From assembly GCA_024707365.1 (NCBI GenBank), contig JANPZV010000005.1:62001-126000 (forward strand): DNA of 64,000 bases, in the 5' to 3' direction. How positions within the stretch are numbered: position 1 is the first letter of the stretch; every line of letters begins with the position of its first letter. Made by a program: the position numbers and the translations under genes. The notes under the pieces are model-generated. The model saw nothing but the letters and a program-made list of their open reading frames with translations. It ran no database searches and was not told where the DNA came from. The stretch is from Terricaulis sp. Lineage in GTDB: Bacteria; Pseudomonadota; Alphaproteobacteria; Caulobacterales; Aquidulcibacteraceae. Shown piece after piece: positions 1 to 64,000 of this stretch.

Positions 1-1501
1 CAGGACGAAATCGGCGCCTTCGGCTTCGATTACGAAGGCTGGTATCTCGGCCGCCTGCGCGCCTCGCTGCGGCAAACCGAGCGCCGGCGCCTCAGCCTCA
101 CCTTCGACGGCGGCGAATTCTCCGGCGAGCAAAACCAAAGGCTGTCGCGCAGCGACGCCAGCGGGCCGCTTTCCGAAACCAGCGTGGCCGGCGATCAAAG
201 CAGTCGCTACAACAACCTCACCTTCCAGCTGCAGCAGGATGGCGAACAAGCGCGCGAGGTGCTGAAATTTGAAATCGCGCTGAGCGACAACCGCTCTGAA
301 TATGAGAACCGCCAGCTCTTCACGCCAACAGCGCCGGGGCTCGGCAGCGCCTACAACACCAGCGGCGACACCGACACCCGCAGCGCCGAGATCAAGCTGG
401 ATTTTGAAAGGCCGCTGCCGGATGAGCGATTCCTCACGCTCGGCGGCTCACTCGATTTTGGCGATGAAGCCATCCGCCATCGCTTGACGCCCGTGTTCGG
501 CGCCACCCCGCTCGCTTACGATGAAACCCACGAAGGCGAGGAGCAAACCCTCGCCGCTTACGCCACCTATCAATTCGACACCGGCGATTGGACCTGGCTG
601 CCCGGCGTGCGCGCCGAAAACTATAGCTATGAAATCCAGACCAGCAGCCTCGCCGTCGAGGATGACGATCTGCGCTTTTTCCCGAGCCTGCACATTCGCC
701 GCGCGCTCACCTCACGGATCAATGTGGATTTGAGTTATACGAGCCGCATTCGCCGGCCCGATCTTTCGCAGCTCAATCCCACCATCCGCTTTTCGGATGT
801 GAACCGCGCCAGCACCGGCAATCCGGATTTGGAGCCCACCACAACGGACGCGTTCGAGGCCAATTTCATCTATCAGAACAGCGGCACGAATTTCAGCGTC
901 ACGCTGTTTAACCGCATCTCCGAGGATGTGGTCTCGTTCTTCACGGAAACCACGCCCGAGGACATCATCCTCTCGCGCCCCGTCAATGCCGGCGAGAGCA
1001 ACGAGCTTGGCCTGCAAGCGATGCTGCGTGGGCCGCTTGGCCGCCATTGGCGCTATTCCTTGAGCGGCAACGCGCGCGACCGGGAATTCGATGTGCTCAG
1101 TGGCGGCGTCATCATTCGGCGCAGCGAATTCGAGTATGACGGCGTGCTGCAACTCACCTACGCCGACACCGATCAGAACGCCGTCGGCGCCGATCAGATG
1201 CAGGTTGACCTGCGCTTTCAGGGCCCGCGCTATCAGCTTCAAGGAGAGAGCGAAGCGTTCGTGATGGCGAACCTCACCTGGCGCCGCAAGGTTGCGGATC
1301 GGCTCTACGGGGTGTTCTCCGTGCAGGATATTTTCGACAGCACCGATCGCATCAGCGAAACCCGCACCGATAGCTTTATCGAGCGCGTGGAATTCGCCGG
1401 CCAGGGCACGCGCTTTCGGCTTGGGCTGACCTACCAGTTCGGCTCAGGCCCGCAGCGCCCCCGCCCGATCAAGGCCCGCCCATGGGCGGGGGCCCGATGT
1501 A
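1..1501 (+). CDS. TonB-dependent receptor, C-terminal barrel (5' end outside window, 3' frameshift)
   Basis: The frame is open from the first base and reads as an outer-membrane beta-barrel of the OMP_b-brl_3 type of TonB-dependent receptors: alternating strands, the family-like motif RRPDLSQLNP (about position 748-777) and a final strand ending LGLTYQFG. Such receptors take up ligands across the outer membrane with TonB energy. The plug and signal peptide lie before the window. After the last strand the frame runs on into sequence antisense to the next gene. If the C5 run at 1458-1462 were C6, the protein would instead end in a short Pro/Gly-rich tail (GPPMGGGPM) at a TAG at 1499-1501. I therefore infer one missing C and an end at 1501. 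The ligand cannot be told. Confidence 0.8.
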
Positions 1502-1511
1502 GCGCCGCGCT

Positions 1512-2407
1512 TCACGCCAGCGCGTGCTGGCGCGCGGCGCCGGGCGCGCAGCCGATGCGCTTGCGGAACGCGGTGCTGAGCGCGCTGGCGGATTCAAAAC
1601 CAACCTGCGCGGCAAGGCGATCCAGCGAAACGCGCCCGCGGCTCAACGCATCCTGCGCCAGCCGCATGCGCCAGCGCGCCAGGTACTCCATCGGCGCGCA
1701 GCCCACGACAGCCTTGAACCGCGCCGCGAACGCAGAGCGCGACATGGCCGAAAGCTTGGCGAGTTCTGCGACGCTCCAGCCACGCGCGGGCTCGGCATGG
1801 ATCGCGGCAAGGGCTGTGGCGATGCTCGGATCGCGCAGGCCAGCAAAGCAGGCCGGGCGCGGCTGACGCTTCTTCCCGCCCCGGCCAACGCAGCGCCTCC
1901 ACCAGCAGCACCTCCAGCAGATGCCGCACGATCATTTCGCGGCCAGGGCGCGCCGCGCCGCACTCATCCATGATGAGCGAGACAAGGCGCGCAATCGGCC
2001 CCGCATGCTGGGCGCGCACCAAAACCATCTCCGGCAACAGGCTGAGCAAGAGCGGCGCATTCACGGCGGAGATGGAAAAGGCCGCCAAGCATTTCAACCT
2101 CCGCCGCGCCCTCGGCCTCGCCATGACGCACGGCCGTGTAGGACGGCGCGCCCGGCGCGCACGCTGCGCCCGGCGCGCTCATCAGCGCGAAGGCCGGCGT
2201 TGTCGGAAACAGCACGAAATCCCCGCGCTCAAGCGCGATGGGCGCGCCGCCGGCGACCTCAAGCCAGCAGCGCCCTTGAAGCATCAGCGCAAAGCCCGGC
2301 GCGTCATAGGCCGGGTAGCGCACGCCCCAGCGCCCCCGCCCGCTGATCGGCTTGGACAGCGCCGCATGCGGGCGCAGCAGGCTCACGAGATCCGAGAGAG
2401 GGTCCAC
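1512..2407 (-). CDS. AraC-family transcriptional regulator (cupin_6 + HTH), two frameshifts
   Basis: Three consecutive minus-strand frames join into one regulator of about 298 residues, the usual length. The first (from GTG 2407) carries the AraC-type cupin ligand domain (GRGRWGVRYPAYDAPGFAL, ALERGDFVLFPT). The second continues it (NAPLLLSLLPEMVLVRA, then GREMIVRHLLEVLLVEALR). The third is the AraC DNA-binding domain (SRSAFAARFKAVVG, LAAQVGFESASALSTAFRKR). The joins are at the A4 run 2076-2079 and the A3 run 1845-1847 (plus strand). Removing one A from each restores one frame (GGLSISAVNAP and PGLLAGLRDPS). It is divergent from the dehydrogenase at 2497, and this family often controls such a neighbour. 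I infer an intact gene with sequence errors. Confidence 0.75.
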
Positions 2408-2451
2408 TTTGGACGATTTATAATTATTTCTGGCCTTCTAATTATATATCG
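2402..2451. promoter_or_regulatory. Divergent promoter/operator between araC-type gene and SDR
   Basis: This AT-rich island contains an inverted repeat with arms at 2414-2426 and 2439-2451 that match at 12 of 13 positions across a 12-bp spacer. Each arm contains a perfect TATAAT, one reading right (2419-2424) and one reading left (2441-2446). A second short inverted repeat, GTCCA/TGGAC, lies at 2402-2414 beside the GTG start of the regulator. The layout suggests overlapping divergent promoters with a dimer-binding site, probably for the adjacent AraC-type protein. Binding is inferred. Confidence 0.5.
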
Positions 2452-2496
2452 TCTCGCACGCTTGTCTATCCTGGGGGCCTCAAAGGAGCCCCACAC

Positions 2497-3318
2497 ATGA
2501 CCTCAACCATTCTGATCACTGGCGCCTCATCCGGGTACGGCCGGGCCACGGCGCAGCATTTTCTCGATCGCGGCTGGAATGTCGTCGCCGCCATGCGCCG
2601 GCCCGATCCCGGCCTCTTCACCGGCGCGCTGGAGCGGCTGCGCACTGTCCGGCTCGATGTCACCGATGAAGCCAGCATCGCTGACGCGCGCGATGCGGCG
2701 CTGGCCGCGTTCGGCGGCGTGGACGTGCTGGTGAACAATGCGGGGATCGGCTTGCTCTCGGCGTTCGAGGCGACGCCGCAAGCGGCGCTGCGCGAGATTT
2801 TTGAAACCAACACGTTCGGCGTGATGAATGTGTGCCGCGCGCTGATCCCGCACATGCGCAAGCAGGGGCGCGGCGGAATCGTGAACGTGACATCGAGCAC
2901 CGGCATGGCGCCGATGCCGCTGGTGGCGGTTTACGCCGCAAGCAAATGGGCGATCGAAGGCTTCTCTGAATCGCTCGCTTACGAAATGGAGCGCGTGGGC
3001 GTGCGCGTGCGCATTGTTGAGCCGGGCTTTGGCCCTTCCACCAGCTTCGGCGCCAATTCCGCGCATCGCCTGGAGGGGCTGACGCCGCCGCCCTACGACG
3101 CTTTCGCGCGCGCCTATTTTGAACGGATGCGTGACTATCCCACGAACTACACCAGCGAAGCCGACGTCGCCGAAGCGGTTTGGCGCGCCGCGACCGAAGC
3201 CGGCAATCGCCTGCGCTATGCGGCGGGCGCGGATGCTGAATTGGTGGCGGATCTGCGCTGGGGAAACTCCGAAGCGGATTTCCTGGCGCGGGTTCGCGCG
3301 CTTTTCGTACCTGCGTAA
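2497..3318 (+). CDS. Short-chain dehydrogenase/reductase (SDR)
   Basis: This classical SDR of 273 residues binds NAD(P)H and oxidises or reduces an unknown alcohol/ketone substrate in the cytoplasm. The nucleotide-binding GASSGYG motif is at residues 9-15, NNAG at 80-83, the catalytic Ser at about 133-134 and the Y-x3-K pair at Tyr146/Lys150. The ATG follows AAAGGAG by a good distance. The gene is divergent from an AraC-type regulator, which is its likely controller. The long C-terminal segment after Lys150 forms the substrate lid. Which substrate is used cannot be told. Confidence 0.92.
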   Translation: MTSTILITGASSGYGRATAQHFLDRGWNVVAAMRRPDPGLFTGALERLRTVRLDVTDEASIADARDAALAAFGGVDVLVNNAGIGLLSAFEATPQAALREIFETNTFGVMNVCRALIPHMRKQGRGGIVNVTSSTGMAPMPLVAVYAASKWAIEGFSESLAYEMERVGVRVRIVEPGFGPSTSFGANSAHRLEGLTPPPYDAFARAYFERMRDYPTNYTSEADVAEAVWRAATEAGNRLRYAAGADAELVADLRWGNSEADFLARVRALFVPA

Positions 3319-3366
3319 AAACAACAAAAGCACAAAACAAACGGCCCAGGATTGCTCCTGGGCCGT
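3316..3366 (-). terminator. Rho-independent terminator of rpoC
   Basis: A perfect 10-bp stem (3341-3350 with 3357-3366, loop ATTGCT) is followed on the minus strand by a T-rich stretch up to the SDR stop codon. It sits 34 bp past the rpoC stop and fits termination of the rplJL-rpoBC transcript. Confidence 0.8.
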
Positions 3367-3400
3367 TCGCGTTCTGGGGCGTTTTCCTCCGCCGTCCGGC

Positions 3401-7564
<4,164 letters not shown>

Positions 7565-7580
7565 TCGTTTTCACCTTCCG

Positions 7581-7603
7581 CGTCCCGGACGGCCGATCCG
7601 GGA
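7581..7603 (-). promoter_or_regulatory. Hairpin in the rpoB-rpoC spacer
   Basis: A perfect 8-bp stem (GTCCCGGA/TCCGGGAC, 7581-7588 with 7596-7603) lies just before the rpoC ribosome binding site. It has no T-run, so it is more likely an RNA processing or stability element than a terminator. Confidence 0.4.
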
Positions 7604-7660
7604 CATTGGGGCAAAAATGGCCGACCCCGGCGCGCGCACCGCGCGCACGCCGGGCCGTTT

Positions 7661-11755
<4,095 letters not shown>

Positions 11756-11925
11756 CTGCTCTCCCCATGGGCGCGGCGCTCTCGGCAGATCTCCGGCCTA
11801 AGATCTGCAAGCGCGGCGCATGAGCCGCTTCCGCCCTGCATCCCGCGGCCATTCCGCGAGAGCCGACCCGTAACGAAGCCCCGCGGGCGGGCGGGCCTCC
11901 GGCGCGCTTCACGAAGCGCGCAACG

Positions 11926-11964
11926 GCGGACGCGGGAGCCCCTTGAGGGGGTTCCGGCGTCCGC
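11926..11964 (-). promoter_or_regulatory. Hairpin between rplL and rpoB
   Basis: A long imperfect stem (outer arms GCGGACGC at 11926-11933 and GCGTCCGC at 11957-11964, with a GC-rich inner stem) follows the rplL stop by 14 bp and has no T-run. A shorter stem lies at 11902-11921. The rplL-rpoB spacer of enterobacteria carries an attenuator/RNase processing site. The same role is inferred here. Confidence 0.45.
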
Positions 11965-11978
11965 TTGCTTTGTGCGAG

Positions 11979-12353
11979 TTACTTCAGTTCGACCTTCGCG
12001 CCGGCTTTTTCAAGTTGTTCCTTGAACTTTTGCGCATCGGCCTTGTTCACGCCTTCCTTGACGGGCTTGGGCGCGCCTTCGACCAGATCCTTGGCTTCCT
12101 TGAGGCCAAGGCCGGTGATGGCGCGGACTTCCTTGATCACTTCGATCTTCTTGTCGCCGGCGGCGGCGAGAACGACGGTGAACTCGGTTTGCTCTTCAGC
12201 GGCGGCGGCGGGGGCCGCGCCGCCAACAGCGGCGACGGCGACGGGCGCGGCGGCCGAAACGCCCCACTTCTCTTCGAGAAGCTTGGAGAGTTCAGCAGCT
12301 TCGAGGACGGTAAGGGCCGAAAGATCTTCGACCAGCTTGTTGAGATCAGCCAT
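11979..12353 (-). CDS. rplL: 50S ribosomal protein L7/L12
   Basis: This 124-residue stalk protein recruits translation factors to the ribosome. It has the N-terminal dimerisation segment ([19 protein letters not shown]), an Ala-rich hinge and the C-terminal factor-binding domain ([36 protein letters not shown]). It lies 56 bp after rplJ in the rplJL-rpoBC operon. Confidence 0.98.
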
Positions 12354-12409
12354 AATTTAGGTTCCTGACGTTCGATTTCAATTCAAATGCAAATTTGCGG
12401 AAATGACGG

Positions 12410-12925
12410 TTAGGCGGCGTCCTTGGTCGCGTAAGCGTTGAAGACGCGGGCCAGCTGACCAGCGGGCGCGGCGAGCACGCCGGCGACCTTGGTCGCGGGG
12501 GCTTGCACAAGGCCGATGATCTTGCCGCGCAGCTCGTCCAGCGAAGGCAGGGTCGCGATGGCGTCCACGCCTTTTTTGTCGAGCAGCTGATCGCCGAACA
12601 GGCCGCCAAGAATGGCGAACTTTTCTTTTTCCTTGGCGAACGCGACAGCGACCTTCGCGGCCGCGATCGGATCTTCGGAATAGGCGATGGCCGTGGGGCC
12701 AGTGAACAAGGGCGAAACCGACGCCTTGGGCGTATCGGCCAGCGCCAGCTTCACCAGCCGGTTCTTCACCACTTTAAGCGCCCCGCCTTCTTTACGAAGG
12801 CGGTTACGCAGCACCGTCAATTCCGCAACGGTCAAACCGGAATAATGGCCGACGACCACCACCCCGGCCCCGGCGAACACGCTTTTCAGCGATTCCACCG
12901 TTTCGGCCTTCTGAGCACGATCCAT
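12410..12925 (-). CDS. rplJ: 50S ribosomal protein L10
   Basis: This is the 171-residue L10 protein that anchors the L7/L12 dimers to 23S rRNA and, as the L10-L12 complex, represses its own operon in many bacteria. I chose the ATG at 12925 (MDRAQKAETVESLKS) because GAGGAG lies just upstream; an upstream extension to 12979 is not needed. The typical VVVGHYSGLTVAELTVLRN and VKNRLVKLALA segments are present. It is separated from rplA by about 5.9 kb of accessory genes, which is unusual. Confidence 0.97.
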   Translation of the reverse strand: MDRAQKAETVESLKSVFAGAGVVVVGHYSGLTVAELTVLRNRLRKEGGALKVVKNRLVKLALADTPKASVSPLFTGPTAIAYSEDPIAAAKVAVAFAKEKEKFAILGGLFGDQLLDKKGVDAIATLPSLDELRGKIIGLVQAPATKVAGVLAAPAGQLARVFNAYATKDAA

Positions 12926-13340
12926 TGCGGTCTCCTCAGTTGGGCCCCCGGCCAATCCGGGCGCCCATCGAAAGCGCACACGGACGAACCGGCCGGCGGT
13001 TTAAAAAACCTCCGGTGCGGCGCGCTCCGTGCGCTGCCTGTCCCAGAGGCCGGCCTGCGGGAGAAGGCTTGACAGCCCGCCCCGAAAAACGTCAGCTTCT
13101 GTCTATTGCAGGCCCCTGAAATCCCTAGGGAAACCCTAGAATTTCAACAATTTAAGCCGCGCACACAGCACCCTTTCGGGCGAGCCATATGCGTGGCGCC
13201 TGCAGTCTCGGACAGGTGGCGAAGGGATTAACCCCTCGCCGGATCGCGCGATATGCACGCTTTATCGCAGCGCCGCAAGGGCCTGACTCACAATTCCCCG
13301 CACTTGGCAAGCCGCCGCCGCATCGGGATAACCCGCCCCG
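12926..13340. promoter_or_regulatory. rplJL-rpoBC upstream region with inverted repeat
   Basis: This non-coding stretch must hold the promoter and the L10 leader of the operon on the minus strand. It contains an inverted repeat at 13117-13146 (arms TGAAAT and ATTTCA around CTAGGG/CCCTAG, with one bulged base and a 3-nt loop) and an inner CCCTAGGG palindrome at 13123-13130. Closer to rplJ, around 12995-13080, are GC-rich complementary stretches ending in a T6 tract on the minus strand. That fits an L10-type leader, but I cannot match the consensus by eye. Confidence 0.4.
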
Positions 13341-13643
13341 CTACCGCCCCTCGCCCACCAGCTTGGCGATCGCTTCGAGATAGAGCGCGAACGCCGCGCG
13401 CCCGGCCTCGGTCATGCGCACGCGCGTGAGCGGCCTGCGATTGAGGAAGCTCTTGTCGATCGACACATAGCCTGCCTCCTCCAGCTTGCGCAGATGGATC
13501 GAGAGATTGCCTTGCGTGGCCTCCAGCGCGGCCTTGAGCTCGGTGAACTCCGCCACCTCGGCCTCAGCCAGATACGCCATGATCCCGAGGCGCAAGCGGC
13601 CGTGGATCACGTCATCCAGCTTGCCGATATCGAACGCCGCCAC
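13341..13643 (-). CDS. Winged-helix DNA-binding protein (HTH_27-like)
   Basis: This small transcriptional regulator of 100 residues consists almost wholly of a winged helix-turn-helix: AYLAEAEVAEFTELKAAL, then ATQGNLSIHLRKLEEAGYV and a wing with NRRPLTRVRMTEAGRAAF. This is the family often annotated as winged-helix DNA-binding protein or MarR/ArsR-like. I chose the GTG at 13643 because it lies 2 bp after the stop of the upstream membrane-protein gene, which indicates translational coupling. The two form an operon that probably regulates itself from the promoter region at 14321-14378. Confidence 0.8.
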   Translation of the reverse strand: MAAFDIGKLDDVIHGRLRLGIMAYLAEAEVAEFTELKAALEATQGNLSIHLRKLEEAGYVSIDKSFLNRRPLTRVRMTEAGRAAFALYLEAIAKLVGEGR

Positions 13644-13645
13644 GC

Positions 13646-14266
13646 TCAGCCCGCCCGCACCGCGCCGCGCCAGATCACCCAGCCGGGCAGCGCCATCAGC
13701 ACAAACAGCGTCGCGCTCAGCACAAACAGATACGCCATGGGCTGATAGACCAAAACGCCAAGCGCCACGGTCGCCGCCGCCCAGCCAAACGCCGCCCACC
13801 CCAGCCAAGCCCGCCGCAACATGCAGAACGCGGTGAACCACGCCACGCTCTGGAACATGCACACCACCACCGGCTGGTAGAGCCAGATGGTCACGCTTTG
13901 CGCCTGATGCGCGCCGTAGCCGAACACAAACGCCAGCACCAGATTGGCGAACCCCGCACCCAGAAACACCGCGTTCATCGCCCGTGCTGCCCCGCCCATG
14001 GGCCGCGCCGCCCGGTCGCGCCAGATGATGGCGAGCACAATCGCCGCAAAAACCAGGCTGGGCCCGATCAGAATGGCGAGCGCGATCGGCCCTTGCCACG
14101 GCGCGAGCCCCAGGCCCTGCAGCGCATGCACAAGGCATTGCGCCCCATAGATCAGGCCCGCCCAGAAAAACACCTCGCCCATGGTTTCCTGCAGCCGCCC
14201 CCCGCCAGCCACGAGCCCACGCAAATACGCCAAATCATCGCGCGCGCGTTCAACATCCGTCGCCAT
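13646..14266 (-). CDS. Hypothetical membrane protein paired with winged-helix regulator
   Basis: This is a 206-residue integral inner-membrane protein with about six hydrophobic segments (for example IALAILIGPSLVFAAIVLAI, MNAVFLGAGFANLVLAFVFG, ATVALGVLVYQPMAYLFVLS). The N-terminus is soluble and acidic/basic (MATDVERARDDLAYLRG). I do not recognise a named family. Its stop codon is 2 bp before the start of the winged-helix gene. Such pairs occur in alphaproteobacteria with unknown role, so a sensor or modulator function is only a guess. Confidence 0.7.
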   Translation of the reverse strand: MATDVERARDDLAYLRGLVAGGGRLQETMGEVFFWAGLIYGAQCLVHALQGLGLAPWQGPIALAILIGPSLVFAAIVLAIIWRDRAARPMGGAARAMNAVFLGAGFANLVLAFVFGYGAHQAQSVTIWLYQPVVVCMFQSVAWFTAFCMLRRAWLGWAAFGWAAATVALGVLVYQPMAYLFVLSATLFVLMALPGWVIWRGAVRAG

Positions 14267-14320
14267 CGCCGACCTCCACCCTCTCCCGCGCCATTGCGCC
14301 TAGCCCAGATAGCGCCTTTG

Positions 14321-14378
14321 GTTTGTTATGTAAACTTGTTTGTTACTATATATGTAAAGTATAATAGACATTATGTCT
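14321..14378. promoter_or_regulatory. Divergent promoter with operator palindrome
   Basis: For the rightward genes there is a perfect TATAAT at 14360-14365, with TTGTTT at 14336-14341 as a plausible -35 (18-bp spacer). A 13-bp palindrome (AGACAT, T, ATGTCT) at 14366-14378 covers the expected transcription start. To its left, GTTTGTTA (14321-14328, 14338-14345) and TATGTAAA (14327-14334, 14351-14358) each occur twice. On the other strand the second repeat gives TTTACA, a possible -35 for the leftward operon. Repressor binding by the XRE or winged-helix protein is inferred. Confidence 0.6.
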
Positions 14379-14425
14379 GGTATGAATTACTTATGGTCAT
14401 CCATTTCAGACATTGAGGGCCGCAC

Positions 14426-14846
14426 ATGTCATTCCGCGAAAAATCAGCCTGGATCGCGCTTGCCGCCTATGGCCTCGTGTTCGGCGCGTATTTCTTCGTG
14501 CTGTGGCAGAGCTGGGGCGCCGCTTACGCGCGGGGGCTCAGCATCGGGCTGATGGTCGGCGCTGTGATCATGCTGGTGATCATCGCCGCCAGCCTGACCA
14601 TTCTCGCCGCCCTCACCGCGCCCAAGGAAGCGAACGCGCCCGCCGATGAGCGCGAACAATTGATCGACCTGAAGGCCGAGCGCATCGCCTCCTACACGCT
14701 TTTCCACCTGCGTGGTGCTGCTGATCGGGGCGCTACTGGTGGGCTGGAGCGGGGTGCTGGTGGCGAACCTCTTGCTCGCGGCCATGGTGATCGCCGAATT
14801 GGTGAAGGCGTCGGCGCAGATCATCGCCTATCGCCGGGGCGCGTGA
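14426..14846 (+). CDS. Small membrane protein upstream of XRE regulator (one frameshift)
   Basis: This protein of about 139 residues has four hydrophobic helices: IALAAYGLVFGAYFFVLW, LSIGLMVGAVIMLVIIAAS, then CVVLLIGALLVG and VLVANLLLAAMVIAELVKA. The frame breaks after helix 2. Removing one T from the T4 run 14700-14703 joins it to the second half (YTLSTCVVLLIG) and gives a TGA at 14844-14846 that overlaps the ATG of the next gene. This layout (a DUF2178-like membrane protein followed by a tiny YozG-type XRE regulator) is a known pairing in bacteria. The function is unknown. Confidence 0.7.
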
Positions 14847-15052
14847 TGGCCATCGAAAACGAGATTCGCCGCCTGCGCTTTGAACATGGCGAGATGACCC
14901 AGGCCCAACTCGCCGAGCGCATCGGCATGACGCGGCAAACCGTGATCGCCATCGAGCAAGGCAAATATTCCCCCTCGCTCGAAGCCGCGTTCAAAATCGC
15001 CGATGCGTTCGGGGTGGCGATTACGGATGTGTTTCGCTGGCCGGCCGATTAG
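14846..15052 (+). CDS. XRE-family transcriptional regulator (YozG-like)
   Basis: This 68-residue protein is almost only a helix-turn-helix: GEMTQAQLAERIGMTRQTVI, then AIEQGKYSPSLEAAFKIAD and a C-terminal ITDVFRW. The ATG overlaps the stop of the membrane-protein gene by one base (TGATG), so translation is coupled. The candidate operator at 14366-14378 lies on the operon's own start site, which suggests autorepression. The end overlaps by four bases the end of the convergent Crp/Fnr gene. Confidence 0.88.
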   Translation: MAIENEIRRLRFEHGEMTQAQLAERIGMTRQTVIAIEQGKYSPSLEAAFKIADAFGVAITDVFRWPAD

Positions 15053-15786
15053 GTAAGTTGCAGCAAGCGCTCTGTCTCGGCCGCGACCAAGCCGTAGCAT
15101 TCGCACGCCACCTCGCGCAACGCCGGCACATCAAGCAATTCGATCATGCCATGCCTGTAGCGGATTAGCCCCGCTTTCTGCAGCGCCGCGGCTGCGATCG
15201 ACACTTGTTGGCGCCGGATGCCCAGCATGGTTGACAGAAATTCCTGCGTGAGCGGCAGCGCCGTGCGCCCATAGCGTTCCCGCGCCATCAGCAGCCAACG
15301 CGCCAAGCGCTGTTCGCTGTCATGGCGCGTGTTGCACGCCGCCGTCTGCGCCACTTGGATGTGCATCGCCTGCATGTGCAGCAACAACACGCGCCGCATT
15401 GCGGCGCTGGTTTCAAATTCCTCGCGCAGCACCGAAGCGGGAATGCGCCACGCCGTTCCGGCCAATTGCACGATGCCAAGCGAAGGCGCTTTCGCCGCGC
15501 CGATAATCACCGGCAAGCCGACAACGCCTTCGTTGCCGACAACGCCTATTTCGACCGGCGCGCCATCCTCGAGCACGGCCACCATCGACACCACACCGGT
15601 TTCGATAAAATAACAATGTTCGATGCGCACGTCAGGCGTCTGCAACACTTGGCGCAAAGGCAGATCAACAAAATTCAAGTTGCCGCGAAGCCTCTTTAAA
15701 TCTGCATCGGGCAATCGGCTAAGAAGCTTATTGGCAATCGCTTCCGGCAAAGTGTCCGTCAAATCATCCCCCAAATCGCCACGCAT
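15049..15786 (-). CDS. Crp/Fnr-family transcriptional regulator
   Basis: This is a 245-residue cyclic-nucleotide-binding-fold regulator with a C-terminal Crp-type HTH (PLTQEFLSTMLGIRRQQVSI). The sensory domain (HCYFIETGVVSMVAVLEDG, EIGVVGNEGVVGLPV) resembles the Crp/Fnr proteins that lack Fnr cysteine clusters. It is probably not an oxygen-sensing Fe-S Fnr. I chose the ATG at 15786; an upstream TTG at 15825 would add 13 residues. It is divergent from the small gene at 15922. The target genes are unknown. Confidence 0.88.
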   Translation of the reverse strand: MRGDLGDDLTDTLPEAIANKLLSRLPDADLKRLRGNLNFVDLPLRQVLQTPDVRIEHCYFIETGVVSMVAVLEDGAPVEIGVVGNEGVVGLPVIIGAAKAPSLGIVQLAGTAWRIPASVLREEFETSAAMRRVLLLHMQAMHIQVAQTAACNTRHDSEQRLARWLLMARERYGRTALPLTQEFLSTMLGIRRQQVSIAAAALQKAGLIRYRHGMIELLDVPALREVACECYGLVAAETERLLQLT

Positions 15787-15921
15787 CGAATGTCTGCGCT
15801 GCACATGCGAAGTCAAGCAACTCAAAATAGGGAACCGAAAAAACGAACGAATGTCTGGGAACGGACAGATAAAAGCATGCGACTCTCCGTTTCATCATTT
15901 CGGGTGGATAGGAGGATCCAA

Positions 15922-16134
15922 ATGACAGACCACGAAGAAACAAAAGCATCGCTCCTGCGCGCATTGCCCGGCTGCATCGAAGGGCTGCGCCTGTCGGCGC
16001 AGCTTTCCTCGTACGAGCCGACCGAAAGCCTTAAAGAATTGGAGAACGCGCTGACCGTCGCATGGGTGGCCGCATCACGCCTGGCACTCGAGCAAGAGCG
16101 TGCGCCCGAGCCACAAAGCCTCCGAAGCGTCTAA
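15922..16134 (+). CDS. Small hypothetical protein, 70 residues
   Basis: The frame starts at an ATG preceded by AGGAGG at 15910-15915, a very strong ribosome binding site, so translation is likely. The product (MTDHEETKASLLRALPGC...) is helical, acidic/neutral and soluble, with no signal peptide or recognised domain. It lies divergent from the Crp/Fnr gene, with which it shares a 135-bp promoter region, and ends 58 bp before the convergent aminopeptidase. Small proteins of this kind near Crp/Fnr genes in alphaproteobacteria have no known function. Confidence 0.6.
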   Translation: MTDHEETKASLLRALPGCIEGLRLSAQLSSYEPTESLKELENALTVAWVAASRLALEQERAPEPQSLRSV

Positions 16135-16192
16135 ATTTATTGGCGAGGCGAATTTTATCCGCCATGCGCGTTCATCAACGGCGCGCCCGCGC

Positions 16193-16945
16193 CTAGGCAG
16201 CGCCCGCCGTCAGCACGATGGCGCCGCGCTTGGTGGCCACCAGCGTGTGTTCGTATTGCACGGTGGGCTTGCCGGTATCGGCGCGCAGCGTCCATTCATC
16301 GCCGCCATCCACCGCCCAGCCCGAGCCCATGGAAAGAAACGGCTCGATGGTGAACACAAGCCCTTCGTTGATCAGGCGGCGATCGCTGGGATCGCGCCAG
16401 GTGGAAATTTCCTTCGGCTCTTCATGCAAGCCGCGCCCCACGCCATGGCTCGCCAGATTGCGCAGCAGCGTATAGCCCTCGCGGTCCGCGAATTTTTGCA
16501 CCGCATCGCCAATCGCGGAAAGCCGCGCCCCGGCGCGCACGCTGTTGACGCCCGCCCACAGCGCGCGCTTGCCATCGCGCGTCAGCCGCTCAAGCCGCGG
16601 CGGCTTGGGCGGGATGATGAAGCTTGCGCCCGTATCGGCGAAATAGCCGTTCAGCTCAGCCGACACATCGATGTTCACCAGATCGCCGGCCTGCATCACC
16701 TGATCGCCCGGAATGCCGTGCGCCACCGCCGGAAATACCGAAATGCAGGTCGCGCCCGGAAAATTGTAGGTGAGCTCCGGCGCCGAGCGCGCGCCTTCGC
16801 GCTCCAGCAGCGCGCGGCCGATGTCATCGAGCTCGCGCGTGGTCATGCCCGGCTCGAGCGCCTTGCCCATCGCGGTGAGCGTATTGGCCACAATCGCGCC
16901 GATGCGCTTAAGCGCTTCAAGATCATTTTCATTGTCGATGGTCAT
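16193..16945 (-). CDS. map: Type I methionine aminopeptidase
   Basis: This 250-residue metalloprotease removes the N-terminal Met from nascent proteins. All expected ligands are visible: His76 (AVAHGIP), Asp93 and Asp104 (NIDVSAELNGYFADTG), His167 (ASHGVGRGLHEEP), Glu201 (FTIEPF) and Glu232 (VQYEHTL). The motifs diverge from the standard housekeeping enzyme (NGYFADTG rather than the usual DGWHGDTS form), so this may be a second, variant MetAP. It is the last gene of a minus-strand set after the GH16 gene and a hypothetical, with gaps of about 30 bp. Confidence 0.9.
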   Translation of the reverse strand: MTIDNENDLEALKRIGAIVANTLTAMGKALEPGMTTRELDDIGRALLEREGARSAPELTYNFPGATCISVFPAVAHGIPGDQVMQAGDLVNIDVSAELNGYFADTGASFIIPPKPPRLERLTRDGKRALWAGVNSVRAGARLSAIGDAVQKFADREGYTLLRNLASHGVGRGLHEEPKEISTWRDPSDRRLINEGLVFTIEPFLSMGSGWAVDGGDEWTLRADTGKPTVQYEHTLVATKRGAIVLTAGAA

Positions 16946-16976
16946 GGCGTTTAGATAGCGCCGGACGGGCTTAAAA

Positions 16977-17654
16977 TCAGCCCTCTGCGCTCACAATCGC
17001 GAAATCGAGTTTCGACATCGGCACGGCGGCCTCCATCAGCAGCCGCGCCTGCGCCGCGCGCGGCATGGCCGCATCCACCGCCAGCGCCGGCTCCTCCCCC
17101 GCCGCGAACAGCGCGAGGCCTTGGGCCGCCGCACCAAAGCAATGCATCAGCCGCTCCGGCGGCAATTCCAGCGCTTCAAACCGCCCCGCCAGCGGCGGCA
17201 CATGCCGCTTCACCGCATCGCGCGGCGCTTCGCTTGGCGCAAACGGCGCTGGCATGCGCGGAACGCCAAAGCCAGGCCCGCCCAGCGCGTCAGCCGTATG
17301 GCGCGCGATCCCGCCCACATCGATCTCCGCGACCGCCGCTTCACCGGCGATCGCGGCCACGTAATTCCAAAACGCCGGCCGCGCCGCATCGCCTTCAAGC
17401 AAGCAGGCATTGAGCGCATCGCCGAAATAATACGCCGCGCCATCGGCGGTGCGCACCTCGATCAGCGAGCTTTCGCTGTTTTGCAGCACGCCCGCCGCCA
17501 GCAGCGCCCGCGCCTGAAATTGCGCGAACACGCCCGCCACCGCCCCCAGCGCGCTCACCGCATTGGGCGCGGCCAGCACGCCCTCGCGCGCGCCGTAAAG
17601 CTGCAGGAAATAGCCGCCAATATCGGCGATGGCGCGCTGTTCAATCTCGGACAT
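16977..17654 (-). CDS. Hypothetical protein, 225 residues
   Basis: I do not recognise this protein. It is Ala-rich and apparently cytoplasmic, with no signal peptide or membrane segment. The N-terminal half contains EQRAIADIGGYFLQLYG and AAYYFGDALNACLLEG, and the C-terminal half contains PPERLMHCFGAAAQGLALF. The frame is intact and well separated from others. It lies 33 bp after the GH16 gene and 31 bp before map, so all three are probably co-transcribed. The function is unknown. Confidence 0.7.
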   Translation of the reverse strand: MSEIEQRAIADIGGYFLQLYGAREGVLAAPNAVSALGAVAGVFAQFQARALLAAGVLQNSESSLIEVRTADGAAYYFGDALNACLLEGDAARPAFWNYVAAIAGEAAVAEIDVGGIARHTADALGGPGFGVPRMPAPFAPSEAPRDAVKRHVPPLAGRFEALELPPERLMHCFGAAAQGLALFAAGEEPALAVDAAMPRAAQARLLMEAAVPMSKLDFAIVSAEG

Positions 17655-17687
17655 GGGCGCAAGCTTTACGCGTGCGCGGCCCGCGCC

Positions 17688-18760
17688 TCAACGGCGCAGA
17701 TCGGCCCCCGGCGCCTGCTGATCACACAGCGCGCGGCCAAGATATTCGCGCGATTGGGCCACGCACGTCACGCTCAGCGCCCATGGCGCCTCGGCCGGAT
17801 TGATGAAGCCGACCCATTGGTGCAGCTCGGCGCTGTTCCAGAGATTGATGAACAGGCGCTGGCTGCGGCGCATATTGCGCACCGCCGGATCGGTTTCTTC
17901 GTGCACCAGCTCGTTATCGACGTACCAGCGCAGCGCGTCGGGCGTCCATTCAAACGCATAGGTGTGATAATCATCGGCCGCATCGAAACCGAGATCGATC
18001 GTGTGACCCTTGCCGCGGCCGTGCAGATGATACGCCACCTCAAGCCGGCGCGTATCGCGGCCAAGGATTTCGATGTCGATCTCTTCCCAGGTCGAGCGTC
18101 CATCAGGCCGCGTGAAGGTGAAAAACCCGGTGACGAGCCCTTCCCCGCGCGGCACGCGCATGCGCACCTCAAAATAGCCGAACTGGAAATCCTCGTGCGA
18201 GCGCATCTCGCCCGAGGAAAACAGTTTCGGCGCGCTGGGGCCGTTGAGGTCCATGGTGATCGCCATGCCCTGGTGGCTGACGGAAATCTGCTTGGCCTGC
18301 CAATCGTTCTCCTGCCAGGAGCCGTTGTTCCAGCCATCGGAAACATACCAGCGATTGGTGTTGAGCGCCGCGAAGCGATCGATGAAATGCACGCCCTCCA
18401 GCGCCGCGGCCGAGGAGCGCAAGCGTTCTTGCAAGCTCGCCGCCTGCTCAAGCCGCGCCTGGCGCGCTTCGATCATCGAATGGAACGCGCCCAGCACCAA
18501 AGCGGGCGTGGCCACGATCGTCGCGCTCGCGCCCGCCATCAACAGCGCGATCGCGGAAAACCAAGCCGTGCGCCGCGAATAGGAAGCCCCCCAGCGTCAG
18601 CGCTTGGGCGAGCTCTGCGCGCTCTGGCGCGGTGCTCTCGTAAAAGGCGCGCTTTTTCACGCGCCTCGGCCCAGCGCATGCGAGCCTGGCGCGTAAACCG
18701 TGCCAGCGCGGTGCGGAATTCGCCTGTCAGGGCGATAAGGTGATCACGCGAGAGTTTCAT
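17688..18760 (-). CDS. Membrane-anchored GH16 family glycoside hydrolase (two frameshifts)
   Basis: The main part is a glycoside hydrolase family 16 domain with the catalytic ExDxE core (STWEEIDIEILGRDT) and typical flanks (FGYFEVRMRVPRG, YHTYAFEWTPDALRWYVDNE). Such enzymes cut beta-1,3 or beta-1,3/1,4 glucans, and others act on galactans. The N-terminus is in other frames: MKLSRDHLIALTGEFR, a helical segment, then a membrane helix (TAWFSAIALLMAGASATIV). Removing one T at 18653-18657 and adding one C at 18587-18592 joins all three into about 357 residues. The ATG at 18760 has GGGGAGG very close upstream. An inner-membrane anchor with a periplasmic domain is inferred. Confidence 0.8.
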
Positions 18761-18807
18761 GCCTCCCCGCAACGCAAGCGCGGCGCCGCTTGGCTAAACC
18801 CCATTAA

Positions 18808-18838
18808 GCAAAAACGCCCCGGCTTTCACCGGGGCGTT
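18808..18838 (-). terminator. Rho-independent terminator of rplK-rplA
   Basis: A perfect 10-bp GC-rich stem (18813-18822 with 18829-18838, loop CTTTCA) is followed by a T5 run on the minus strand, 27 bp after the rplA stop. It ends the two-gene rplKA transcript. Confidence 0.88.
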
Positions 18839-18864
18839 GCAGTTGATCTTGGTGTGAGCCGCGA

Positions 18865-19564
18865 TCAGGCTTGGGTGGCGTTGGACACATCCAGGCGCAC
18901 GCCCGGCCCCATCGTCGAGCTCAGCGCGATCTTGCGGACGTAAACGCCCTTGGCGCCCGTCGGCTTGGCCTTCACCACCGCATCCACCAGCGCTTTGACG
19001 TTCTGGCGGATCGCCTCTTCGGTGAAGCTCACCTTGCCGACGCCGGCGTGAATGATCCCGGCCTTTTCAGCGCGGAATTCAACGGCGCCGCCCTTGGAAT
19101 CGGCGATCGCCTTTTTCACGTCCATCGTCACGGTGCCGACCTTCGGGTTCGGCATCAGGCCGCGGGGCCCGAGCACCTTGCCGAGACGGCCGACGAGGGC
19201 CATCAGATCGGGCGTGGCGATCAGGCGATCGAACTCGATCTTGCCGCCATTGATGGTTTCAAACAGATCCTGCTCGCCCACGATGTCGGCGCCGGCGGCG
19301 CGGGCTTCATCAGCCTTGGCGCCTTTGGCAAAACACCGCAACGCGCAGCGTCTTGCCGGTGCCGTTGGGCAGGGACACAACGCCGCGCACCTGCTGATCG
19401 GGGTATTTCGGATCAACGCCGAGATTGAGCGAAACTTCGACGGTTTCGTCGAACTTCGCGCTGGCGCGTTCCTTGATCAGCTTGATCGCTTCATCGAGCG
19501 AATGCAGCTTGCGGGTGTCGATATTGGCGTGGCTCTTGGCCATGCGCTTTGTCGTCTTGGCCAT
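18865..19564 (-). CDS. rplA: 50S ribosomal protein L1 (one frameshift)
   Basis: L1 binds 23S rRNA at the E-site stalk and represses its own operon. The N-terminal 80 residues ([20 protein letters not shown]... to LRVAVF) are in one frame and the rest ([20 protein letters not shown] to the C-terminus, including [18 protein letters not shown]) in another. Removing one A from the A4 run 19330-19333 (plus strand) restores [15 protein letters not shown] exactly and gives a normal length of about 232. An L1 loss of this kind is very unlikely beside intact L11, so I read it as a sequence error. Start is 4 bp after rplK. Confidence 0.93.
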
Positions 19565-19568
19565 GGGT

Positions 19569-20015
19569 CTACTCCACCACCTGCACGCCCATCGAGCGCG
19601 CGGTGCCTGCGATCATCTTCGCGGCCTGATCGAGATCCTCCGAGTTGAGATCCTTGCTCTTGGACTTGGCGATCTCTTTGCACTGGGCGAAGGTGATCTT
19701 GCCCACGACATCCACGCCCGGCTTCTTGGAGCCATGGCCCGGCTTATACGTGGTCGGCAGCTTGGCGGCCTTCTTGATGAAGTACGACGCCGGCGGAGAC
19801 TTGATCTCGAAGGTGAAGCTCTTGTCCTGGTAGTAGGTGATGACCACCGGGCAAGGCATGCCCTTTTCCATGTCCTGCGTGCGGGCGTTAAAGCCCTTGC
19901 AGAATTCCATGATGTTCAAACCGCGCTGACCGAGCGCGGGACCGATCGGGGGCGAAGGATTCGCAGCCCCGGCCGGCACTTGGAGCTTAATCTGCCCCAG
20001 TACCTTCTTCGCCAT
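19569..20015 (-). CDS. rplK: 50S ribosomal protein L11
   Basis: This 148-residue L11 binds the GTPase-associated centre of 23S rRNA. It shows [28 protein letters not shown] and the C-terminal RNA-binding motif [14 protein letters not shown]. It is the first gene of the rplKA pair. In most alphaproteobacteria it directly follows nusG, but here 6.9 kb of accessory genes lie between them. Confidence 0.97.
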
Positions 20016-20182
20016 TTTGGCCTCTCGCTTAACGCCGAGGCGATCGCTAAACCGCCCAGCCTGAGTGGGTGCGTGGTCGGGGCCTGGCGGCAGCCTCCCA
20101 CGCGGGAGCGGGGCCTATAGCGGAACGATCGGGGGGATGTCACGCCCCATCCCTCCCCTTGAGGGGAGCGATAAGATCGCGG

Positions 20183-20359
20183 CTACCCCCCGAACATCGC
20201 CGCCACCAGGCTCATCACGGCGCCCATCACCGTCACCCAAAGCCCGCCGACGAGCCGCCCCAGCCCGCCCGCCAGCGCGAACGGCAGGATCAGCGCCAAG
20301 ACCAGCGCCCCCGCGCCCGCCAGCATCCAGCCGCGCCGATCAAGCTTTCCCGGTCTCAT
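20183..20359 (-). CDS. Small two-helix membrane protein, 58 residues
   Basis: The frame from ATG 20359 to TAG 20183-20185 encodes a short basic N-terminus (MRPGKLDRRG), a hydrophobic helix (MLAGAGALVLALILPFALAG), a Gly/Arg turn and a second helix (LWVTVMGAVMSLVAAMFGG). A GGGGGAC stretch lies just upstream of the start. The composition is that of a real inner-membrane hairpin protein. I do not recognise a family. It lies between the TIR element (20377) and rplK. Confidence 0.5.
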   Translation of the reverse strand: MRPGKLDRRGWMLAGAGALVLALILPFALAGGLGRLVGGLWVTVMGAVMSLVAAMFGG

Positions 20360-20376
20360 CGTCCCCCGCCGCGCGC

Positions 20377-20579
20377 TTAGAGCGTGATCATTTTAGATTG
20401 AAACGTCGCCTCTGCACCCATCCCCGGATTGCGCGAGAGCGCAAGTCCGGGGCCCAAGACCACAGATGGTTAGAGATAAAACTGCGAACGCCCGTGTTCA
20501 TGGGCCCCGGGCTCGCGGCTTCGCCGCGCCCCGGGGATGGGTGGAGGCGACGTTTCAATCTAAAATGATCACGCTCTAA
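20377..20579. repeat. 203-bp MITE-like element with 36-bp terminal inverted repeats
   Basis: The ends are perfect 36-bp inverted repeats (20377-20412 and 20544-20579), each starting TTAGAGCGTGATC. The match continues imperfectly inward (ACCCATCCCCGG near 20416-20427 and its complement near 20531-20542). The core has further GC-rich complementary stretches but no open frame. The right end covers the stop codon of the TBDR gene (TAG, 20576-20578). The form fits a miniature inverted-repeat transposable element or a large palindromic intergenic repeat. No second copy is visible in the window. Confidence 0.75.
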
Positions 20580-23268
20580 TCGCGCGCCCTGAGCGTCACC
20601 CCATAAGTGCGCGGATCGCCCAGGAAGGCGCCGTAATTGCGCAAGCCCGGATTGGCGTTGCCCGATTGCAGCGGCAGATCGAACGCCACCTGATGATAGG
20701 CCTCGTCCAGCAGATTGCGCGCCCACAGCTCAAGCCCCCAACGCTCATCCTGGCGCGAAATGCCCAGGCGCGCATTCACCAGCCAGTATTCCGGCTGGGT
20801 TTTCGCGGGGTTCAAATCAGAACCGGTGATCTGCTCGCCCGTGTAGCGGAAATCGAGATAGGCAAGGCCGAGCCACGCATCCCCGAGCGGATATTCGTAG
20901 GTGCTCGACCCCGTCACCGTCCATTCCGGCGCATTGGTGAGCCGCGCACCCGGCAGGCGCGCCAGTACGAACGTGCGCTGATAGGGATTGTAGCTATCGG
21001 CCACCCAGCCGGTGTCGCCGCCATAGACCGCATCCACATACGCCGCCGAGGCCGCGAGCGTGAGCCCCGTCAGCGGCGTGCGCCAGGTGAGATCAATTTC
21101 AGCCCCGCTCGATTCCACCTCAGGGATCGAGGCCACCTGGAAGGAGACGCCATTATAGGTGTTGAGCTGATAATTCTCATATTCGTTGAAGAACAGCGCG
21201 AGGTTCAGCAGCAGCGCGTTGGAGAACCATTGGGTTTTGACGCCGATCTCATACGCTGTCACCAATTCTGGATCGAACGCGGTGCTGAGGCTGATGTCGT
21301 AGCTCGCCGGCCCGGTTTGCACATAGCCGGAAAAATCGCGGTCGAGGTTAAAGCCGCCCGCCTTGTAGCCGCGCGAAACCGAGGCATAGCCCGCCAGCGC
21401 ATCGGTGAAGCGATGATGCAGCGCCAAGACGCCGGAGAATTCCTCCTCCTCGCGCGATTGCGTGAACGTGCGCCCATCGAGCGCGGGATTGAGCACTGGG
21501 ATGCAATAGACTTGCTGCGCATTGCCCGCGAGCGCGGAGGCTGTCGCCGTGCCCACGCCGGTGAAATCGGTGCTGCACATGCCCGCCGGCCCGCCGCCGC
21601 TATTGATCACCGCCTGGAAATCGCCCGCGCTGATCGCGCCCGCGCCCGCCAGCACCGCGTCGATCGTGGGCGCAGCGCCCCAGAGCAGCGCACCGCCGCC
21701 GGGGAATGGCGCGTTGAAATTGGTGTTAAAGCGCGCGGCGAGATCTTTTTCCTCGCGCGTGAAGCGCAGGCCGAAGGAAAGCTCCGTCGCTTGCGTCACG
21801 CTGAAGATATTGTGCGTGAACAGCGCGATCGATTGGCCGTTCTGCTCATAGCGATCCGAAACGCTGGCGCCATCGAGCGCTGCGTCCATCGCATCGGCGC
21901 CGCCCTGCACCGGATCGAACGCGGCCCACAGCGCGGGGCTGTTGAGCCGCCAGAAATCGTTGAACTGGCTGCCCAGCGTGATGCCTTCGCGCCGTTCCAA
22001 TGTTTCATCGGAATAATAAAGCCCCACCAGCCAATCGAGCCGACCGTGCTGGCCCGTGAGGCGGAATTCTTGGGTGAAGATCTCAAAGCCAAAGCCCGCA
22101 GCCCCGCCCACCGGGCGCGACCAGAGATCGGCGGCGGTGTAATCGGCATCCTGGCCGGTATTGTTGCGCCAATCGCGAAAAGCGGTGATGGAGGTGAAGC
22201 GGCCGAAATCGAAATCCCAGGTGAGCTCGCCCGAGAGGCCCCATTCCTCCACATATTGGCCGAACGCGCTGTTGGCGAAGCCGCGCCGCTGGCTCAGCTT
22301 GCCCGAGCCGATATTGGCGAGGTTGGCGTTGATCACATCGAGCGGCCCCCGCTCGCGCCCGCGCCATAGCCGCCGAGCCACGCCACCGCGCCTGCCGGGC
22401 CGGGGCTGGTCAGATTGCCGGTGAACACCGGCCAGATGTTCGGCGAAAAGCTCGTCCCGTTCACAGCTTGCGGGCTGTAAAGCTGCGCTGCGCAGCATTC
22501 TTCGTCGCGCTCAAGATAATCGGCGATGATGCGCAGATCCGCATTGGGCGAGAGCGCGAACAGAAGCTGCCCGCGCACGCTCCACAGATCGCGCGTGTTG
22601 GTATCGCGGCTGGCGCCGGTTTCATCGATCACATCGAAATAGCCGTCGCGCGAGGAGCGCACGGCGAACAGGCGCCCGCCGATCCGATCCTCCAGCAAGG
22701 GCCCGCTCACGAACGCGGACGCGCGCACCTCGTTGAACGAGGCGAACGTCACATCCCCGCCGATCTCAAGCCGATCCAGGCTCGGCGCGATGGTGGTGAC
22801 GGAGATCAGCCCCGCCGAGGTGTTGCGGCCAAACAGCGTCCCCTGCGGGCCGCGCAGCACCTCGATCTGGCTCACCTCGCCGATATCGGAAAGCGCCACC
22901 CCGTTGCGCGCGCGATAGACCCCGTCGATGAACACGCCCACCGAGCTCTCAAGCCCAGGGTTGGAGCCTTGCGTGCCGATGCCGCGCAGGCGCGCGGTGG
23001 CCGAGCTTTCGTTTTCCGAAACATTGAATTGCAGCGAGGGCACCAGGGCGGTCAGATCCTGGATGTCGCGCACGCCGGCGTTTTCCATCATCTGCGCCGT
23101 CACCGGCGTTACCGCCACCGGCACGTCCTGCAGCGCCGCCGAGCGGCGCGTGGCGGTGACGACGATCTCGGAATCCTGCGTCTGCGCCCAAGCCTCGCCC
23201 GCGCCCGCCGCGCCCGCGCCAACCCCGAGCAGCAGGCCAAACGCCGCGCGCCATTGCTTGATCCCCAT
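20576..23268 (-). CDS. TonB-dependent receptor (one frameshift)
   Basis: This is an outer-membrane receptor of about 897 residues. The signal peptide (MGIKQWRAAFGLLLGVGAGA, cleavage after EAWAQ) is followed by a TonB-box-like DSEIVVTATRR, the plug (ALQDVPVAVTPVTAQMMENA, IEVLRGPQGTLFGRNTSAGL) and a 22-strand barrel ending RTYGVTLRARD. The frame breaks near 22346. Adding one C to the C5 run 22346-22350 (plus strand) joins the halves. I chose ATG 23268. It follows the next TBDR (23476..25905) on the same strand, 207 bp and a terminator apart. The ligand is unknown; the type is common for siderophores or plant compounds in sphingomonads and caulobacters. Confidence 0.9.
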
Positions 23269-23417
23269 CCGCTCGCCCTTGTGCATCGTCTGAACGTCCC
23301 TCACGCCCGCCCCGCCCGCATGCTGCGCCAAGCGCGGCCGCGCGCCAGTTACATCAAGGAAAAATCCGGGCCCGCCGCAAGGTGAAATGCCCGTAACGCA
23401 CAGCCGTGCGCGGGCCG

Positions 23418-23455
23418 AAAAGAGAACGGCCGCGGCGCTTGCACGCCGCGGCCGT
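23418..23455 (-). terminator. Terminator after the second TBDR of the tandem
   Basis: A perfect 12-bp GC-rich stem (23426-23437 with 23444-23455) is followed on the minus strand by a short pyrimidine stretch (TTCTCTTTT), 20 bp past the TBDR stop at 23476. Confidence 0.75.
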
Positions 23456-23475
23456 CAAGGCGGGTTTGAAAGACG

Positions 23476-25905
23476 TTAGAACGAGAGCCGCAGCTCCGCC
23501 CCGATCACGCGCCCTTTGTTGAGCGGTGAGAAGGTGGGATTGCCGTTCGCGGGATTGCCGTCTCCGCCGAAGAAGGGGTTGTCGGGCAATTGGGTGTCGC
23601 CGCCGAACGTCACCTCATCGGTGAGGTTGAGGCCATAGAGCGAGACAGACCACGGCCCCTGATCGGGCCGGAAGGTGAAATTGAGATCGACAATGTCGGC
23701 CTCGTTGAGCACGCCGCGATTGTTATCGGTGTAATAGTTCGCGTCGCGGTGGTTGTAGCTCAGCCGGGTGGAGAGCACGCCAAAGCCGATCGGCAGATCG
23801 TGCAGCAGCGAAACGCCATAGGTCCAAGGCGCGAGGCGCGGAATTTCCAGCGAGGCGTCGGCGGCGTTGACCACGCCATCGCCGTTCAGATCCGCGGTGA
23901 TGCGATCATATTCGCCGTGCGTGTAGCCGGCCTGCAGCTGCACCATGAAATTGCTGGTGATCGCAAACCGCGCTTCAAGCTCAGCGCCCTGGATGGTGGC
24001 GTCGCCGGCATTGACGATCACCTGCTGCACGCCCGAGGGGCCCGGCAGGTTGGTCTCGCGCTGCATGCCTTCGATTTCATTGTGGAACACAGCGAGATTG
24101 ATGCGCGCGCGCCCATCCAGGAAGTCCTGCTTCCAGCCGATCTCGAAGCTCGTTTGCTCTTCGGAATCGAACGCCGTCGGCGGCTGCGCGCCGGTGGGGT
24201 TGGCGGGATCGCACCCCACAGCGGGGCATGCCGGCAGACCAAGCGTCGTCACCCGGAAGTTCACCCCGCCTGAGCGGAAGCCCTTGGCCGCGAACGCATA
24301 GAGGTTCGTGCCGTCCATCGGCCGCCATTGCACGCCGATGCGCGGGGAGGTGTCGTTCCAGGAGAGATCGAACGGCTGATCGGAGAAGGCCAGCGTGCGG
24401 CTGTCGATATTGCCGCCCACCACGCCGCTGCCGAGCACGCCGCCCACGCCAGGATCGAGCACGTCCGGCGTCGGCAGGATAAACAGCCCCAGCAGCTGCG
24501 GCACGGGCGCCACCGTGATCGGCTGGCTCACCGGCGTGTTCGGCCCGCGGCGAATGCGCGAGACGCGCGCGGTTTTTTCTTCCTCGGTGTAGCGGATGCC
24601 GAAATTGAAGGTGAGCCGATCATTGATGCGCCAATCGGCGTTGACGAACGCGCCCCAGGTCGAGAACTCGCCCTGCCCGCCGCCGACGCGATTGATCCAA
24701 AACAGCGCCGGCGCCGCATATTGCAGCGGCCCAGCAACGGGCAATTGCCCGCCCAAGAGGTAGCGCTCTTCGATGTAGAGCAATTCCTGCTTGAACCAGT
24801 AATGGCCGGCCACGATGTCCACCGGGCCGAACGTGCCGGCATAGCGCAGCTCGTTTGACCATTGCTCCTGCTCGTTCACCGCGCGCGCGTGGAAGGCGGT
24901 GTTGCTGGTGGCGTCGATATCGCCGCCGCTTGTGCCGTCATAGCTGCGCCACGCGGCGATATTGGTGATCGTGCCGCCGCCGAAGCCCACGTCCCAATTG
25001 GTCTCGAAAATGATCTGCTCCCAATCGCCATTGGCGTAGCCGCGATTGTTGATGCTGAAATCGAACGAGTCGCGGGAATAGAGGCCGTGGTTTTGCCCGG
25101 CGGGCCCATCGCTTTCGCTTTCGCCATGCTCGGCGCGCAACAGGAATTCCAGCCCCGGCGCCGGCGTCAGCCGCAATGCGCCGCGATAGATTTGCGTGTT
25201 GTTGGCCCCATGCTGGGAGCCGTCATGCAAATTCTCGAACCAGCCTTCATCATCGTTGTAATAGGCGGCGAATTTCGCGCTCAGCAGCCCCGGCGCCAAA
25301 GGCCCGGAGATCGACATGTCAGCGGTGTAGTTGAGGCCGGTTTCCACGCCGGCGCGGGCGCGGATTTCCAGTTCGTCCGATGGCGCGCGCGTGCGCAGCA
25401 CCACCGCCCCGCCCGTCACGTTGCGGCCAAACAAAACCCCTTGCGGCCCGCGCAGCACTTCAACCCCGGCAAGATCGAAACTATCGGTCAAAATGCCCGC
25501 ATTGATGCCCATATACATGCCATCGACAAACACGCCGACCGTCGGATCAACCGAGGGGATCGAGCTATTGATGCCAAGTCCGCGAATGCCGAAATTCGCA
25601 ACGCCTGGCGTTGTGCCGACATCCTCAAACTGCACGTTTGGAATCGAATAGCTAAGGCTTTGCAAGTTGGTGAAATTCAGTGCTTCCAGCTGCTCGGCGC
25701 CATAAGCGGTGATCGCCACCGGCACGTCCTGCACGTTGCGTTCGCCATGCTTGAGCCCGGTGACGACGATTTCATCGCTCGCCGCGCCGACAATGCCTTG
25801 CGCCGCCGCTTGCGGCGCAAAGCACATCGCGCCCAGCCCAAAGGCCAAGCCGATCGCCGTGGACAGCTTCAGCGCGCCGCGCACGCTTTCCTCGATTTTA
25901 CGCAT
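23476..25905 (-). CDS. TonB-dependent receptor
   Basis: This intact receptor of 809 residues has a signal peptide (cleavage after CFAPQAAAQ), TonB box-like SDEIVVTGLKHGERN, plug (VQDVPVAITAYGAEQLEALN, VEVLRGPQGVLFGRNVTGGA) and a barrel ending GRVIGAELRLSF with the expected terminal Phe. I chose ATG 25905 because GGGAGGGAC lies upstream; the frame extends to 26055 without need. It is divergent from a TetR regulator and has a palindrome in its upstream region, so repression by that protein is likely. The PLNKGRVIGAELRLSF end resembles sphingomonad/caulobacter receptors for unknown ligands. Confidence 0.93.
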   Translation of the reverse strand: MRKIEESVRGALKLSTAIGLAFGLGAMCFAPQAAAQGIVGAASDEIVVTGLKHGERNVQDVPVAITAYGAEQLEALNFTNLQSLSYSIPNVQFEDVGTTPGVANFGIRGLGINSSIPSVDPTVGVFVDGMYMGINAGILTDSFDLAGVEVLRGPQGVLFGRNVTGGAVVLRTRAPSDELEIRARAGVETGLNYTADMSISGPLAPGLLSAKFAAYYNDDEGWFENLHDGSQHGANNTQIYRGALRLTPAPGLEFLLRAEHGESESDGPAGQNHGLYSRDSFDFSINNRGYANGDWEQIIFETNWDVGFGGGTITNIAAWRSYDGTSGGDIDATSNTAFHARAVNEQEQWSNELRYAGTFGPVDIVAGHYWFKQELLYIEERYLLGGQLPVAGPLQYAAPALFWINRVGGGQGEFSTWGAFVNADWRINDRLTFNFGIRYTEEEKTARVSRIRRGPNTPVSQPITVAPVPQLLGLFILPTPDVLDPGVGGVLGSGVVGGNIDSRTLAFSDQPFDLSWNDTSPRIGVQWRPMDGTNLYAFAAKGFRSGGVNFRVTTLGLPACPAVGCDPANPTGAQPPTAFDSEEQTSFEIGWKQDFLDGRARINLAVFHNEIEGMQRETNLPGPSGVQQVIVNAGDATIQGAELEARFAITSNFMVQLQAGYTHGEYDRITADLNGDGVVNAADASLEIPRLAPWTYGVSLLHDLPIGFGVLSTRLSYNHRDANYYTDNNRGVLNEADIVDLNFTFRPDQGPWSVSLYGLNLTDEVTFGGDTQLPDNPFFGGDGNPANGNPTFSPLNKGRVIGAELRLSF

Positions 25906-25959
25906 AATGGTTAGTCCCTCCCGCGCGTTTCCTCCCAGGCTTGGCGGTCTTGTTCGCCG

Positions 25960-25977
25960 CCATACACCTGTGTATGG
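25960..25977. promoter_or_regulatory. Candidate TetR operator
   Basis: A perfect palindrome with 8-bp half-sites (CCATACAC, 2-bp centre CT, GTGTATGG) lies between the divergent TBDR and TetR genes, 55 bp from the receptor start. This size and position are typical of TetR-family operators. It is inferred to control both genes. Confidence 0.65.
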
Positions 25978-26096
25978 AGTTATCGCGCGCGCTGCGCCGC
26001 TTGAAAAGAGGGCAAAACGGCGCCGGATCGATGTGCAACAGAGTGTGACGCGCACGCATCATTTGCGCCTGTAGCAAGGGTTTCATAAGAGGACGC

Positions 26097-26672
26097 ATGC
26101 CGCCCGCTTCGCCCCGCAAGAAAAACGAAACGCCCGCTACGCTCGACGCTGCGGCCTGGATTGAGGCGGCGATGACCGCGCTCGCCGAGGGCGGCATCGA
26201 TGCGGTGCGCATCGATCCATTGGCCCGCAAGCTGGGCGTCACGCGCGGCAGCTTCTACTGGCACTTCAAGGATCGCGCGGCGCTTCACCTGGCCATGCTC
26301 AAGCACTGGCGCGAGGGCGCGAGCTACAATGTCGGGCCCCGCATTGAGCGCAAAACCACGAGCCCGCGCGAACGGCTTAAGCAACTTTTAGCGCTGCCCT
26401 ATTCAGGCCCGCGCGCCACCCGCGCGGCGGCGATCGAGGTGTCGATCCGGCTTTGGGCGCGGCGCGACAAAAACGCTGCGCGCGCCGTGCGCCACATCGA
26501 CAAAGTGCGGCTCGAATATTTCACCAGCCATTTTATCGACCATGGCCTGGCGAAACCGGCGGCGCGGCAACGCGCCTATGTGTTTTACGCCGCCTTGATG
26601 GCCGAGGCGCTGATCGTCGTCGATAGCGATGAGCCGGCGCTGCGCGATCTCGATAAATTTTTGCTGGATTGA
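26097..26672 (+). CDS. TetR/AcrR-family transcriptional regulator
   Basis: This 191-residue repressor has a TetR-type helix-turn-helix near residues 20-65 (AWIEAAMTALAEGGIDAVRI, LARKLGVTRGSFYWHFKDRA). The C-terminal ligand domain has no clear specific match. The ATG follows AGAGGACGC. It is divergent from the TBDR at 25905, with a palindrome between them, so it probably represses the receptor until a ligand arrives. Confidence 0.9.
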   Translation: MPPASPRKKNETPATLDAAAWIEAAMTALAEGGIDAVRIDPLARKLGVTRGSFYWHFKDRAALHLAMLKHWREGASYNVGPRIERKTTSPRERLKQLLALPYSGPRATRAAAIEVSIRLWARRDKNAARAVRHIDKVRLEYFTSHFIDHGLAKPAARQRAYVFYAALMAEALIVVDSDEPALRDLDKFLLD

Positions 26673-26797
26673 ACCGCCGCATCGGAGCGCCGTGCGGCAG
26701 GTTCGCTTTTGCGGCGCGCAGACATCCAACGCTTCCCGCTCGCGCCCCGCACGCGATGCGGGGGCCAGGTGCCAAAGGCGCGCGCTTCATTCTAAAT

Positions 26798-26837
26798 CCC
26801 TGAGCGCACCCCGGCGTTCGCCGGGGCTGCGTCAGGG
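26798..26837. repeat. Large hairpin downstream of nusG
   Basis: An outer stem (CCCTGA/TCAGGG) encloses an inner stem (CCCCGGCG/CGCCGGGG) at 26798-26837 in a 206-bp gap between the TetR gene and nusG. No T-run follows on either strand. It could end transcription inefficiently or protect the nusG 3' end. Confidence 0.5.
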
Positions 26838-26878
26838 AAGCGCGCTCGCGCGTATGCGCCTCATTTTTCGCAGACGTT

Positions 26879-27460
26879 TTAGCGGATCTTCTCGACCTGG
26901 CCGTATTCCAGATCCACCGGCGTTTCGCGGCCGAAGATCATCACCGCCACCTTCAGGCGGCCGCGCTCTTCGTCCACTTCCGAGACCATGCCTTCAAAGC
27001 TTTGGAACGGCCCGTCGGAAACCTTCACCTTCTCGCCGATCTCGAAATTGATCACCGGGCGCGGACGCGCCACGCCCTGCTCGGCGACGCGGCCCAGGAT
27101 GCGCTCAACTTCCTTATCGCTCACCGCCTGGGGTTTGTTCTGGTGGCCCAGAAAACCCGTCACTTTTGGGGTGTTTTTGACAAGGTGATAGGCCTCATCG
27201 GTCATTTCCATTTTCACCAGCACGTAGCCGGGAAAGTGGCGATGCTGGCGCAGCTTCTTTTGCCCGCGCACCACTTCGGTGACTTCCTCGGTCGGCACCT
27301 GGATGTCCTCGAACTGATCTTCGAGGCCTTGGCGCCCGGCCTGGTCGCGGATCGCTTCAGCGACCTTCGCTTCAAAATTTGAATAAGCGTGCACGATATA
27401 CCAACGGGCGCGGCCGGAGCTCTTGCGCGCGGGGGCTTCGGTTTGGGTTTCCATGCTCAT
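26879..27460 (-). CDS. nusG: Transcription termination/antitermination protein NusG
   Basis: This 193-residue protein binds RNA polymerase and links it to ribosome or Rho. The N-terminal NGN domain (RWYIVHAYSNFEAKVAEAIR, FPGYVLVKMEMTDEAYHLVK) and C-terminal KOW domain (FEIGEKVKVSDGPFQSFEGM, GRLKVAVMIFGRETPVDLEY) are complete. It starts 4 bp after secE, the usual pair. Confidence 0.98.
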   Translation of the reverse strand: MSMETQTEAPARKSSGRARWYIVHAYSNFEAKVAEAIRDQAGRQGLEDQFEDIQVPTEEVTEVVRGQKKLRQHRHFPGYVLVKMEMTDEAYHLVKNTPKVTGFLGHQNKPQAVSDKEVERILGRVAEQGVARPRPVINFEIGEKVKVSDGPFQSFEGMVSEVDEERGRLKVAVMIFGRETPVDLEYGQVEKIR

Positions 27461-27464
27461 CGCC

Positions 27465-27686
27465 TCAGCCTAGGCTCAAAATCCAGCGGATCAGATTACC
27501 CGCCACGGTGTCGATCAGGAAAAAGAAGATCGCCGCCAGGATGGCCATGATCACGACCATGATGGTGGACACCATCACTTCATTGCGCGTCGCCCAAGTG
27601 ACCTTGCGCCCTTCGGCCCGCACTTCGCTGAAGAATTTAAATGGTCCGCCGCCGCGCCGCGGTTCGTCTTGATCAGCCGTTTGCAT
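27465..27686 (-). CDS. secE: Preprotein translocase subunit SecE
   Basis: This 73-residue single-membrane-span SecE has the amphipathic EVRAEGRKVTWATRNEV helix and one membrane helix (MVVIMAILAAIFFFLIDTVA). It is part of the SecYEG channel in the inner membrane. It precedes nusG by 4 bp. The tRNA-Trp gene usually found just upstream is not here but 5.9 kb away on the other strand. Confidence 0.96.
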   Translation of the reverse strand: MQTADQDEPRRGGGPFKFFSEVRAEGRKVTWATRNEVMVSTIMVVIMAILAAIFFFLIDTVAGNLIRWILSLG

Positions 27687-27694
27687 CGAATGCT

Positions 27695-27746
27695 CTATCT
27701 TGAAACCTTGAAAGGGCGACGGCGACGCCGCGAGCCTTTAAGATAG
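27695..27746 (-). promoter_or_regulatory. Inverted repeat in secE upstream region
   Basis: CTATCTT at 27695-27701 pairs with AAGATAG at 27740-27746, and AAAGG/CCTTT continue the stem inward. The structure ends 9 bp before the secE ATG and could fold over the leader RNA. The wider region 27687-27949 otherwise shows no gene. Confidence 0.35.
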
Positions 27747-27912
27747 GGGTCTGCGCCCCACTCATCCACGACACCCCGCGCGGGGCGAACTCGGAAAGAG
27801 ATCAGCCGCTCGGCGCCGCTCCGCCAGGAGCGCCCCGATACCGACAAATTTCCTTGGGAGCCGACCGCTGATGGACCACGTTCGGGCTGCGGCGTCAAGG
27901 CGTCACGGCATG

Positions 27913-27940
27913 CGCCGCCAGCGTTAACGCGCTGGCGGCG
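27913..27940 (-). terminator. Hairpin just after the S9 peptidase gene
   Basis: A perfect 11-bp GC-rich stem (CGCCGCCAGCG and its complement, around TTAACG-type loop) lies 10 bp past the S9 peptidase stop. It has no T-run, so it is a weak or Rho-assisted terminator at best. Confidence 0.4.
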
Positions 27941-27949
27941 CGCCGCGAT

Positions 27950-29976
27950 TTAGGACGGACGGCCGATGCCGCACGCACCGTTCAGGAAGTTCTCCACCGA
28001 GGTCAGGATCGCGGCGACGTTCGCCGGGGTCCAGGTGTTCAGCGTGTGCTCCATGTCCGGCAGGATCAGCAGCTCAACCGCCTTGCCCTCAGCACGCAGC
28101 GCCGCCGCAAAGCTTTGCGATTCCGCCGGCACGACATTGGTGTCGCGGTCACCCGTATAGAGCAGGACCGGGATCGACACCTCAGTGACGCGCCGCAGCG
28201 GATCCTCGCCATCGGCGGTGGGATGCTGGAACTCACGCAGGAAGCGGCTGCCATAAGTGCCGCGCTTGAACTGATCGATCGTCGCGGGGCCTGCGCCCGC
28301 CGCCGCGCAGCGATAAATCCCGTTCGGCCGCACCGCGCCCATCATCGCCGCATAGCCGCCATAGGAATAGCCATGGATGGCGATGCGGTTCCGATCGGCG
28401 ATGCCCTGGGCGATCAGATAATTGGCCCCATCGTCGTTATCGTCCTGCATGGCGCGGCCCCACTCGCGGTCGCCCGCGCGCCAGAGCCGCTGGCCCCAAC
28501 CGTCCGAGCCGCGGAATTGCGGCTGCAGCACCGCATAGCCGCGCGTGGCGAAATATTGCGTCCAGCCGGTCGGATCCCAATCGGTGTCGTCGCGCGCCCA
28601 GGGGCCGCCGTGCGGGGTGATGATGGTCGGGTACGGGCCTGGGCCATGCACCGCCGGATCGGGCGTGGTGAGGATGCCCGGCACCATCAGCCCATCGCGC
28701 GCCGCATATTGAATGAGCCGGGTTTGGCCCAGGCGCACGTCCTGCAATTCAGGATAGGCGCGCCCCAGCAGGCGCAAACGCCCATCCACCATCAGATAAA
28801 ATTCCGGCGGCGTGGAGCCGCCCGAACGGCGGATGATGAAGCGCGTCTGATCGTCCGAACGCGCGACGATGGCGACATCGGCCCCATCGCCAATGGTGAA
28901 CCGCGAGGTTTCACCGCTGGCGATATCGGTCCAATCCACCGGGACTTGGCGCACGCGTAGGGCGTTGCGCACGGTGTTTTCGATTTGGCCGAGACTTTCA
29001 TCCACCCAGTAAACGCGCGAGCGTTCGCCGGAATAGCCAAAGCCCAGCACTTCGCCGTAATTGGCCTCGGCGCTGGAGAGCACCACGTTGGACGCTTCAA
29101 ACAGCGGATGCGCAAAGGCGATTTCGCCCATGCGGCGTTCGCGGATATTGTATTCGTAGATCGCGGCCCGATCGCGCCCGGTGGTGGATGACACCAGAAC
29201 GATGTTCGGATCAGTGGTGAACGCCGCGATCGACACCGGCTCGCGATCACGCGCGTACCAGCGGAAATGCTCATCCCAGCTGCCCGTATCGGGGTGCTTG
29301 ATCCATTGCGCGATATAGGCCGCGCCGCTGTCGAAATCGAAGCTCTGGCGCGCGCGCAGCTCGCCATAAAGATCGGTTTGCAGCGAGCTAAAGCGCGTGG
29401 AGCCGCGCTCCACCCGTTCGGCCCGGCCGCTATAGAGGTTGAGGCGATAGATATCGCCCGTGGTGGGCGCGGAAACGAGAATGTTCTCAGGATCGCGCGG
29501 CAAGGAGCTGACGATCGAGCCAACGCCCACGAACGCCTGCTGCGCGGAGGTCAAGCCGTCAAAAGAAAGGCTGGTGCGCACAGGCCGGCCTTCCAGATCG
29601 AGCACCTGGCGGCGCGAGGCGTAGCTGAGCTCGCGCCGGCCCGAGAAGGGATTGTGCGTGACCAATTGCTGGGTCGTCACAAACAGCCGGTCGTTCTTGA
29701 CGAACTGCACCGATTGCATTTCGGCGCGCGCGTCCGAGCCAACCAAATAAGGCGATTGATCGAGCGCATCGGTCCGCCAGATGGCGAGCAGCCGGGTTTC
29801 ACCGTCGCGGGAGATAAGCGCCGCTACATGCGTACCGTCCGGCGATATGGTGACAGAGCTCATGGCCGGCTCGCGCGCGAACGCCGAAGCCGGCGGGGGC
29901 TCTGCGCCCAGCCCGATTCCACCGCTAAAACGCTGAAAACCATGGCGAAAGCCACGGACATGAGCATCTTCATCAT
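27950..29976 (-). CDS. S9-family prolyl oligopeptidase, exported (one frameshift)
   Basis: This is a prolyl oligopeptidase/dipeptidyl-peptidase-like serine peptidase of about 675 residues. The N-terminal beta-propeller (SSVTISPDGTHVAALISRDG) precedes an alpha/beta-hydrolase domain with the catalytic Ser in GYSYGG, Asp in GDRD and His in MEHTL. A signal peptide (MMKMLMSVAFAMVFSVLAVE ending SGWAQ) is in another frame. Adding one G to the G5 run 29895-29899 (plus strand) fuses it to the body (AQSPPPASAFAREP). It is divergent from a TBDR at 30330; peptidase and receptor may serve peptide uptake together, which is inference. Confidence 0.88.
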
Positions 29977-30329
29977 AGAGTGAAACACTCCCCGACACAG
30001 AAATTTGCAGGCCAATCGCGCCTCTTCACCATCGGATAGTCGCTTTTCCCCCCAGGCGCGCAACCCGCCTTTAAGGGGGAACAAATTGCGCGCGGCGCCT
30101 CATTGCTGGGCGAAACTGTGTCGAAACGGCGACGCATTAGACAGCAATTCGTCTCATGGCGGTCACCAACCCGCCATAAAGGCTTGTGGACGCCACAATC
30201 TCGGCTAAAAAAATAACAGGGGGTGGGATCAAAGGGACGAGTTCCCCCATCGCACCTACAACCGACCGCTCCGAGGCCCAGCCGGCCGTGGAGTGCTTTT
30301 CGTAATGTTTACGGGGGCGTAGCGACACC
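29977..30329. other. Divergent intergenic region, peptidase and TBDR promoters
   Basis: This 353-bp stretch lies between the divergent S9 peptidase and TBDR genes. I see no convincing open frame, no clear promoter hexamers and no strong palindrome. GC content falls near 30200-30230 (a run of seven A's). It must hold both start regions. Confidence 0.5.
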
Positions 30330-33300
30330 ATGAATTTCAAGAAGACCATTCTATTGACGACCACGATGGCCGCCGGCCTCGTGCTCGGCGCCCCGGCCGC
30401 CATGGCCCAGGACGAGCCGATCACCACGCCGCCGCCGAGTTCGTCGGAAACTGAAGAAGCCCGCAGCGACGACGCCATCGTCGTGACCGGCTCGCGCATC
30501 CGCCGCAACGCCTTCACCAGCACCCAGCCGGTCCAGGTCATCACCGCCGAAGAAGCCACGCTCGAAGGCTTGGTCGACACCACCGAGATCCTGCAAGGCT
30601 CGACCGTTGCGGCCACCGCCGGGCAGATCAACAACTACTTCACCGGCTTCGTCACCACAGGCGGCCCGGGCGTGAACACGCTCTCGCTGCGCGGCCTCGG
30701 CGCCCAGCGCACGCTGATCCTGCTCAACGGCCGCCGCGCCGGCGCCGGCCGGCGCCCGCGGCCAAGTCGGCCCGACTGACTTGAACGTCATCCCCTCCTC
30801 GATGATCGAGCGGGTCGAAATCCTGACAGACGGCGCCTCCTCGATTTACGGCTCGGACGCCGTCGCCGGCGTTGTGAACATCATCACCCGCGAGAACCTC
30901 GACGGCGGCTTCGTGAACTTCCAAGCCAACCAGCCGTTTGAAGCCGGCGGTGAAGAAATCGCCTTCAGCATCGGCCAAGGCTGGCGCTCGAGCCGCGGCT
31001 ATCTCTCCATCAGCGGCGATTATTATGAGCGCAAGCCGCTGGAATTTGGCGATCGCGACTATTTCCGCTGCCCCACCCCGTACCTGTTCTCCAGCGAAAA
31101 CGATCGCCGGGACGTGGTCGACCCGGACACCGGCACCTTCGCCTGCAACAGCTTGGGCGCTGAACTTGTCACGCTCTATTTTGAAGGCGGCGCGGAAGGC
31201 GCCTCCGACTACGCGCCCGATCCGAGCGCCGTCGCCGGCGGCGGCCCGCTCGGCTGCGACATGGACGGCTGGCGCCACATCCGCGTTTTCGCGACCGGCC
31301 ATGCCTACAATTGCTGGCTGCCCGCCAACCGCGCCAGCGTTCCGTGGCAAGCGCCCGATCAAACCTCCTACAACGCGTTGCTGCGCGACTATGCCGGCCG
31401 TTCGGCCATCGGCACGCACAGCGACCGCTACGACAGCCGCACCGCCATCTCGCCGGTGAAGCGGACGAGCATCGTGGTCATGGGCGGGTACGACATCACG
31501 CCCACCACGGAAATCTTCGGCGAATTGCTGCTGAACCGCCGCGAGTCCTCGCAGAACAACTGGCGTCAATGGTGGGGCGTTGTCACCGCGCTGCACCCGC
31601 GCAACCCGTTCCCCGCGTCCATGTATGATCCGCTGGTGGACGACAATTTCGCCATCACCCATGTCGAACCGACATTGCTGATCAATTCGAGAGCAGAGCA
31701 ACAAATCGACTACGCGCGCGCTGTTGTCGGCATTCGCGGCTCGATCGATATCGGCAGCGGCTGGGATTGGGAAATCGTCGGCCAGATGACCCGCTCTGCG
31801 GCCGAATACGGCGGCAACTTCATCTATAACGACCGTATCCTGGCGGCCACGCAATTCACGACGTTGGCGCACGTCGCGGCGGGCTGCAATGTCAGCCTGC
31901 TGACCACGGCCACCGCCTGCCCCACCGGCGGCGTTGACCTGTTCTCGGCGGCGGTTGTGGGGAACGGCGAATTGAGCGCCGTCGATCGCGACTTCATCCT
32001 CGGCTACGAAACCGGGATGACGTTCTACGATCACGACTATATCGAGGGCTCGGTCTCCGGTGAGCTGTTCAACCTGCCCGCCGGCCCGATCGGCGTGGCG
32101 ATGGGCTTCCAGTACCGTGAAGAGCGCATCAACGACAAACCGGGCGAGAACGAACGCAACGCCAATTATTGGGGCTCTTCAGCCGCCGTGCAGACGGTTG
32201 GCCAAGACACCATCAAGGAAGTGTTCGCCGAAGTTGAAATCCCGTTGCTGCGTGATCTGCCCATGCTGCACGAAGTGACGCTGAACCTGTCGGGCCGGAT
32301 GTCGGAGTACGATACGTACGGCGACAACTCGACCTACAAGATCGGCCTGAACTGGGCGCTCAGCCAATCGTGGCGCATCCGCGCCTCGCAAGGCACCTCG
32401 TTCCGTGCGCCGGCGCTCTACGAATTGTTCCTGGGCAACCAGACCAATTTCGGCTTCCAGCAAGCGTCCGACCCGTGCCGCAACTGGGAGACAACGCAGG
32501 TCAACAACCCGGTGGCTTCGGCGAACTGCGCTGCCGGCCGCCCCGGTGAAGGCCCGCTGCCGGGCGAGTATCCGGTCACGCCTGGGACCTCCTCGGCCCT
32601 CGTCACGGTTGGCGGCGGCGTCGACGTTCTGGATGCGGAAACTGCCGACACGTTCAGCGTCGGCCTGATCTGGACGCCCTCCTTCGCCGATTTCAACATC
32701 GCGATCGATTATCACGATATTGAGATCAACGATCAGGTCGCCCAATTCGGCGCCGCGAACATCGTCAGCGCGTGCTACAATTCGGAAAACTTCCCGAACG
32801 ATCCGCTCTGCACGCTGTTCACGCGCGCGCCCGGCGACCACCCCACGCGGCCGTATGAGATCCTCACGATCAACGACAGCTACGTGAACATCTCCCGCCA
32901 GGCGAGCGAAGGCGTGGACGTCACCGTGCGCTACCAGCACGATGTGGGCTTCGGCGATCTCACGCTGAACGGCCGCGTCAGCTACATCCTCAACTGGGAA
33001 ACGCAGCTGCGCACGGCCGCGACCCCGACTCAGCTGCACGATCGCATCGGCAACCCGCGTTGGGTCGCCAATCTGAACGCGCGCCTGGATTACAACGATT
33101 GGACCTTCTACTGGGCCCGGCAATTTCGTGCCGGGCACGGATAACCAAAAGTTCTTCGCCGCGCCCACGGGCACCTCTTTCGGCGAGACGGTCTACCCGG
33201 TCCGCAAGGTCGAGTTCTACCAAACGCACGATCTCTCGGCCCGTCGGATTTTCGACGATTGGTCGCTGCAGATCGGCATCCAGAACGTGTTCGACGAAGC

Positions 33301-33414
33301 GCCGAACTACATCTCGGCCTCCAGCAACGCCACGCGCGTCGGCAACTTCCGCTGTCGTCGCAGTACGACTTCATCGGTCGTCGCGCCTACGTCAGCGTCG
33401 GCTACAACTGGTAA
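30330..33414 (+). CDS. TonB-dependent receptor (three frameshifts)
   Basis: This receptor of about 1,028 residues is split over four frames. The first has the signal peptide (cleavage after APAAMAQ), TonB box-like DDAIVVTGSRIRRNAF and the plug to LILLNGRRAGAG. The second runs LNVIPSSMIERVEILTDGAS through most of the barrel. The third starts FVPGTDNQKFFAAP and contains WSLQIGIQNVFDEAPNYIS. The fourth ends FIGRRAYVSVGYNW with terminal Trp, then TAA at 33412-33414. Joins are near 30745, at T3 33124-33126 (one T too many) and at C2 33349-33350 (one C too few). It is the large LNG-type receptor family, divergent from the S9 peptidase. Confidence 0.88.
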
Positions 33415-33436
33415 GCTAGGCGCAAGCCAAGGCTTG

Positions 33437-33470
33437 AAAGGCGGCGGGGCGACCCGCCGCCTTTTTCTTT
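33437..33470 (+). terminator. Terminator of the TBDR at 30330
   Basis: A perfect 10-bp stem (33439-33448 with 33453-33462, loop GCGA) followed by TTTTTCTTT is a classic Rho-independent terminator 25 bp past the TAA. Confidence 0.9.
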
Positions 33471-33564
33471 GCGCGCGGCCTGTGGCGACGCTTTAGCTTA
33501 CGCCTTGCTCCGGCCATGCGCTTGAGGCATAAGCGCCCCCTGACCGCCCGCGAGGCTGCGGCAC

Positions 33565-33640
33565 AGGAGTTTAGCTCAGCTGGTAGAGCATCGGTCTCCA
33601 AAACCGAGGGTCGTGGGTTCGAGTCCCTCAACTCCTGCCA
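33565..33640 (+). tRNA. tRNA-Trp (anticodon CCA)
   Basis: This 76-nt gene with encoded CCA folds as a cloverleaf: 7-bp acceptor (AGGAGTT with AACTCCT), D arm with GCTCAGCTGGTAGAGC, anticodon loop CTCCAAA giving CCA, and T arm with GGTTCGAGTCC. Alphaproteobacteria normally have this gene directly before secE on the same strand. Here it points away from secE and lies 5.9 kb from it. Confidence 0.97.
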
Positions 33641-33683
33641 TTTTCACCAAGTTGGAGCGCGCCTATGGAGCGCGCCCTAAAGC

Positions 33684-33711
33684 AAAAAACCCTCCCGTTT
33701 CCGGGAGGGTT
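33684..33711 (-). terminator. Terminator of the VOC-protein gene
   Basis: A perfect 10-bp stem (33688-33697 with 33702-33711, loop TTTC) is followed on the minus strand by a run of six T's, 30 bp after the stop at 33741. It separates this gene from tRNA-Trp. Confidence 0.85.
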
Positions 33712-33740
33712 TGGCTTGTGTCCCTAAAAGGCCGCGCCGC

Positions 33741-34118
33741 TTAGCTGGCGTCGTACAGCACTTCCCAAAGGTGGCCGTCGAGATCGGTGAAGGTGCCCGA
33801 ATAGGAGCCTTCATCCTCATCGGCCTCGGTGACGTCCGCGCCGGCCGCGTCGGCGGCGTTCAGCACTGCGTCCACATCCGCGCGCGCATCGGCGAAATAG
33901 GAGAGCATCGCGCTCACCGCGCCCTTGGGCGCGGCGTTATCGACCACCTCGGCGAAATCGCCGCGCTTGGTCACCACCAGAAACACGCCGTCGAGATCGA
34001 ACGAGGCCTGATCGTCGTCGCGATCTTCCGGCGCCACGCCCAGCACGGCGCTGTAAAACGCCACCGCCTTGTTCACGTCATCCACAGGCAAGGTAACGCA
34101 AGAAATCGCTGCAGGCAT
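33741..34118 (-). CDS. VOC-family (glyoxalase-like) protein
   Basis: This 125-residue single-domain vicinal-oxygen-chelate protein has VDDVNKAVAFYSAVLGVAPE at the N-terminus and TDLDGHLWEVLY at the C-terminus. Typical metal-binding positions (His, Glu) are recognisable in the second half. Members include glyoxalases, bleomycin-resistance-like binders and dioxygenases, so the substrate is unknown. ATG 34118 has GGGAGGTGGAC upstream; a longer frame to 34187 lacks such a site. Confidence 0.88.
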   Translation of the reverse strand: MPAAISCVTLPVDDVNKAVAFYSAVLGVAPEDRDDDQASFDLDGVFLVVTKRGDFAEVVDNAAPKGAVSAMLSYFADARADVDAVLNAADAAGADVTEADEDEGSYSGTFTDLDGHLWEVLYDAS

Positions 34119-34217
34119 GTCCACCTCCCATGACGCCGAGCGCGCCCAGAAACACGCACGGTTGAAGGGATTCTGCGCCCGCCGCAAAGGCTTTAGGCCG
34201 GTTACTCAAAGAAGGCT

Positions 34218-35099
34218 TTAGCGCCGCCCGATCACCACATTGCCGCCGCCGATCACGCGGCGGTTGATTTCACCGTCAACATGGCTCACGCGCACATCGC
34301 CCGCGCCGATAATGGTCACGTCCAGCCGCTCGGCCGAGCCGCCATGGCTCACATCGCCCGCGCCGGCGATCGCCACCGTGAGCACGCTGGCGCGCCCTTC
34401 GCGGATGCTGACATCGCCCGCGCCCTGCACCGCCACATTGGTGGGCCCATCGATACGCTGGGCGCGAAAATCGCCCGCCCCGGCAATCGAGACCGAGAGC
34501 CCATCCAGCACCGCGCCCACCCGCATATTCCCCGCCCCGGCAATCGCCACGCGGGCGCTGCCGGCCTGATAGAGCCTTAACGTGGCGGCCCCAGCCACGG
34601 TCACGTCCGCCGCGCCGCGCACGCTCTCGATCTCGGCCTCGCCGCAGCCGGCCACCGTCACGGTGGCGCTTTCGGCCGGGCCAATGCTGAGCCGCACCGC
34701 CCCATCGCTGGCGATCACCGCATCTTGCGGCACGCGGATCTCGATCACGGGCAGCTCCGAGGGATCCAGCCAGCCATGCCCGCCGGCGCTGACGCGGAAA
34801 TCAGCTTCGCCCTCACCGCGGCAGCTCAGGCGCCGGCTCTGGCGGCCGTCGATGATCAGGCGGTTGCGGCTGATGCGCAGCTGCGGATCGGGCAAGGGCC
34901 CGCCATTGCGGATCGTCAGCGCCACGTCCTGGCGCGCCTGCGGCACAACCCGGACAACCGCCGCCAGATGGCGCAATTGGATCTCGGAGGCGTCAGGATA
35001 GCGCGCCCAGCCCGTCGTCGGTTCAGGCTGCGCGAGCGCCGGGCCGGCCAGCAGCGCCGTCGCCAGCGCGCAGACAATCATCAAATCCGGCATTCGCAT
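34218..35099 (-). CDS. Exported GIN-domain beta-solenoid protein (first paralog)
   Basis: This 293-residue protein has a signal peptide (cleavage after LLAGPALAQ) and, from about residue 150, six or seven repeats of 18-20 residues built on GAGD/GAGN (VTVAGCGEAEI, VAIAGAGNMRV, VSIAGAGDFRA, VAVQGAGDVSI). This is the GIN/DUF2807 beta-helix type, exported to the periplasm or cell surface, with unknown role. ATG 35099 has AGGAGG 9 bp upstream. A second, longer paralog with GSGD repeats lies at 36496..37509, and an outer-membrane barrel protein lies between the two. Confidence 0.82.
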   Translation of the reverse strand: MRMPDLMIVCALATALLAGPALAQPEPTTGWARYPDASEIQLRHLAAVVRVVPQARQDVALTIRNGGPLPDPQLRISRNRLIIDGRQSRRLSCRGEGEADFRVSAGGHGWLDPSELPVIEIRVPQDAVIASDGAVRLSIGPAESATVTVAGCGEAEIESVRGAADVTVAGAATLRLYQAGSARVAIAGAGNMRVGAVLDGLSVSIAGAGDFRAQRIDGPTNVAVQGAGDVSIREGRASVLTVAIAGAGDVSHGGSAERLDVTIIGAGDVRVSHVDGEINRRVIGGGNVVIGRR

Positions 35100-35181
35100 C
35101 AAATCCGGCCTCCTGGGCCCTGCCTATCACAGAAGGGATGCCGGTTCGGCACGATTTGGATGCGCCTCAGCGGCGCACCGC

Positions 35182-35439
35182 TCATGGGGTAAATGACGGC
35201 CATGATTTACCGCCAGTTAACGGCTCAGCGGCGCCGGCGCGATCGCGCGCACCGCTGACGATCTTGGGCGCGTGGGCCTCCACTGCATCAAAGATCTCGA
35301 ACTCAAAATATTGCGCACGATCGCTGCGGCGCGAACACGCGCAACGCCGCTGGGTCTTTTGCAGACGAGCGCTTGATCCGTTCAGCGCACGCGCCAAGTA
35401 AGCGCCACTGCCAAATCGCGCCTCCCCTGTCGCGATATT
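35182..35439 (-). CDS. Marginal small frame, 85 residues
   Basis: From ATG 35439 (preceded by a weak GAGG) the frame reads MNIATGEARFGSGAYL and ends EFEIFDAVEAHAPKIVSG plus a short tail. Composition in the second half looks coding (Phe, Glu, Ile in codon-like order) but no domain is recognised. It starts beside the terminator stem, and the opposite strand also carries an open frame. It could be a short protein, a remnant or chance. Confidence 0.25.
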   Translation of the reverse strand, partial: NIATGEARFGSGAYLARALNGSSARLQKTQRRCACSRRSDRAQYFEFEIFDAVEAHAPKIVSGARDRAGAAEPLTGGKSWPSFTP

Positions 35440-35446
35440 CATCCTC

Positions 35447-35477
35447 GCGCCCCGGTTCACGCCGGGGCGCTTTTTTT
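35447..35477 (+). terminator. Rho-independent terminator without an obvious upstream gene
   Basis: A perfect 9-bp stem (35447-35455 with 35462-35470) is followed by T7 on the plus strand. No convincing rightward gene ends before it; a transcript from between 35103 and 35440 would be needed. Confidence 0.7.
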
Positions 35478-35702
35478 GCGCGCAACATTGCCGTGCGTGC
35501 AAACAACATGGCGCGCATGCGCGGAGAATGAGGCGCTTGTGTCCATTGCATTACCCGCGCGTTTACTTGTCGTGTCATCACGGCAACGGCAGAGCGCGCG
35601 AAGCTGCGCAATCACACTTGCGCCCTAGGCGCGCCATGCTTGCGCATCCATCTGCCCCGCACACGCCGCGGGAGACGGCGCAAACATTGAGGACAAACAC
35701 AA

Positions 35703-36434
35703 ATGAAAAAATTTCTTCTCGGCGCCGCTGCTGCGGTCGCGATTGCTGCGCCCGGCGCGGCGCTTGCGCAAACCACCGGTGAAGTTGGCGTGCACTATAA
35801 CAACATCGATCTGCAGAACGGGCCCGACATGGATGTCTGGGGGCTCAACGCCGCTGTGGCCCATGATTTCGGCGGTTTCACCGTGCAGGGCGACGCCTCA
35901 TCGAGCCGCTATGATGCAAGCTCTGACATCGGCATCGGCAATGTGTCGATCGCCGCTGGCGTGCGTAACGATGCGTATGCGGTGTATGGCTTTGTCGGCC
36001 ACAGCTCGTTTGGCTCCGATAGCGCCAATATCGGCTTTGGCGGCCAGTATCACCTCGATCGCTTGAGCTTTAACGGCTCTGTTGGCGTTGCTGATTTCGA
36101 TGGAATCGATGTGCGCGCCGCCAATATCGACGGCACGTATTATTTCACCGATAATTTCGGCGTGCTGGCGGAAGTCGGCTACGGCGAAGCGCGCGGCGGC
36201 GGCGAGACGGAATGGACCAGCGCCGGCGTCGGCGGCATCTATCGCTTCAATCAATCGCCGCTGACGTTCGATTTCGGCTATCGCCGCACCGAGCATGATG
36301 TGCGCGACAGCGATCTCTTGCGCGTTGGCGCCACCATCGCCTTCGGCACGACAAGCGCACGCGATGCGGCCCGCAACGGCCCAAGCTTCAATGGCGGGCG
36401 GCGCCTGGCCGAGCAAACCATCAACGTGTTCTAA
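35703..36434 (+). CDS. Outer-membrane beta-barrel protein
   Basis: This 243-residue protein has a clean signal peptide (MKKFLLGAAAAVAIAAPGAA, then LAQ) followed by a run of alternating amphipathic strands rich in Gly, Tyr and Phe, as in small outer-membrane barrels (porin/OmpA-transmembrane type). The strand-rich domain runs to about residue 222. The C-terminal tail (NGGRRLAEQTINVF) ends in Phe, as favoured by the BAM machinery. The channel or adhesin function is unknown. It is flanked by the two GIN-domain genes pointing leftward. Confidence 0.82.
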   Translation: MKKFLLGAAAAVAIAAPGAALAQTTGEVGVHYNNIDLQNGPDMDVWGLNAAVAHDFGGFTVQGDASSSRYDASSDIGIGNVSIAAGVRNDAYAVYGFVGHSSFGSDSANIGFGGQYHLDRLSFNGSVGVADFDGIDVRAANIDGTYYFTDNFGVLAEVGYGEARGGGETEWTSAGVGGIYRFNQSPLTFDFGYRRTEHDVRDSDLLRVGATIAFGTTSARDAARNGPSFNGGRRLAEQTINVF

Positions 36435-36441
36435 GCACGGC

Positions 36442-36474
36442 AAGGGCCGCTTCATTGAAGCGGCCCTTTTTTGC
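36442..36474 (+). terminator. Terminator of the outer-membrane barrel gene
   Basis: A perfect 11-bp stem (36442-36452 with 36458-36468, loop CATTG) followed by T's lies 8 bp past the TAA. It reads as a terminator for the rightward gene and also lies downstream of the leftward GIN gene stop. Confidence 0.9.
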
Positions 36475-36495
36475 TCTCATGCATGGTCGCGCTGT

Positions 36496-37509
36496 TTAGC
36501 GCCCCACATGCACGCGCCCTGAGCCGGTGGAGACCATGCGCTCAACCCGGCCGACGCTGGCGATATGCACGCCGCCAGAGCCGCGCGTTTCGACATCGGC
36601 CACATCGGCGCTCGCCGCGAAATGCACATCGCCCGAGCCGCCCGTGCGCGCCTCCAAGCGCGCGACGCGCCCGCCGCGCACCAGAATATCGCCCGAGCCG
36701 CTGATGCGCAGGCGCGCCAGCGGGCCATCGACGGCGCGTACGCTCACATCGCCAGAGCCGGTGGTCTGCGCTTCAAGCGCCCCGCGCACCGCGCCAAGCG
36801 CCACATCGCCCGAGCCGGTTGAGACCAGCGTCGCCGCAGCCCCCACATCGCCCGCTTCAAGATCGCCCGAGCCAGTTAAGCGCGCATCCAGCGCCCCGCC
36901 GATCGCGCCAAATTGCGCATCGCCCGAGCCGGTGAGCCGCAGGCGCGCCTCAGCGCCCACGCGCGCCGCCTCCACATCGCCAGAGCCGGTCAAAGATGCG
37001 CTCAACGCGCCCGAAACATCGGCCAGCTGCGCATCGCCCGAGCCCGTCAGCGCCAAAGCCAAATCCCCGCGCACGGCCGCGATCTCCGCATCGCCGCAAC
37101 CAGTGAGGTTCACGCGCCCGCCATCGGACGCCGCGATGCGCGCCACGCCGCCGCCGCCAAAGGTCACGTCCAGCGCGCGCGGCGTGCGGATGGTGATGCG
37201 CGTCAGATCCGCCTCCCGCACCCAGCCTTGGCCAGCCACGCGCACGCGATGGGCCCCGCCCTCGCTGCTGCAGCCTGTGAGGCGCAAGCCGCCATCGATC
37301 TCCACGCGCCCGTCAGCCACCCGCACCGAAGGCGCGCGCAGGCGTCCGCGCGCTTGGATCACCACATCCACGTCGCTGCGGTTTTCCGGGATGATCTGCA
37401 CGATGGCCGCCGCATCCTCGATGCGCACGCCGCTGGCCTGATAAGTCTCGGCCGCCGCCGGGGCCGCAAACAGCGCCGCCGCGGCGACGCCAAATATAAA
37501 TGGACGCAA
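36496..37509 (-). CDS. Exported GIN-domain beta-solenoid protein with GSGD repeats (second paralog)
   Basis: About 337 residues. After a signal peptide (MRPFIFGVAAAALFAAPAAA) and an N-terminal domain, eleven near-perfect repeats of 19-20 residues follow, each headed by GSGD (GCGD in the first, GSGG/GSGR in the last two). This makes a right-handed beta-solenoid of the GIN/DUF2807 type. I chose the TTG at 37509 because AGGGAGG lies 5 bp upstream. The in-frame ATG at 37524 would put acidic residues (MREDDL) before the signal peptide and is less likely. Repeat spacing is exact, which suggests recent repeat homogenisation or tight structural constraint. Confidence 0.85.
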   Translation of the reverse strand: MRPFIFGVAAAALFAAPAAAETYQASGVRIEDAAAIVQIIPENRSDVDVVIQARGRLRAPSVRVADGRVEIDGGLRLTGCSSEGGAHRVRVAGQGWVREADLTRITIRTPRALDVTFGGGGVARIAASDGGRVNLTGCGDAEIAAVRGDLALALTGSGDAQLADVSGALSASLTGSGDVEAARVGAEARLRLTGSGDAQFGAIGGALDARLTGSGDLEAGDVGAAATLVSTGSGDVALGAVRGALEAQTTGSGDVSVRAVDGPLARLRISGSGDILVRGGRVARLEARTGGSGDVHFAASADVADVETRGSGGVHIASVGRVERMVSTGSGRVHVGR

Positions 37510-37631
37510 ATCATCCTCCCTCATCGCTGGGCTCCGCCAAGGGGATGCGCCGCAAGCCGGGTTTGGATGCAGGCGCGCCCGATTAAGGCTGCGCCTAGCC
37601 GCGCCCCCGCCGCCTGGGCTATAGCCGAAGC

Positions 37632-38504
37632 ATGGCCACCGACATCCAACGCAAGCTCACCACCATCCTCGCCGCCGACGCCGAAGGCTATTCGCGCGAG
37701 ATGGAGGCCGATGAGGTGCGCACGCTGGGCGCGCTGCGCGCCGCGCGCGCGGTATTTACCAAGATGATCGAAAGCCATCGCGGCCGCATCGCCAACACCG
37801 CGGGCGATGGCCTTATCGCGGAGTTTCCCTCTGCGGTGGAAGCGGTGCGCTGCGCCGTGGAGGTGCAGCGCGAACTCGGCAGCCTCACCGATATCGGCGC
37901 GCTGCGCTTTCGCATCGGCATTCATCTCGGCGATGTGCTTGTCGATGGCAATGACCTTCTGGGCGAAGGCGTGAACCTCGCGGCGCGGCTGCAAACCATG
38001 GCCGATCCGGGCGGGGTGCTGATCTCGCAGCAGGTCTATGATCAGGTGCAGAAAAAGCTTTCCGTCGGCTTTGAATATCTCGGCGAAAAGCGCCCGAAGA
38101 ATTTCGCCGAGGATGTCGCCGTCTATCGCATCGCCGGCGGCGAAGATGGCGTGGCGCTGCCGCGCCCGCGCCCGCTCGCCGCGCCGGTCGATCCAGGGCT
38201 TGGCCCTAAGATCAAACGCAACGCCATCATTCTTGGCGCGCTCGCCGCGCTCGTGGTGATCGCCAACATCGCCACCGGCGGGCAGCCTTGGGCGCATTGG
38301 ATCATTCTGATCATGGCCGCCTGGCTTGCCTGGAGCGCCGCGCCGCTGTTTGCGCAAGGCGTGCGCCTTAAATGGCTGCGCACCTTCATCAGCATCGCGC
38401 TGCTGGCGCTGGTGAACATCTTCACCTGGGAAGGCTCGCCCTGGTTCCTCTGGGTCGGCGGCGTCGTCATCTTCATCACGCTGATGCGCTCACTGAAGCG
38501 CTAG
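37632..38504 (+). CDS. Class III adenylate/guanylate cyclase-like protein with 2TM tail
   Basis: This 290-residue protein has an N-terminal nucleotide cyclase homology domain (KLTTILAADAEGYSREMEAD, NTAGDGLIAEFPSAVEAVRC, GEGVNLAARLQTMADPGGVL). The two metal-binding Asp positions are present (Asp16, Asp59), so activity is plausible. The C-terminal 95 residues hold two to four hydrophobic helices (IILGALAALVVIANIATGG, WIILIMAAWLAWSAAPLFAQ, WFLWVGGVVIFITLMRSL), a 2TM-type domain. It would make cAMP or cGMP at the inner membrane. It is divergent from the GIN gene. Predicted from sequence only. Confidence 0.87.
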   Translation: MATDIQRKLTTILAADAEGYSREMEADEVRTLGALRAARAVFTKMIESHRGRIANTAGDGLIAEFPSAVEAVRCAVEVQRELGSLTDIGALRFRIGIHLGDVLVDGNDLLGEGVNLAARLQTMADPGGVLISQQVYDQVQKKLSVGFEYLGEKRPKNFAEDVAVYRIAGGEDGVALPRPRPLAAPVDPGLGPKIKRNAIILGALAALVVIANIATGGQPWAHWIILIMAAWLAWSAAPLFAQGVRLKWLRTFISIALLALVNIFTWEGSPWFLWVGGVVIFITLMRSLKR

Positions 38505-38686
38505 CGCGCATGGCGCTTATCAGGCCGCGCCAATCAGAGCCGCGAAATCCGCCTCGCCCCACATGAAGCGCCATAGAGGGGGCGCTGGTATTTAAGCGGG
38601 GCGGCGCAAGCCCAGCAATGCAAAACTCCGCACGCGCGCTGGCGGTATCCATGCGCGCATGCCATGCTTGGCGCATGGAGGCGCGC

Positions 38687-39956
38687 ATGCGTATCAGAGC
38701 CTTGTGTTTTGCTCTGTGTTTCTTCACCGCCTGCGCCAGCGCGCCGGAGGCCGAGCCCGAAGCGCCGCGCCTGATCATCATGGCCGAAACCTCCTGCACA
38801 GCGCTCGAAGCGCACGCCGCTGGCGATCACGAAACCGCCGCCTGGGCGGGCGATGTGGCGCGCACCGCCTGCGCCCTGCCGATTGACGATCTCACCGCCG
38901 AAGCCGCCCACGCACTTTTAGGCGAGGCGCCCCTGCACATCGCGCGCGATGGCGATGCGCTCACCATCTTCGCCCGCTCGACGCGGGAGCAGCCGCGGCT
39001 TTGCTGTTCGCTGCAAGCGCCCATGGCCCCGCTCGGCGATGATCTCTGGGCGTTGCGCTTTCGCCTGGCCGAACTTCGATCGCGCGATGCTGATGTTCCT
39101 GGCGCCGGATGATCGCCTGAACTGGCGGGAGTGGCGCGGGCCCGATGCGCCGCCCGCGCCGGCGCAAAAGAGCCCGATCGCCGGCCAAATCATCGAGCGC
39201 ACGCTTGCCAGCGCGCACCTTGGCGAAACGCGGCGGCTCAATATCTATCTCCCGCCCGGCCATCACGCGGGCGGCGATTACGCCGCGCTGGTGATGGCCG
39301 ATGGCGCACCGCCGCCTTCGCGCGCTTCATCGAGCCCTTGATCGAAAGCGGCGATCGAGCCGCTTGTGCTGATCGGCATTGAATCGGGCCAGGATGGCAT
39401 CGTTGAAGATCGCAGCGGCCTTGGCGTGCGCGGCAATGATCTGCGCGGCGCCGATTATCTTCCCGGCTGGGAAGGCGCAGGCGATCGCTTCGCGCAGCAC
39501 ATGCGCTTCGTGACCGATGAGGTTTTGCCTTATGCGGAGCGCGAGTTTTCCATCACCCAAGATCGCACGCGGCGGGGCGTGGATGGCTTCTCCAACGGCG
39601 CGGTGTTTGCGCTTTGGGCCGGCGTCATGGCGCCTGAGAGTTTCGGCGTCGCGATCGCTCGCTCGGCCGGCTATGACCGCGAGATGCCGGCGCAGGACAT
39701 GCTCGCCCAGCTCGCGCATACGCGCTTCTTCATCAGCGCCGGCCTCTATGAATCCTCTTTCTGGCGCGCCTCAAAGCATTGGGCCGACACGCTGCGCCCG
39801 CATGCGCAAAGCGTCGTGTTCACCGCCCCCGCCGGCGGGCACGCGCCCGATCAGGGCGCGCTGATGCTGGTGCAATATCTGCGCGAAGCATTCCCCGCGC
39901 GCGGCGGCGCGCGCCTAGCAGGCTTCAGGACGCGGGCCGTACGCGGTCGTTGCTGA
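38687..39956 (+). CDS. Esterase-like lipoprotein (about three frameshifts)
   Basis: Pieces in several frames make one enzyme of the putative esterase (enterochelin-esterase-like) alpha/beta-hydrolase fold. The first has a lipoprotein signal (MRIRALCFALCFFTAC, Cys at the lipobox) and continues to WALRF. The second gives NFDRAMLMFLAPDDRLNW and RTLASAHLGETRRLNIYLPP. The last gives LVLIGIESGQDG, FVTDEVLPYAEREFSI and the nucleophile motif GFSNGA. Joins are at T3 39059-39061 (one T too many), near 39305-39312 (one base missing) and near 39350. The end is uncertain; the true stop may be shortly before 39956. The gene is convergent with the M23 peptidase. Confidence 0.68.
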
Positions 39957-40944
39957 GCAGATAGCCCCCGCGCACCCGCGCCCACCACAAGAAACGCCGC
40001 CGCTCCATTTCCGCGAAGCGATATGGCAGCGCTTTGCTTGCGCGTATGTCGTAAACAGGGCCGTCCTGCACATGGATATGCAGGTGCGCGAAATCGGAAT
40101 TGCCTGAATTGCCCGCGCGCGCGATCTCCTGGCCAGCGCGCACCGCATCGCCTTCGCGCACCAGAATGCTGCCCTGCTGAAAATGCGCCAGCGCCACGTA
40201 ATGATCCTCGCCGAAGCGAATGACGACGTGATTGCCCGGCAGCACCTGCTTGCTCTCGCCATCGGGCAGGCCGTCCAGCACATGCGCCACCACGCCATCA
40301 ACAGGTGAAAGAACGCGCGCGCCGAACGTGCAGGATTCTTCGTGCGTCACGCCCGCGCCGCGAAAGGCGCGCCCGTCCGCGCAGAGCGCGGCAAGATCGG
40401 CGGCGTATTTCTGCGAGGCGATGCGGTCGTGATGATTGGTGGCGCCGCTGCCGCCCGCGCCGGTGGCCATCCATTCGCCCTCGAACGGCACGCGCGCCAG
40501 TACGACGCCCTCATCCTCGGGCGGATAGGCGAACGCGCCCAGCGCGGCATTGCTCAGCAGCAGGCCGAGCGCGCCGACCCCAGCCATGCCCAGCGCCCCG
40601 ATCGCGCGCAGCCAAAGCGCGCGCCGCCGCGGCCAGGCGGCCAGAAACAATTCCAGCAGGATGTACCCGGAAAACACGATCGCCAGCCCGGCCTGCACCG
40701 GAAACGGCATGAACATCGTGCCGCGCTGCACCACGAACAGGAACATGAGCACGCCAAAGCCGATCAGCGCCAAAGCCGCCATGCTCAACACTTGGAGCGA
40801 CATCACCGCCGGGCCCGCCGCAAACAGGTGGCCGCGCGCCTTGCGGGTGCGCCACCCCCACCAGAGGCGGGCGAGAAACAGCAGCCCAAACACGCAAAGC
40901 CCGGCAAGGCCGGCCGTGCGCATCATCTCTTCAAATTCAGCCAT
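39925..40944 (-). CDS. Membrane M23-family (LytM-like) peptidase
   Basis: This 339-residue protein has four or so N-terminal membrane helices (GLAGLCVFGLLFLARLWWG, LSMAALALIGFGVLMFLFV, GLAIVFSGYILLELFLA, GALGMAGVGALGLLLSNAAL). A C-terminal LytM/M23 fold follows (VLSPVDGVVAHVLDGLPDGE, GNHVVIRF, LAHFQQGSILVREGDAVRAG, HLHIHVQDG). The HxH zinc motif is present, and NHHDR plus QKYAADL resemble the non-classical M23 subgroup. It would cut peptidoglycan crosslinks or bind it on the outer face. ATG 40944 has GAGGGGGG upstream. The frame extending to 41007 is not needed. Confidence 0.82.
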   Translation of the reverse strand: MAEFEEMMRTAGLAGLCVFGLLFLARLWWGWRTRKARGHLFAAGPAVMSLQVLSMAALALIGFGVLMFLFVVQRGTMFMPFPVQAGLAIVFSGYILLELFLAAWPRRRALWLRAIGALGMAGVGALGLLLSNAALGAFAYPPEDEGVVLARVPFEGEWMATGAGGSGATNHHDRIASQKYAADLAALCADGRAFRGAGVTHEESCTFGARVLSPVDGVVAHVLDGLPDGESKQVLPGNHVVIRFGEDHYVALAHFQQGSILVREGDAVRAGQEIARAGNSGNSDFAHLHIHVQDGPVYDIRASKALPYRFAEMERRRFLWWARVRGGYLLSNDRVRPAS

Positions 40945-41030
40945 CCCCCCTCGCGCTTTTTTTGTTCCTGAACGCCAAAGCTTACCGCCTCGACGGCGAA
41001 GGGACACCCATTTTGCGCCCGCCTGAGCAA

Positions 41031-41066
41031 CAAAACAGAAGGGCCGCTCTTGCGAGCGGCCCTTCT
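41031..41066 (-). terminator. Terminator of the rpsL-rpsG-fusA operon
   Basis: A perfect 13-bp stem (41037-41049 with 41054-41066, loop TTGC) is followed on the minus strand by GTTTTG, 21 bp past the fusA stop. No tuf gene follows fusA, although str operons usually include one. Confidence 0.82.
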
Positions 41067-41086
41067 TATTCGTCTTGAAACGCGGC

Positions 41087-43169
41087 TTAGGCGCGGAGCT
41101 TGGCCAGCACTTCGGCGCTCACGGCCTTCGGCACTTCTTCGTAATGGCTAAATTCCATCACGTAGGAAGCGCGCCCCTGGGAGAATGAGCGCAGCGTGTT
41201 CACGTAGCCGAACATGTTGGCCAACGGCACCATCGCGTTGATAATGGTGGCGTTGCCGCGCATGTCTTGGCCTTGGATCATGCCGCGGCGCGAGTTCAAA
41301 TCGCCGATCACCGAGCCGACATATTCTTCGGGGCTCGTCACTTCCACTTTCATGATCGGCTCGAGCAGGCGCGCATCGCCCTTCTCTTTCAGCTCACGGA
41401 ACGCAGCTTGCGCCGCGATCTGGAAGGTCAGCACGTTGGAGTCGACGTCGTGGTAGCGGCCATCGACGAGGCGCGCGGCCACATCGATCACCGGGAAGCC
41501 GGCCAGCAGGCCGTTTTCCTTGGCCATGTTGAGGCCTTTTTCCACGCCGGGAATGAATTCCTTCGGGATGGCGCCGCCAACGATCTTGTTCTCGAACACA
41601 AAGCCCGTGCCCGGCTCGCCGGGTTCAAACTCGATCTTCACTTCGGCGAACTGGCCCGAACCGCCGGTTTGCTTCTTGTGCACGTAATGGATCGTCGCCG
41701 CGCGGCCGAGCTTTTCGCGATAGGCCACCTGCGGCGCGCCCACGTTCGCGTCCACTTTGTAGGTGCGGCGCAGGATGTCGATTTTGATGTCGAGGTGCAA
41801 CTCGCCCATCCCCTTGAGGATGGTTTGGCCGCTCTCGTGATCGGTCGAAACCCGGAAGCTGGGATCTTCGTTGGCGAGCTTGGAGAGCGCCACGCCCAGC
41901 TTTTCCTGATCGGCCTTCGATTTCGGCTCAACCGCCACTTCGATAACCGGCTCGGGGAATTCCATGCGCTCGAGGATCACGGCCTTGTTGGGGTCGCACA
42001 GCGTGTCGCCGGTGCGCACTTCCTTGAGGCCCGCCAGCGCCAGAATATCGCCGGCATAGGCTTCCTTGATGTCTTCGCGGTTGTTGGCGTGCATCAGCAG
42101 CATGCGGCCCGCGCGCTCTTTTTTATCGCGCGTGGAATTCAGCAGCGCATCGCCCGCGTTCAGCACGCCCGAATAGATGCGGCAGAACGTGATCGTGCCC
42201 ACGAACGGGTCGTCCATGATCTTGAACGCCAGCAGCGAAAGCGGCTCGCTGTCGTCGGACTTGCGGATGATTTCCTTTTCCGGATCGTCCATGTCCACGC
42301 CCTTGATGGCGGGGCGGTCGATCGGGCTCGGCAGGTAATCGACAACGGCGTCAAGCAGCGGCTGCACGCCCTTGTTCTTGAAGGCCGAGCCGCAGAACAT
42401 CGGATAAAACGCGCTCGTCAGCACCGCCTTGCGGATCAGCGTCTTCAGCGTCGCCGTATCGGGCTCTTCGCCTTCGAGATATTTTTTCCATCACCGCATC
42501 ATCGAGCTCGACAGCGGCTTCGATCAGGCCCGAGCGATACTCGGCGGCCTTCTCTTTCAGATCATCCGGGATCTCGGTGATGTCGAACTTCATGCCCGAA
42601 GGATCGTCCTTCCAGGCGATCGCCTTCATCTCGACGAGATCGACCATGCCGCGGAAGGTGTTTTCCGCGCCGATCGGCAGCTGCATCGGCACCGGGCGCG
42701 CGCCCAGGCGCTTCTTGATGTCCTCGACGCACATGTAAAAGTCGGCGCCGATCTTATCCATCTTGTTGGCGAAGATGATGCGCGGCACCTTGTATTTGTC
42801 GCCTTGGCGCCAAACGGTTTCGGTCTGCGGCTCAACGCCCTGGTTGCCGTCGAGCACCACCACCGCGCCATCGAGCACGCGGAGCGAACGCTCAACCTCG
42901 ATGGTGAAATCGACGTGCCCAGGCGTGTCGATGATGTTGAGGCGCTTGTCTTTCCAGAATGTCGTGGTCGCGGCCGAGGTGATGGTGATGCCGCGCTCCT
43001 GCTCCTGCTCCATCCAATCCATGGTGGCGGAGCCTTCGTGCGTTTCGCCGATCTTGTGGTTCTTGCCGCTGAAAAACAGAATCCGCTCTGTCGTCGTCGT
43101 CTTGCCCGCGTCGATGTGGGCCATGATGCCGAAATTGCGGTAGTCTTCGATTTTATACTGACGAGCCAT
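41087..43169 (-). CDS. fusA: Elongation factor G (one frameshift)
   Basis: EF-G drives GTP-dependent ribosome translocation. The GTPase part is complete ([45 protein letters not shown]), then the frame changes. Domains III-V are in the second part ([20 protein letters not shown] to the C-terminus with [20 protein letters not shown]). Removing one T from the T6 run 42482-42487 (plus strand) restores [20 protein letters not shown] exactly. A single extra base in a homopolymer of an essential gene is best read as sequence error. Spacing to rpsG is 87 bp. Confidence 0.94.
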
Positions 43170-43256
43170 GACAATTCTGTCCGTGTGTTTGGACCGCCGG
43201 CGTCCTCGCCAGCGAGCTCAGAGCCTGCCGGCGGGGCCGCCGGCGATCCGTGAGGA

Positions 43257-43730
<474 letters not shown>

Positions 43731-43738
43731 TTACTTCC

Positions 43739-44110
43739 TTATTTCGGACGCTTCGCGCCGTAATGCGAACGGCGTTGTTTACGGTCTTTGACGCCTTGGG
43801 TGTCGAGCACGCCGCGCAGGATGTGATAGCGCACGCCGGGCAAATCCTTCACGCGGCCGCCGCGGATCAGCACCACCGAGTGCTCCTGCAGGTTATGGCC
43901 TTCGCCGGGGATGTAGCACACCGCTTCGATGCCGGTGGTGAGGCGCACCTTGGCGACCTTCCGAAGCGCGGAGTTCGGCTTCTTCGGCGTCGTCGTATAA
44001 ACGCGCGTGCAGACGCCGCGGCGCTGCGGGCAGGCTTTCAGGGCGGGCGCCTTATTGCGCACCGGCTTCGGTGACCGCGGCTTGCGGATCAGCTGGTTGA
44101 TCGTCGGCAT
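43739..44110 (-). CDS. rpsL: 30S ribosomal protein S12
   Basis: This 123-residue S12 sits in the decoding centre. [20 protein letters not shown] at the N-terminus fixes the start at ATG 44110, though the frame is open to 44260. The streptomycin-determining lysines are wild-type: Lys43 in [11 protein letters not shown] and the Lys of [11 protein letters not shown]. It is first in the rpsL-rpsG-fusA operon. Confidence 0.98.
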
Positions 44111-44571
44111 GCGCCTGAGACTTCCTTCTTCCCGAACTTCAAACTCAAACAGCGCGCCCAGCGGCTCTTCCGAACCGCCCAAGGGCGCGCCAAAATTGGT
44201 GCCAATCGGCGGGGCAGCACAAAGCGGTGGCTGCAGCCGTTCCGAGTGAGGCCGGTTCAATAAGAGCCCAAGGGGCCAAGGTCAACAGCCTGGGTGCGCA
44301 CCTGGGCCCGTTTTCCCCCTTTTGGGACGCATAAGCCGCGCTAAAGTCGCGCGCCCAGGCCAAGGCCGCAGATAAGCGCGTCCAAGCCCCAAAAAAAGAG
44401 GCTGCGATGGCAGCCACATTGCGGCGATGGATTTGGCGCCGCCGCGCGGCTACGGTTGCGGCGCATCGGAGGCGCGGAGCCGATCCGCCCAAACCTTTCG
44501 CCATTGATTCAACCAGCTGGACGAAACGCGGGGCCGAACTTAAATTTGGCCGACGCCAAGAGGGGTGTCCC
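44111..44571. other. Divergent region, str operon promoter side
   Basis: This 461-bp stretch lies between the leftward rpsL and the rightward exported coiled-coil gene. Both promoters must lie here, but I see no unambiguous hexamers. Frames that overlap it are extensions of the flanking genes in sequence without ribosome binding sites. No repeat or RNA gene is seen. Confidence 0.5.
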
Positions 44572-45102
44572 ATGAAGATCGTTGCATTCGCGCTTGCCTT
44601 CATGGCCGGGCTTTGGATCGCCGCGCCGCAAGCCGCCGCCCAACAGGACGCCGACCCGGTCGCCAGCTGCCGCGCGGCGCACGGCGCGGACGCCGCCGCC
44701 CGCATCACCTGCCTTGAGGCCGCGATCGCCCGCATGCAGGGCCGCGTCACCGAGGCCGAGCAACACGCCGCCGAAGCCCAGCAGCAGGTCGCCCAGGCCG
44801 AACAGCGCGCTGAAAGCGGCCGCCCGGCCTGGTCCCTGCCCGGCTTCCGCGCGCGCCAAGACGCCGAGGCCGGCCCGCAGGAGGCGCGCGTGCAGCTGGT
44901 TCGCATCCGCTATGGCCGCGATGGCTACGGCTTCTTCACCACCTCCGAAGGCCAGGTCTGGCGTGAAACCGTCGCCGCCCCCGCCCGCCGCCATCTCGAT
45001 ACCGACCAAACCTACGAAGCGGTGATCCGCAGCGGCATGCTGGGCTATCGCATGCATGTGGACGGCATCCGCTGGGAATACAAAGTCGAGCCGCTCAACT
45101 AG
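44572..45102 (+). CDS. Exported coiled-coil hypothetical protein
   Basis: This 176-residue protein has a signal peptide (MKIVAFALAFMAGLWIAAPQ, then AAAQ) and a Glu/Gln/Ala-rich helix predicted to be coiled coil (AAIARMQGRVTEAEQHAAEA, QQQVAQAEQRAE). The C-terminal domain contains VQLVRIRYGRDGYGFFTTSE and YRMHVDGIRWEYKVEPLN. I chose ATG 44572, with AGGGGTGTCCC upstream. The next gene starts 3 bp after its stop, so it is co-transcribed with the TPR/2OG-oxygenase. Homologues exist as exported hypotheticals; I infer no function. Confidence 0.78.
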   Translation: MKIVAFALAFMAGLWIAAPQAAAQQDADPVASCRAAHGADAAARITCLEAAIARMQGRVTEAEQHAAEAQQQVAQAEQRAESGRPAWSLPGFRARQDAEAGPQEARVQLVRIRYGRDGYGFFTTSEGQVWRETVAAPARRHLDTDQTYEAVIRSGMLGYRMHVDGIRWEYKVEPLN

Positions 45103-45105
45103 GCC

Positions 45106-46963
45106 ATGGCCGCACCACGCATCACGTTGACGCAGGCGGAAGCGCAGACGCTGATGCGCGCCTTCAGCGTGCTGCAGCGCGGGGACGCCGCCACAGCCGC
45201 CGGCGAAGCGGCCAAGGTGCTGCGCAGCGCGCCTGCCTCGCCGGATGCGCATCACCTGCTGGCGCTGTGCCAGCAGCGCCGCGGCGATCATGGCGCGGCG
45301 CTCGCCTCGTTCGAGCGCGCACTTGAACACGCCCCGCGCCATCCGGCGATGCTGAGCAATGCCGGCGCGCTTTTGCTCGCGATGGGCCGCGCGCAGGAAG
45401 CGGTGCAAAAGCAGCAAGCGGCGTTGCGCGCCGATCCCAACCATCTCGATGCCTGGATCAGCCTCGCGCACGCGCGGCTGGCGCTCTCTGACGTGAACGG
45501 CGCGCTGGCCGCCGCGCGGGAGGCGCTCAAGCGCGCGCCCAAAACGCCGCGCGCGCTGCACGCGCTCGCCGCCGCGCTGCGCGAGCAAGGCGATCTCGAT
45601 GGCGCCGAGGACGCTTTGCGCAACGCGCTGGCGCTTGATCCCAACAGCGGCTGGGCCTGGACATCGCTCGGCATCGTGCGCCGCCTGATCGGCGATCCGG
45701 AGGATCTCGCTTCACTGCTACGCCAAGGCGCGCGCACTGGGCTATGACACGCCCGAACTGGCGGACGCCGAGGCCAGCGCGCATCTCGATGTCGGCGATC
45801 ACACGCGCGCGCTTGAAGCTGCGCAGGCGCTGATCGCGGCGCGGCCCGATTATGTCGCCGGCCATGTGCTGGCGGCGCACATTCGTTGGGAATATGGCGT
45901 GGGCGCTGAAAACGATCCGCTCGCGGCGCTCGATCAAGCGGCGGCGGCGCAGCCGCAGAACCATGCGCTGCGCGGCGCGCTGATCAACGCGCTGCTGGAA
46001 GCTGAACGCGCCGAAGAAGCGCTGGCGCACATCCGCATCGGCCGCGCCGCGCGCGATGAGCCTGCGCTCGCCGCCGCACACGCCAACGCGCTGCACTTGC
46101 TGGGCGACATCGAGGGGGCGGTGCGCGTGCTCGAAGAGGCGGCGCCGCAGATGGCCGCATCACCTGGCTTTTGCATCGCCTTCGCGCGCCAGCTGATCCG
46201 CGCCCAGCGCGCCGACGCCGCAGCGCACTACGCGCTCAGCGCCGCCCAAGCAGAACCGCTCAATCAAGAGGGCTGGGCTCTGCTCGGCATCATCTGGCGG
46301 CTGCTCAATGATCCGCGCGAGCACTGGCTCTGCGACTATGAGCGTTTCGTGATGATCGATCAGGTCGAGCCGCCGCCCGGCTACGCCAGCCGCGAAGACT
46401 TTGTCACCGCGCTCCAAGCTGAGCTCACATCGCTGCATCGCGCCCAACATGCGCCGCTAAATCAGAGCTTGCGCGGGGGCACGCAAACGCCCGGCAGCCT
46501 GTTTGGCCGGCGCAATCTGATGATCGCCGCGGCGCGCGATGCGCTGCGCGCCAGCGTGGAACGCATGATCGCGGCATTGCCCGAAGATCCAGGCCACCCC
46601 TTCCTCGGCCGGCGCGCGCCAAGCATTCATTTTTCGGGATCATGGTCCGTGCGGCTGCGCAGCGCGGGCCGGCATGTGAACCACTATCATCCGCGCGGCT
46701 GGATCAGCTCGGCTTTCTATATCGAGCTGCCGCCCAGCGTGGCGCACGATACGGCCGACCGATCGGGCTGGATCCAATTCGGCCAGCCGCCGCTACAATA
46801 TGAAACGGGGCTCGAGCCGCGCCGCGTGATCCAGCCCAAGATCGGGCGCTTGGTGATTTTTCCGTCTTACATGTGGCACGGCACCGTGCCCTTCAGCGAC
46901 GATGCGCACCGCATGACCATGGCGTTTGACGCCATACCCGCCAAGCACACCCCCAATCGCTGA
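45106..46963 (+). CDS. TPR-repeat protein with C-terminal 2OG-Fe(II) oxygenase domain (one frameshift)
   Basis: This fusion of about 619 residues begins with tetratricopeptide repeats (ALLLAMGRAQEAVQKQQAAL, ARLALSDVNGALAAAREALK, AALREQGDLDGAEDALRNAL). It ends with a putative 2OG-Fe(II) oxygenase of the 2OG_Fe(II)_oxy_5 type (INFSGSWSVRL-like HFSGSWSVRLRSAGRHVNHY, ISSAFYIELPP, FPSYMWHGTVPF), where paired His residues bind iron. The frame changes near 45711. Removing one T from 45711-45712 gives LAHCYAKARALGYDTPEL and joins the parts. A hydroxylase acting on a protein or small molecule is possible. The upstream exported gene is 3 bp away. Confidence 0.85.
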
Positions 46964-47009
46964 GCCCAGCCCGGTCCCTCGCCGTACAGATCTGACGCTA
47001 AAAAGCGCG

Positions 47010-47043
47010 CAAAAGAAAAGGGGCGGAGATTTCTCTCCGCCCC
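47010..47043 (-). terminator. Terminator of the 1007-residue TBDR
   Basis: A perfect 10-bp stem (47020-47029 with 47034-47043, loop TTTC) is followed on the minus strand by TTTTCTTTT. It also lies beyond the 3' end of the convergent TPR/2OG gene. Confidence 0.82.
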
Positions 47044-47068
47044 AATCCTTTGATTGTCAGACAATCGC

Positions 47069-50000
47069 TTACATACGCAGGTTGAAGCCCACGAAGAAGC
47101 GACGGCCGAGCACGTCGTAGGTGGACGGATCGGTGTTCGCCTGAATGTTCGGCGAATACAGTTCCGGCTCGGTGTCGGCGACGTTGTTGACGCCGGCGCG
47201 CAGCGTCAGGTTGCTCGTCAGGTCGAACGTGCCGCGCAGATCGAAGTACCAGATCGAGTCAACGCCCGTGCCGGTGCCGCCGGTGACGAGGTTGTTGTGG
47301 TACATCGAGTCCGTGTAGCGGGCGACAGCCGTGAGGCTGAGCGCGTCCACAGCGTACGTGCCGGTCAGCACATGGCGCCATTCCGGCGTGGCCGAACCCG
47401 TGCCCGAACCGATCGTGCCGATATATTCGTAGATCGGATCCTGCGCCGAAACGGTCGTGCCCGAGCGGTACTGCTCAACCCAGGTCGAAACCAGGTTGAA
47501 GTTCAGCGAGCCCGCGCCACCCAGATCGAAGCCAAGGCCGGCCGCGATGTCGACGCCGCTGGTTTCGATATAGTTGCGGTTGTCCTGCAGCTGCAGCAGT
47601 TCGTCGATGCGGCCGTCAGAGGCATCACGTTGGAACAGCTGGCACCAGGCGTTGTTGTTGTCGTAGGTCGGGTTGGCGCCGTCACGGTTGAAGCAGCGCT
47701 GGATGATGGTCACCGCGCTGAACGCGCCGATCGCATCTTCCACTTCGATGCTCCAGTAGTCGACCGAGAGGAACAGCGTGTCGAGGAAGCCGCCCGTTTG
47801 GAAGGGCGAGTTCAGCACGAAGCCGACCGTGTAGGAGTCCGACGTTTCCGGGCTCAGGTTCGGGTTGCCGCCGGCGATGGCTTCAGCTTGGCCGAAGGGC
47901 TGGCTGAACGCCGCGCCGCCCGCAACAGCCGCCTGCGCCGCGCACAGCGCTTGCACCTGGGCGCCATTGGCGCCGTTGCGGCCGAATTCCGGGTGGTACG
48001 AACCGGTTTGCGCCGTAGCATTGCCGCCCGAGGTGTTGCACGGATCGGAGCCGGTGATGGCCGGGAAGTTCGGCACTTGCGGGCTGAACAATTCGGCGAT
48101 CGAGGGCGAACGCGTGGCGGTTTGCACGCCAGCGCGGAAGCGCAGCCAATCGGTGACAGTCCAGTCGCCCGTGATCTTCCAGCTTTCGGCGGAGCCCGAC
48201 TGGCTTTGATCGGTGACGCGATAGCCCGCCGTGACCGAGAGCGATTCAACGCCCGGCAGGTTGGCCAGTATCGGCACGTAGATTTCACCGAACACGTCGA
48301 ACCAATCAACCGTGCCTTGGATCGGCAGCTGCGCGTTGAAGCCGACAACCGCGCCGGGGACGAGGCCGCCGTCCGGCAGGAAGTCGAATTCGATTTCGCG
48401 ATAACCGGCGCCGAACGCCGCCTGCACCGCGCCAGCCGGCAGCTGGAACAGCTCACCCGTCACCGAACCTTCGACGACCGTTTGTTCGATCGTGGTGAGG
48501 TTCTTGGCGTTGAGCACGAAGTTGCTGGCGCAATTAGCCGGCAGCACGCTGTCAAGGCCCATCGGGTTCCAGCTGGCGCACGCGCCGCTGAACGCCGTCG
48601 TCGGGTTGGCGAGGAACGCGTTGAACGGCGCGACCAGAATGTTGCCGCCTTGGACTTCGTTCTGCACCGAACGGCCGAACGACGCGTAGACGTCATAGGT
48701 CCAGGTTTCGGAGAGATCGCCTTCCGTGCCCATCAACACTTGCCACACGTCATGGGTGTTGTAGCCGGTGCGGCCGCCCACTTGGTTGAAGCGCTTGTTA
48801 AAGGTCAGCGCGCCGGTCGGGTTAGCCCGCGAGTTGGCGAGCGCCAACAATTGCGGGTTGGCGGCGAGCAGCGGGTTGATGACGCCGGCGACCGGGTCAT
48901 TGTTTTGGTAATACGGCAGCACAAAACCGCCGCCCGGGGTCGGCGCCAGTTCTTGCAGCGCGTTATAGTTGGTGTAGGTCGCTTGAACGTACGGGCGGAA
49001 ATACTCGTTCACGTCCAGCGAAATGCGCGTGAACATGTTCCAGCGTTCCATCGGCAGGACAAGAATATTGTCCGGCTCGAAATTGTACGAGAACGTGTCG
49101 GGGTAGAAGGCCGAGGCGATGTGGTTCGTCGGGCCGGTATAGCCGACAGCGTCGAACGGATTGCCGGCGATGCCGGTGCAGAACAGCGAGCCGTCAGGAT
49201 TGAAACCAAACCCGCCCGAGCCGCCGTTTGTAATGACAGGGTTCGTTACCGCATCAAACGGAAGCGACGGGTTGGCGAGCGGCGAGCACGCGCCGCCGGC
49301 GAAGATCGCGTCGATCGCGGCTTCCGACGGGGTGTTGGTGCCGGTCGTCCAGGTGCCGCCCGGGAACGTGCCGGTGAGCGAGCTGGCTTGGGCGGCGAAG
49401 TCGCGCGCGCCCTTGTACATCGCTTCGCGCGAGAAGTAGCTGGCGTTGAACACGGCGTTGCCGCGGCCGTCGGCGAAATTGCCGCCGAAGGTCACGTCCG
49501 CGCCCCACTCTTCGCCGTCGCCGCGCTCGGTCAGGCGGTACTGGCCGTCGATCGCGAAGCCTTCAAAATTGTCGCGCAGGATGAAGTTGACGACACCCGA
49601 CACAGCGTCCGCGCCATAGGTCGAGGCGGCGCCGCCGGTGATGATTTCGACGCGCTCGGTCAGAGCAGCCGGGATGGTGTTGACGTCAACCGTGCCCGAG
49701 CTGAGCGAGCCCATCGGACGGCGGCCGTCGATCAGCACGAGGTTGCGGCCCGAGCCGAGACCACGAAGATCGACAAACGCCCGGCCGTTCGAGGACGGGT
49801 TGTTCGATTGCGAGGAAATGCCAGGCGTGACCTGCGGCAGCGTGTTGAGGTATTGCTCAACCGTCACGAAGCCGGAATTGGTCATTTCTTCCTGGCCGAC
49901 CGTCAGGATCGGGCTTTCGGCCACCGCGTCGCGGCGCGCGATGCGCGTGCCGGTGACGACGATCGCATCGCCCTCATCCGCTTCCTGCGCGGCCGCGACG

Positions 50001-50092
50001 GTGACGCCGCCCGCGGTAAACATCGCAGTCGCGGCGGCGAGCACGGAAGCGCCCGTCAGCAGAGACTTACGTCCAGTCTGCGTATTTCTCAT
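47069..50092 (-). CDS. TonB-dependent receptor, 1007 residues
   Basis: This intact receptor has a signal peptide (cleavage after GGVTVAAAQ), a TonB-box-like GDAIVVTGTRIARRDAVAES and plug motifs (FVDLRGLGSGRNLVLIDGRR, ERVEIITGGAASTYGADAVS). A long barrel ends with an aromatic-rich motif (VLGRRFFVGFNLRM). It belongs to the large LRGLG..R.L.L.NGRR-type receptor family shared with the receptor at 30330, abundant in Caulobacter and sphingomonads and linked in some cases to oligosaccharides or peptides. The ligand cannot be told. No regulator is adjacent. Confidence 0.94.
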   Translation of the reverse strand: MRNTQTGRKSLLTGASVLAAATAMFTAGGVTVAAAQEADEGDAIVVTGTRIARRDAVAESPILTVGQEEMTNSGFVTVEQYLNTLPQVTPGISSQSNNPSSNGRAFVDLRGLGSGRNLVLIDGRRPMGSLSSGTVDVNTIPAALTERVEIITGGAASTYGADAVSGVVNFILRDNFEGFAIDGQYRLTERGDGEEWGADVTFGGNFADGRGNAVFNASYFSREAMYKGARDFAAQASSLTGTFPGGTWTTGTNTPSEAAIDAIFAGGACSPLANPSLPFDAVTNPVITNGGSGGFGFNPDGSLFCTGIAGNPFDAVGYTGPTNHIASAFYPDTFSYNFEPDNILVLPMERWNMFTRISLDVNEYFRPYVQATYTNYNALQELAPTPGGGFVLPYYQNNDPVAGVINPLLAANPQLLALANSRANPTGALTFNKRFNQVGGRTGYNTHDVWQVLMGTEGDLSETWTYDVYASFGRSVQNEVQGGNILVAPFNAFLANPTTAFSGACASWNPMGLDSVLPANCASNFVLNAKNLTTIEQTVVEGSVTGELFQLPAGAVQAAFGAGYREIEFDFLPDGGLVPGAVVGFNAQLPIQGTVDWFDVFGEIYVPILANLPGVESLSVTAGYRVTDQSQSGSAESWKITGDWTVTDWLRFRAGVQTATRSPSIAELFSPQVPNFPAITGSDPCNTSGGNATAQTGSYHPEFGRNGANGAQVQALCAAQAAVAGGAAFSQPFGQAEAIAGGNPNLSPETSDSYTVGFVLNSPFQTGGFLDTLFLSVDYWSIEVEDAIGAFSAVTIIQRCFNRDGANPTYDNNNAWCQLFQRDASDGRIDELLQLQDNRNYIETSGVDIAAGLGFDLGGAGSLNFNLVSTWVEQYRSGTTVSAQDPIYEYIGTIGSGTGSATPEWRHVLTGTYAVDALSLTAVARYTDSMYHNNLVTGGTGTGVDSIWYFDLRGTFDLTSNLTLRAGVNNVADTEPELYSPNIQANTDPSTYDVLGRRFFVGFNLRM

Positions 50093-50474
50093 ATTTCGAA
50101 CCCCCTAGAGCGCCGGGTCTCGCCACCAGCGGCGGAACCCTGTCTTCTCTAACTTCAGTTTTCGAGCACACGGCTCGAGCGGACGTTGAACCGGAACGCC
50201 GAGGTTGGGCCCCGGTAGATCGACTCCCGCCATGCTGCTGCAACCGATGCGACACAAATATTCCAAGGTCAAACCACCTTCGCCGCAATTCACGCGAACG
50301 AATGGGGAACATCAACAACTCCCCGCCACACTGTGGCTTCGGCGCCAAAGCTTTGTGCACACCCGCCAACAGCCCTAAATTTCAGTTAAAACTACACCGT
50401 GCATCGGCGCCCGCCGGGAGGGGAAAACACGCCCCCTCTACCGGTGCGCCTGCTGTGCGCCTATTTTGCCGTTC
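50093..50474. other. Divergent region before uvrB
   Basis: This 382-bp stretch separates the leftward TBDR from rightward uvrB. No credible gene, RNA or strong repeat is visible. The AT-rich piece at about 50375-50400 (CTAAATTTCAGTTAAAACTA) is the best place for a uvrB promoter. No LexA box was recognised by eye. Confidence 0.5.
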
Positions 50475-52753
<2,279 letters not shown>

Positions 52754-52757
<4 letters not shown>

Positions 52758-53365
52758 ATTACTACGCCCTCATCCTGCAGCTTTTCGTCCACCTCGCGCA
52801 ACGCCTCGGACACAATCAACCTTTCCTGGTCATTCTCATCAACGCGAAAAATATAGCCGTCCTGCACGATCGATCTAATGAGAAAAACAGCGGCTCTAGA
52901 AGCTTCCGCGGCCAGTTCTATTTGGATCGACCACCCTACGGGCATCATATGCACCAGTCCAATCCTGAGCTCATTGAGCGAAGTAAGGTGAAACACGACG
53001 TTCTCAGGCAATCGCAACACCGCTCCGCCACCCTCAATGGGAGGAAGTTTGCCAACGATTCGTTGGAGCAAAATTGGGAATTCCGCTGTCCGCTCTTTGG
53101 AGCGCTCACCATCCAATGCCGCTCGCGCGCCCTTCAGCGTCTGGGCCCCCACTCGCGCGCTTCCCGATAGATGCGCGGCCATCGCGACTTGTGCGGCGGC
53201 ATGCAAGGATTCCACCGCTAAGATCCACTCGCCTTTATCTGGGTGCACACCATCCAGCGCCCGCGATGCCTGTCGAAGCAGCAAAGCGATTGCTCGTTTC
53301 TCATCTAATCGGATGTAATTTGGCGTGTCTTCCCAAGGTGATTGCCGCACCGTCAGACCCTCCAT
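52754..53365 (-). CDS. Hypothetical protein, 203 residues, lower GC
   Basis: I do not recognise this soluble protein. It begins [20 protein letters not shown] and has helices such as [20 protein letters not shown] and [17 protein letters not shown], followed by [20 protein letters not shown]. Base composition is noticeably less GC-rich than its neighbours, which suggests later arrival. Its stop codon overlaps the uvrB stop by two to four bases in a convergent arrangement. The frame is clean and the ATG is at 53365. Confidence 0.65.
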
Positions 53366-53471
53366 TTGACTAAGTTTATCTATGGTAATCTGCCTCCCGT
53401 CTATGCGGAGAAGCGAGGATTGAGCCCAATCTATCCGCCCCCTCCCTCCCCGCGCCTATTATGGCCGCCAC

Positions 53472-54067
53472 ATGCAGCCCGCCTCCCCCATCGCTCCGCG
53501 CCCGACGCCTTCTGGGCGATTGCGCAGGCGTTCATGCTCACGCTGCACGCGCTGTTCGGCAATCCGGAAGACATTGCGCAGGCCGGCCCGCTGACGCGGC
53601 AAGCGCACAAGCTGCTCGCTTCCTGGCTGCGCGTGGGCGAGGCGTTGATGCGCCGCGTGCTGATCCTTGAAGCCGCCGCCTGCATCATCCATCCGCCCCG
53701 CGCGAAAGCGCAGCGCGCGCGCCGCGCCAAATCAGCCGAAAGCTTCGATCCCGCAGCGCCCGAAAGCTGGCGCGCGCCTTTCTCCGCCGGCGCTGCGCCG
53801 CAAAAGCACGCGCGCCACGCGCGCAAAGCGCAAAGCTCGCGGCCGCTTTCGCCCATTGGCCTCGCCAAGCGCTATGAAGCGCTGATCCGCGCCTTCAACG
53901 CCCCGCACGCTTACGCAACGCGCCTCGCCAAGCGGCTCTGGCGCAACGCGCCAGCCTGCGACGCTGCGCTCAAAGCCCCGCCCGAAGCGCGCCATCGCAT
54001 CGATCAATTCGCCATGCTGGATGCCGAAGCCCGCACCACCATCGCGCTGCGCTTCGATAGCGGCTGA
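53472..54067 (+). CDS. Hypothetical protein (one frameshift)
   Basis: The body of this Ala/Arg-rich protein is in one frame (DAFWAIAQAFMLTLHALFGN, then ALMRRVLILEAAACIIHP, LSPIGLAKRYEALIRAFNAP, to TTIALRFDSG). The frame is also open upstream to 53342 but with poor coding character. From ATG 53472 (MQPAS) one extra C in the C5 run 53485-53489 would join to DAFWAIAQAF, giving about 198 residues. The start is thus uncertain. No domain is recognised. The neighbouring genes give no functional hint. Confidence 0.55.
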
Positions 54068-54121
54068 GCCGCGCACGAAAATCCACACGCCCAAACCGCC
54101 CGCGCCGATGCGCGGCGCGGC

Positions 54122-54574
54122 CTAAAGCGTTTGCGCCAGCGCTTCGAGTTGCATCGCGGTTTGCGTCCAGCCCGGCTCAAAGCCCATTTGTTCGTGCTGC
54201 TTCATCGTCTCTTCGGTCCAGTGCCGCGCCACGGCGCGATAGCGCGTTGTGCCGTTCCCCAGATCCTCGAACGTGAGTTCCGCCACCATGAACGGCCCGG
54301 CCGGTTTGAAATCCGGCGTCACCGCATCAGTCGTCACGATTTTCTTGTTCGGCACGATCTCGAGATAAATCCCCGCGTTCGGATATTCCTCCCCTTCAGG
54401 CGAGGCCATCACAAAGCTCATCTTCCCGCCGGGGCGGAAATCGATGTCGGTGCTTTTGATCGTCCACGGCTTGGGCGCGAACCATTGTTGCAGCAGCGCA
54501 GGCTCCGCAAAGCAGCGGAACAGCTTCTCCGCCGGCGCCTTGAGAATAAGATCGATGGAAAGTTCGTAAGCCAT
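54122..54574 (-). CDS. SRPBCC-family (AHSA1-type) protein
   Basis: This 150-residue single-domain protein of the START/AHSA1 fold (MAYELSIDLILKAPAEKLFR, WFAPKPWTIKSTDIDFRPGG, GWTQTAMQLEALAQTL) is often found beside ECF sigma factors and DGPF proteins, as here. It probably binds a hydrophobic ligand. ATG 54574 is chosen because the domain begins there; the frame upstream is open to 54631. It lies 63 bp past the sigma gene stop on the same strand. Confidence 0.88.
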   Translation of the reverse strand: MAYELSIDLILKAPAEKLFRCFAEPALLQQWFAPKPWTIKSTDIDFRPGGKMSFVMASPEGEEYPNAGIYLEIVPNKKIVTTDAVTPDFKPAGPFMVAELTFEDLGNGTTRYRAVARHWTEETMKQHEQMGFEPGWTQTAMQLEALAQTL

Positions 54575-54637
54575 GTCTGTTTCCTCGTTTGCTCTGCGTA
54601 TAAGACGCGCGCGCCTGCGCCGCGCCGACATTGGCGT

Positions 54638-55884
54638 TCAATTTTTCGCCGCCAGCGTATCGAGGTGCTGTCGGATATGCGCCGCTTCCGCCGGCGTGTT
54701 GGCCAGCGCGATCGCCCGGCCAAACGCGTCCGCCGCCTCTTGGTTGCGCCCCAGCTGCATCAGCAAATGCCCGCGCACGCCATGGAAATAGAAATAGCTC
54801 TTCAGCCGTTCGCCCAAAGGCTCCGCCATCGCCAGCGCCGCTTCGGCCCCATGCGCCTTGGCATGCGCCACCGCGCGATTGAGGCTCACCACCGGCGAAG
54901 GCGTCAGATGCTCCAGCGCGCCGTAGAGCAAATCGATCTGCACCCAATCGGTCTCAGCGGCGGTTTTGGCGCGCGCATGCAACGCCGCGATCGCCGCCTG
55001 CACTTGATAGGGCCCGCGCGCCCGATGGCGGATCGCCTTATCGATCAGCGCCAGCCCTTCCTGGATCGGCTCCCGATGCCAAAGCCCGCGATCCTGATCT
55101 TCCAGCAAAATGATCGCGCCCGCGCCATCAAACCGCGCGCCCAGCCGCGCGTGCTGCAGCAGCATCAGCGCAAGCAATCCCATGATTTCCGGCTCAGCCG
55201 GATAAAGGCTGAGCAAAAGCCGCGTCAGCCGAATTGCTTCATCGCACAGCCGCGCCCGTGCGCCGGCCTCTTCGGCGGGCGCCGAGTAGCCTTCGTTGAA
55301 CACAAGATAAAGCATCGCCGCCACAGCCGCCACGCGCTCGGAACGCTCCGCCGCGCTCGGGGTTTCAAACGCCACGCCCGCGCCGGCGATTTTATTTTTT
55401 CGCGCGCGTGATGCGTTGCTCCATCGCGGCTTCCCCAACCAGGAACGCGCGCGCGATTTGCTTCACGCTGAGGCCAGATACAATCCTGAGCGCCACCGCG
55501 ATCTGCTGCGTCGCCGGCAAATCGGGGTGGCAGCAGATAAACAAAAGCCTGAGCACATCGTCGCGATAATCGCCGTCATCGATCGCACGCGCCGCATCGG
55601 CTTCTGCATCGCCCAGATCGGAAAGCTGGCCTTCCTCCGGCAGGCGGCGCCAGCCGGCTTTGCTTGCGCACCGCGTCAATCGCCGCATTGCGGCCCACCA
55701 TGATCAGCCACGCCGCCGCATCGCGCGGCGGGCCGTTCTTGGGCCAGTTTTTCAAAGCGCGCAGGCACGCCTCTTGAAACGCCTCCTCGGCCGTATCGAG
55801 ATCGCGGAAATAGCGCATCAGCGCGCCCACCGCCTGCGGCCGCGCGCCGGAAAGCGCAGCTTCAATCCAGCCGAGTTCGCTCAT
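54638..55884 (-). CDS. ECF42-type RNA polymerase sigma factor (two frameshifts)
   Basis: This ECF sigma factor has a long C-terminal domain (DUF6596/TPR-like). Region 2 (EAFQEACLRALKNWPKNGPP, AWLIMVGRNAAIDAVRK) is in the first frame. Region 4 (DVLRLLFICCHPDLPATQQI, GLSVKQIARAFLVGEAAMEQ) is in the second. The C-terminal domain (LYLVFNEGYSAPAEEAGARA, MLLQHARLGARFDGAG) is in the third. Removing one T each from 55659-55661 and 55395-55400 joins RKQAGWRRLPEEGQ and RAKNKIAGAGVAFE into about 414 residues. The TAA of the DGPF gene touches its ATG, which is typical of ECF42 operons where the DGPF protein is a partner instead of an anti-sigma factor. Confidence 0.85.
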
Positions 55885-56259
55885 TTACGGAAACGCCGTC
55901 ACCGGCGCGCCGGGATTGTAAAGCAGCACCGGGCGCAGCTCATAGGCCCCGCCCGGATTGGCCGCCGCCAGCTCGCGCACGAACGAAAGCGCTTCCTCGA
56001 GATCCTCAGCATCAAGCAGATAGAAGCCGAGCAGCTGTTCTTTGGTTTCGGCATACGGCCCATCGAGCACCGCATCATCAGACTTGCGCAGCGTCGTCGC
56101 CGCACTGGTGGGCAAAAGGCGCAGCGAAGGCTTCAGCTTGCCGGCTTTTTCCCATTTCTGTTGAATCACGCCCAGCCGGGCCATCACCGCGTCGTTGTGC
56201 TCTTTGGACCAGGCAAACACCTCGGCCTCATTATTGTAGCAGAGTATGGCGTACATCAT
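55885..56259 (-). CDS. DGPF-domain (YCII-related) protein
   Basis: This 124-residue protein contains the signature DGPYAETKEQL (DGPF motif) and MMYAILCYNNEAEVFAWS at the N-terminus. Members of this family are strictly linked to ECF42-type sigma factors and are thought to be their functional partners. ATG 56259 has GGAAGGAAGG upstream. Its TAA is followed immediately by the ATG of the sigma gene, so translation is coupled. Confidence 0.9.
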   Translation of the reverse strand: MMYAILCYNNEAEVFAWSKEHNDAVMARLGVIQQKWEKAGKLKPSLRLLPTSAATTLRKSDDAVLDGPYAETKEQLLGFYLLDAEDLEEALSFVRELAAANPGGAYELRPVLLYNPGAPVTAFP

Positions 56260-56430
56260 CGGCGGGCCTTCCTTCCATCCAAGGACGCACCGATACGCGC
56301 GAGCCCGACATTGCGTCGATGGATTTCTGCGCAATCGCTTGCACCGCTTCTAAAGACGCGTCCATGTTCCATGAGCGCGCTTGACGGCCCCCGCCCCGGC
56401 TCGCTTCAACAGAGGCGACGAGGACGCACC

Positions 56431-57846
56431 ATGGCTGAGGTCTATATCGCCGCCGCACCGGGGGATGGCGAAAAGGCGCGCGTGCTGGCTGAGGCGCTCT
56501 GCCGCTTGGGCTTTGACGCCGAGGGCGGCGCCCCTTCGGAAACCAGCTTCACCGCCATCGCCGAAAACGCCGCCTGCGTGGTGGCGCTGTTCTCAAGGGC
56601 CAGCGCCCACGCGCCTTGGCTCACCGCGCTTTCGGCCATCGCGCTGTCGCGGCGCAGCCTCGTCTGCGCCAGCCTTGATCTTGGCGCGCGCCCGGCCCCG
56701 TTCGCGGCGGCCCCCTTGGCGCGCGGCCGGGCCGCGTTTAAGCTTGCCTTCGGCACGCTGATCGCCGCGATCGATAAGCTGGCCCCGCCGCAAGCGCCCA
56801 ACCCGGCCGCGCTGCCCGAAGCGATGGCGCACGCGCGCATCGCGCTGTTTTACACCCGCGCGGGCAAACGCTCACGCACGCGGCAATGGGGCATGCTGGC
56901 CGCATCCGCGGCGGCGTTGTTTGTGGTTGGCTTTGGCGCGGGCCGGGTGATGAGCGCGATCCGCTCGGGCGAGATGCTCGTCACCGCCGAAGCCGCCGCC
57001 ACGCCGACGTCCGCGCCGCTGGCCGCTGTCGCGCCGGGCGCCGCCGCCTTGCCGCTCAGCGCCGCGCAATTGGAGCGCCGGAATTGGCGCACGCTCGCGC
57101 AGGAGATGAACGCCGAAGCCGCCGCTGAAATTCAAGCGCGCGCCGAAGCGGGCGAGGCCGAAGCGCAAACCCTGGCCTGCCTTGGCCATTTGGCCGGCGC
57201 GCCCGGCTTTCTGCCAAGCCCCAACGCCGCGCGTGCGCAATGCGACGCCGCCGCCGCGCGCGCCTATCCGCCCGCGCTTTATCTTTCCTGGGCGCTTTAC
57301 CGCGCCGCGCCGCACGCGGGCCTCAGCGAAGCGGATGCGCGCGGCCGTTTGGCGCAAGCGGCGCGCAACGGCTTCAGCGCCGCGCAGATCGAATACGCGC
57401 TCAGCAGCAGCGATCAAACCGAAGCCGGCCAATTCCTGCTCGCCGCCGCCGAAGCAAACGATCCGCGCGGCCAATATGAATATGCGCGCTGGCTGCGCGA
57501 TAGCGAAGCGGGCCCGCGCGATGTGCGCGCCGCCATCCCCTTCCTTGAGCGCGCCGCAGAAGCGGGCCAGCCCGAGGCGCAGCACATGCTGGCGACGCTC
57601 CATCGGGACGGCATGGGCGTTTCCCGCGATCTCGCCAAGGCGCGCGCGCTCTATCAGCGCGCGGCCGGCGCCGATTATCCGCCGGCGATGTTCAATCTCG
57701 CTGATCTCATGCGCGGCGGCGCAGCCGAGGAACGCGCCCAGGCGATCGCGCTTTATCAGCGCCTCGCTTGCATGCGCGATGAGCGCCAGATCGCGCCCTT
57801 GGCGCAGCGGCGGCTGCGCGCGCTGAGCGCTGCGGCGTCGTGTTAA
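56431..57846 (+). CDS. TIR-like/transmembrane/Sel1-repeat protein
   Basis: This 471-residue protein starts with a TIR-like alpha/beta domain (VYIAAAPGDGEKARVLAEAL, CVVALFSRASAHAPWLTALS), followed by a single membrane helix (about 154-176) and a long Ala-rich linker. The C-terminal half has Sel1-like repeats (QYEYARWLRDSEAGPRDVRA, AGQPEAQHMLATLHRDGMGV, AGADYPPAMFNLADLMRGGA). The Trp in the APWL stretch fits the TIR S-x-x-W position, but no Glu follows in the usual place, so NADase activity is unlikely. It is probably an inner-membrane scaffold. The ATG at 56431 follows GAGGACGC. The frame is open much further upstream but antisense to the DGPF gene. Confidence 0.82.
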   Translation: MAEVYIAAAPGDGEKARVLAEALCRLGFDAEGGAPSETSFTAIAENAACVVALFSRASAHAPWLTALSAIALSRRSLVCASLDLGARPAPFAAAPLARGRAAFKLAFGTLIAAIDKLAPPQAPNPAALPEAMAHARIALFYTRAGKRSRTRQWGMLAASAAALFVVGFGAGRVMSAIRSGEMLVTAEAAATPTSAPLAAVAPGAAALPLSAAQLERRNWRTLAQEMNAEAAAEIQARAEAGEAEAQTLACLGHLAGAPGFLPSPNAARAQCDAAAARAYPPALYLSWALYRAAPHAGLSEADARGRLAQAARNGFSAAQIEYALSSSDQTEAGQFLLAAAEANDPRGQYEYARWLRDSEAGPRDVRAAIPFLERAAEAGQPEAQHMLATLHRDGMGVSRDLAKARALYQRAAGADYPPAMFNLADLMRGGAAEERAQAIALYQRLACMRDERQIAPLAQRRLRALSAAASC

Positions 57847-58001
57847 AAAAGGGCCCGGAGCTTGCGCCCCAGGCCCCGCGTGTTTCGGCTCCGCGGGAAG
57901 GGGCAGACCCGAAATCCGATCGAGGCTCTCTGCTGTGATCGCACCCAGATCGTTGGAAAGAGCATGACGCGCCCGCCCGATCTGATATTTGATCCCGCGC
58001 A

Positions 58002-58764
58002 ATGAATTGGCGTTCGACCTATTGCGGCGCAGAGCCGCAGCGCGTGAACAAATGGCTGGCGGCCGAGGGCGTCTGCTCACGGCGCGAGGCCGAGGCGCTG
58101 ATCGCCAAAGGGCTTGTGACGATCGACGGCCAGCGCGTCGATGATCCGGGCCGCAAGATCGCGCCGGGGCAAAGCATCGAGGTGGGCGCGCCCCATGCGC
58201 GGCCGCAGATTTCGGCGGTGCTGAACAAGCCGGTGGGGTTTGTCTCCGCCCAGCCCGAGAGGGATCAGATTCCCGCCGCGCGCCTCGTCACCCGCGCCAA
58301 CCTTGTTGGCCCGCCGCGCAATCTGCCCACCAAGCGCACGCGCCTTGCCCCGCTTGGCCGGCTCGATCAGGATTCGCGCGGGCTCTTGCTGCTGAGCGAA
58401 GATGGCGTGCTGGCCAAGGCGGTGATCGGGCCAGAATCAAAGCTCGATAAGGAATATCTTGTCCGCGTCGATGGCCGCATCGATGAGGCCAAGCTGAAAA
58501 ATGCTGCGCCATGGGCTGATGCTCGATGGCCGCCAGCTCAAGCCGGCGAAGATCACGCAGATCGAGCCGCAGCGCATGCGCTTTGTGCTCACCGAGGGCC
58601 GCAACCGGCAGATCCGGCGGATGTGCGAATTGGTGGATCTTGCCGTCACCGATCTTCTGCGCATTCGCATCGGCCCGCTCAATCTTGGCGATCTGCCCGA
58701 GGGCCAATGGCGCGCGCTCAGCCCCGATGAGCGCGAGGCGATCATCAAGGCAAGCCAGGCTTGA
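58002..58764 (+). CDS. rRNA pseudouridine synthase, RsuA/RluF family (one frameshift)
   Basis: An N-terminal S4 RNA-binding domain ([40 protein letters not shown]) precedes a pseudouridine synthase domain with the catalytic Asp in [14 protein letters not shown]. The last part ([38 protein letters not shown]) is in another frame. Removing one A from the A5 run 58497-58501 joins [11 protein letters not shown] and gives about 253 residues. It modifies uridine in 23S or 16S rRNA. It most resembles the RluF subgroup, but I do not assign a symbol. Confidence 0.88.
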
Positions 58765-58821
58765 TCGGCGTCAAGGCGCGCGCCTCCCGCCCGGCCCATG
58801 CTGCGCCCAATGGAGGCTCGC

Positions 58822-58914
58822 ATGGATCATTGGTTCGTTTGGTTTGTCGGCGGCGCAATGGTGACGCTTCTGGCTGTACTCGGCGCCGTCACCGCCATCA
58901 CGCGCGAGCATTAA
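58822..58914 (+). CDS. Small single-span membrane protein, 30 residues
   Basis: The ATG has GGAGG at a good distance upstream. The product is a short aromatic N-terminus (MDHWFVWFVGG), one hydrophobic helix (AMVTLLAVLGAVTAITREH) and a charged end. It is too small for routine ORF finding but has a strong ribosome binding site, an appropriate stop and a coherent topology. It lies between the pseudouridine synthase and the convergent Lnb_N gene, overlapping that gene's stop by four bases. The function is unknown. Confidence 0.6.
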   Translation: MDHWFVWFVGGAMVTLLAVLGAVTAITREH

Positions 58915-59762
58915 CGCGCTTCGCGGCGGCGCAATTCGGCCAGCAGGCGCGCGTCGAATTGGGCCGGCGGCGCATCGTTCAGCGCGGTGATATAGTCCGT
59001 CATATCCGAGCGCGCGTGCGCTTGGGCGAAGCTTTCGCCCGGAATGATCCCGCGCGAGAACAGATATTCGTCCGAGCGCCCCGTCAGCACGAACGCCGGC
59101 GCCCAGGGAAAGCCCGCAGCCTTGGCCAGCTCATTGGTGCAATTGGAAAAGATCGTGTTGTAATAGCGCGCGCGCGTTTCCAGCTGCTCCGTACGCTCAA
59201 GCAACGTGCGCAGCAGCGCGCGCTTTTCGCGGTTGGTGATGTCTGTCGGGTAGACGAACACGTCGTGATCCAGCATCACGGTGCGGCGCGTCAGAAAATC
59301 GCGCGCGCTGCCCCACACATAAGCGAGCTCGAAGGCGTTAAAGAGCCCCCACAGCGCGGAATATTCCTCCCCCACCTCACGCCGCGCTTCGATGGTGAGG
59401 CCAAGCAGCCGGTCGCCCTCGAACTCGAACAGCAACAGCGTATGCGCCGCCAGTTGCGAGCCGGGCTGCGGCTCGAGCACAAACCAGACATTGCGCAGCT
59501 GATCGAAATCGAATGCGGCTTCGGTATAGGCCTGCGCCGTCTCCCCTTCGCGCGCGTAGGACCAATCGCTCACAGGCGTGACCGCGAACCCGGTTTCGTG
59601 CAGCGTCACATCGGCGGTGCGGCCAAGATAGGGATACCATTGCCGATCCAGCCGCGCCGAAGACGCGATCGCCGCCAGCGCGCCAAGGCTCAAGATCAAC
59701 GCAATTGCCAAAAACGCCGGCCGCAACGGGTGGCAGCCGAACCATGCGAAAATGCGCCTCAC
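58911..59762 (-). CDS. Lnb_N/DUF4105 periplasmic domain protein
   Basis: This 283-residue protein has one N-terminal membrane helix (AFLAIALILSLGALAAIAS) and a periplasmic domain with the family motif YYNTIFSNCTNELAKAAGF and RRTVMLDHDVFVYPTDITN. This domain forms the N-terminal part of the lipoprotein acyltransferase Lnb in Gram-positive bacteria. Cys in SNCTNE and His in DHDVF are likely catalytic. The activity in this protein is inferred. The frame is intact. Confidence 0.85.
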   Translation of the reverse strand: MRRIFAWFGCHPLRPAFLAIALILSLGALAAIASSARLDRQWYPYLGRTADVTLHETGFAVTPVSDWSYAREGETAQAYTEAAFDFDQLRNVWFVLEPQPGSQLAAHTLLLFEFEGDRLLGLTIEARREVGEEYSALWGLFNAFELAYVWGSARDFLTRRTVMLDHDVFVYPTDITNREKRALLRTLLERTEQLETRARYYNTIFSNCTNELAKAAGFPWAPAFVLTGRSDEYLFSRGIIPGESFAQAHARSDMTDYITALNDAPPAQFDARLLAELRRREAR

Positions 59763-59827
59763 CCCGCCTCCCTAGACCGCGCCGTCATCTGCTCTATGTC
59801 AAACCGTTTAGAGTTTCGGAGCGCACA

Positions 59828-60394
59828 ATGAAACACCTCGCCCTTGTTCTCGCCTCCAGCGCGCTTGCGCTCGCCGCCTGCTCGCAGCCCGCCCCGCCGC
59901 CGCCGGCCGAGCCGCCGGCGCCTGCGGCCGAAGAGATCCGGGTTGAGGTGCTGCGCGCAACCGATAGCGGCGCGGGCGATAGTCTCGGAACCGTCACCTT
60001 CCGCGAAAGCGATGGCCGCGTGCTGATCAATGTTGATCTCGCAGGCCTGCCCGGCGGCGAACACGGCTTCCATCTGCATGAGCACGCGAGCTGCGCCCCG
60101 CACAGCGATCCGGGCGGGGTGATTACGCCCGCGGGCGCGGCCGGCGCGCATTATGATCCGGAAGCCACCGGAACCCATGCCGGCCCCGAAGGCGCGGGCC
60201 ATCTCGGCGATCTGCCCCGGCTTGAAGCCAACGCCGAAGGCCGCGTGCAAGCCGAGCTCAACGCCCCGCGCATCACTTCGCTGTCGCAAGTGCGCGGCCG
60301 TGCGCTGATGATCCACGAAGGCGGCGATAATTACACCGATACGCCCGCCAATGGCGGCGGCGGCGCGCGGCTTGGCTGCGTTGTCATCAATTAG
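59828..60394 (+). CDS. sodC: Cu/Zn superoxide dismutase, lipoprotein
   Basis: This periplasmic Cu/Zn superoxide dismutase is 188 residues long. The lipoprotein signal (MKHLALVLASSALALAAC) places Cys18 at the lipobox. Metal ligands are present: His82 and His84 (GFHLHEH), His108 (GAHYDP), His117, His125 and Asp128 (GHLGDLP), and His163 (MIHEGG). Cys89 and Cys184 form the usual disulfide. It detoxifies superoxide in the periplasm. A perfect palindrome follows its stop. A peroxiredoxin gene lies just downstream, which makes an oxidative-stress pair. Confidence 0.95.
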   Translation: MKHLALVLASSALALAACSQPAPPPPAEPPAPAAEEIRVEVLRATDSGAGDSLGTVTFRESDGRVLINVDLAGLPGGEHGFHLHEHASCAPHSDPGGVITPAGAAGAHYDPEATGTHAGPEGAGHLGDLPRLEANAEGRVQAELNAPRITSLSQVRGRALMIHEGGDNYTDTPANGGGGARLGCVVIN

Positions 60395-60401
60395 AAGGTT
60401 T

Positions 60402-60421
60402 AGCCGCGCTTAAGCGCGGCT
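60402..60421 (+). terminator. Palindromic hairpin after sodC
   Basis: AGCCGCGCTT and AAGCGCGGCT make a perfect 20-bp palindrome directly after the sodC stop, followed by only TTTA. A modest terminator or shared 3' element. Confidence 0.5.
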
Positions 60422-60540
60422 TTACCGCACTCAATCCGTGCTTGGCGGGCGGGCAAGGAACGGCCATATCTTGCCTGTCTGGCTTTGCTGGCGCGAGGTT
60501 TTCGCCTGCGGGCCGCCCGTGTCTATTGAAGGAGTATTCC

Positions 60541-61200
60541 ATGGCGCTGCGCATCGGCGACAAAGCCCCCGATTTTGAGGCCGAAACCACCAAAGGCCGC
60601 ATCAAATTCCACGAATGGCTGGGCGATAGTTACGGCATCCTGTTTTCGCACCCGAAGGATTTCACGCCTGTCTGCACCACCGAGCTTGGCTATCTCGCCC
60701 GGCTTGAGCCCGAGTTCAGCAAGCGCGGCGTGAAGGTGATCGGCCTCTCGGTCGATCCGGTGGAAAATCACCAGCGCTGGCGCGAGGATATTAAAGAGGT
60801 CACCGGCGGGGACGTGCAATATCCCATGATCGGCGATAGCGATCTCAACGTCGCCAAGCTCTATGACATGCTGCCGGCCGAAACCACCGGCACCTCCGAA
60901 GGCCGCACCGCCGCAACCAACGCCACCGTGCGCACGGTGTTCATCGTCGGCCCGGATAAATTGATCAAAGCGGTTTTGATTTATCCGATGACGTCGGGCC
61001 GGAATTTCGACGAGGTGCTGCGCCTGGTGGATTCCATCCAGCTCACCGCCGCGTACAAAGTGGCGACGCCGGTAAATTGGAAGAACGGCGAGGACGTCAT
61101 CATCGTGCCCGCCGTTTCCGATGAGGACGCGAAAAAGCAATATCCCAATGGCTGGACCACGGTGAAGCCGTATCTGCGCGTGGTGCCGCAGCCGAAGTAA
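60541..61200 (+). CDS. 1-Cys peroxiredoxin (Prx6-like)
   Basis: This 219-residue peroxiredoxin reduces hydrogen and lipid hydroperoxides. The peroxidatic Cys45 is in PVCTTE (HPKDFTPVCTTELGYLARL). No second Cys exists, so it is a 1-Cys enzyme of the Prx6 group. The C-terminal domain includes KVATPVNWKNGEDVIIVPAV. ATG 60541 follows GAAGGAG. It lies downstream of sodC. Confidence 0.95.
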   Translation: MALRIGDKAPDFEAETTKGRIKFHEWLGDSYGILFSHPKDFTPVCTTELGYLARLEPEFSKRGVKVIGLSVDPVENHQRWREDIKEVTGGDVQYPMIGDSDLNVAKLYDMLPAETTGTSEGRTAATNATVRTVFIVGPDKLIKAVLIYPMTSGRNFDEVLRLVDSIQLTAAYKVATPVNWKNGEDVIIVPAVSDEDAKKQYPNGWTTVKPYLRVVPQPK

Positions 61201-61213
61201 AGCGCGATGTTCG

Positions 61214-61343
61214 TCCTCCCCCGCGAGGGGGGGGGGGCTCGCGGCGGAGCCGCGAGACGGAGGGGCGAGCGCGAGGGCCTGCAAGCCTCTGCGCCGCCCC
61301 CTCAGTCACGCTCTCGCGTGACAGCTCCCCCTATCGGGGGAGC
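61214..61343. repeat. Cluster of intergenic hairpins with G11 run
   Basis: Between the convergent peroxiredoxin and GNAT genes lie three palindromes: 61238-61256 (CTCGCGG/CCGCGAG), 61305-61322 (GTCACGC/GCGTGAC) and 61324-61343 (GCTCCCCC/GGGGGAGC). They are preceded by a run of 11 G's at 61227-61237. It is a REP-like or bidirectional termination region. The length of the G run may itself be unreliable. Confidence 0.6.
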
Positions 61344-61356
61344 GCGTGGGTCAGCC

Positions 61357-61626
61357 CTATCCCAGCACGTCTTGCGCCTCTGCGTGCCGCGCAAACCATG
61401 CGCGCGCATAGCCGCAGATCGGCGTAAGTTTCACGCCCTTGTCGCGCGCATCGGCAACCAGTGCGGCCATCAGCGCCGCCGCATGGCCCTGCCCGCGTGC
61501 GGCGCTTGGCGTTTCAACATGCAGGATCGCCCGCACCCCTTGGCCATCGCGGTAGCGCGCGAAGGAAGGGCCGGCTTCATGATCGAGTTCGTATTGATGG
61601 GCGGCGCTATGATCGCGGAAAGTCAT
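61357..61626 (-). CDS. GNAT-type N-acetyltransferase domain protein
   Basis: This 89-residue single-domain protein of the small YjdJ-like acetyltransferase group contains VETPSAARGQGHAAALMAAL (acetyl-CoA-binding R/Q-x-x-G-x-G/A loop) and KGVKLTPICGYARAWFARH. ATG 61626 has AGGAG upstream; the frame is open to 61653. Its 5' end is 44 bp from the GTG of the divergent rlmJ. The acceptor is unknown. Confidence 0.88.
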   Translation of the reverse strand: MTFRDHSAAHQYELDHEAGPSFARYRDGQGVRAILHVETPSAARGQGHAAALMAALVADARDKGVKLTPICGYARAWFARHAEAQDVLG

Positions 61627-61670
61627 CGGGGCTCCTGGCGCTTGGGGCCGCATCGCGTTAGCGGTGCGCG

Positions 61671-62498
61671 GTGAATTATCGACACGCCTTCCATGTGGGC
61701 AACCACGCCGACGTGCTCAAGCACCTCGCGCTCGTGCTCTGCCTTGCTGCGCTCAAGCGCAAGCCTGCGCCGTTCGCTGTTTTGGACACCCACGCCGGGC
61801 GCGGGATTTATGATCTCCATTCCAGCGAGGCCGAGCGCAGCCCCGAATGGCGCGATGGCGTAGGCAAGATCTGGGATTGGCCCGCGCCGCCGGCTCCTGT
61901 GGCGCGCTATCTCGAAGCCATTGGCGGCTTCAACAGCGAAGGCCCGCTGCGCACCTATCCGGGCAGCCCCGCGCTCGTCACCGCCGCGCTGCGCGAAGAG
62001 GACGTGCTGATCGCCTGCGAGCTGCACCCGGAAGAGCACGCCGCGCTCAAGCGCGCGCTGCCGCGCACCGGCCGCGTGCAAGTGCATCAGCGCGACGGCT
62101 TTGGCGCGCTGACCGCGCTGCTGCCGCCGGCGCAGCGGCGCGGGCTGGTGCTGATCGATCCCCCGTATGAAGCGAGTGATGAGCTTGCCCAAAGCGTTGC
62201 AGCGCTGGCGCCTGCGCTCAAGCGCTTTGGCCACGGGACATATCTCTGGTGGCGCCCGCTCAAGAGCGGGCCCGCGCTTAACGCCGCGGATGCGGAGCTT
62301 CGGGCGCTGGGCGTGCGCGATGCGCTGCGGGCCGATCTTTGGATCGATGCGCCCGCGCCGGAGGGGCGGCTCAACGGCTCAAGCATCCTGGTGATCAATC
62401 CGCCGTTCGGGCTTGAGGCCAGCCTGCGCGAAGCGCTGCCGTTCTTGGCCGAGGCGCTCTCCAAGGGCCGGCACGGCTGGCGGCTGACGCTGCAATAA
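61671..62498 (+). CDS. rlmJ: 23S rRNA (adenine(2030)-N6)-methyltransferase
   Basis: This 275-residue RlmJ methylates A2030 of 23S rRNA using S-adenosylmethionine. NYRHAFHVGNHADVLKHLAL at the N-terminus, TPAGRGIY-like DTHAGRGIYDL and the catalytic DPPYE (VLIDPPYEASDE) are diagnostic. The start is a GTG at 61671; the usual family start with MxYRH supports it. Codon use matches neighbours. Confidence 0.95.
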   Translation: MNYRHAFHVGNHADVLKHLALVLCLAALKRKPAPFAVLDTHAGRGIYDLHSSEAERSPEWRDGVGKIWDWPAPPAPVARYLEAIGGFNSEGPLRTYPGSPALVTAALREEDVLIACELHPEEHAALKRALPRTGRVQVHQRDGFGALTALLPPAQRRGLVLIDPPYEASDELAQSVAALAPALKRFGHGTYLWWRPLKSGPALNAADAELRALGVRDALRADLWIDAPAPEGRLNGSSILVINPPFGLEASLREALPFLAEALSKGRHGWRLTLQ

Positions 62499-62552
62499 GC
62501 CGTTACACCCGTCACTAGACGAAGCGGCGGTTTCGCGGCCACAAAAGCCGGC

Positions 62553-63165
62553 ATGACCGAAATCCTCGCTTTTCTGCAGCAGCCCATCATCGCCCTGCCC
62601 GTCGTCATCGGCACGGTGGCGGCGATCTTTCTTTTCCGGGCGGCCGTTCACGGCGATCTATGTAGCGCTGATGCCGCTGATCAATTGGGCCTTCGCCGGC
62701 ATCCCCACGCTGCCGCTGCCCGAATGGATGGGCGGGGGCGAATGGCACCCCTTCACCATCGTGACGGGGCTTGTGCTGGTGGCGCGCGATTTTGCCCAGC
62801 GCGAGCTGAAACATTGGATTTTTGGGGCGATGCTGATCGGCCTCACGCTTTCGACGCTGACCACATGGCCGGTGATCGTGGTGGCCAGCGGGCTGGCGTT
62901 TTTGATCAGCGAAACCGCCGATTGGGCGGTCTACACTTTTGTGAAACGCCCGCTTTCGCAGCGCATCATGCTCTCCAGCGCGATCGGCGCGCCGTTGGAT
63001 CAGTTCGTGTTTTTGGGGCTGGCTTCGCTGGTCGTGCCGGGCCTTTTCGCCTGGGGCTCTATAGTTACCGGGATCGTATCGAAATTGATCGGCGCCTGGG
63101 TGATCTCGCGGCTAGTGGCGCGGCAGGAGCGGAAAGCCGCGAAAATCGAGATGAAACCGGCGTAA
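62553..63165 (+). CDS. VUT-family queuosine-precursor transporter-like protein (one frameshift)
   Basis: This inner-membrane protein has about six helices and belongs to the YhhQ/VUT family of putative queuosine-precursor or vitamin transporters. The first helix (MTEILAFLQQPIIALPVVIG, TVAAIFL) is in one frame and the rest (MPLINWAFAGIPTLPLPE, VARDFAQRELKHWIF, FLISETADWAVYTFVKRPLS) in another. Removing one T from the T4 run 62632-62635 gives IFLSGRPFTAIYVALMPLIN. The length is then about 203 residues. The ISETADWAVYT and RDFAQRE motifs are characteristic. Confidence 0.88.
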
Positions 63166-63378
63166 GTACGCTTTTGGCGCTTGCGGGAAAACCGGCTCTC
63201 GCGCATAAACAGACTAGTGAAGACCCGGCAGGTGGGCCGGAATTGGTGCGAAGTTCCGCAAAGTGCGGCAAGTATTCTTTCCCCAACATAGCAGGAATTC
63301 GCGGTGACCGGCGTGCGCTTTCGCGCGCGCACGGCCGATGGCGCGCGCCATAGGCCCTAAGACTAGGAAAAAGTGGAA

Positions 63379-64000
63379 ATGAGTTTCGACGACGATTTTG
63401 GCGGCGACGACGACCGGGACGACAAGAAAAAAGATAAGCGCGGCGGGCGTGGGCGCGAGCGCGAGTCCAGTGAATTTGGCGGCGGCAGCGACTTTGGCGG
63501 CGGCGGTGGCGGCGGCTTTGGCGGCGGCGGCGGCGGGTATCGCGGCGGCGGTGATCGCGGCGGCGGCGGTGGCGGGTACGGCGGCGGCGGGTATCGCGGC
63601 GGCGGCTCCGGCTTCGGCGGCGGCGGTGGCGACCGTGGCGGCGGCGGCGGATATCGCGGCGGCGGTGGCGGCGGCTATGGCGGCGGCGGTGATCGCGGCG
63701 GCGGCGGCGGGTATCGCGGCGGCGGCGGTGGCGGCGGCTACGGTGGTGGCGGCGGTGGTTTCCGCGGCGGCGGCGGTGGCGGCGGCGGTTTCCGCAGCGG
63801 CCCGCGTGAAGGCGGCTTCGGCGGCGGCGGCGATCGCCCCCCGCGTCAGCCCCTGGGCGATCCGCAGGACGGCACGGTGAAGTTCTTCAACGGCGCCCGC
63901 GGCTTTGGCTTCATCACCCCCGATGGCGGCGGCGCCGACGTGTTCGTCCACGTCAGCGCGGTGGAGCGTGCGGGCCTTGCGGCTCTCACCGAAGGCCAGC
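63379..64000 (+). CDS. Glycine/arginine-rich cold-shock domain protein (3' end outside window)
   Basis: The first 30 residues are very charged ([19 protein letters not shown]). About 120 residues of nearly pure Gly with Tyr, Arg, Phe and Asp follow ([14 protein letters not shown] units). A cold-shock domain then begins at about residue 164 ([26 protein letters not shown]), giving the two RNA-binding motifs. This is an intrinsically disordered RGG/YGG arm on an RNA chaperone. A low-complexity GGC repeat (63477-63835) has probably expanded and contracted; the same stretch gives a spurious Ala-rich frame on the other strand. The ATG at 63379 has only a weak ribosome binding site. Confidence 0.88.

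Follow-up and report, generated by a model that had tools for sequence, protein, structure and literature searches.

Frame breaks in a Hyphomonadaceae-type metagenome assembly very probably reflect systematic single-base consensus errors at homopolymer runs and two palindromic motifs

Systematic errors in the length of homopolymer runs have been described for nanopore sequencing. In the sections of PMC8486125 and PMC9262707 drawn on here, single-base indels in runs fragment gene calls, C/G runs fare worse than A/T runs, and long runs are mainly shortened, with some short runs overestimated. The literature sampled also describes frameshifted metagenome-assembled genomes from nanopore data. Other nanopore consensus errors are mediated by DNA modification and cluster at specific short motifs (PMC6591954, PMC10687267, PMC12392509); in the excerpts of these reports available, only some occurrences of a motif are wrong (PMC12392509) and the errors are mainly mismatches (PMC10687267). 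Finally, Kastor (PMC12007338) and Homopolish (PMC8011154) are presented, in the passages at hand, as tools that address gene-fragmenting or systematic errors of long-read assemblies and recognize them through related genomes.

The frame breaks described here resemble both kinds of error, and they too were recognized through related genomes, the present work offering a diagnosis only and no corrected sequence. Like the nanopore run errors, those at runs are single-base indels that fragment gene calls. However, A/T runs are one base too long and G/C runs of at least five are one short, and the lengthening of A/T runs is an unusual direction, since the nanopore reports, in the portions consulted, tell mainly of shortened long runs. 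As with modification-mediated errors, many events gather at short motifs, CGATCG and GGCGCC, of which only some occurrences are affected; the visible class here consists of indels, whereas mismatches prevail in PMC10687267, and it is the modification that we infer. Our main reading, to which we assign a probability of roughly 0.94, is that the frame breaks are residual, systematic single-base consensus errors of an incompletely polished long-read metagenome assembly. They are almost certainly not a real biological feature.

The window (the whole 64,000-nucleotide stretch that was analysed) belongs to a contig of 1.78 Mb from an uncultured, Hyphomonadaceae-type genome, coded G000. Frame breaks were sought by frameshift-aware alignment against same-genus homologues, and the survey of indels took in 664 kb of the same contig, divided into a first set (103 kb of aligned coding sequence) and a second stretch elsewhere on the contig (76 kb). 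In the second stretch a looser rule applied, whereby one relative was sufficient (two relatives were present for 9 of 21 events), and rows below 50% identity (C5:411523 and 513377) were removed. Single-relative events are noisier, since the same loose rule yielded 25 in one relative, G023, and 0 to 3 in each of five other genomes; the first region held only two. An ab initio HMM of reading frame, using codon hexamers, was also tried. It over-called frame changes in the majority of genomes, and a strict penalty still left 29.9 per 100 kb in G000 versus 0-26.7 in eleven other genomes; it was therefore kept only for picking reference ORFs on the coding strand. Unfiltered relatives' ORFs and unfiltered locus ORFs likewise produced additional events, among them some on antisense ORFs and others around 12.9-13.3 kb, 18.8 kb and 43.7-44.2 kb; these were dropped as presumed shadow or non-coding ORFs.

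The affected genes of the window, together with an internal control, are as follows:

1..1496, plus strand: TonB-dependent receptor / OMP beta-barrel gene (PF14905, PF00593)
1539..2422, minus strand: Cupin_6-domain gene (PF12852)
3404..11755, minus strand: rpoC and rpoB, the internal control, without a frame break of their own
14426..14843, plus strand: gene of about 140 codons (relatives' copies 129-143 aa, 3 of 3 ending at 14840-14843)
18868..19570, minus strand: rplA, ribosomal protein L1 (PF00687)
20582..23331, minus strand: TonB-dependent receptor (PF00593, PF07715)
30315..33411, plus strand: TonB-dependent-receptor-like gene with a Plug domain (PF07715)
38372..39953, plus strand: esterase-family gene (PF00756)
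41090..43169, minus strand: fusA, elongation factor G (PF00009, PF03764, PF14492)
45065..46960, plus strand: TPR / 2OG-Fe(II) oxygenase gene (PF13759)
54644..55884, minus strand: DUF6596-domain gene (PF20239)
58002..58758, plus strand: S4-domain RNA pseudouridine synthase (PF01479, PF00849)
62523..63162, plus strand: Vut_1 transporter gene (PF02592)

A preliminary description, made from the letters of the window, had listed 19 frame breaks on short runs, and 15 of these were recovered against same-genus homologues. Several fall squarely on the run that had been named, with a posterior of 0.99 or 1.0. In fusA, an essential gene, an extra base lies in the T6 run at 42482-42487 (1.0); the frame is unbroken in 6 of 6 relatives, and four relatives' copies are 693 aa long. 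In rplA, unbroken in 9 of 9 relatives, the extra base is in the A4 run at 19330-19333 (1.0), and in the pseudouridine synthase it is in the A5 run at 58497-58501 (0.99; 5/5 relatives). The T4 run at 14700-14703 has one base too many (0.99; 3/3 relatives), which joins the gene of about 140 codons to a downstream HTH_3 gene, thereby creating a false 208-codon ORF (14426-15052) with the HTH_3 domain in its tail. The DUF6596-domain gene carries two extra bases, each in 5 of 5 relatives: one favours the named T6 run at 55395-55400 (0.69), while the other, listed at 55659, is placed by homologues at 55643-55644 in GGCGCC (0.95) and by the ab initio HMM at 55658/55659. For the Vut_1 gene, the extra base lies in the T runs at 62628-62635 (4/4 relatives), the T3 run at 62628-62630 being preferred to its named neighbour at 62632 (0.68 versus 0.20).

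Other breaks were recovered with looser placement. At 1845, 2076, 22346, 33124 and 45711 the best posterior lies off the named run, the homologues being too few or too remote to settle the matter, and for the same reason the break at 33349 is given as a position without localization to a run. Specifically, the Cupin_6 gene has extra bases near 1845 and near 2074 (2/2 homologues each, at 46-47% identity); the 20582..23331 receptor is one base short at 22320-22350, where a C5 run occupies 22346-22350 (10/10 homologues); the oxygenase gene has an extra base near 45706 (1/1 close homologue, 65% identity); and the Plug-domain gene has an extra base at 33124-33142 and is one base short at 33344-33350 (2/2 homologues each). 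This last gene also holds an extra base at 30744, inside GGCGCC, which the preliminary list lacked and which 6 of 6 homologues support. In the esterase-family gene, the break listed at 39059 falls about 18 bases off its run: the extra base is near 39077, in the vicinity of CGATCG; one of two homologues indicates it, and the other gives a single-frame alignment across a stop at 39339. The break at 1458 appears as one base short near 1456, in about the last 13 codons of its gene, with the shift found in 6 of 9 aligned relatives' ORFs. A possible shift at 45101 (one homologue, in about the first dozen codons) is not counted as a confirmed break.

Two listed sites found no support. Near 29895, two homologues (41-42% identity) show no shift as far as 29926 and 29899, and the base said to be missing at 53485 is indicated by 0 of 8 covering homologues, one of which shows an extra base at 53491. 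The sites at 18587 and 18653 lie past the aligned part of their GH16 gene, where the furthest alignment stops at 18578.

Across the survey, the first set contained 32 single-base indels and no nonsense codon, and the second stretch 21 and none; by comparison, ten same-genus genomes gave three indels in 481 kb, one of which was made by the analysis's own join at G018. The exception among the relatives is G023, with 26 indels, which alone resembles G000 and is perhaps a long-read assembly too. Indel density differs little across the remainder of the contig sampled. From the lowest to the highest identity quartile of covered bases, events number 6, 11, 12 and 3 (p=0.54), showing no overall bias to poorly conserved genes, with 3 of 32 in the most conserved quartile.

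These figures bear on whether the lineage is gathering pseudogenes through slippage. Reading frames are altered in many genes, and pseudogene annotation would follow; yet scoring for nonsense codons found none beside the 53 indels, fusA and rplA are broken, so that essential or conserved genes are not spared, less conserved genes are not preferred overall, the sign is set mainly by base type, and the relatives are unbroken. Decay is therefore very improbable. Programmed ribosomal frameshifting or transcriptional slippage, by which the genes would be functional as written, is more improbable still: several breaks do coincide with runs of four to six A or T, but same-genus homologues read the confirmed sites in one frame, the shift site is not conserved, many breaks lie off runs, both signs occur in unrelated contexts, and the genes involved are unrelated. 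There is no evidence pointing to either real pseudogenes or programmed frameshifts. The absence of nonsense codons, the hits in fusA and rplA, the unbroken relatives, the even density and the lack of an overall low-conservation preference thus uphold the systematic consensus error proposed in the preliminary description. Intact homologues with the same breaks, which it had taken as counting against that proposal, were absent among the relatives aligned at confirmed sites.

The run errors show a sign that depends on base type. Eight additional window rows, including that at 45101, join the 53 events in this tally of 61, in which event classes are defined by proximity to runs or motifs and were picked post hoc, after inspection of the data. 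Proximity was used instead of the nucleotide posterior, since the latter is biased when used to assign deletions to a run (a skipped, mismatched reference base scores well). Off the two motifs, runs of at least five comprise 9 long and 0 short for A/T versus 0 long and 6 short for G/C (Fisher p=2e-4), and for runs of at least four the counts are 14:0 and 2:6 (p=4e-4). In the control genome G023, runs of at least four gave long-to-short ratios of 2:4 for A/T and 3:8 for G/C (p=1). The preliminary claim that A/T runs are one base too long therefore stands for runs of at least four off the motifs; its counterpart, that G/C runs are always one short, holds at a length of at least five but not strictly at four, where two are long. 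Outside the window, a G4 run is the best placement for one extra G, and a second extra base lies six bases from a G4 run; motif-linked events include two further possible exceptions. A uniform sign is thus real for runs of at least five, and "always" is too strong. Sequence composition near events accords with indels located on runs: AAAA is the most enriched 4-mer in the first set (11/32, 2.4 expected), with CCCC at 10/32 (3.5 expected), and in the second set AAAA occurs near 6 of 21 events (1.85 expected), ranking behind GAGA. In mechanistic terms, the length of a run would be misread in a direction governed chiefly by base type: A/T runs of about 4-6 would gain a base in the call, and G/C runs of about five would lose one.

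Only 22 of the 61 events are near runs of at least four away from motifs, and the sign rule accounts for 20. A second class, unnoticed in the preliminary description, has either sign and sits no more than 12 bases from CGATCG or GGCGCC. It comprises 23 of the 53 events (3.3 expected), 8 of the 21 in the second stretch and 24 of the 61 overall, although not every placement is tight: the nucleotide posterior shifts a few of these events, such as C5:60156 and C5:451020, by tens of bases. In the first set, CGATCG is near 8 of 32 events and GGCGCC near 7 of 32, with about one expected for each; in the second stretch the counts are 3/21 (p=0.017) and 5/21 (p=0.001), these p-values being uncorrected (over some 2080 possible 6-mers, the first-set values become about 0.01 and 0.1, respectively), and only CGATCG having been named beforehand, as GGCGCC was in the earlier scan's list and was singled out after the second stretch had been seen. 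Only about 4% of motif sites carry an event (11/247 and 12/291).

The simplest cause of bases gained or lost at or near these palindromes would be modified bases on which the basecaller had no training, and bases in CGATCG and GGCGCC are perhaps modified. Judging from the indel excess, the organism might have two DNA-modification activities with these targets, a suggestion to which we give slightly less than even odds, marked down a little for the late choice of GGCGCC. GATC alone showed no convincing enrichment (p=0.025 to 0.14, depending on radius), nor did GANTC near events. GANTC is the expected CcrM site. A partial regex and Pfam look through the fetched 664 kb found no DNA methyltransferase among methyltransferase-like ORFs, the four candidates being RlmJ, PriA, a histidine phosphotransferase and one without a match.

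The same artefact could instead arise from palindromes or G/C-rich flanks that are difficult contexts for the polisher or for the sequencing platform, whether nanopore or PacBio, a variant within the consensus-error reading whose odds overlap with those of the latter, and one that we consider rather unlikely. Several GGCGCC and CGATCG events adjoin G or C runs of 3-5, CGGCCG is mildly enriched, and GGCGCC is near 3 of 26 events in G023 (0.91 expected, p=0.06), but CGATCG there reaches only 2 of 26 (0.78 expected, p=0.18). Moreover, among the 6-base palindromes listed, only CGATCG and GGCGCC show a strong excess, with nothing comparable for the equally G/C-rich GCGCGC, CGCGCG and GCCGGC. One paper describes PacBio assemblies in which G/C runs lack a single base, which favours a hard context and leaves the platform not fixed; native-DNA nanopore is the most likely one.

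Returning to consensus error at large, automatic annotation may label the twelve window genes with such breaks as pseudogenes, two neighbours are fused into one ORF, and fusA and rplA appear broken. Inference of gene loss and metabolism would be misled, and the completeness score is probably lowered. With about three events in every 10 kb of aligned coding sequence, the density would amount, if uniform, to about a thousand errors in the 3.4 Mb genome. The motif class suggests, furthermore, that published long-read genomes may hold indirect information on DNA modification; if the two activities are real, public long-read genomes would allow modified motifs of uncultured species to be guessed with no need for raw signal.

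As a minor observation on the rpoC/rpoB control, one of 11 relatives, G008, differs at 9247, and G008 is itself the odd one.

The window spans positions 62001-126000 of contig C5 (1,780,775 bases), which belongs to a 3.43-Mb genome of 8 contigs with a completeness score of 89.73. The window encodes RpoC (named from its position beside rpoB and its conservation), as well as rpoB, rplK, rplA, fusA, uvrB, several TonB receptors, and tRNA-Trp. Unbroken open reading frames (ORFs) from eleven same-genus genomes were compared with it using a dynamic-programming aligner that permits single-base shifts. A shift was accepted only when supported by two or more relatives that made up no less than 60% of those covering it, at an identity of at least 40% and with 25 aligned residues on each side. 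Where sites listed in a preliminary description lacked such coverage, protein pieces were searched against 24 same-genus genomes and ORFs of the matched loci were aligned; site 1458 was judged from looser alignments. A frame break was recovered at 15 of those 19 sites, while two found no support among homologues and two lie beyond the alignable part; a further, previously unlisted break occurs at 30744.

Across 103,391 aligned coding bases, this genome (G000) shows an extra base in 21 events and a missing base in 11, with no in-frame stops. By comparison, ten relatives pooled (480,594 bases) yielded three indels and one in-frame stop, and one of those indels (genome G018) is an artefact of a one-base overlap in our own join. 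Another 400 kb of C5 was examined, and the roughly 76 kb of it that proved alignable contributed 21 further events and no stops under a looser rule in which one relative sufficed (two relatives support 9 of the 21). Both rplA and fusA are broken, at sites where nine of nine and six of six relatives, respectively, are unbroken. Together with the lack of stops and the near absence of indels in relatives, the damage to these two genes led us to reject gene decay, as did the absence of a trend across identity quartiles (6, 11, 12, and 3 events from lowest to highest; p = 0.54). The breaks are, in line with the preliminary attribution, a consensus artefact (probability roughly 94%), best explained by residual long-read error of two kinds, run-length-biased and motif-linked. 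That rpoB and rpoC contain no breaks of their own in 8.3 kb is compatible with chance, because only about 2.6 would be expected.

Besides producing false pseudogenes, single-base errors of this kind falsely fuse neighbouring genes. For example, an extra base at 14700-14703 causes a gene of about 140 codons to run into a downstream small HTH_3 regulator gene, creating a false ORF of 208 codons (14426-15052).

It had also been claimed that A/T runs are always too long and G/C runs always too short. The 32 and 21 events, plus eight window sites tested with other homologues, were assigned to a motif class if CGATCG or GGCGCC lay within 12 bases and, failing that, to the longest run within 7 bases. 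The rule stands for runs of at least 5 bases away from motifs (A/T runs too long in 9 cases and too short in none, G/C runs too long in none and too short in 6; Fisher p = 2e-4), but "always" is too strong. At runs of at least 4, long-to-short ratios were 14:0 for A/T and 2:6 for G/C (p = 4e-4), and exceptions include an extra G best placed in a G4 run at C5:61826-61829 (window position -174; posterior 0.99, nine of nine relatives) and an extra base at C5:405473, 6 bases from a G4 run. The motif class holds two possible exceptions: an extra base accompanies a G5 run at C5:143711 (CGATCG 7 bases away), and a base is missing near GGCGCC at C5:60156 (T5 run 5 bases away). For 15 of the 61 events, no motif or run of 4 lies nearby. 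The window's sole run longer than 7 bases is a G run of 11 (61227-61237) in G/C-rich surroundings that look hairpin-like.

One relative, G023 (a single contig; loci L032-L035 and L065-L074), has 26 indels in 123,335 aligned bases, 9 with an extra base and 17 with one missing, along with one stop; on this count it may likewise be an unpolished long-read assembly. There, CCCC is the top-enriched 4-mer near events and no sign split by base type is seen (runs of at least 4, long to short: A/T 2:4, G/C 3:8; p = 1). The sign rule is therefore a property of the G000 data set rather than of the method. In another relative, G008, rpoB lacks one base near position 95190 of contig C39 (locus L054; window equivalent 9247) relative to 11 of 11 other genomes, likely an assembly error.

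The motif-linked events form a second error class, added to the run-length class already described. GATC-containing palindromes were spotted in event displays, and CGATCG was named before the second stretch was examined. In a 6-mer scan of the first set, CGATCG ranked first, lying at 8 of the 32 events where 1.02 were expected (uncorrected p = 5.6e-6). GGCGCC followed at 7 of the 32 (1.03 expected; uncorrected p = 5.9e-5), and with a different background sample it tied for second (uncorrected p = 1.3e-4). The second stretch had CGATCG at 3 of 21 events (p = 0.017) and GGCGCC at 5 (p = 0.001), although GGCGCC, already in the first scan list, was singled out post hoc, after these events had been seen. 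Either motif occurred at 8 of the 21, versus a 6.2% background (nominal p = 2e-5). Pooled, 23 of 53 events fall within 12 bases of either motif (3.3 expected), with the placement of some uncertain by tens of bases. The remaining palindromes tabulated in the pooled sets were at or near background, CGGCCG being mildly above it, and G023 showed no significant excess of either motif (GGCGCC, 3 of 26, p = 0.06; CGATCG, 2 of 26, p = 0.18). Both signs occur in this class, with 15 extra and 9 missing bases. Window members include 30744 and, as placed by homologues, a break near 55644, for which an ab initio HMM instead favours the T run at 55659 given in the preliminary description; a break near 39077, seen with one homologue, probably belongs here too. 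Events mark 11 of 247 CGATCG and 12 of 291 GGCGCC sites, resembling the motif errors described in passages of PMC12392509, where likewise only a subset of occurrences is wrong.

Passages of PMC6591954 place methylation motifs among the leading sources of error in nanopore consensus sequences, those of PMC10687267 trace errors to modifications that the basecaller does not know, and those of PMC9262707 ascribe frameshifts in nanopore assemblies to homopolymer indels. DNA modification may underlie the motif-linked errors. The indels, their contexts, and their absence in relatives are direct observations; we infer a nanopore platform, and only infer it, because passages of PMC11649196 report PacBio assemblies with G/C runs one base short. 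In passages of PMC8486125, C/G runs fare worse than A/T runs and long runs are mainly shortened. The A/T runs here are instead lengthened, which for that reason looks like a peculiarity of this data set; a literature search and the retrieved passages yielded no description of this exact direction.

The finding is ordinary as biology and tidy as a diagnostic, and only its motif footprint merits further interest. Long open frames also lie antisense to TonB-receptor-like genes (30724-32034 and 47054-50152), an ORF-calling hazard of high G+C content. Finally, a dispersed repeat of about 27 bases (positions 18020-18046 of locus L228) has many copies in several genomes of a same-genus set of seven that was searched.
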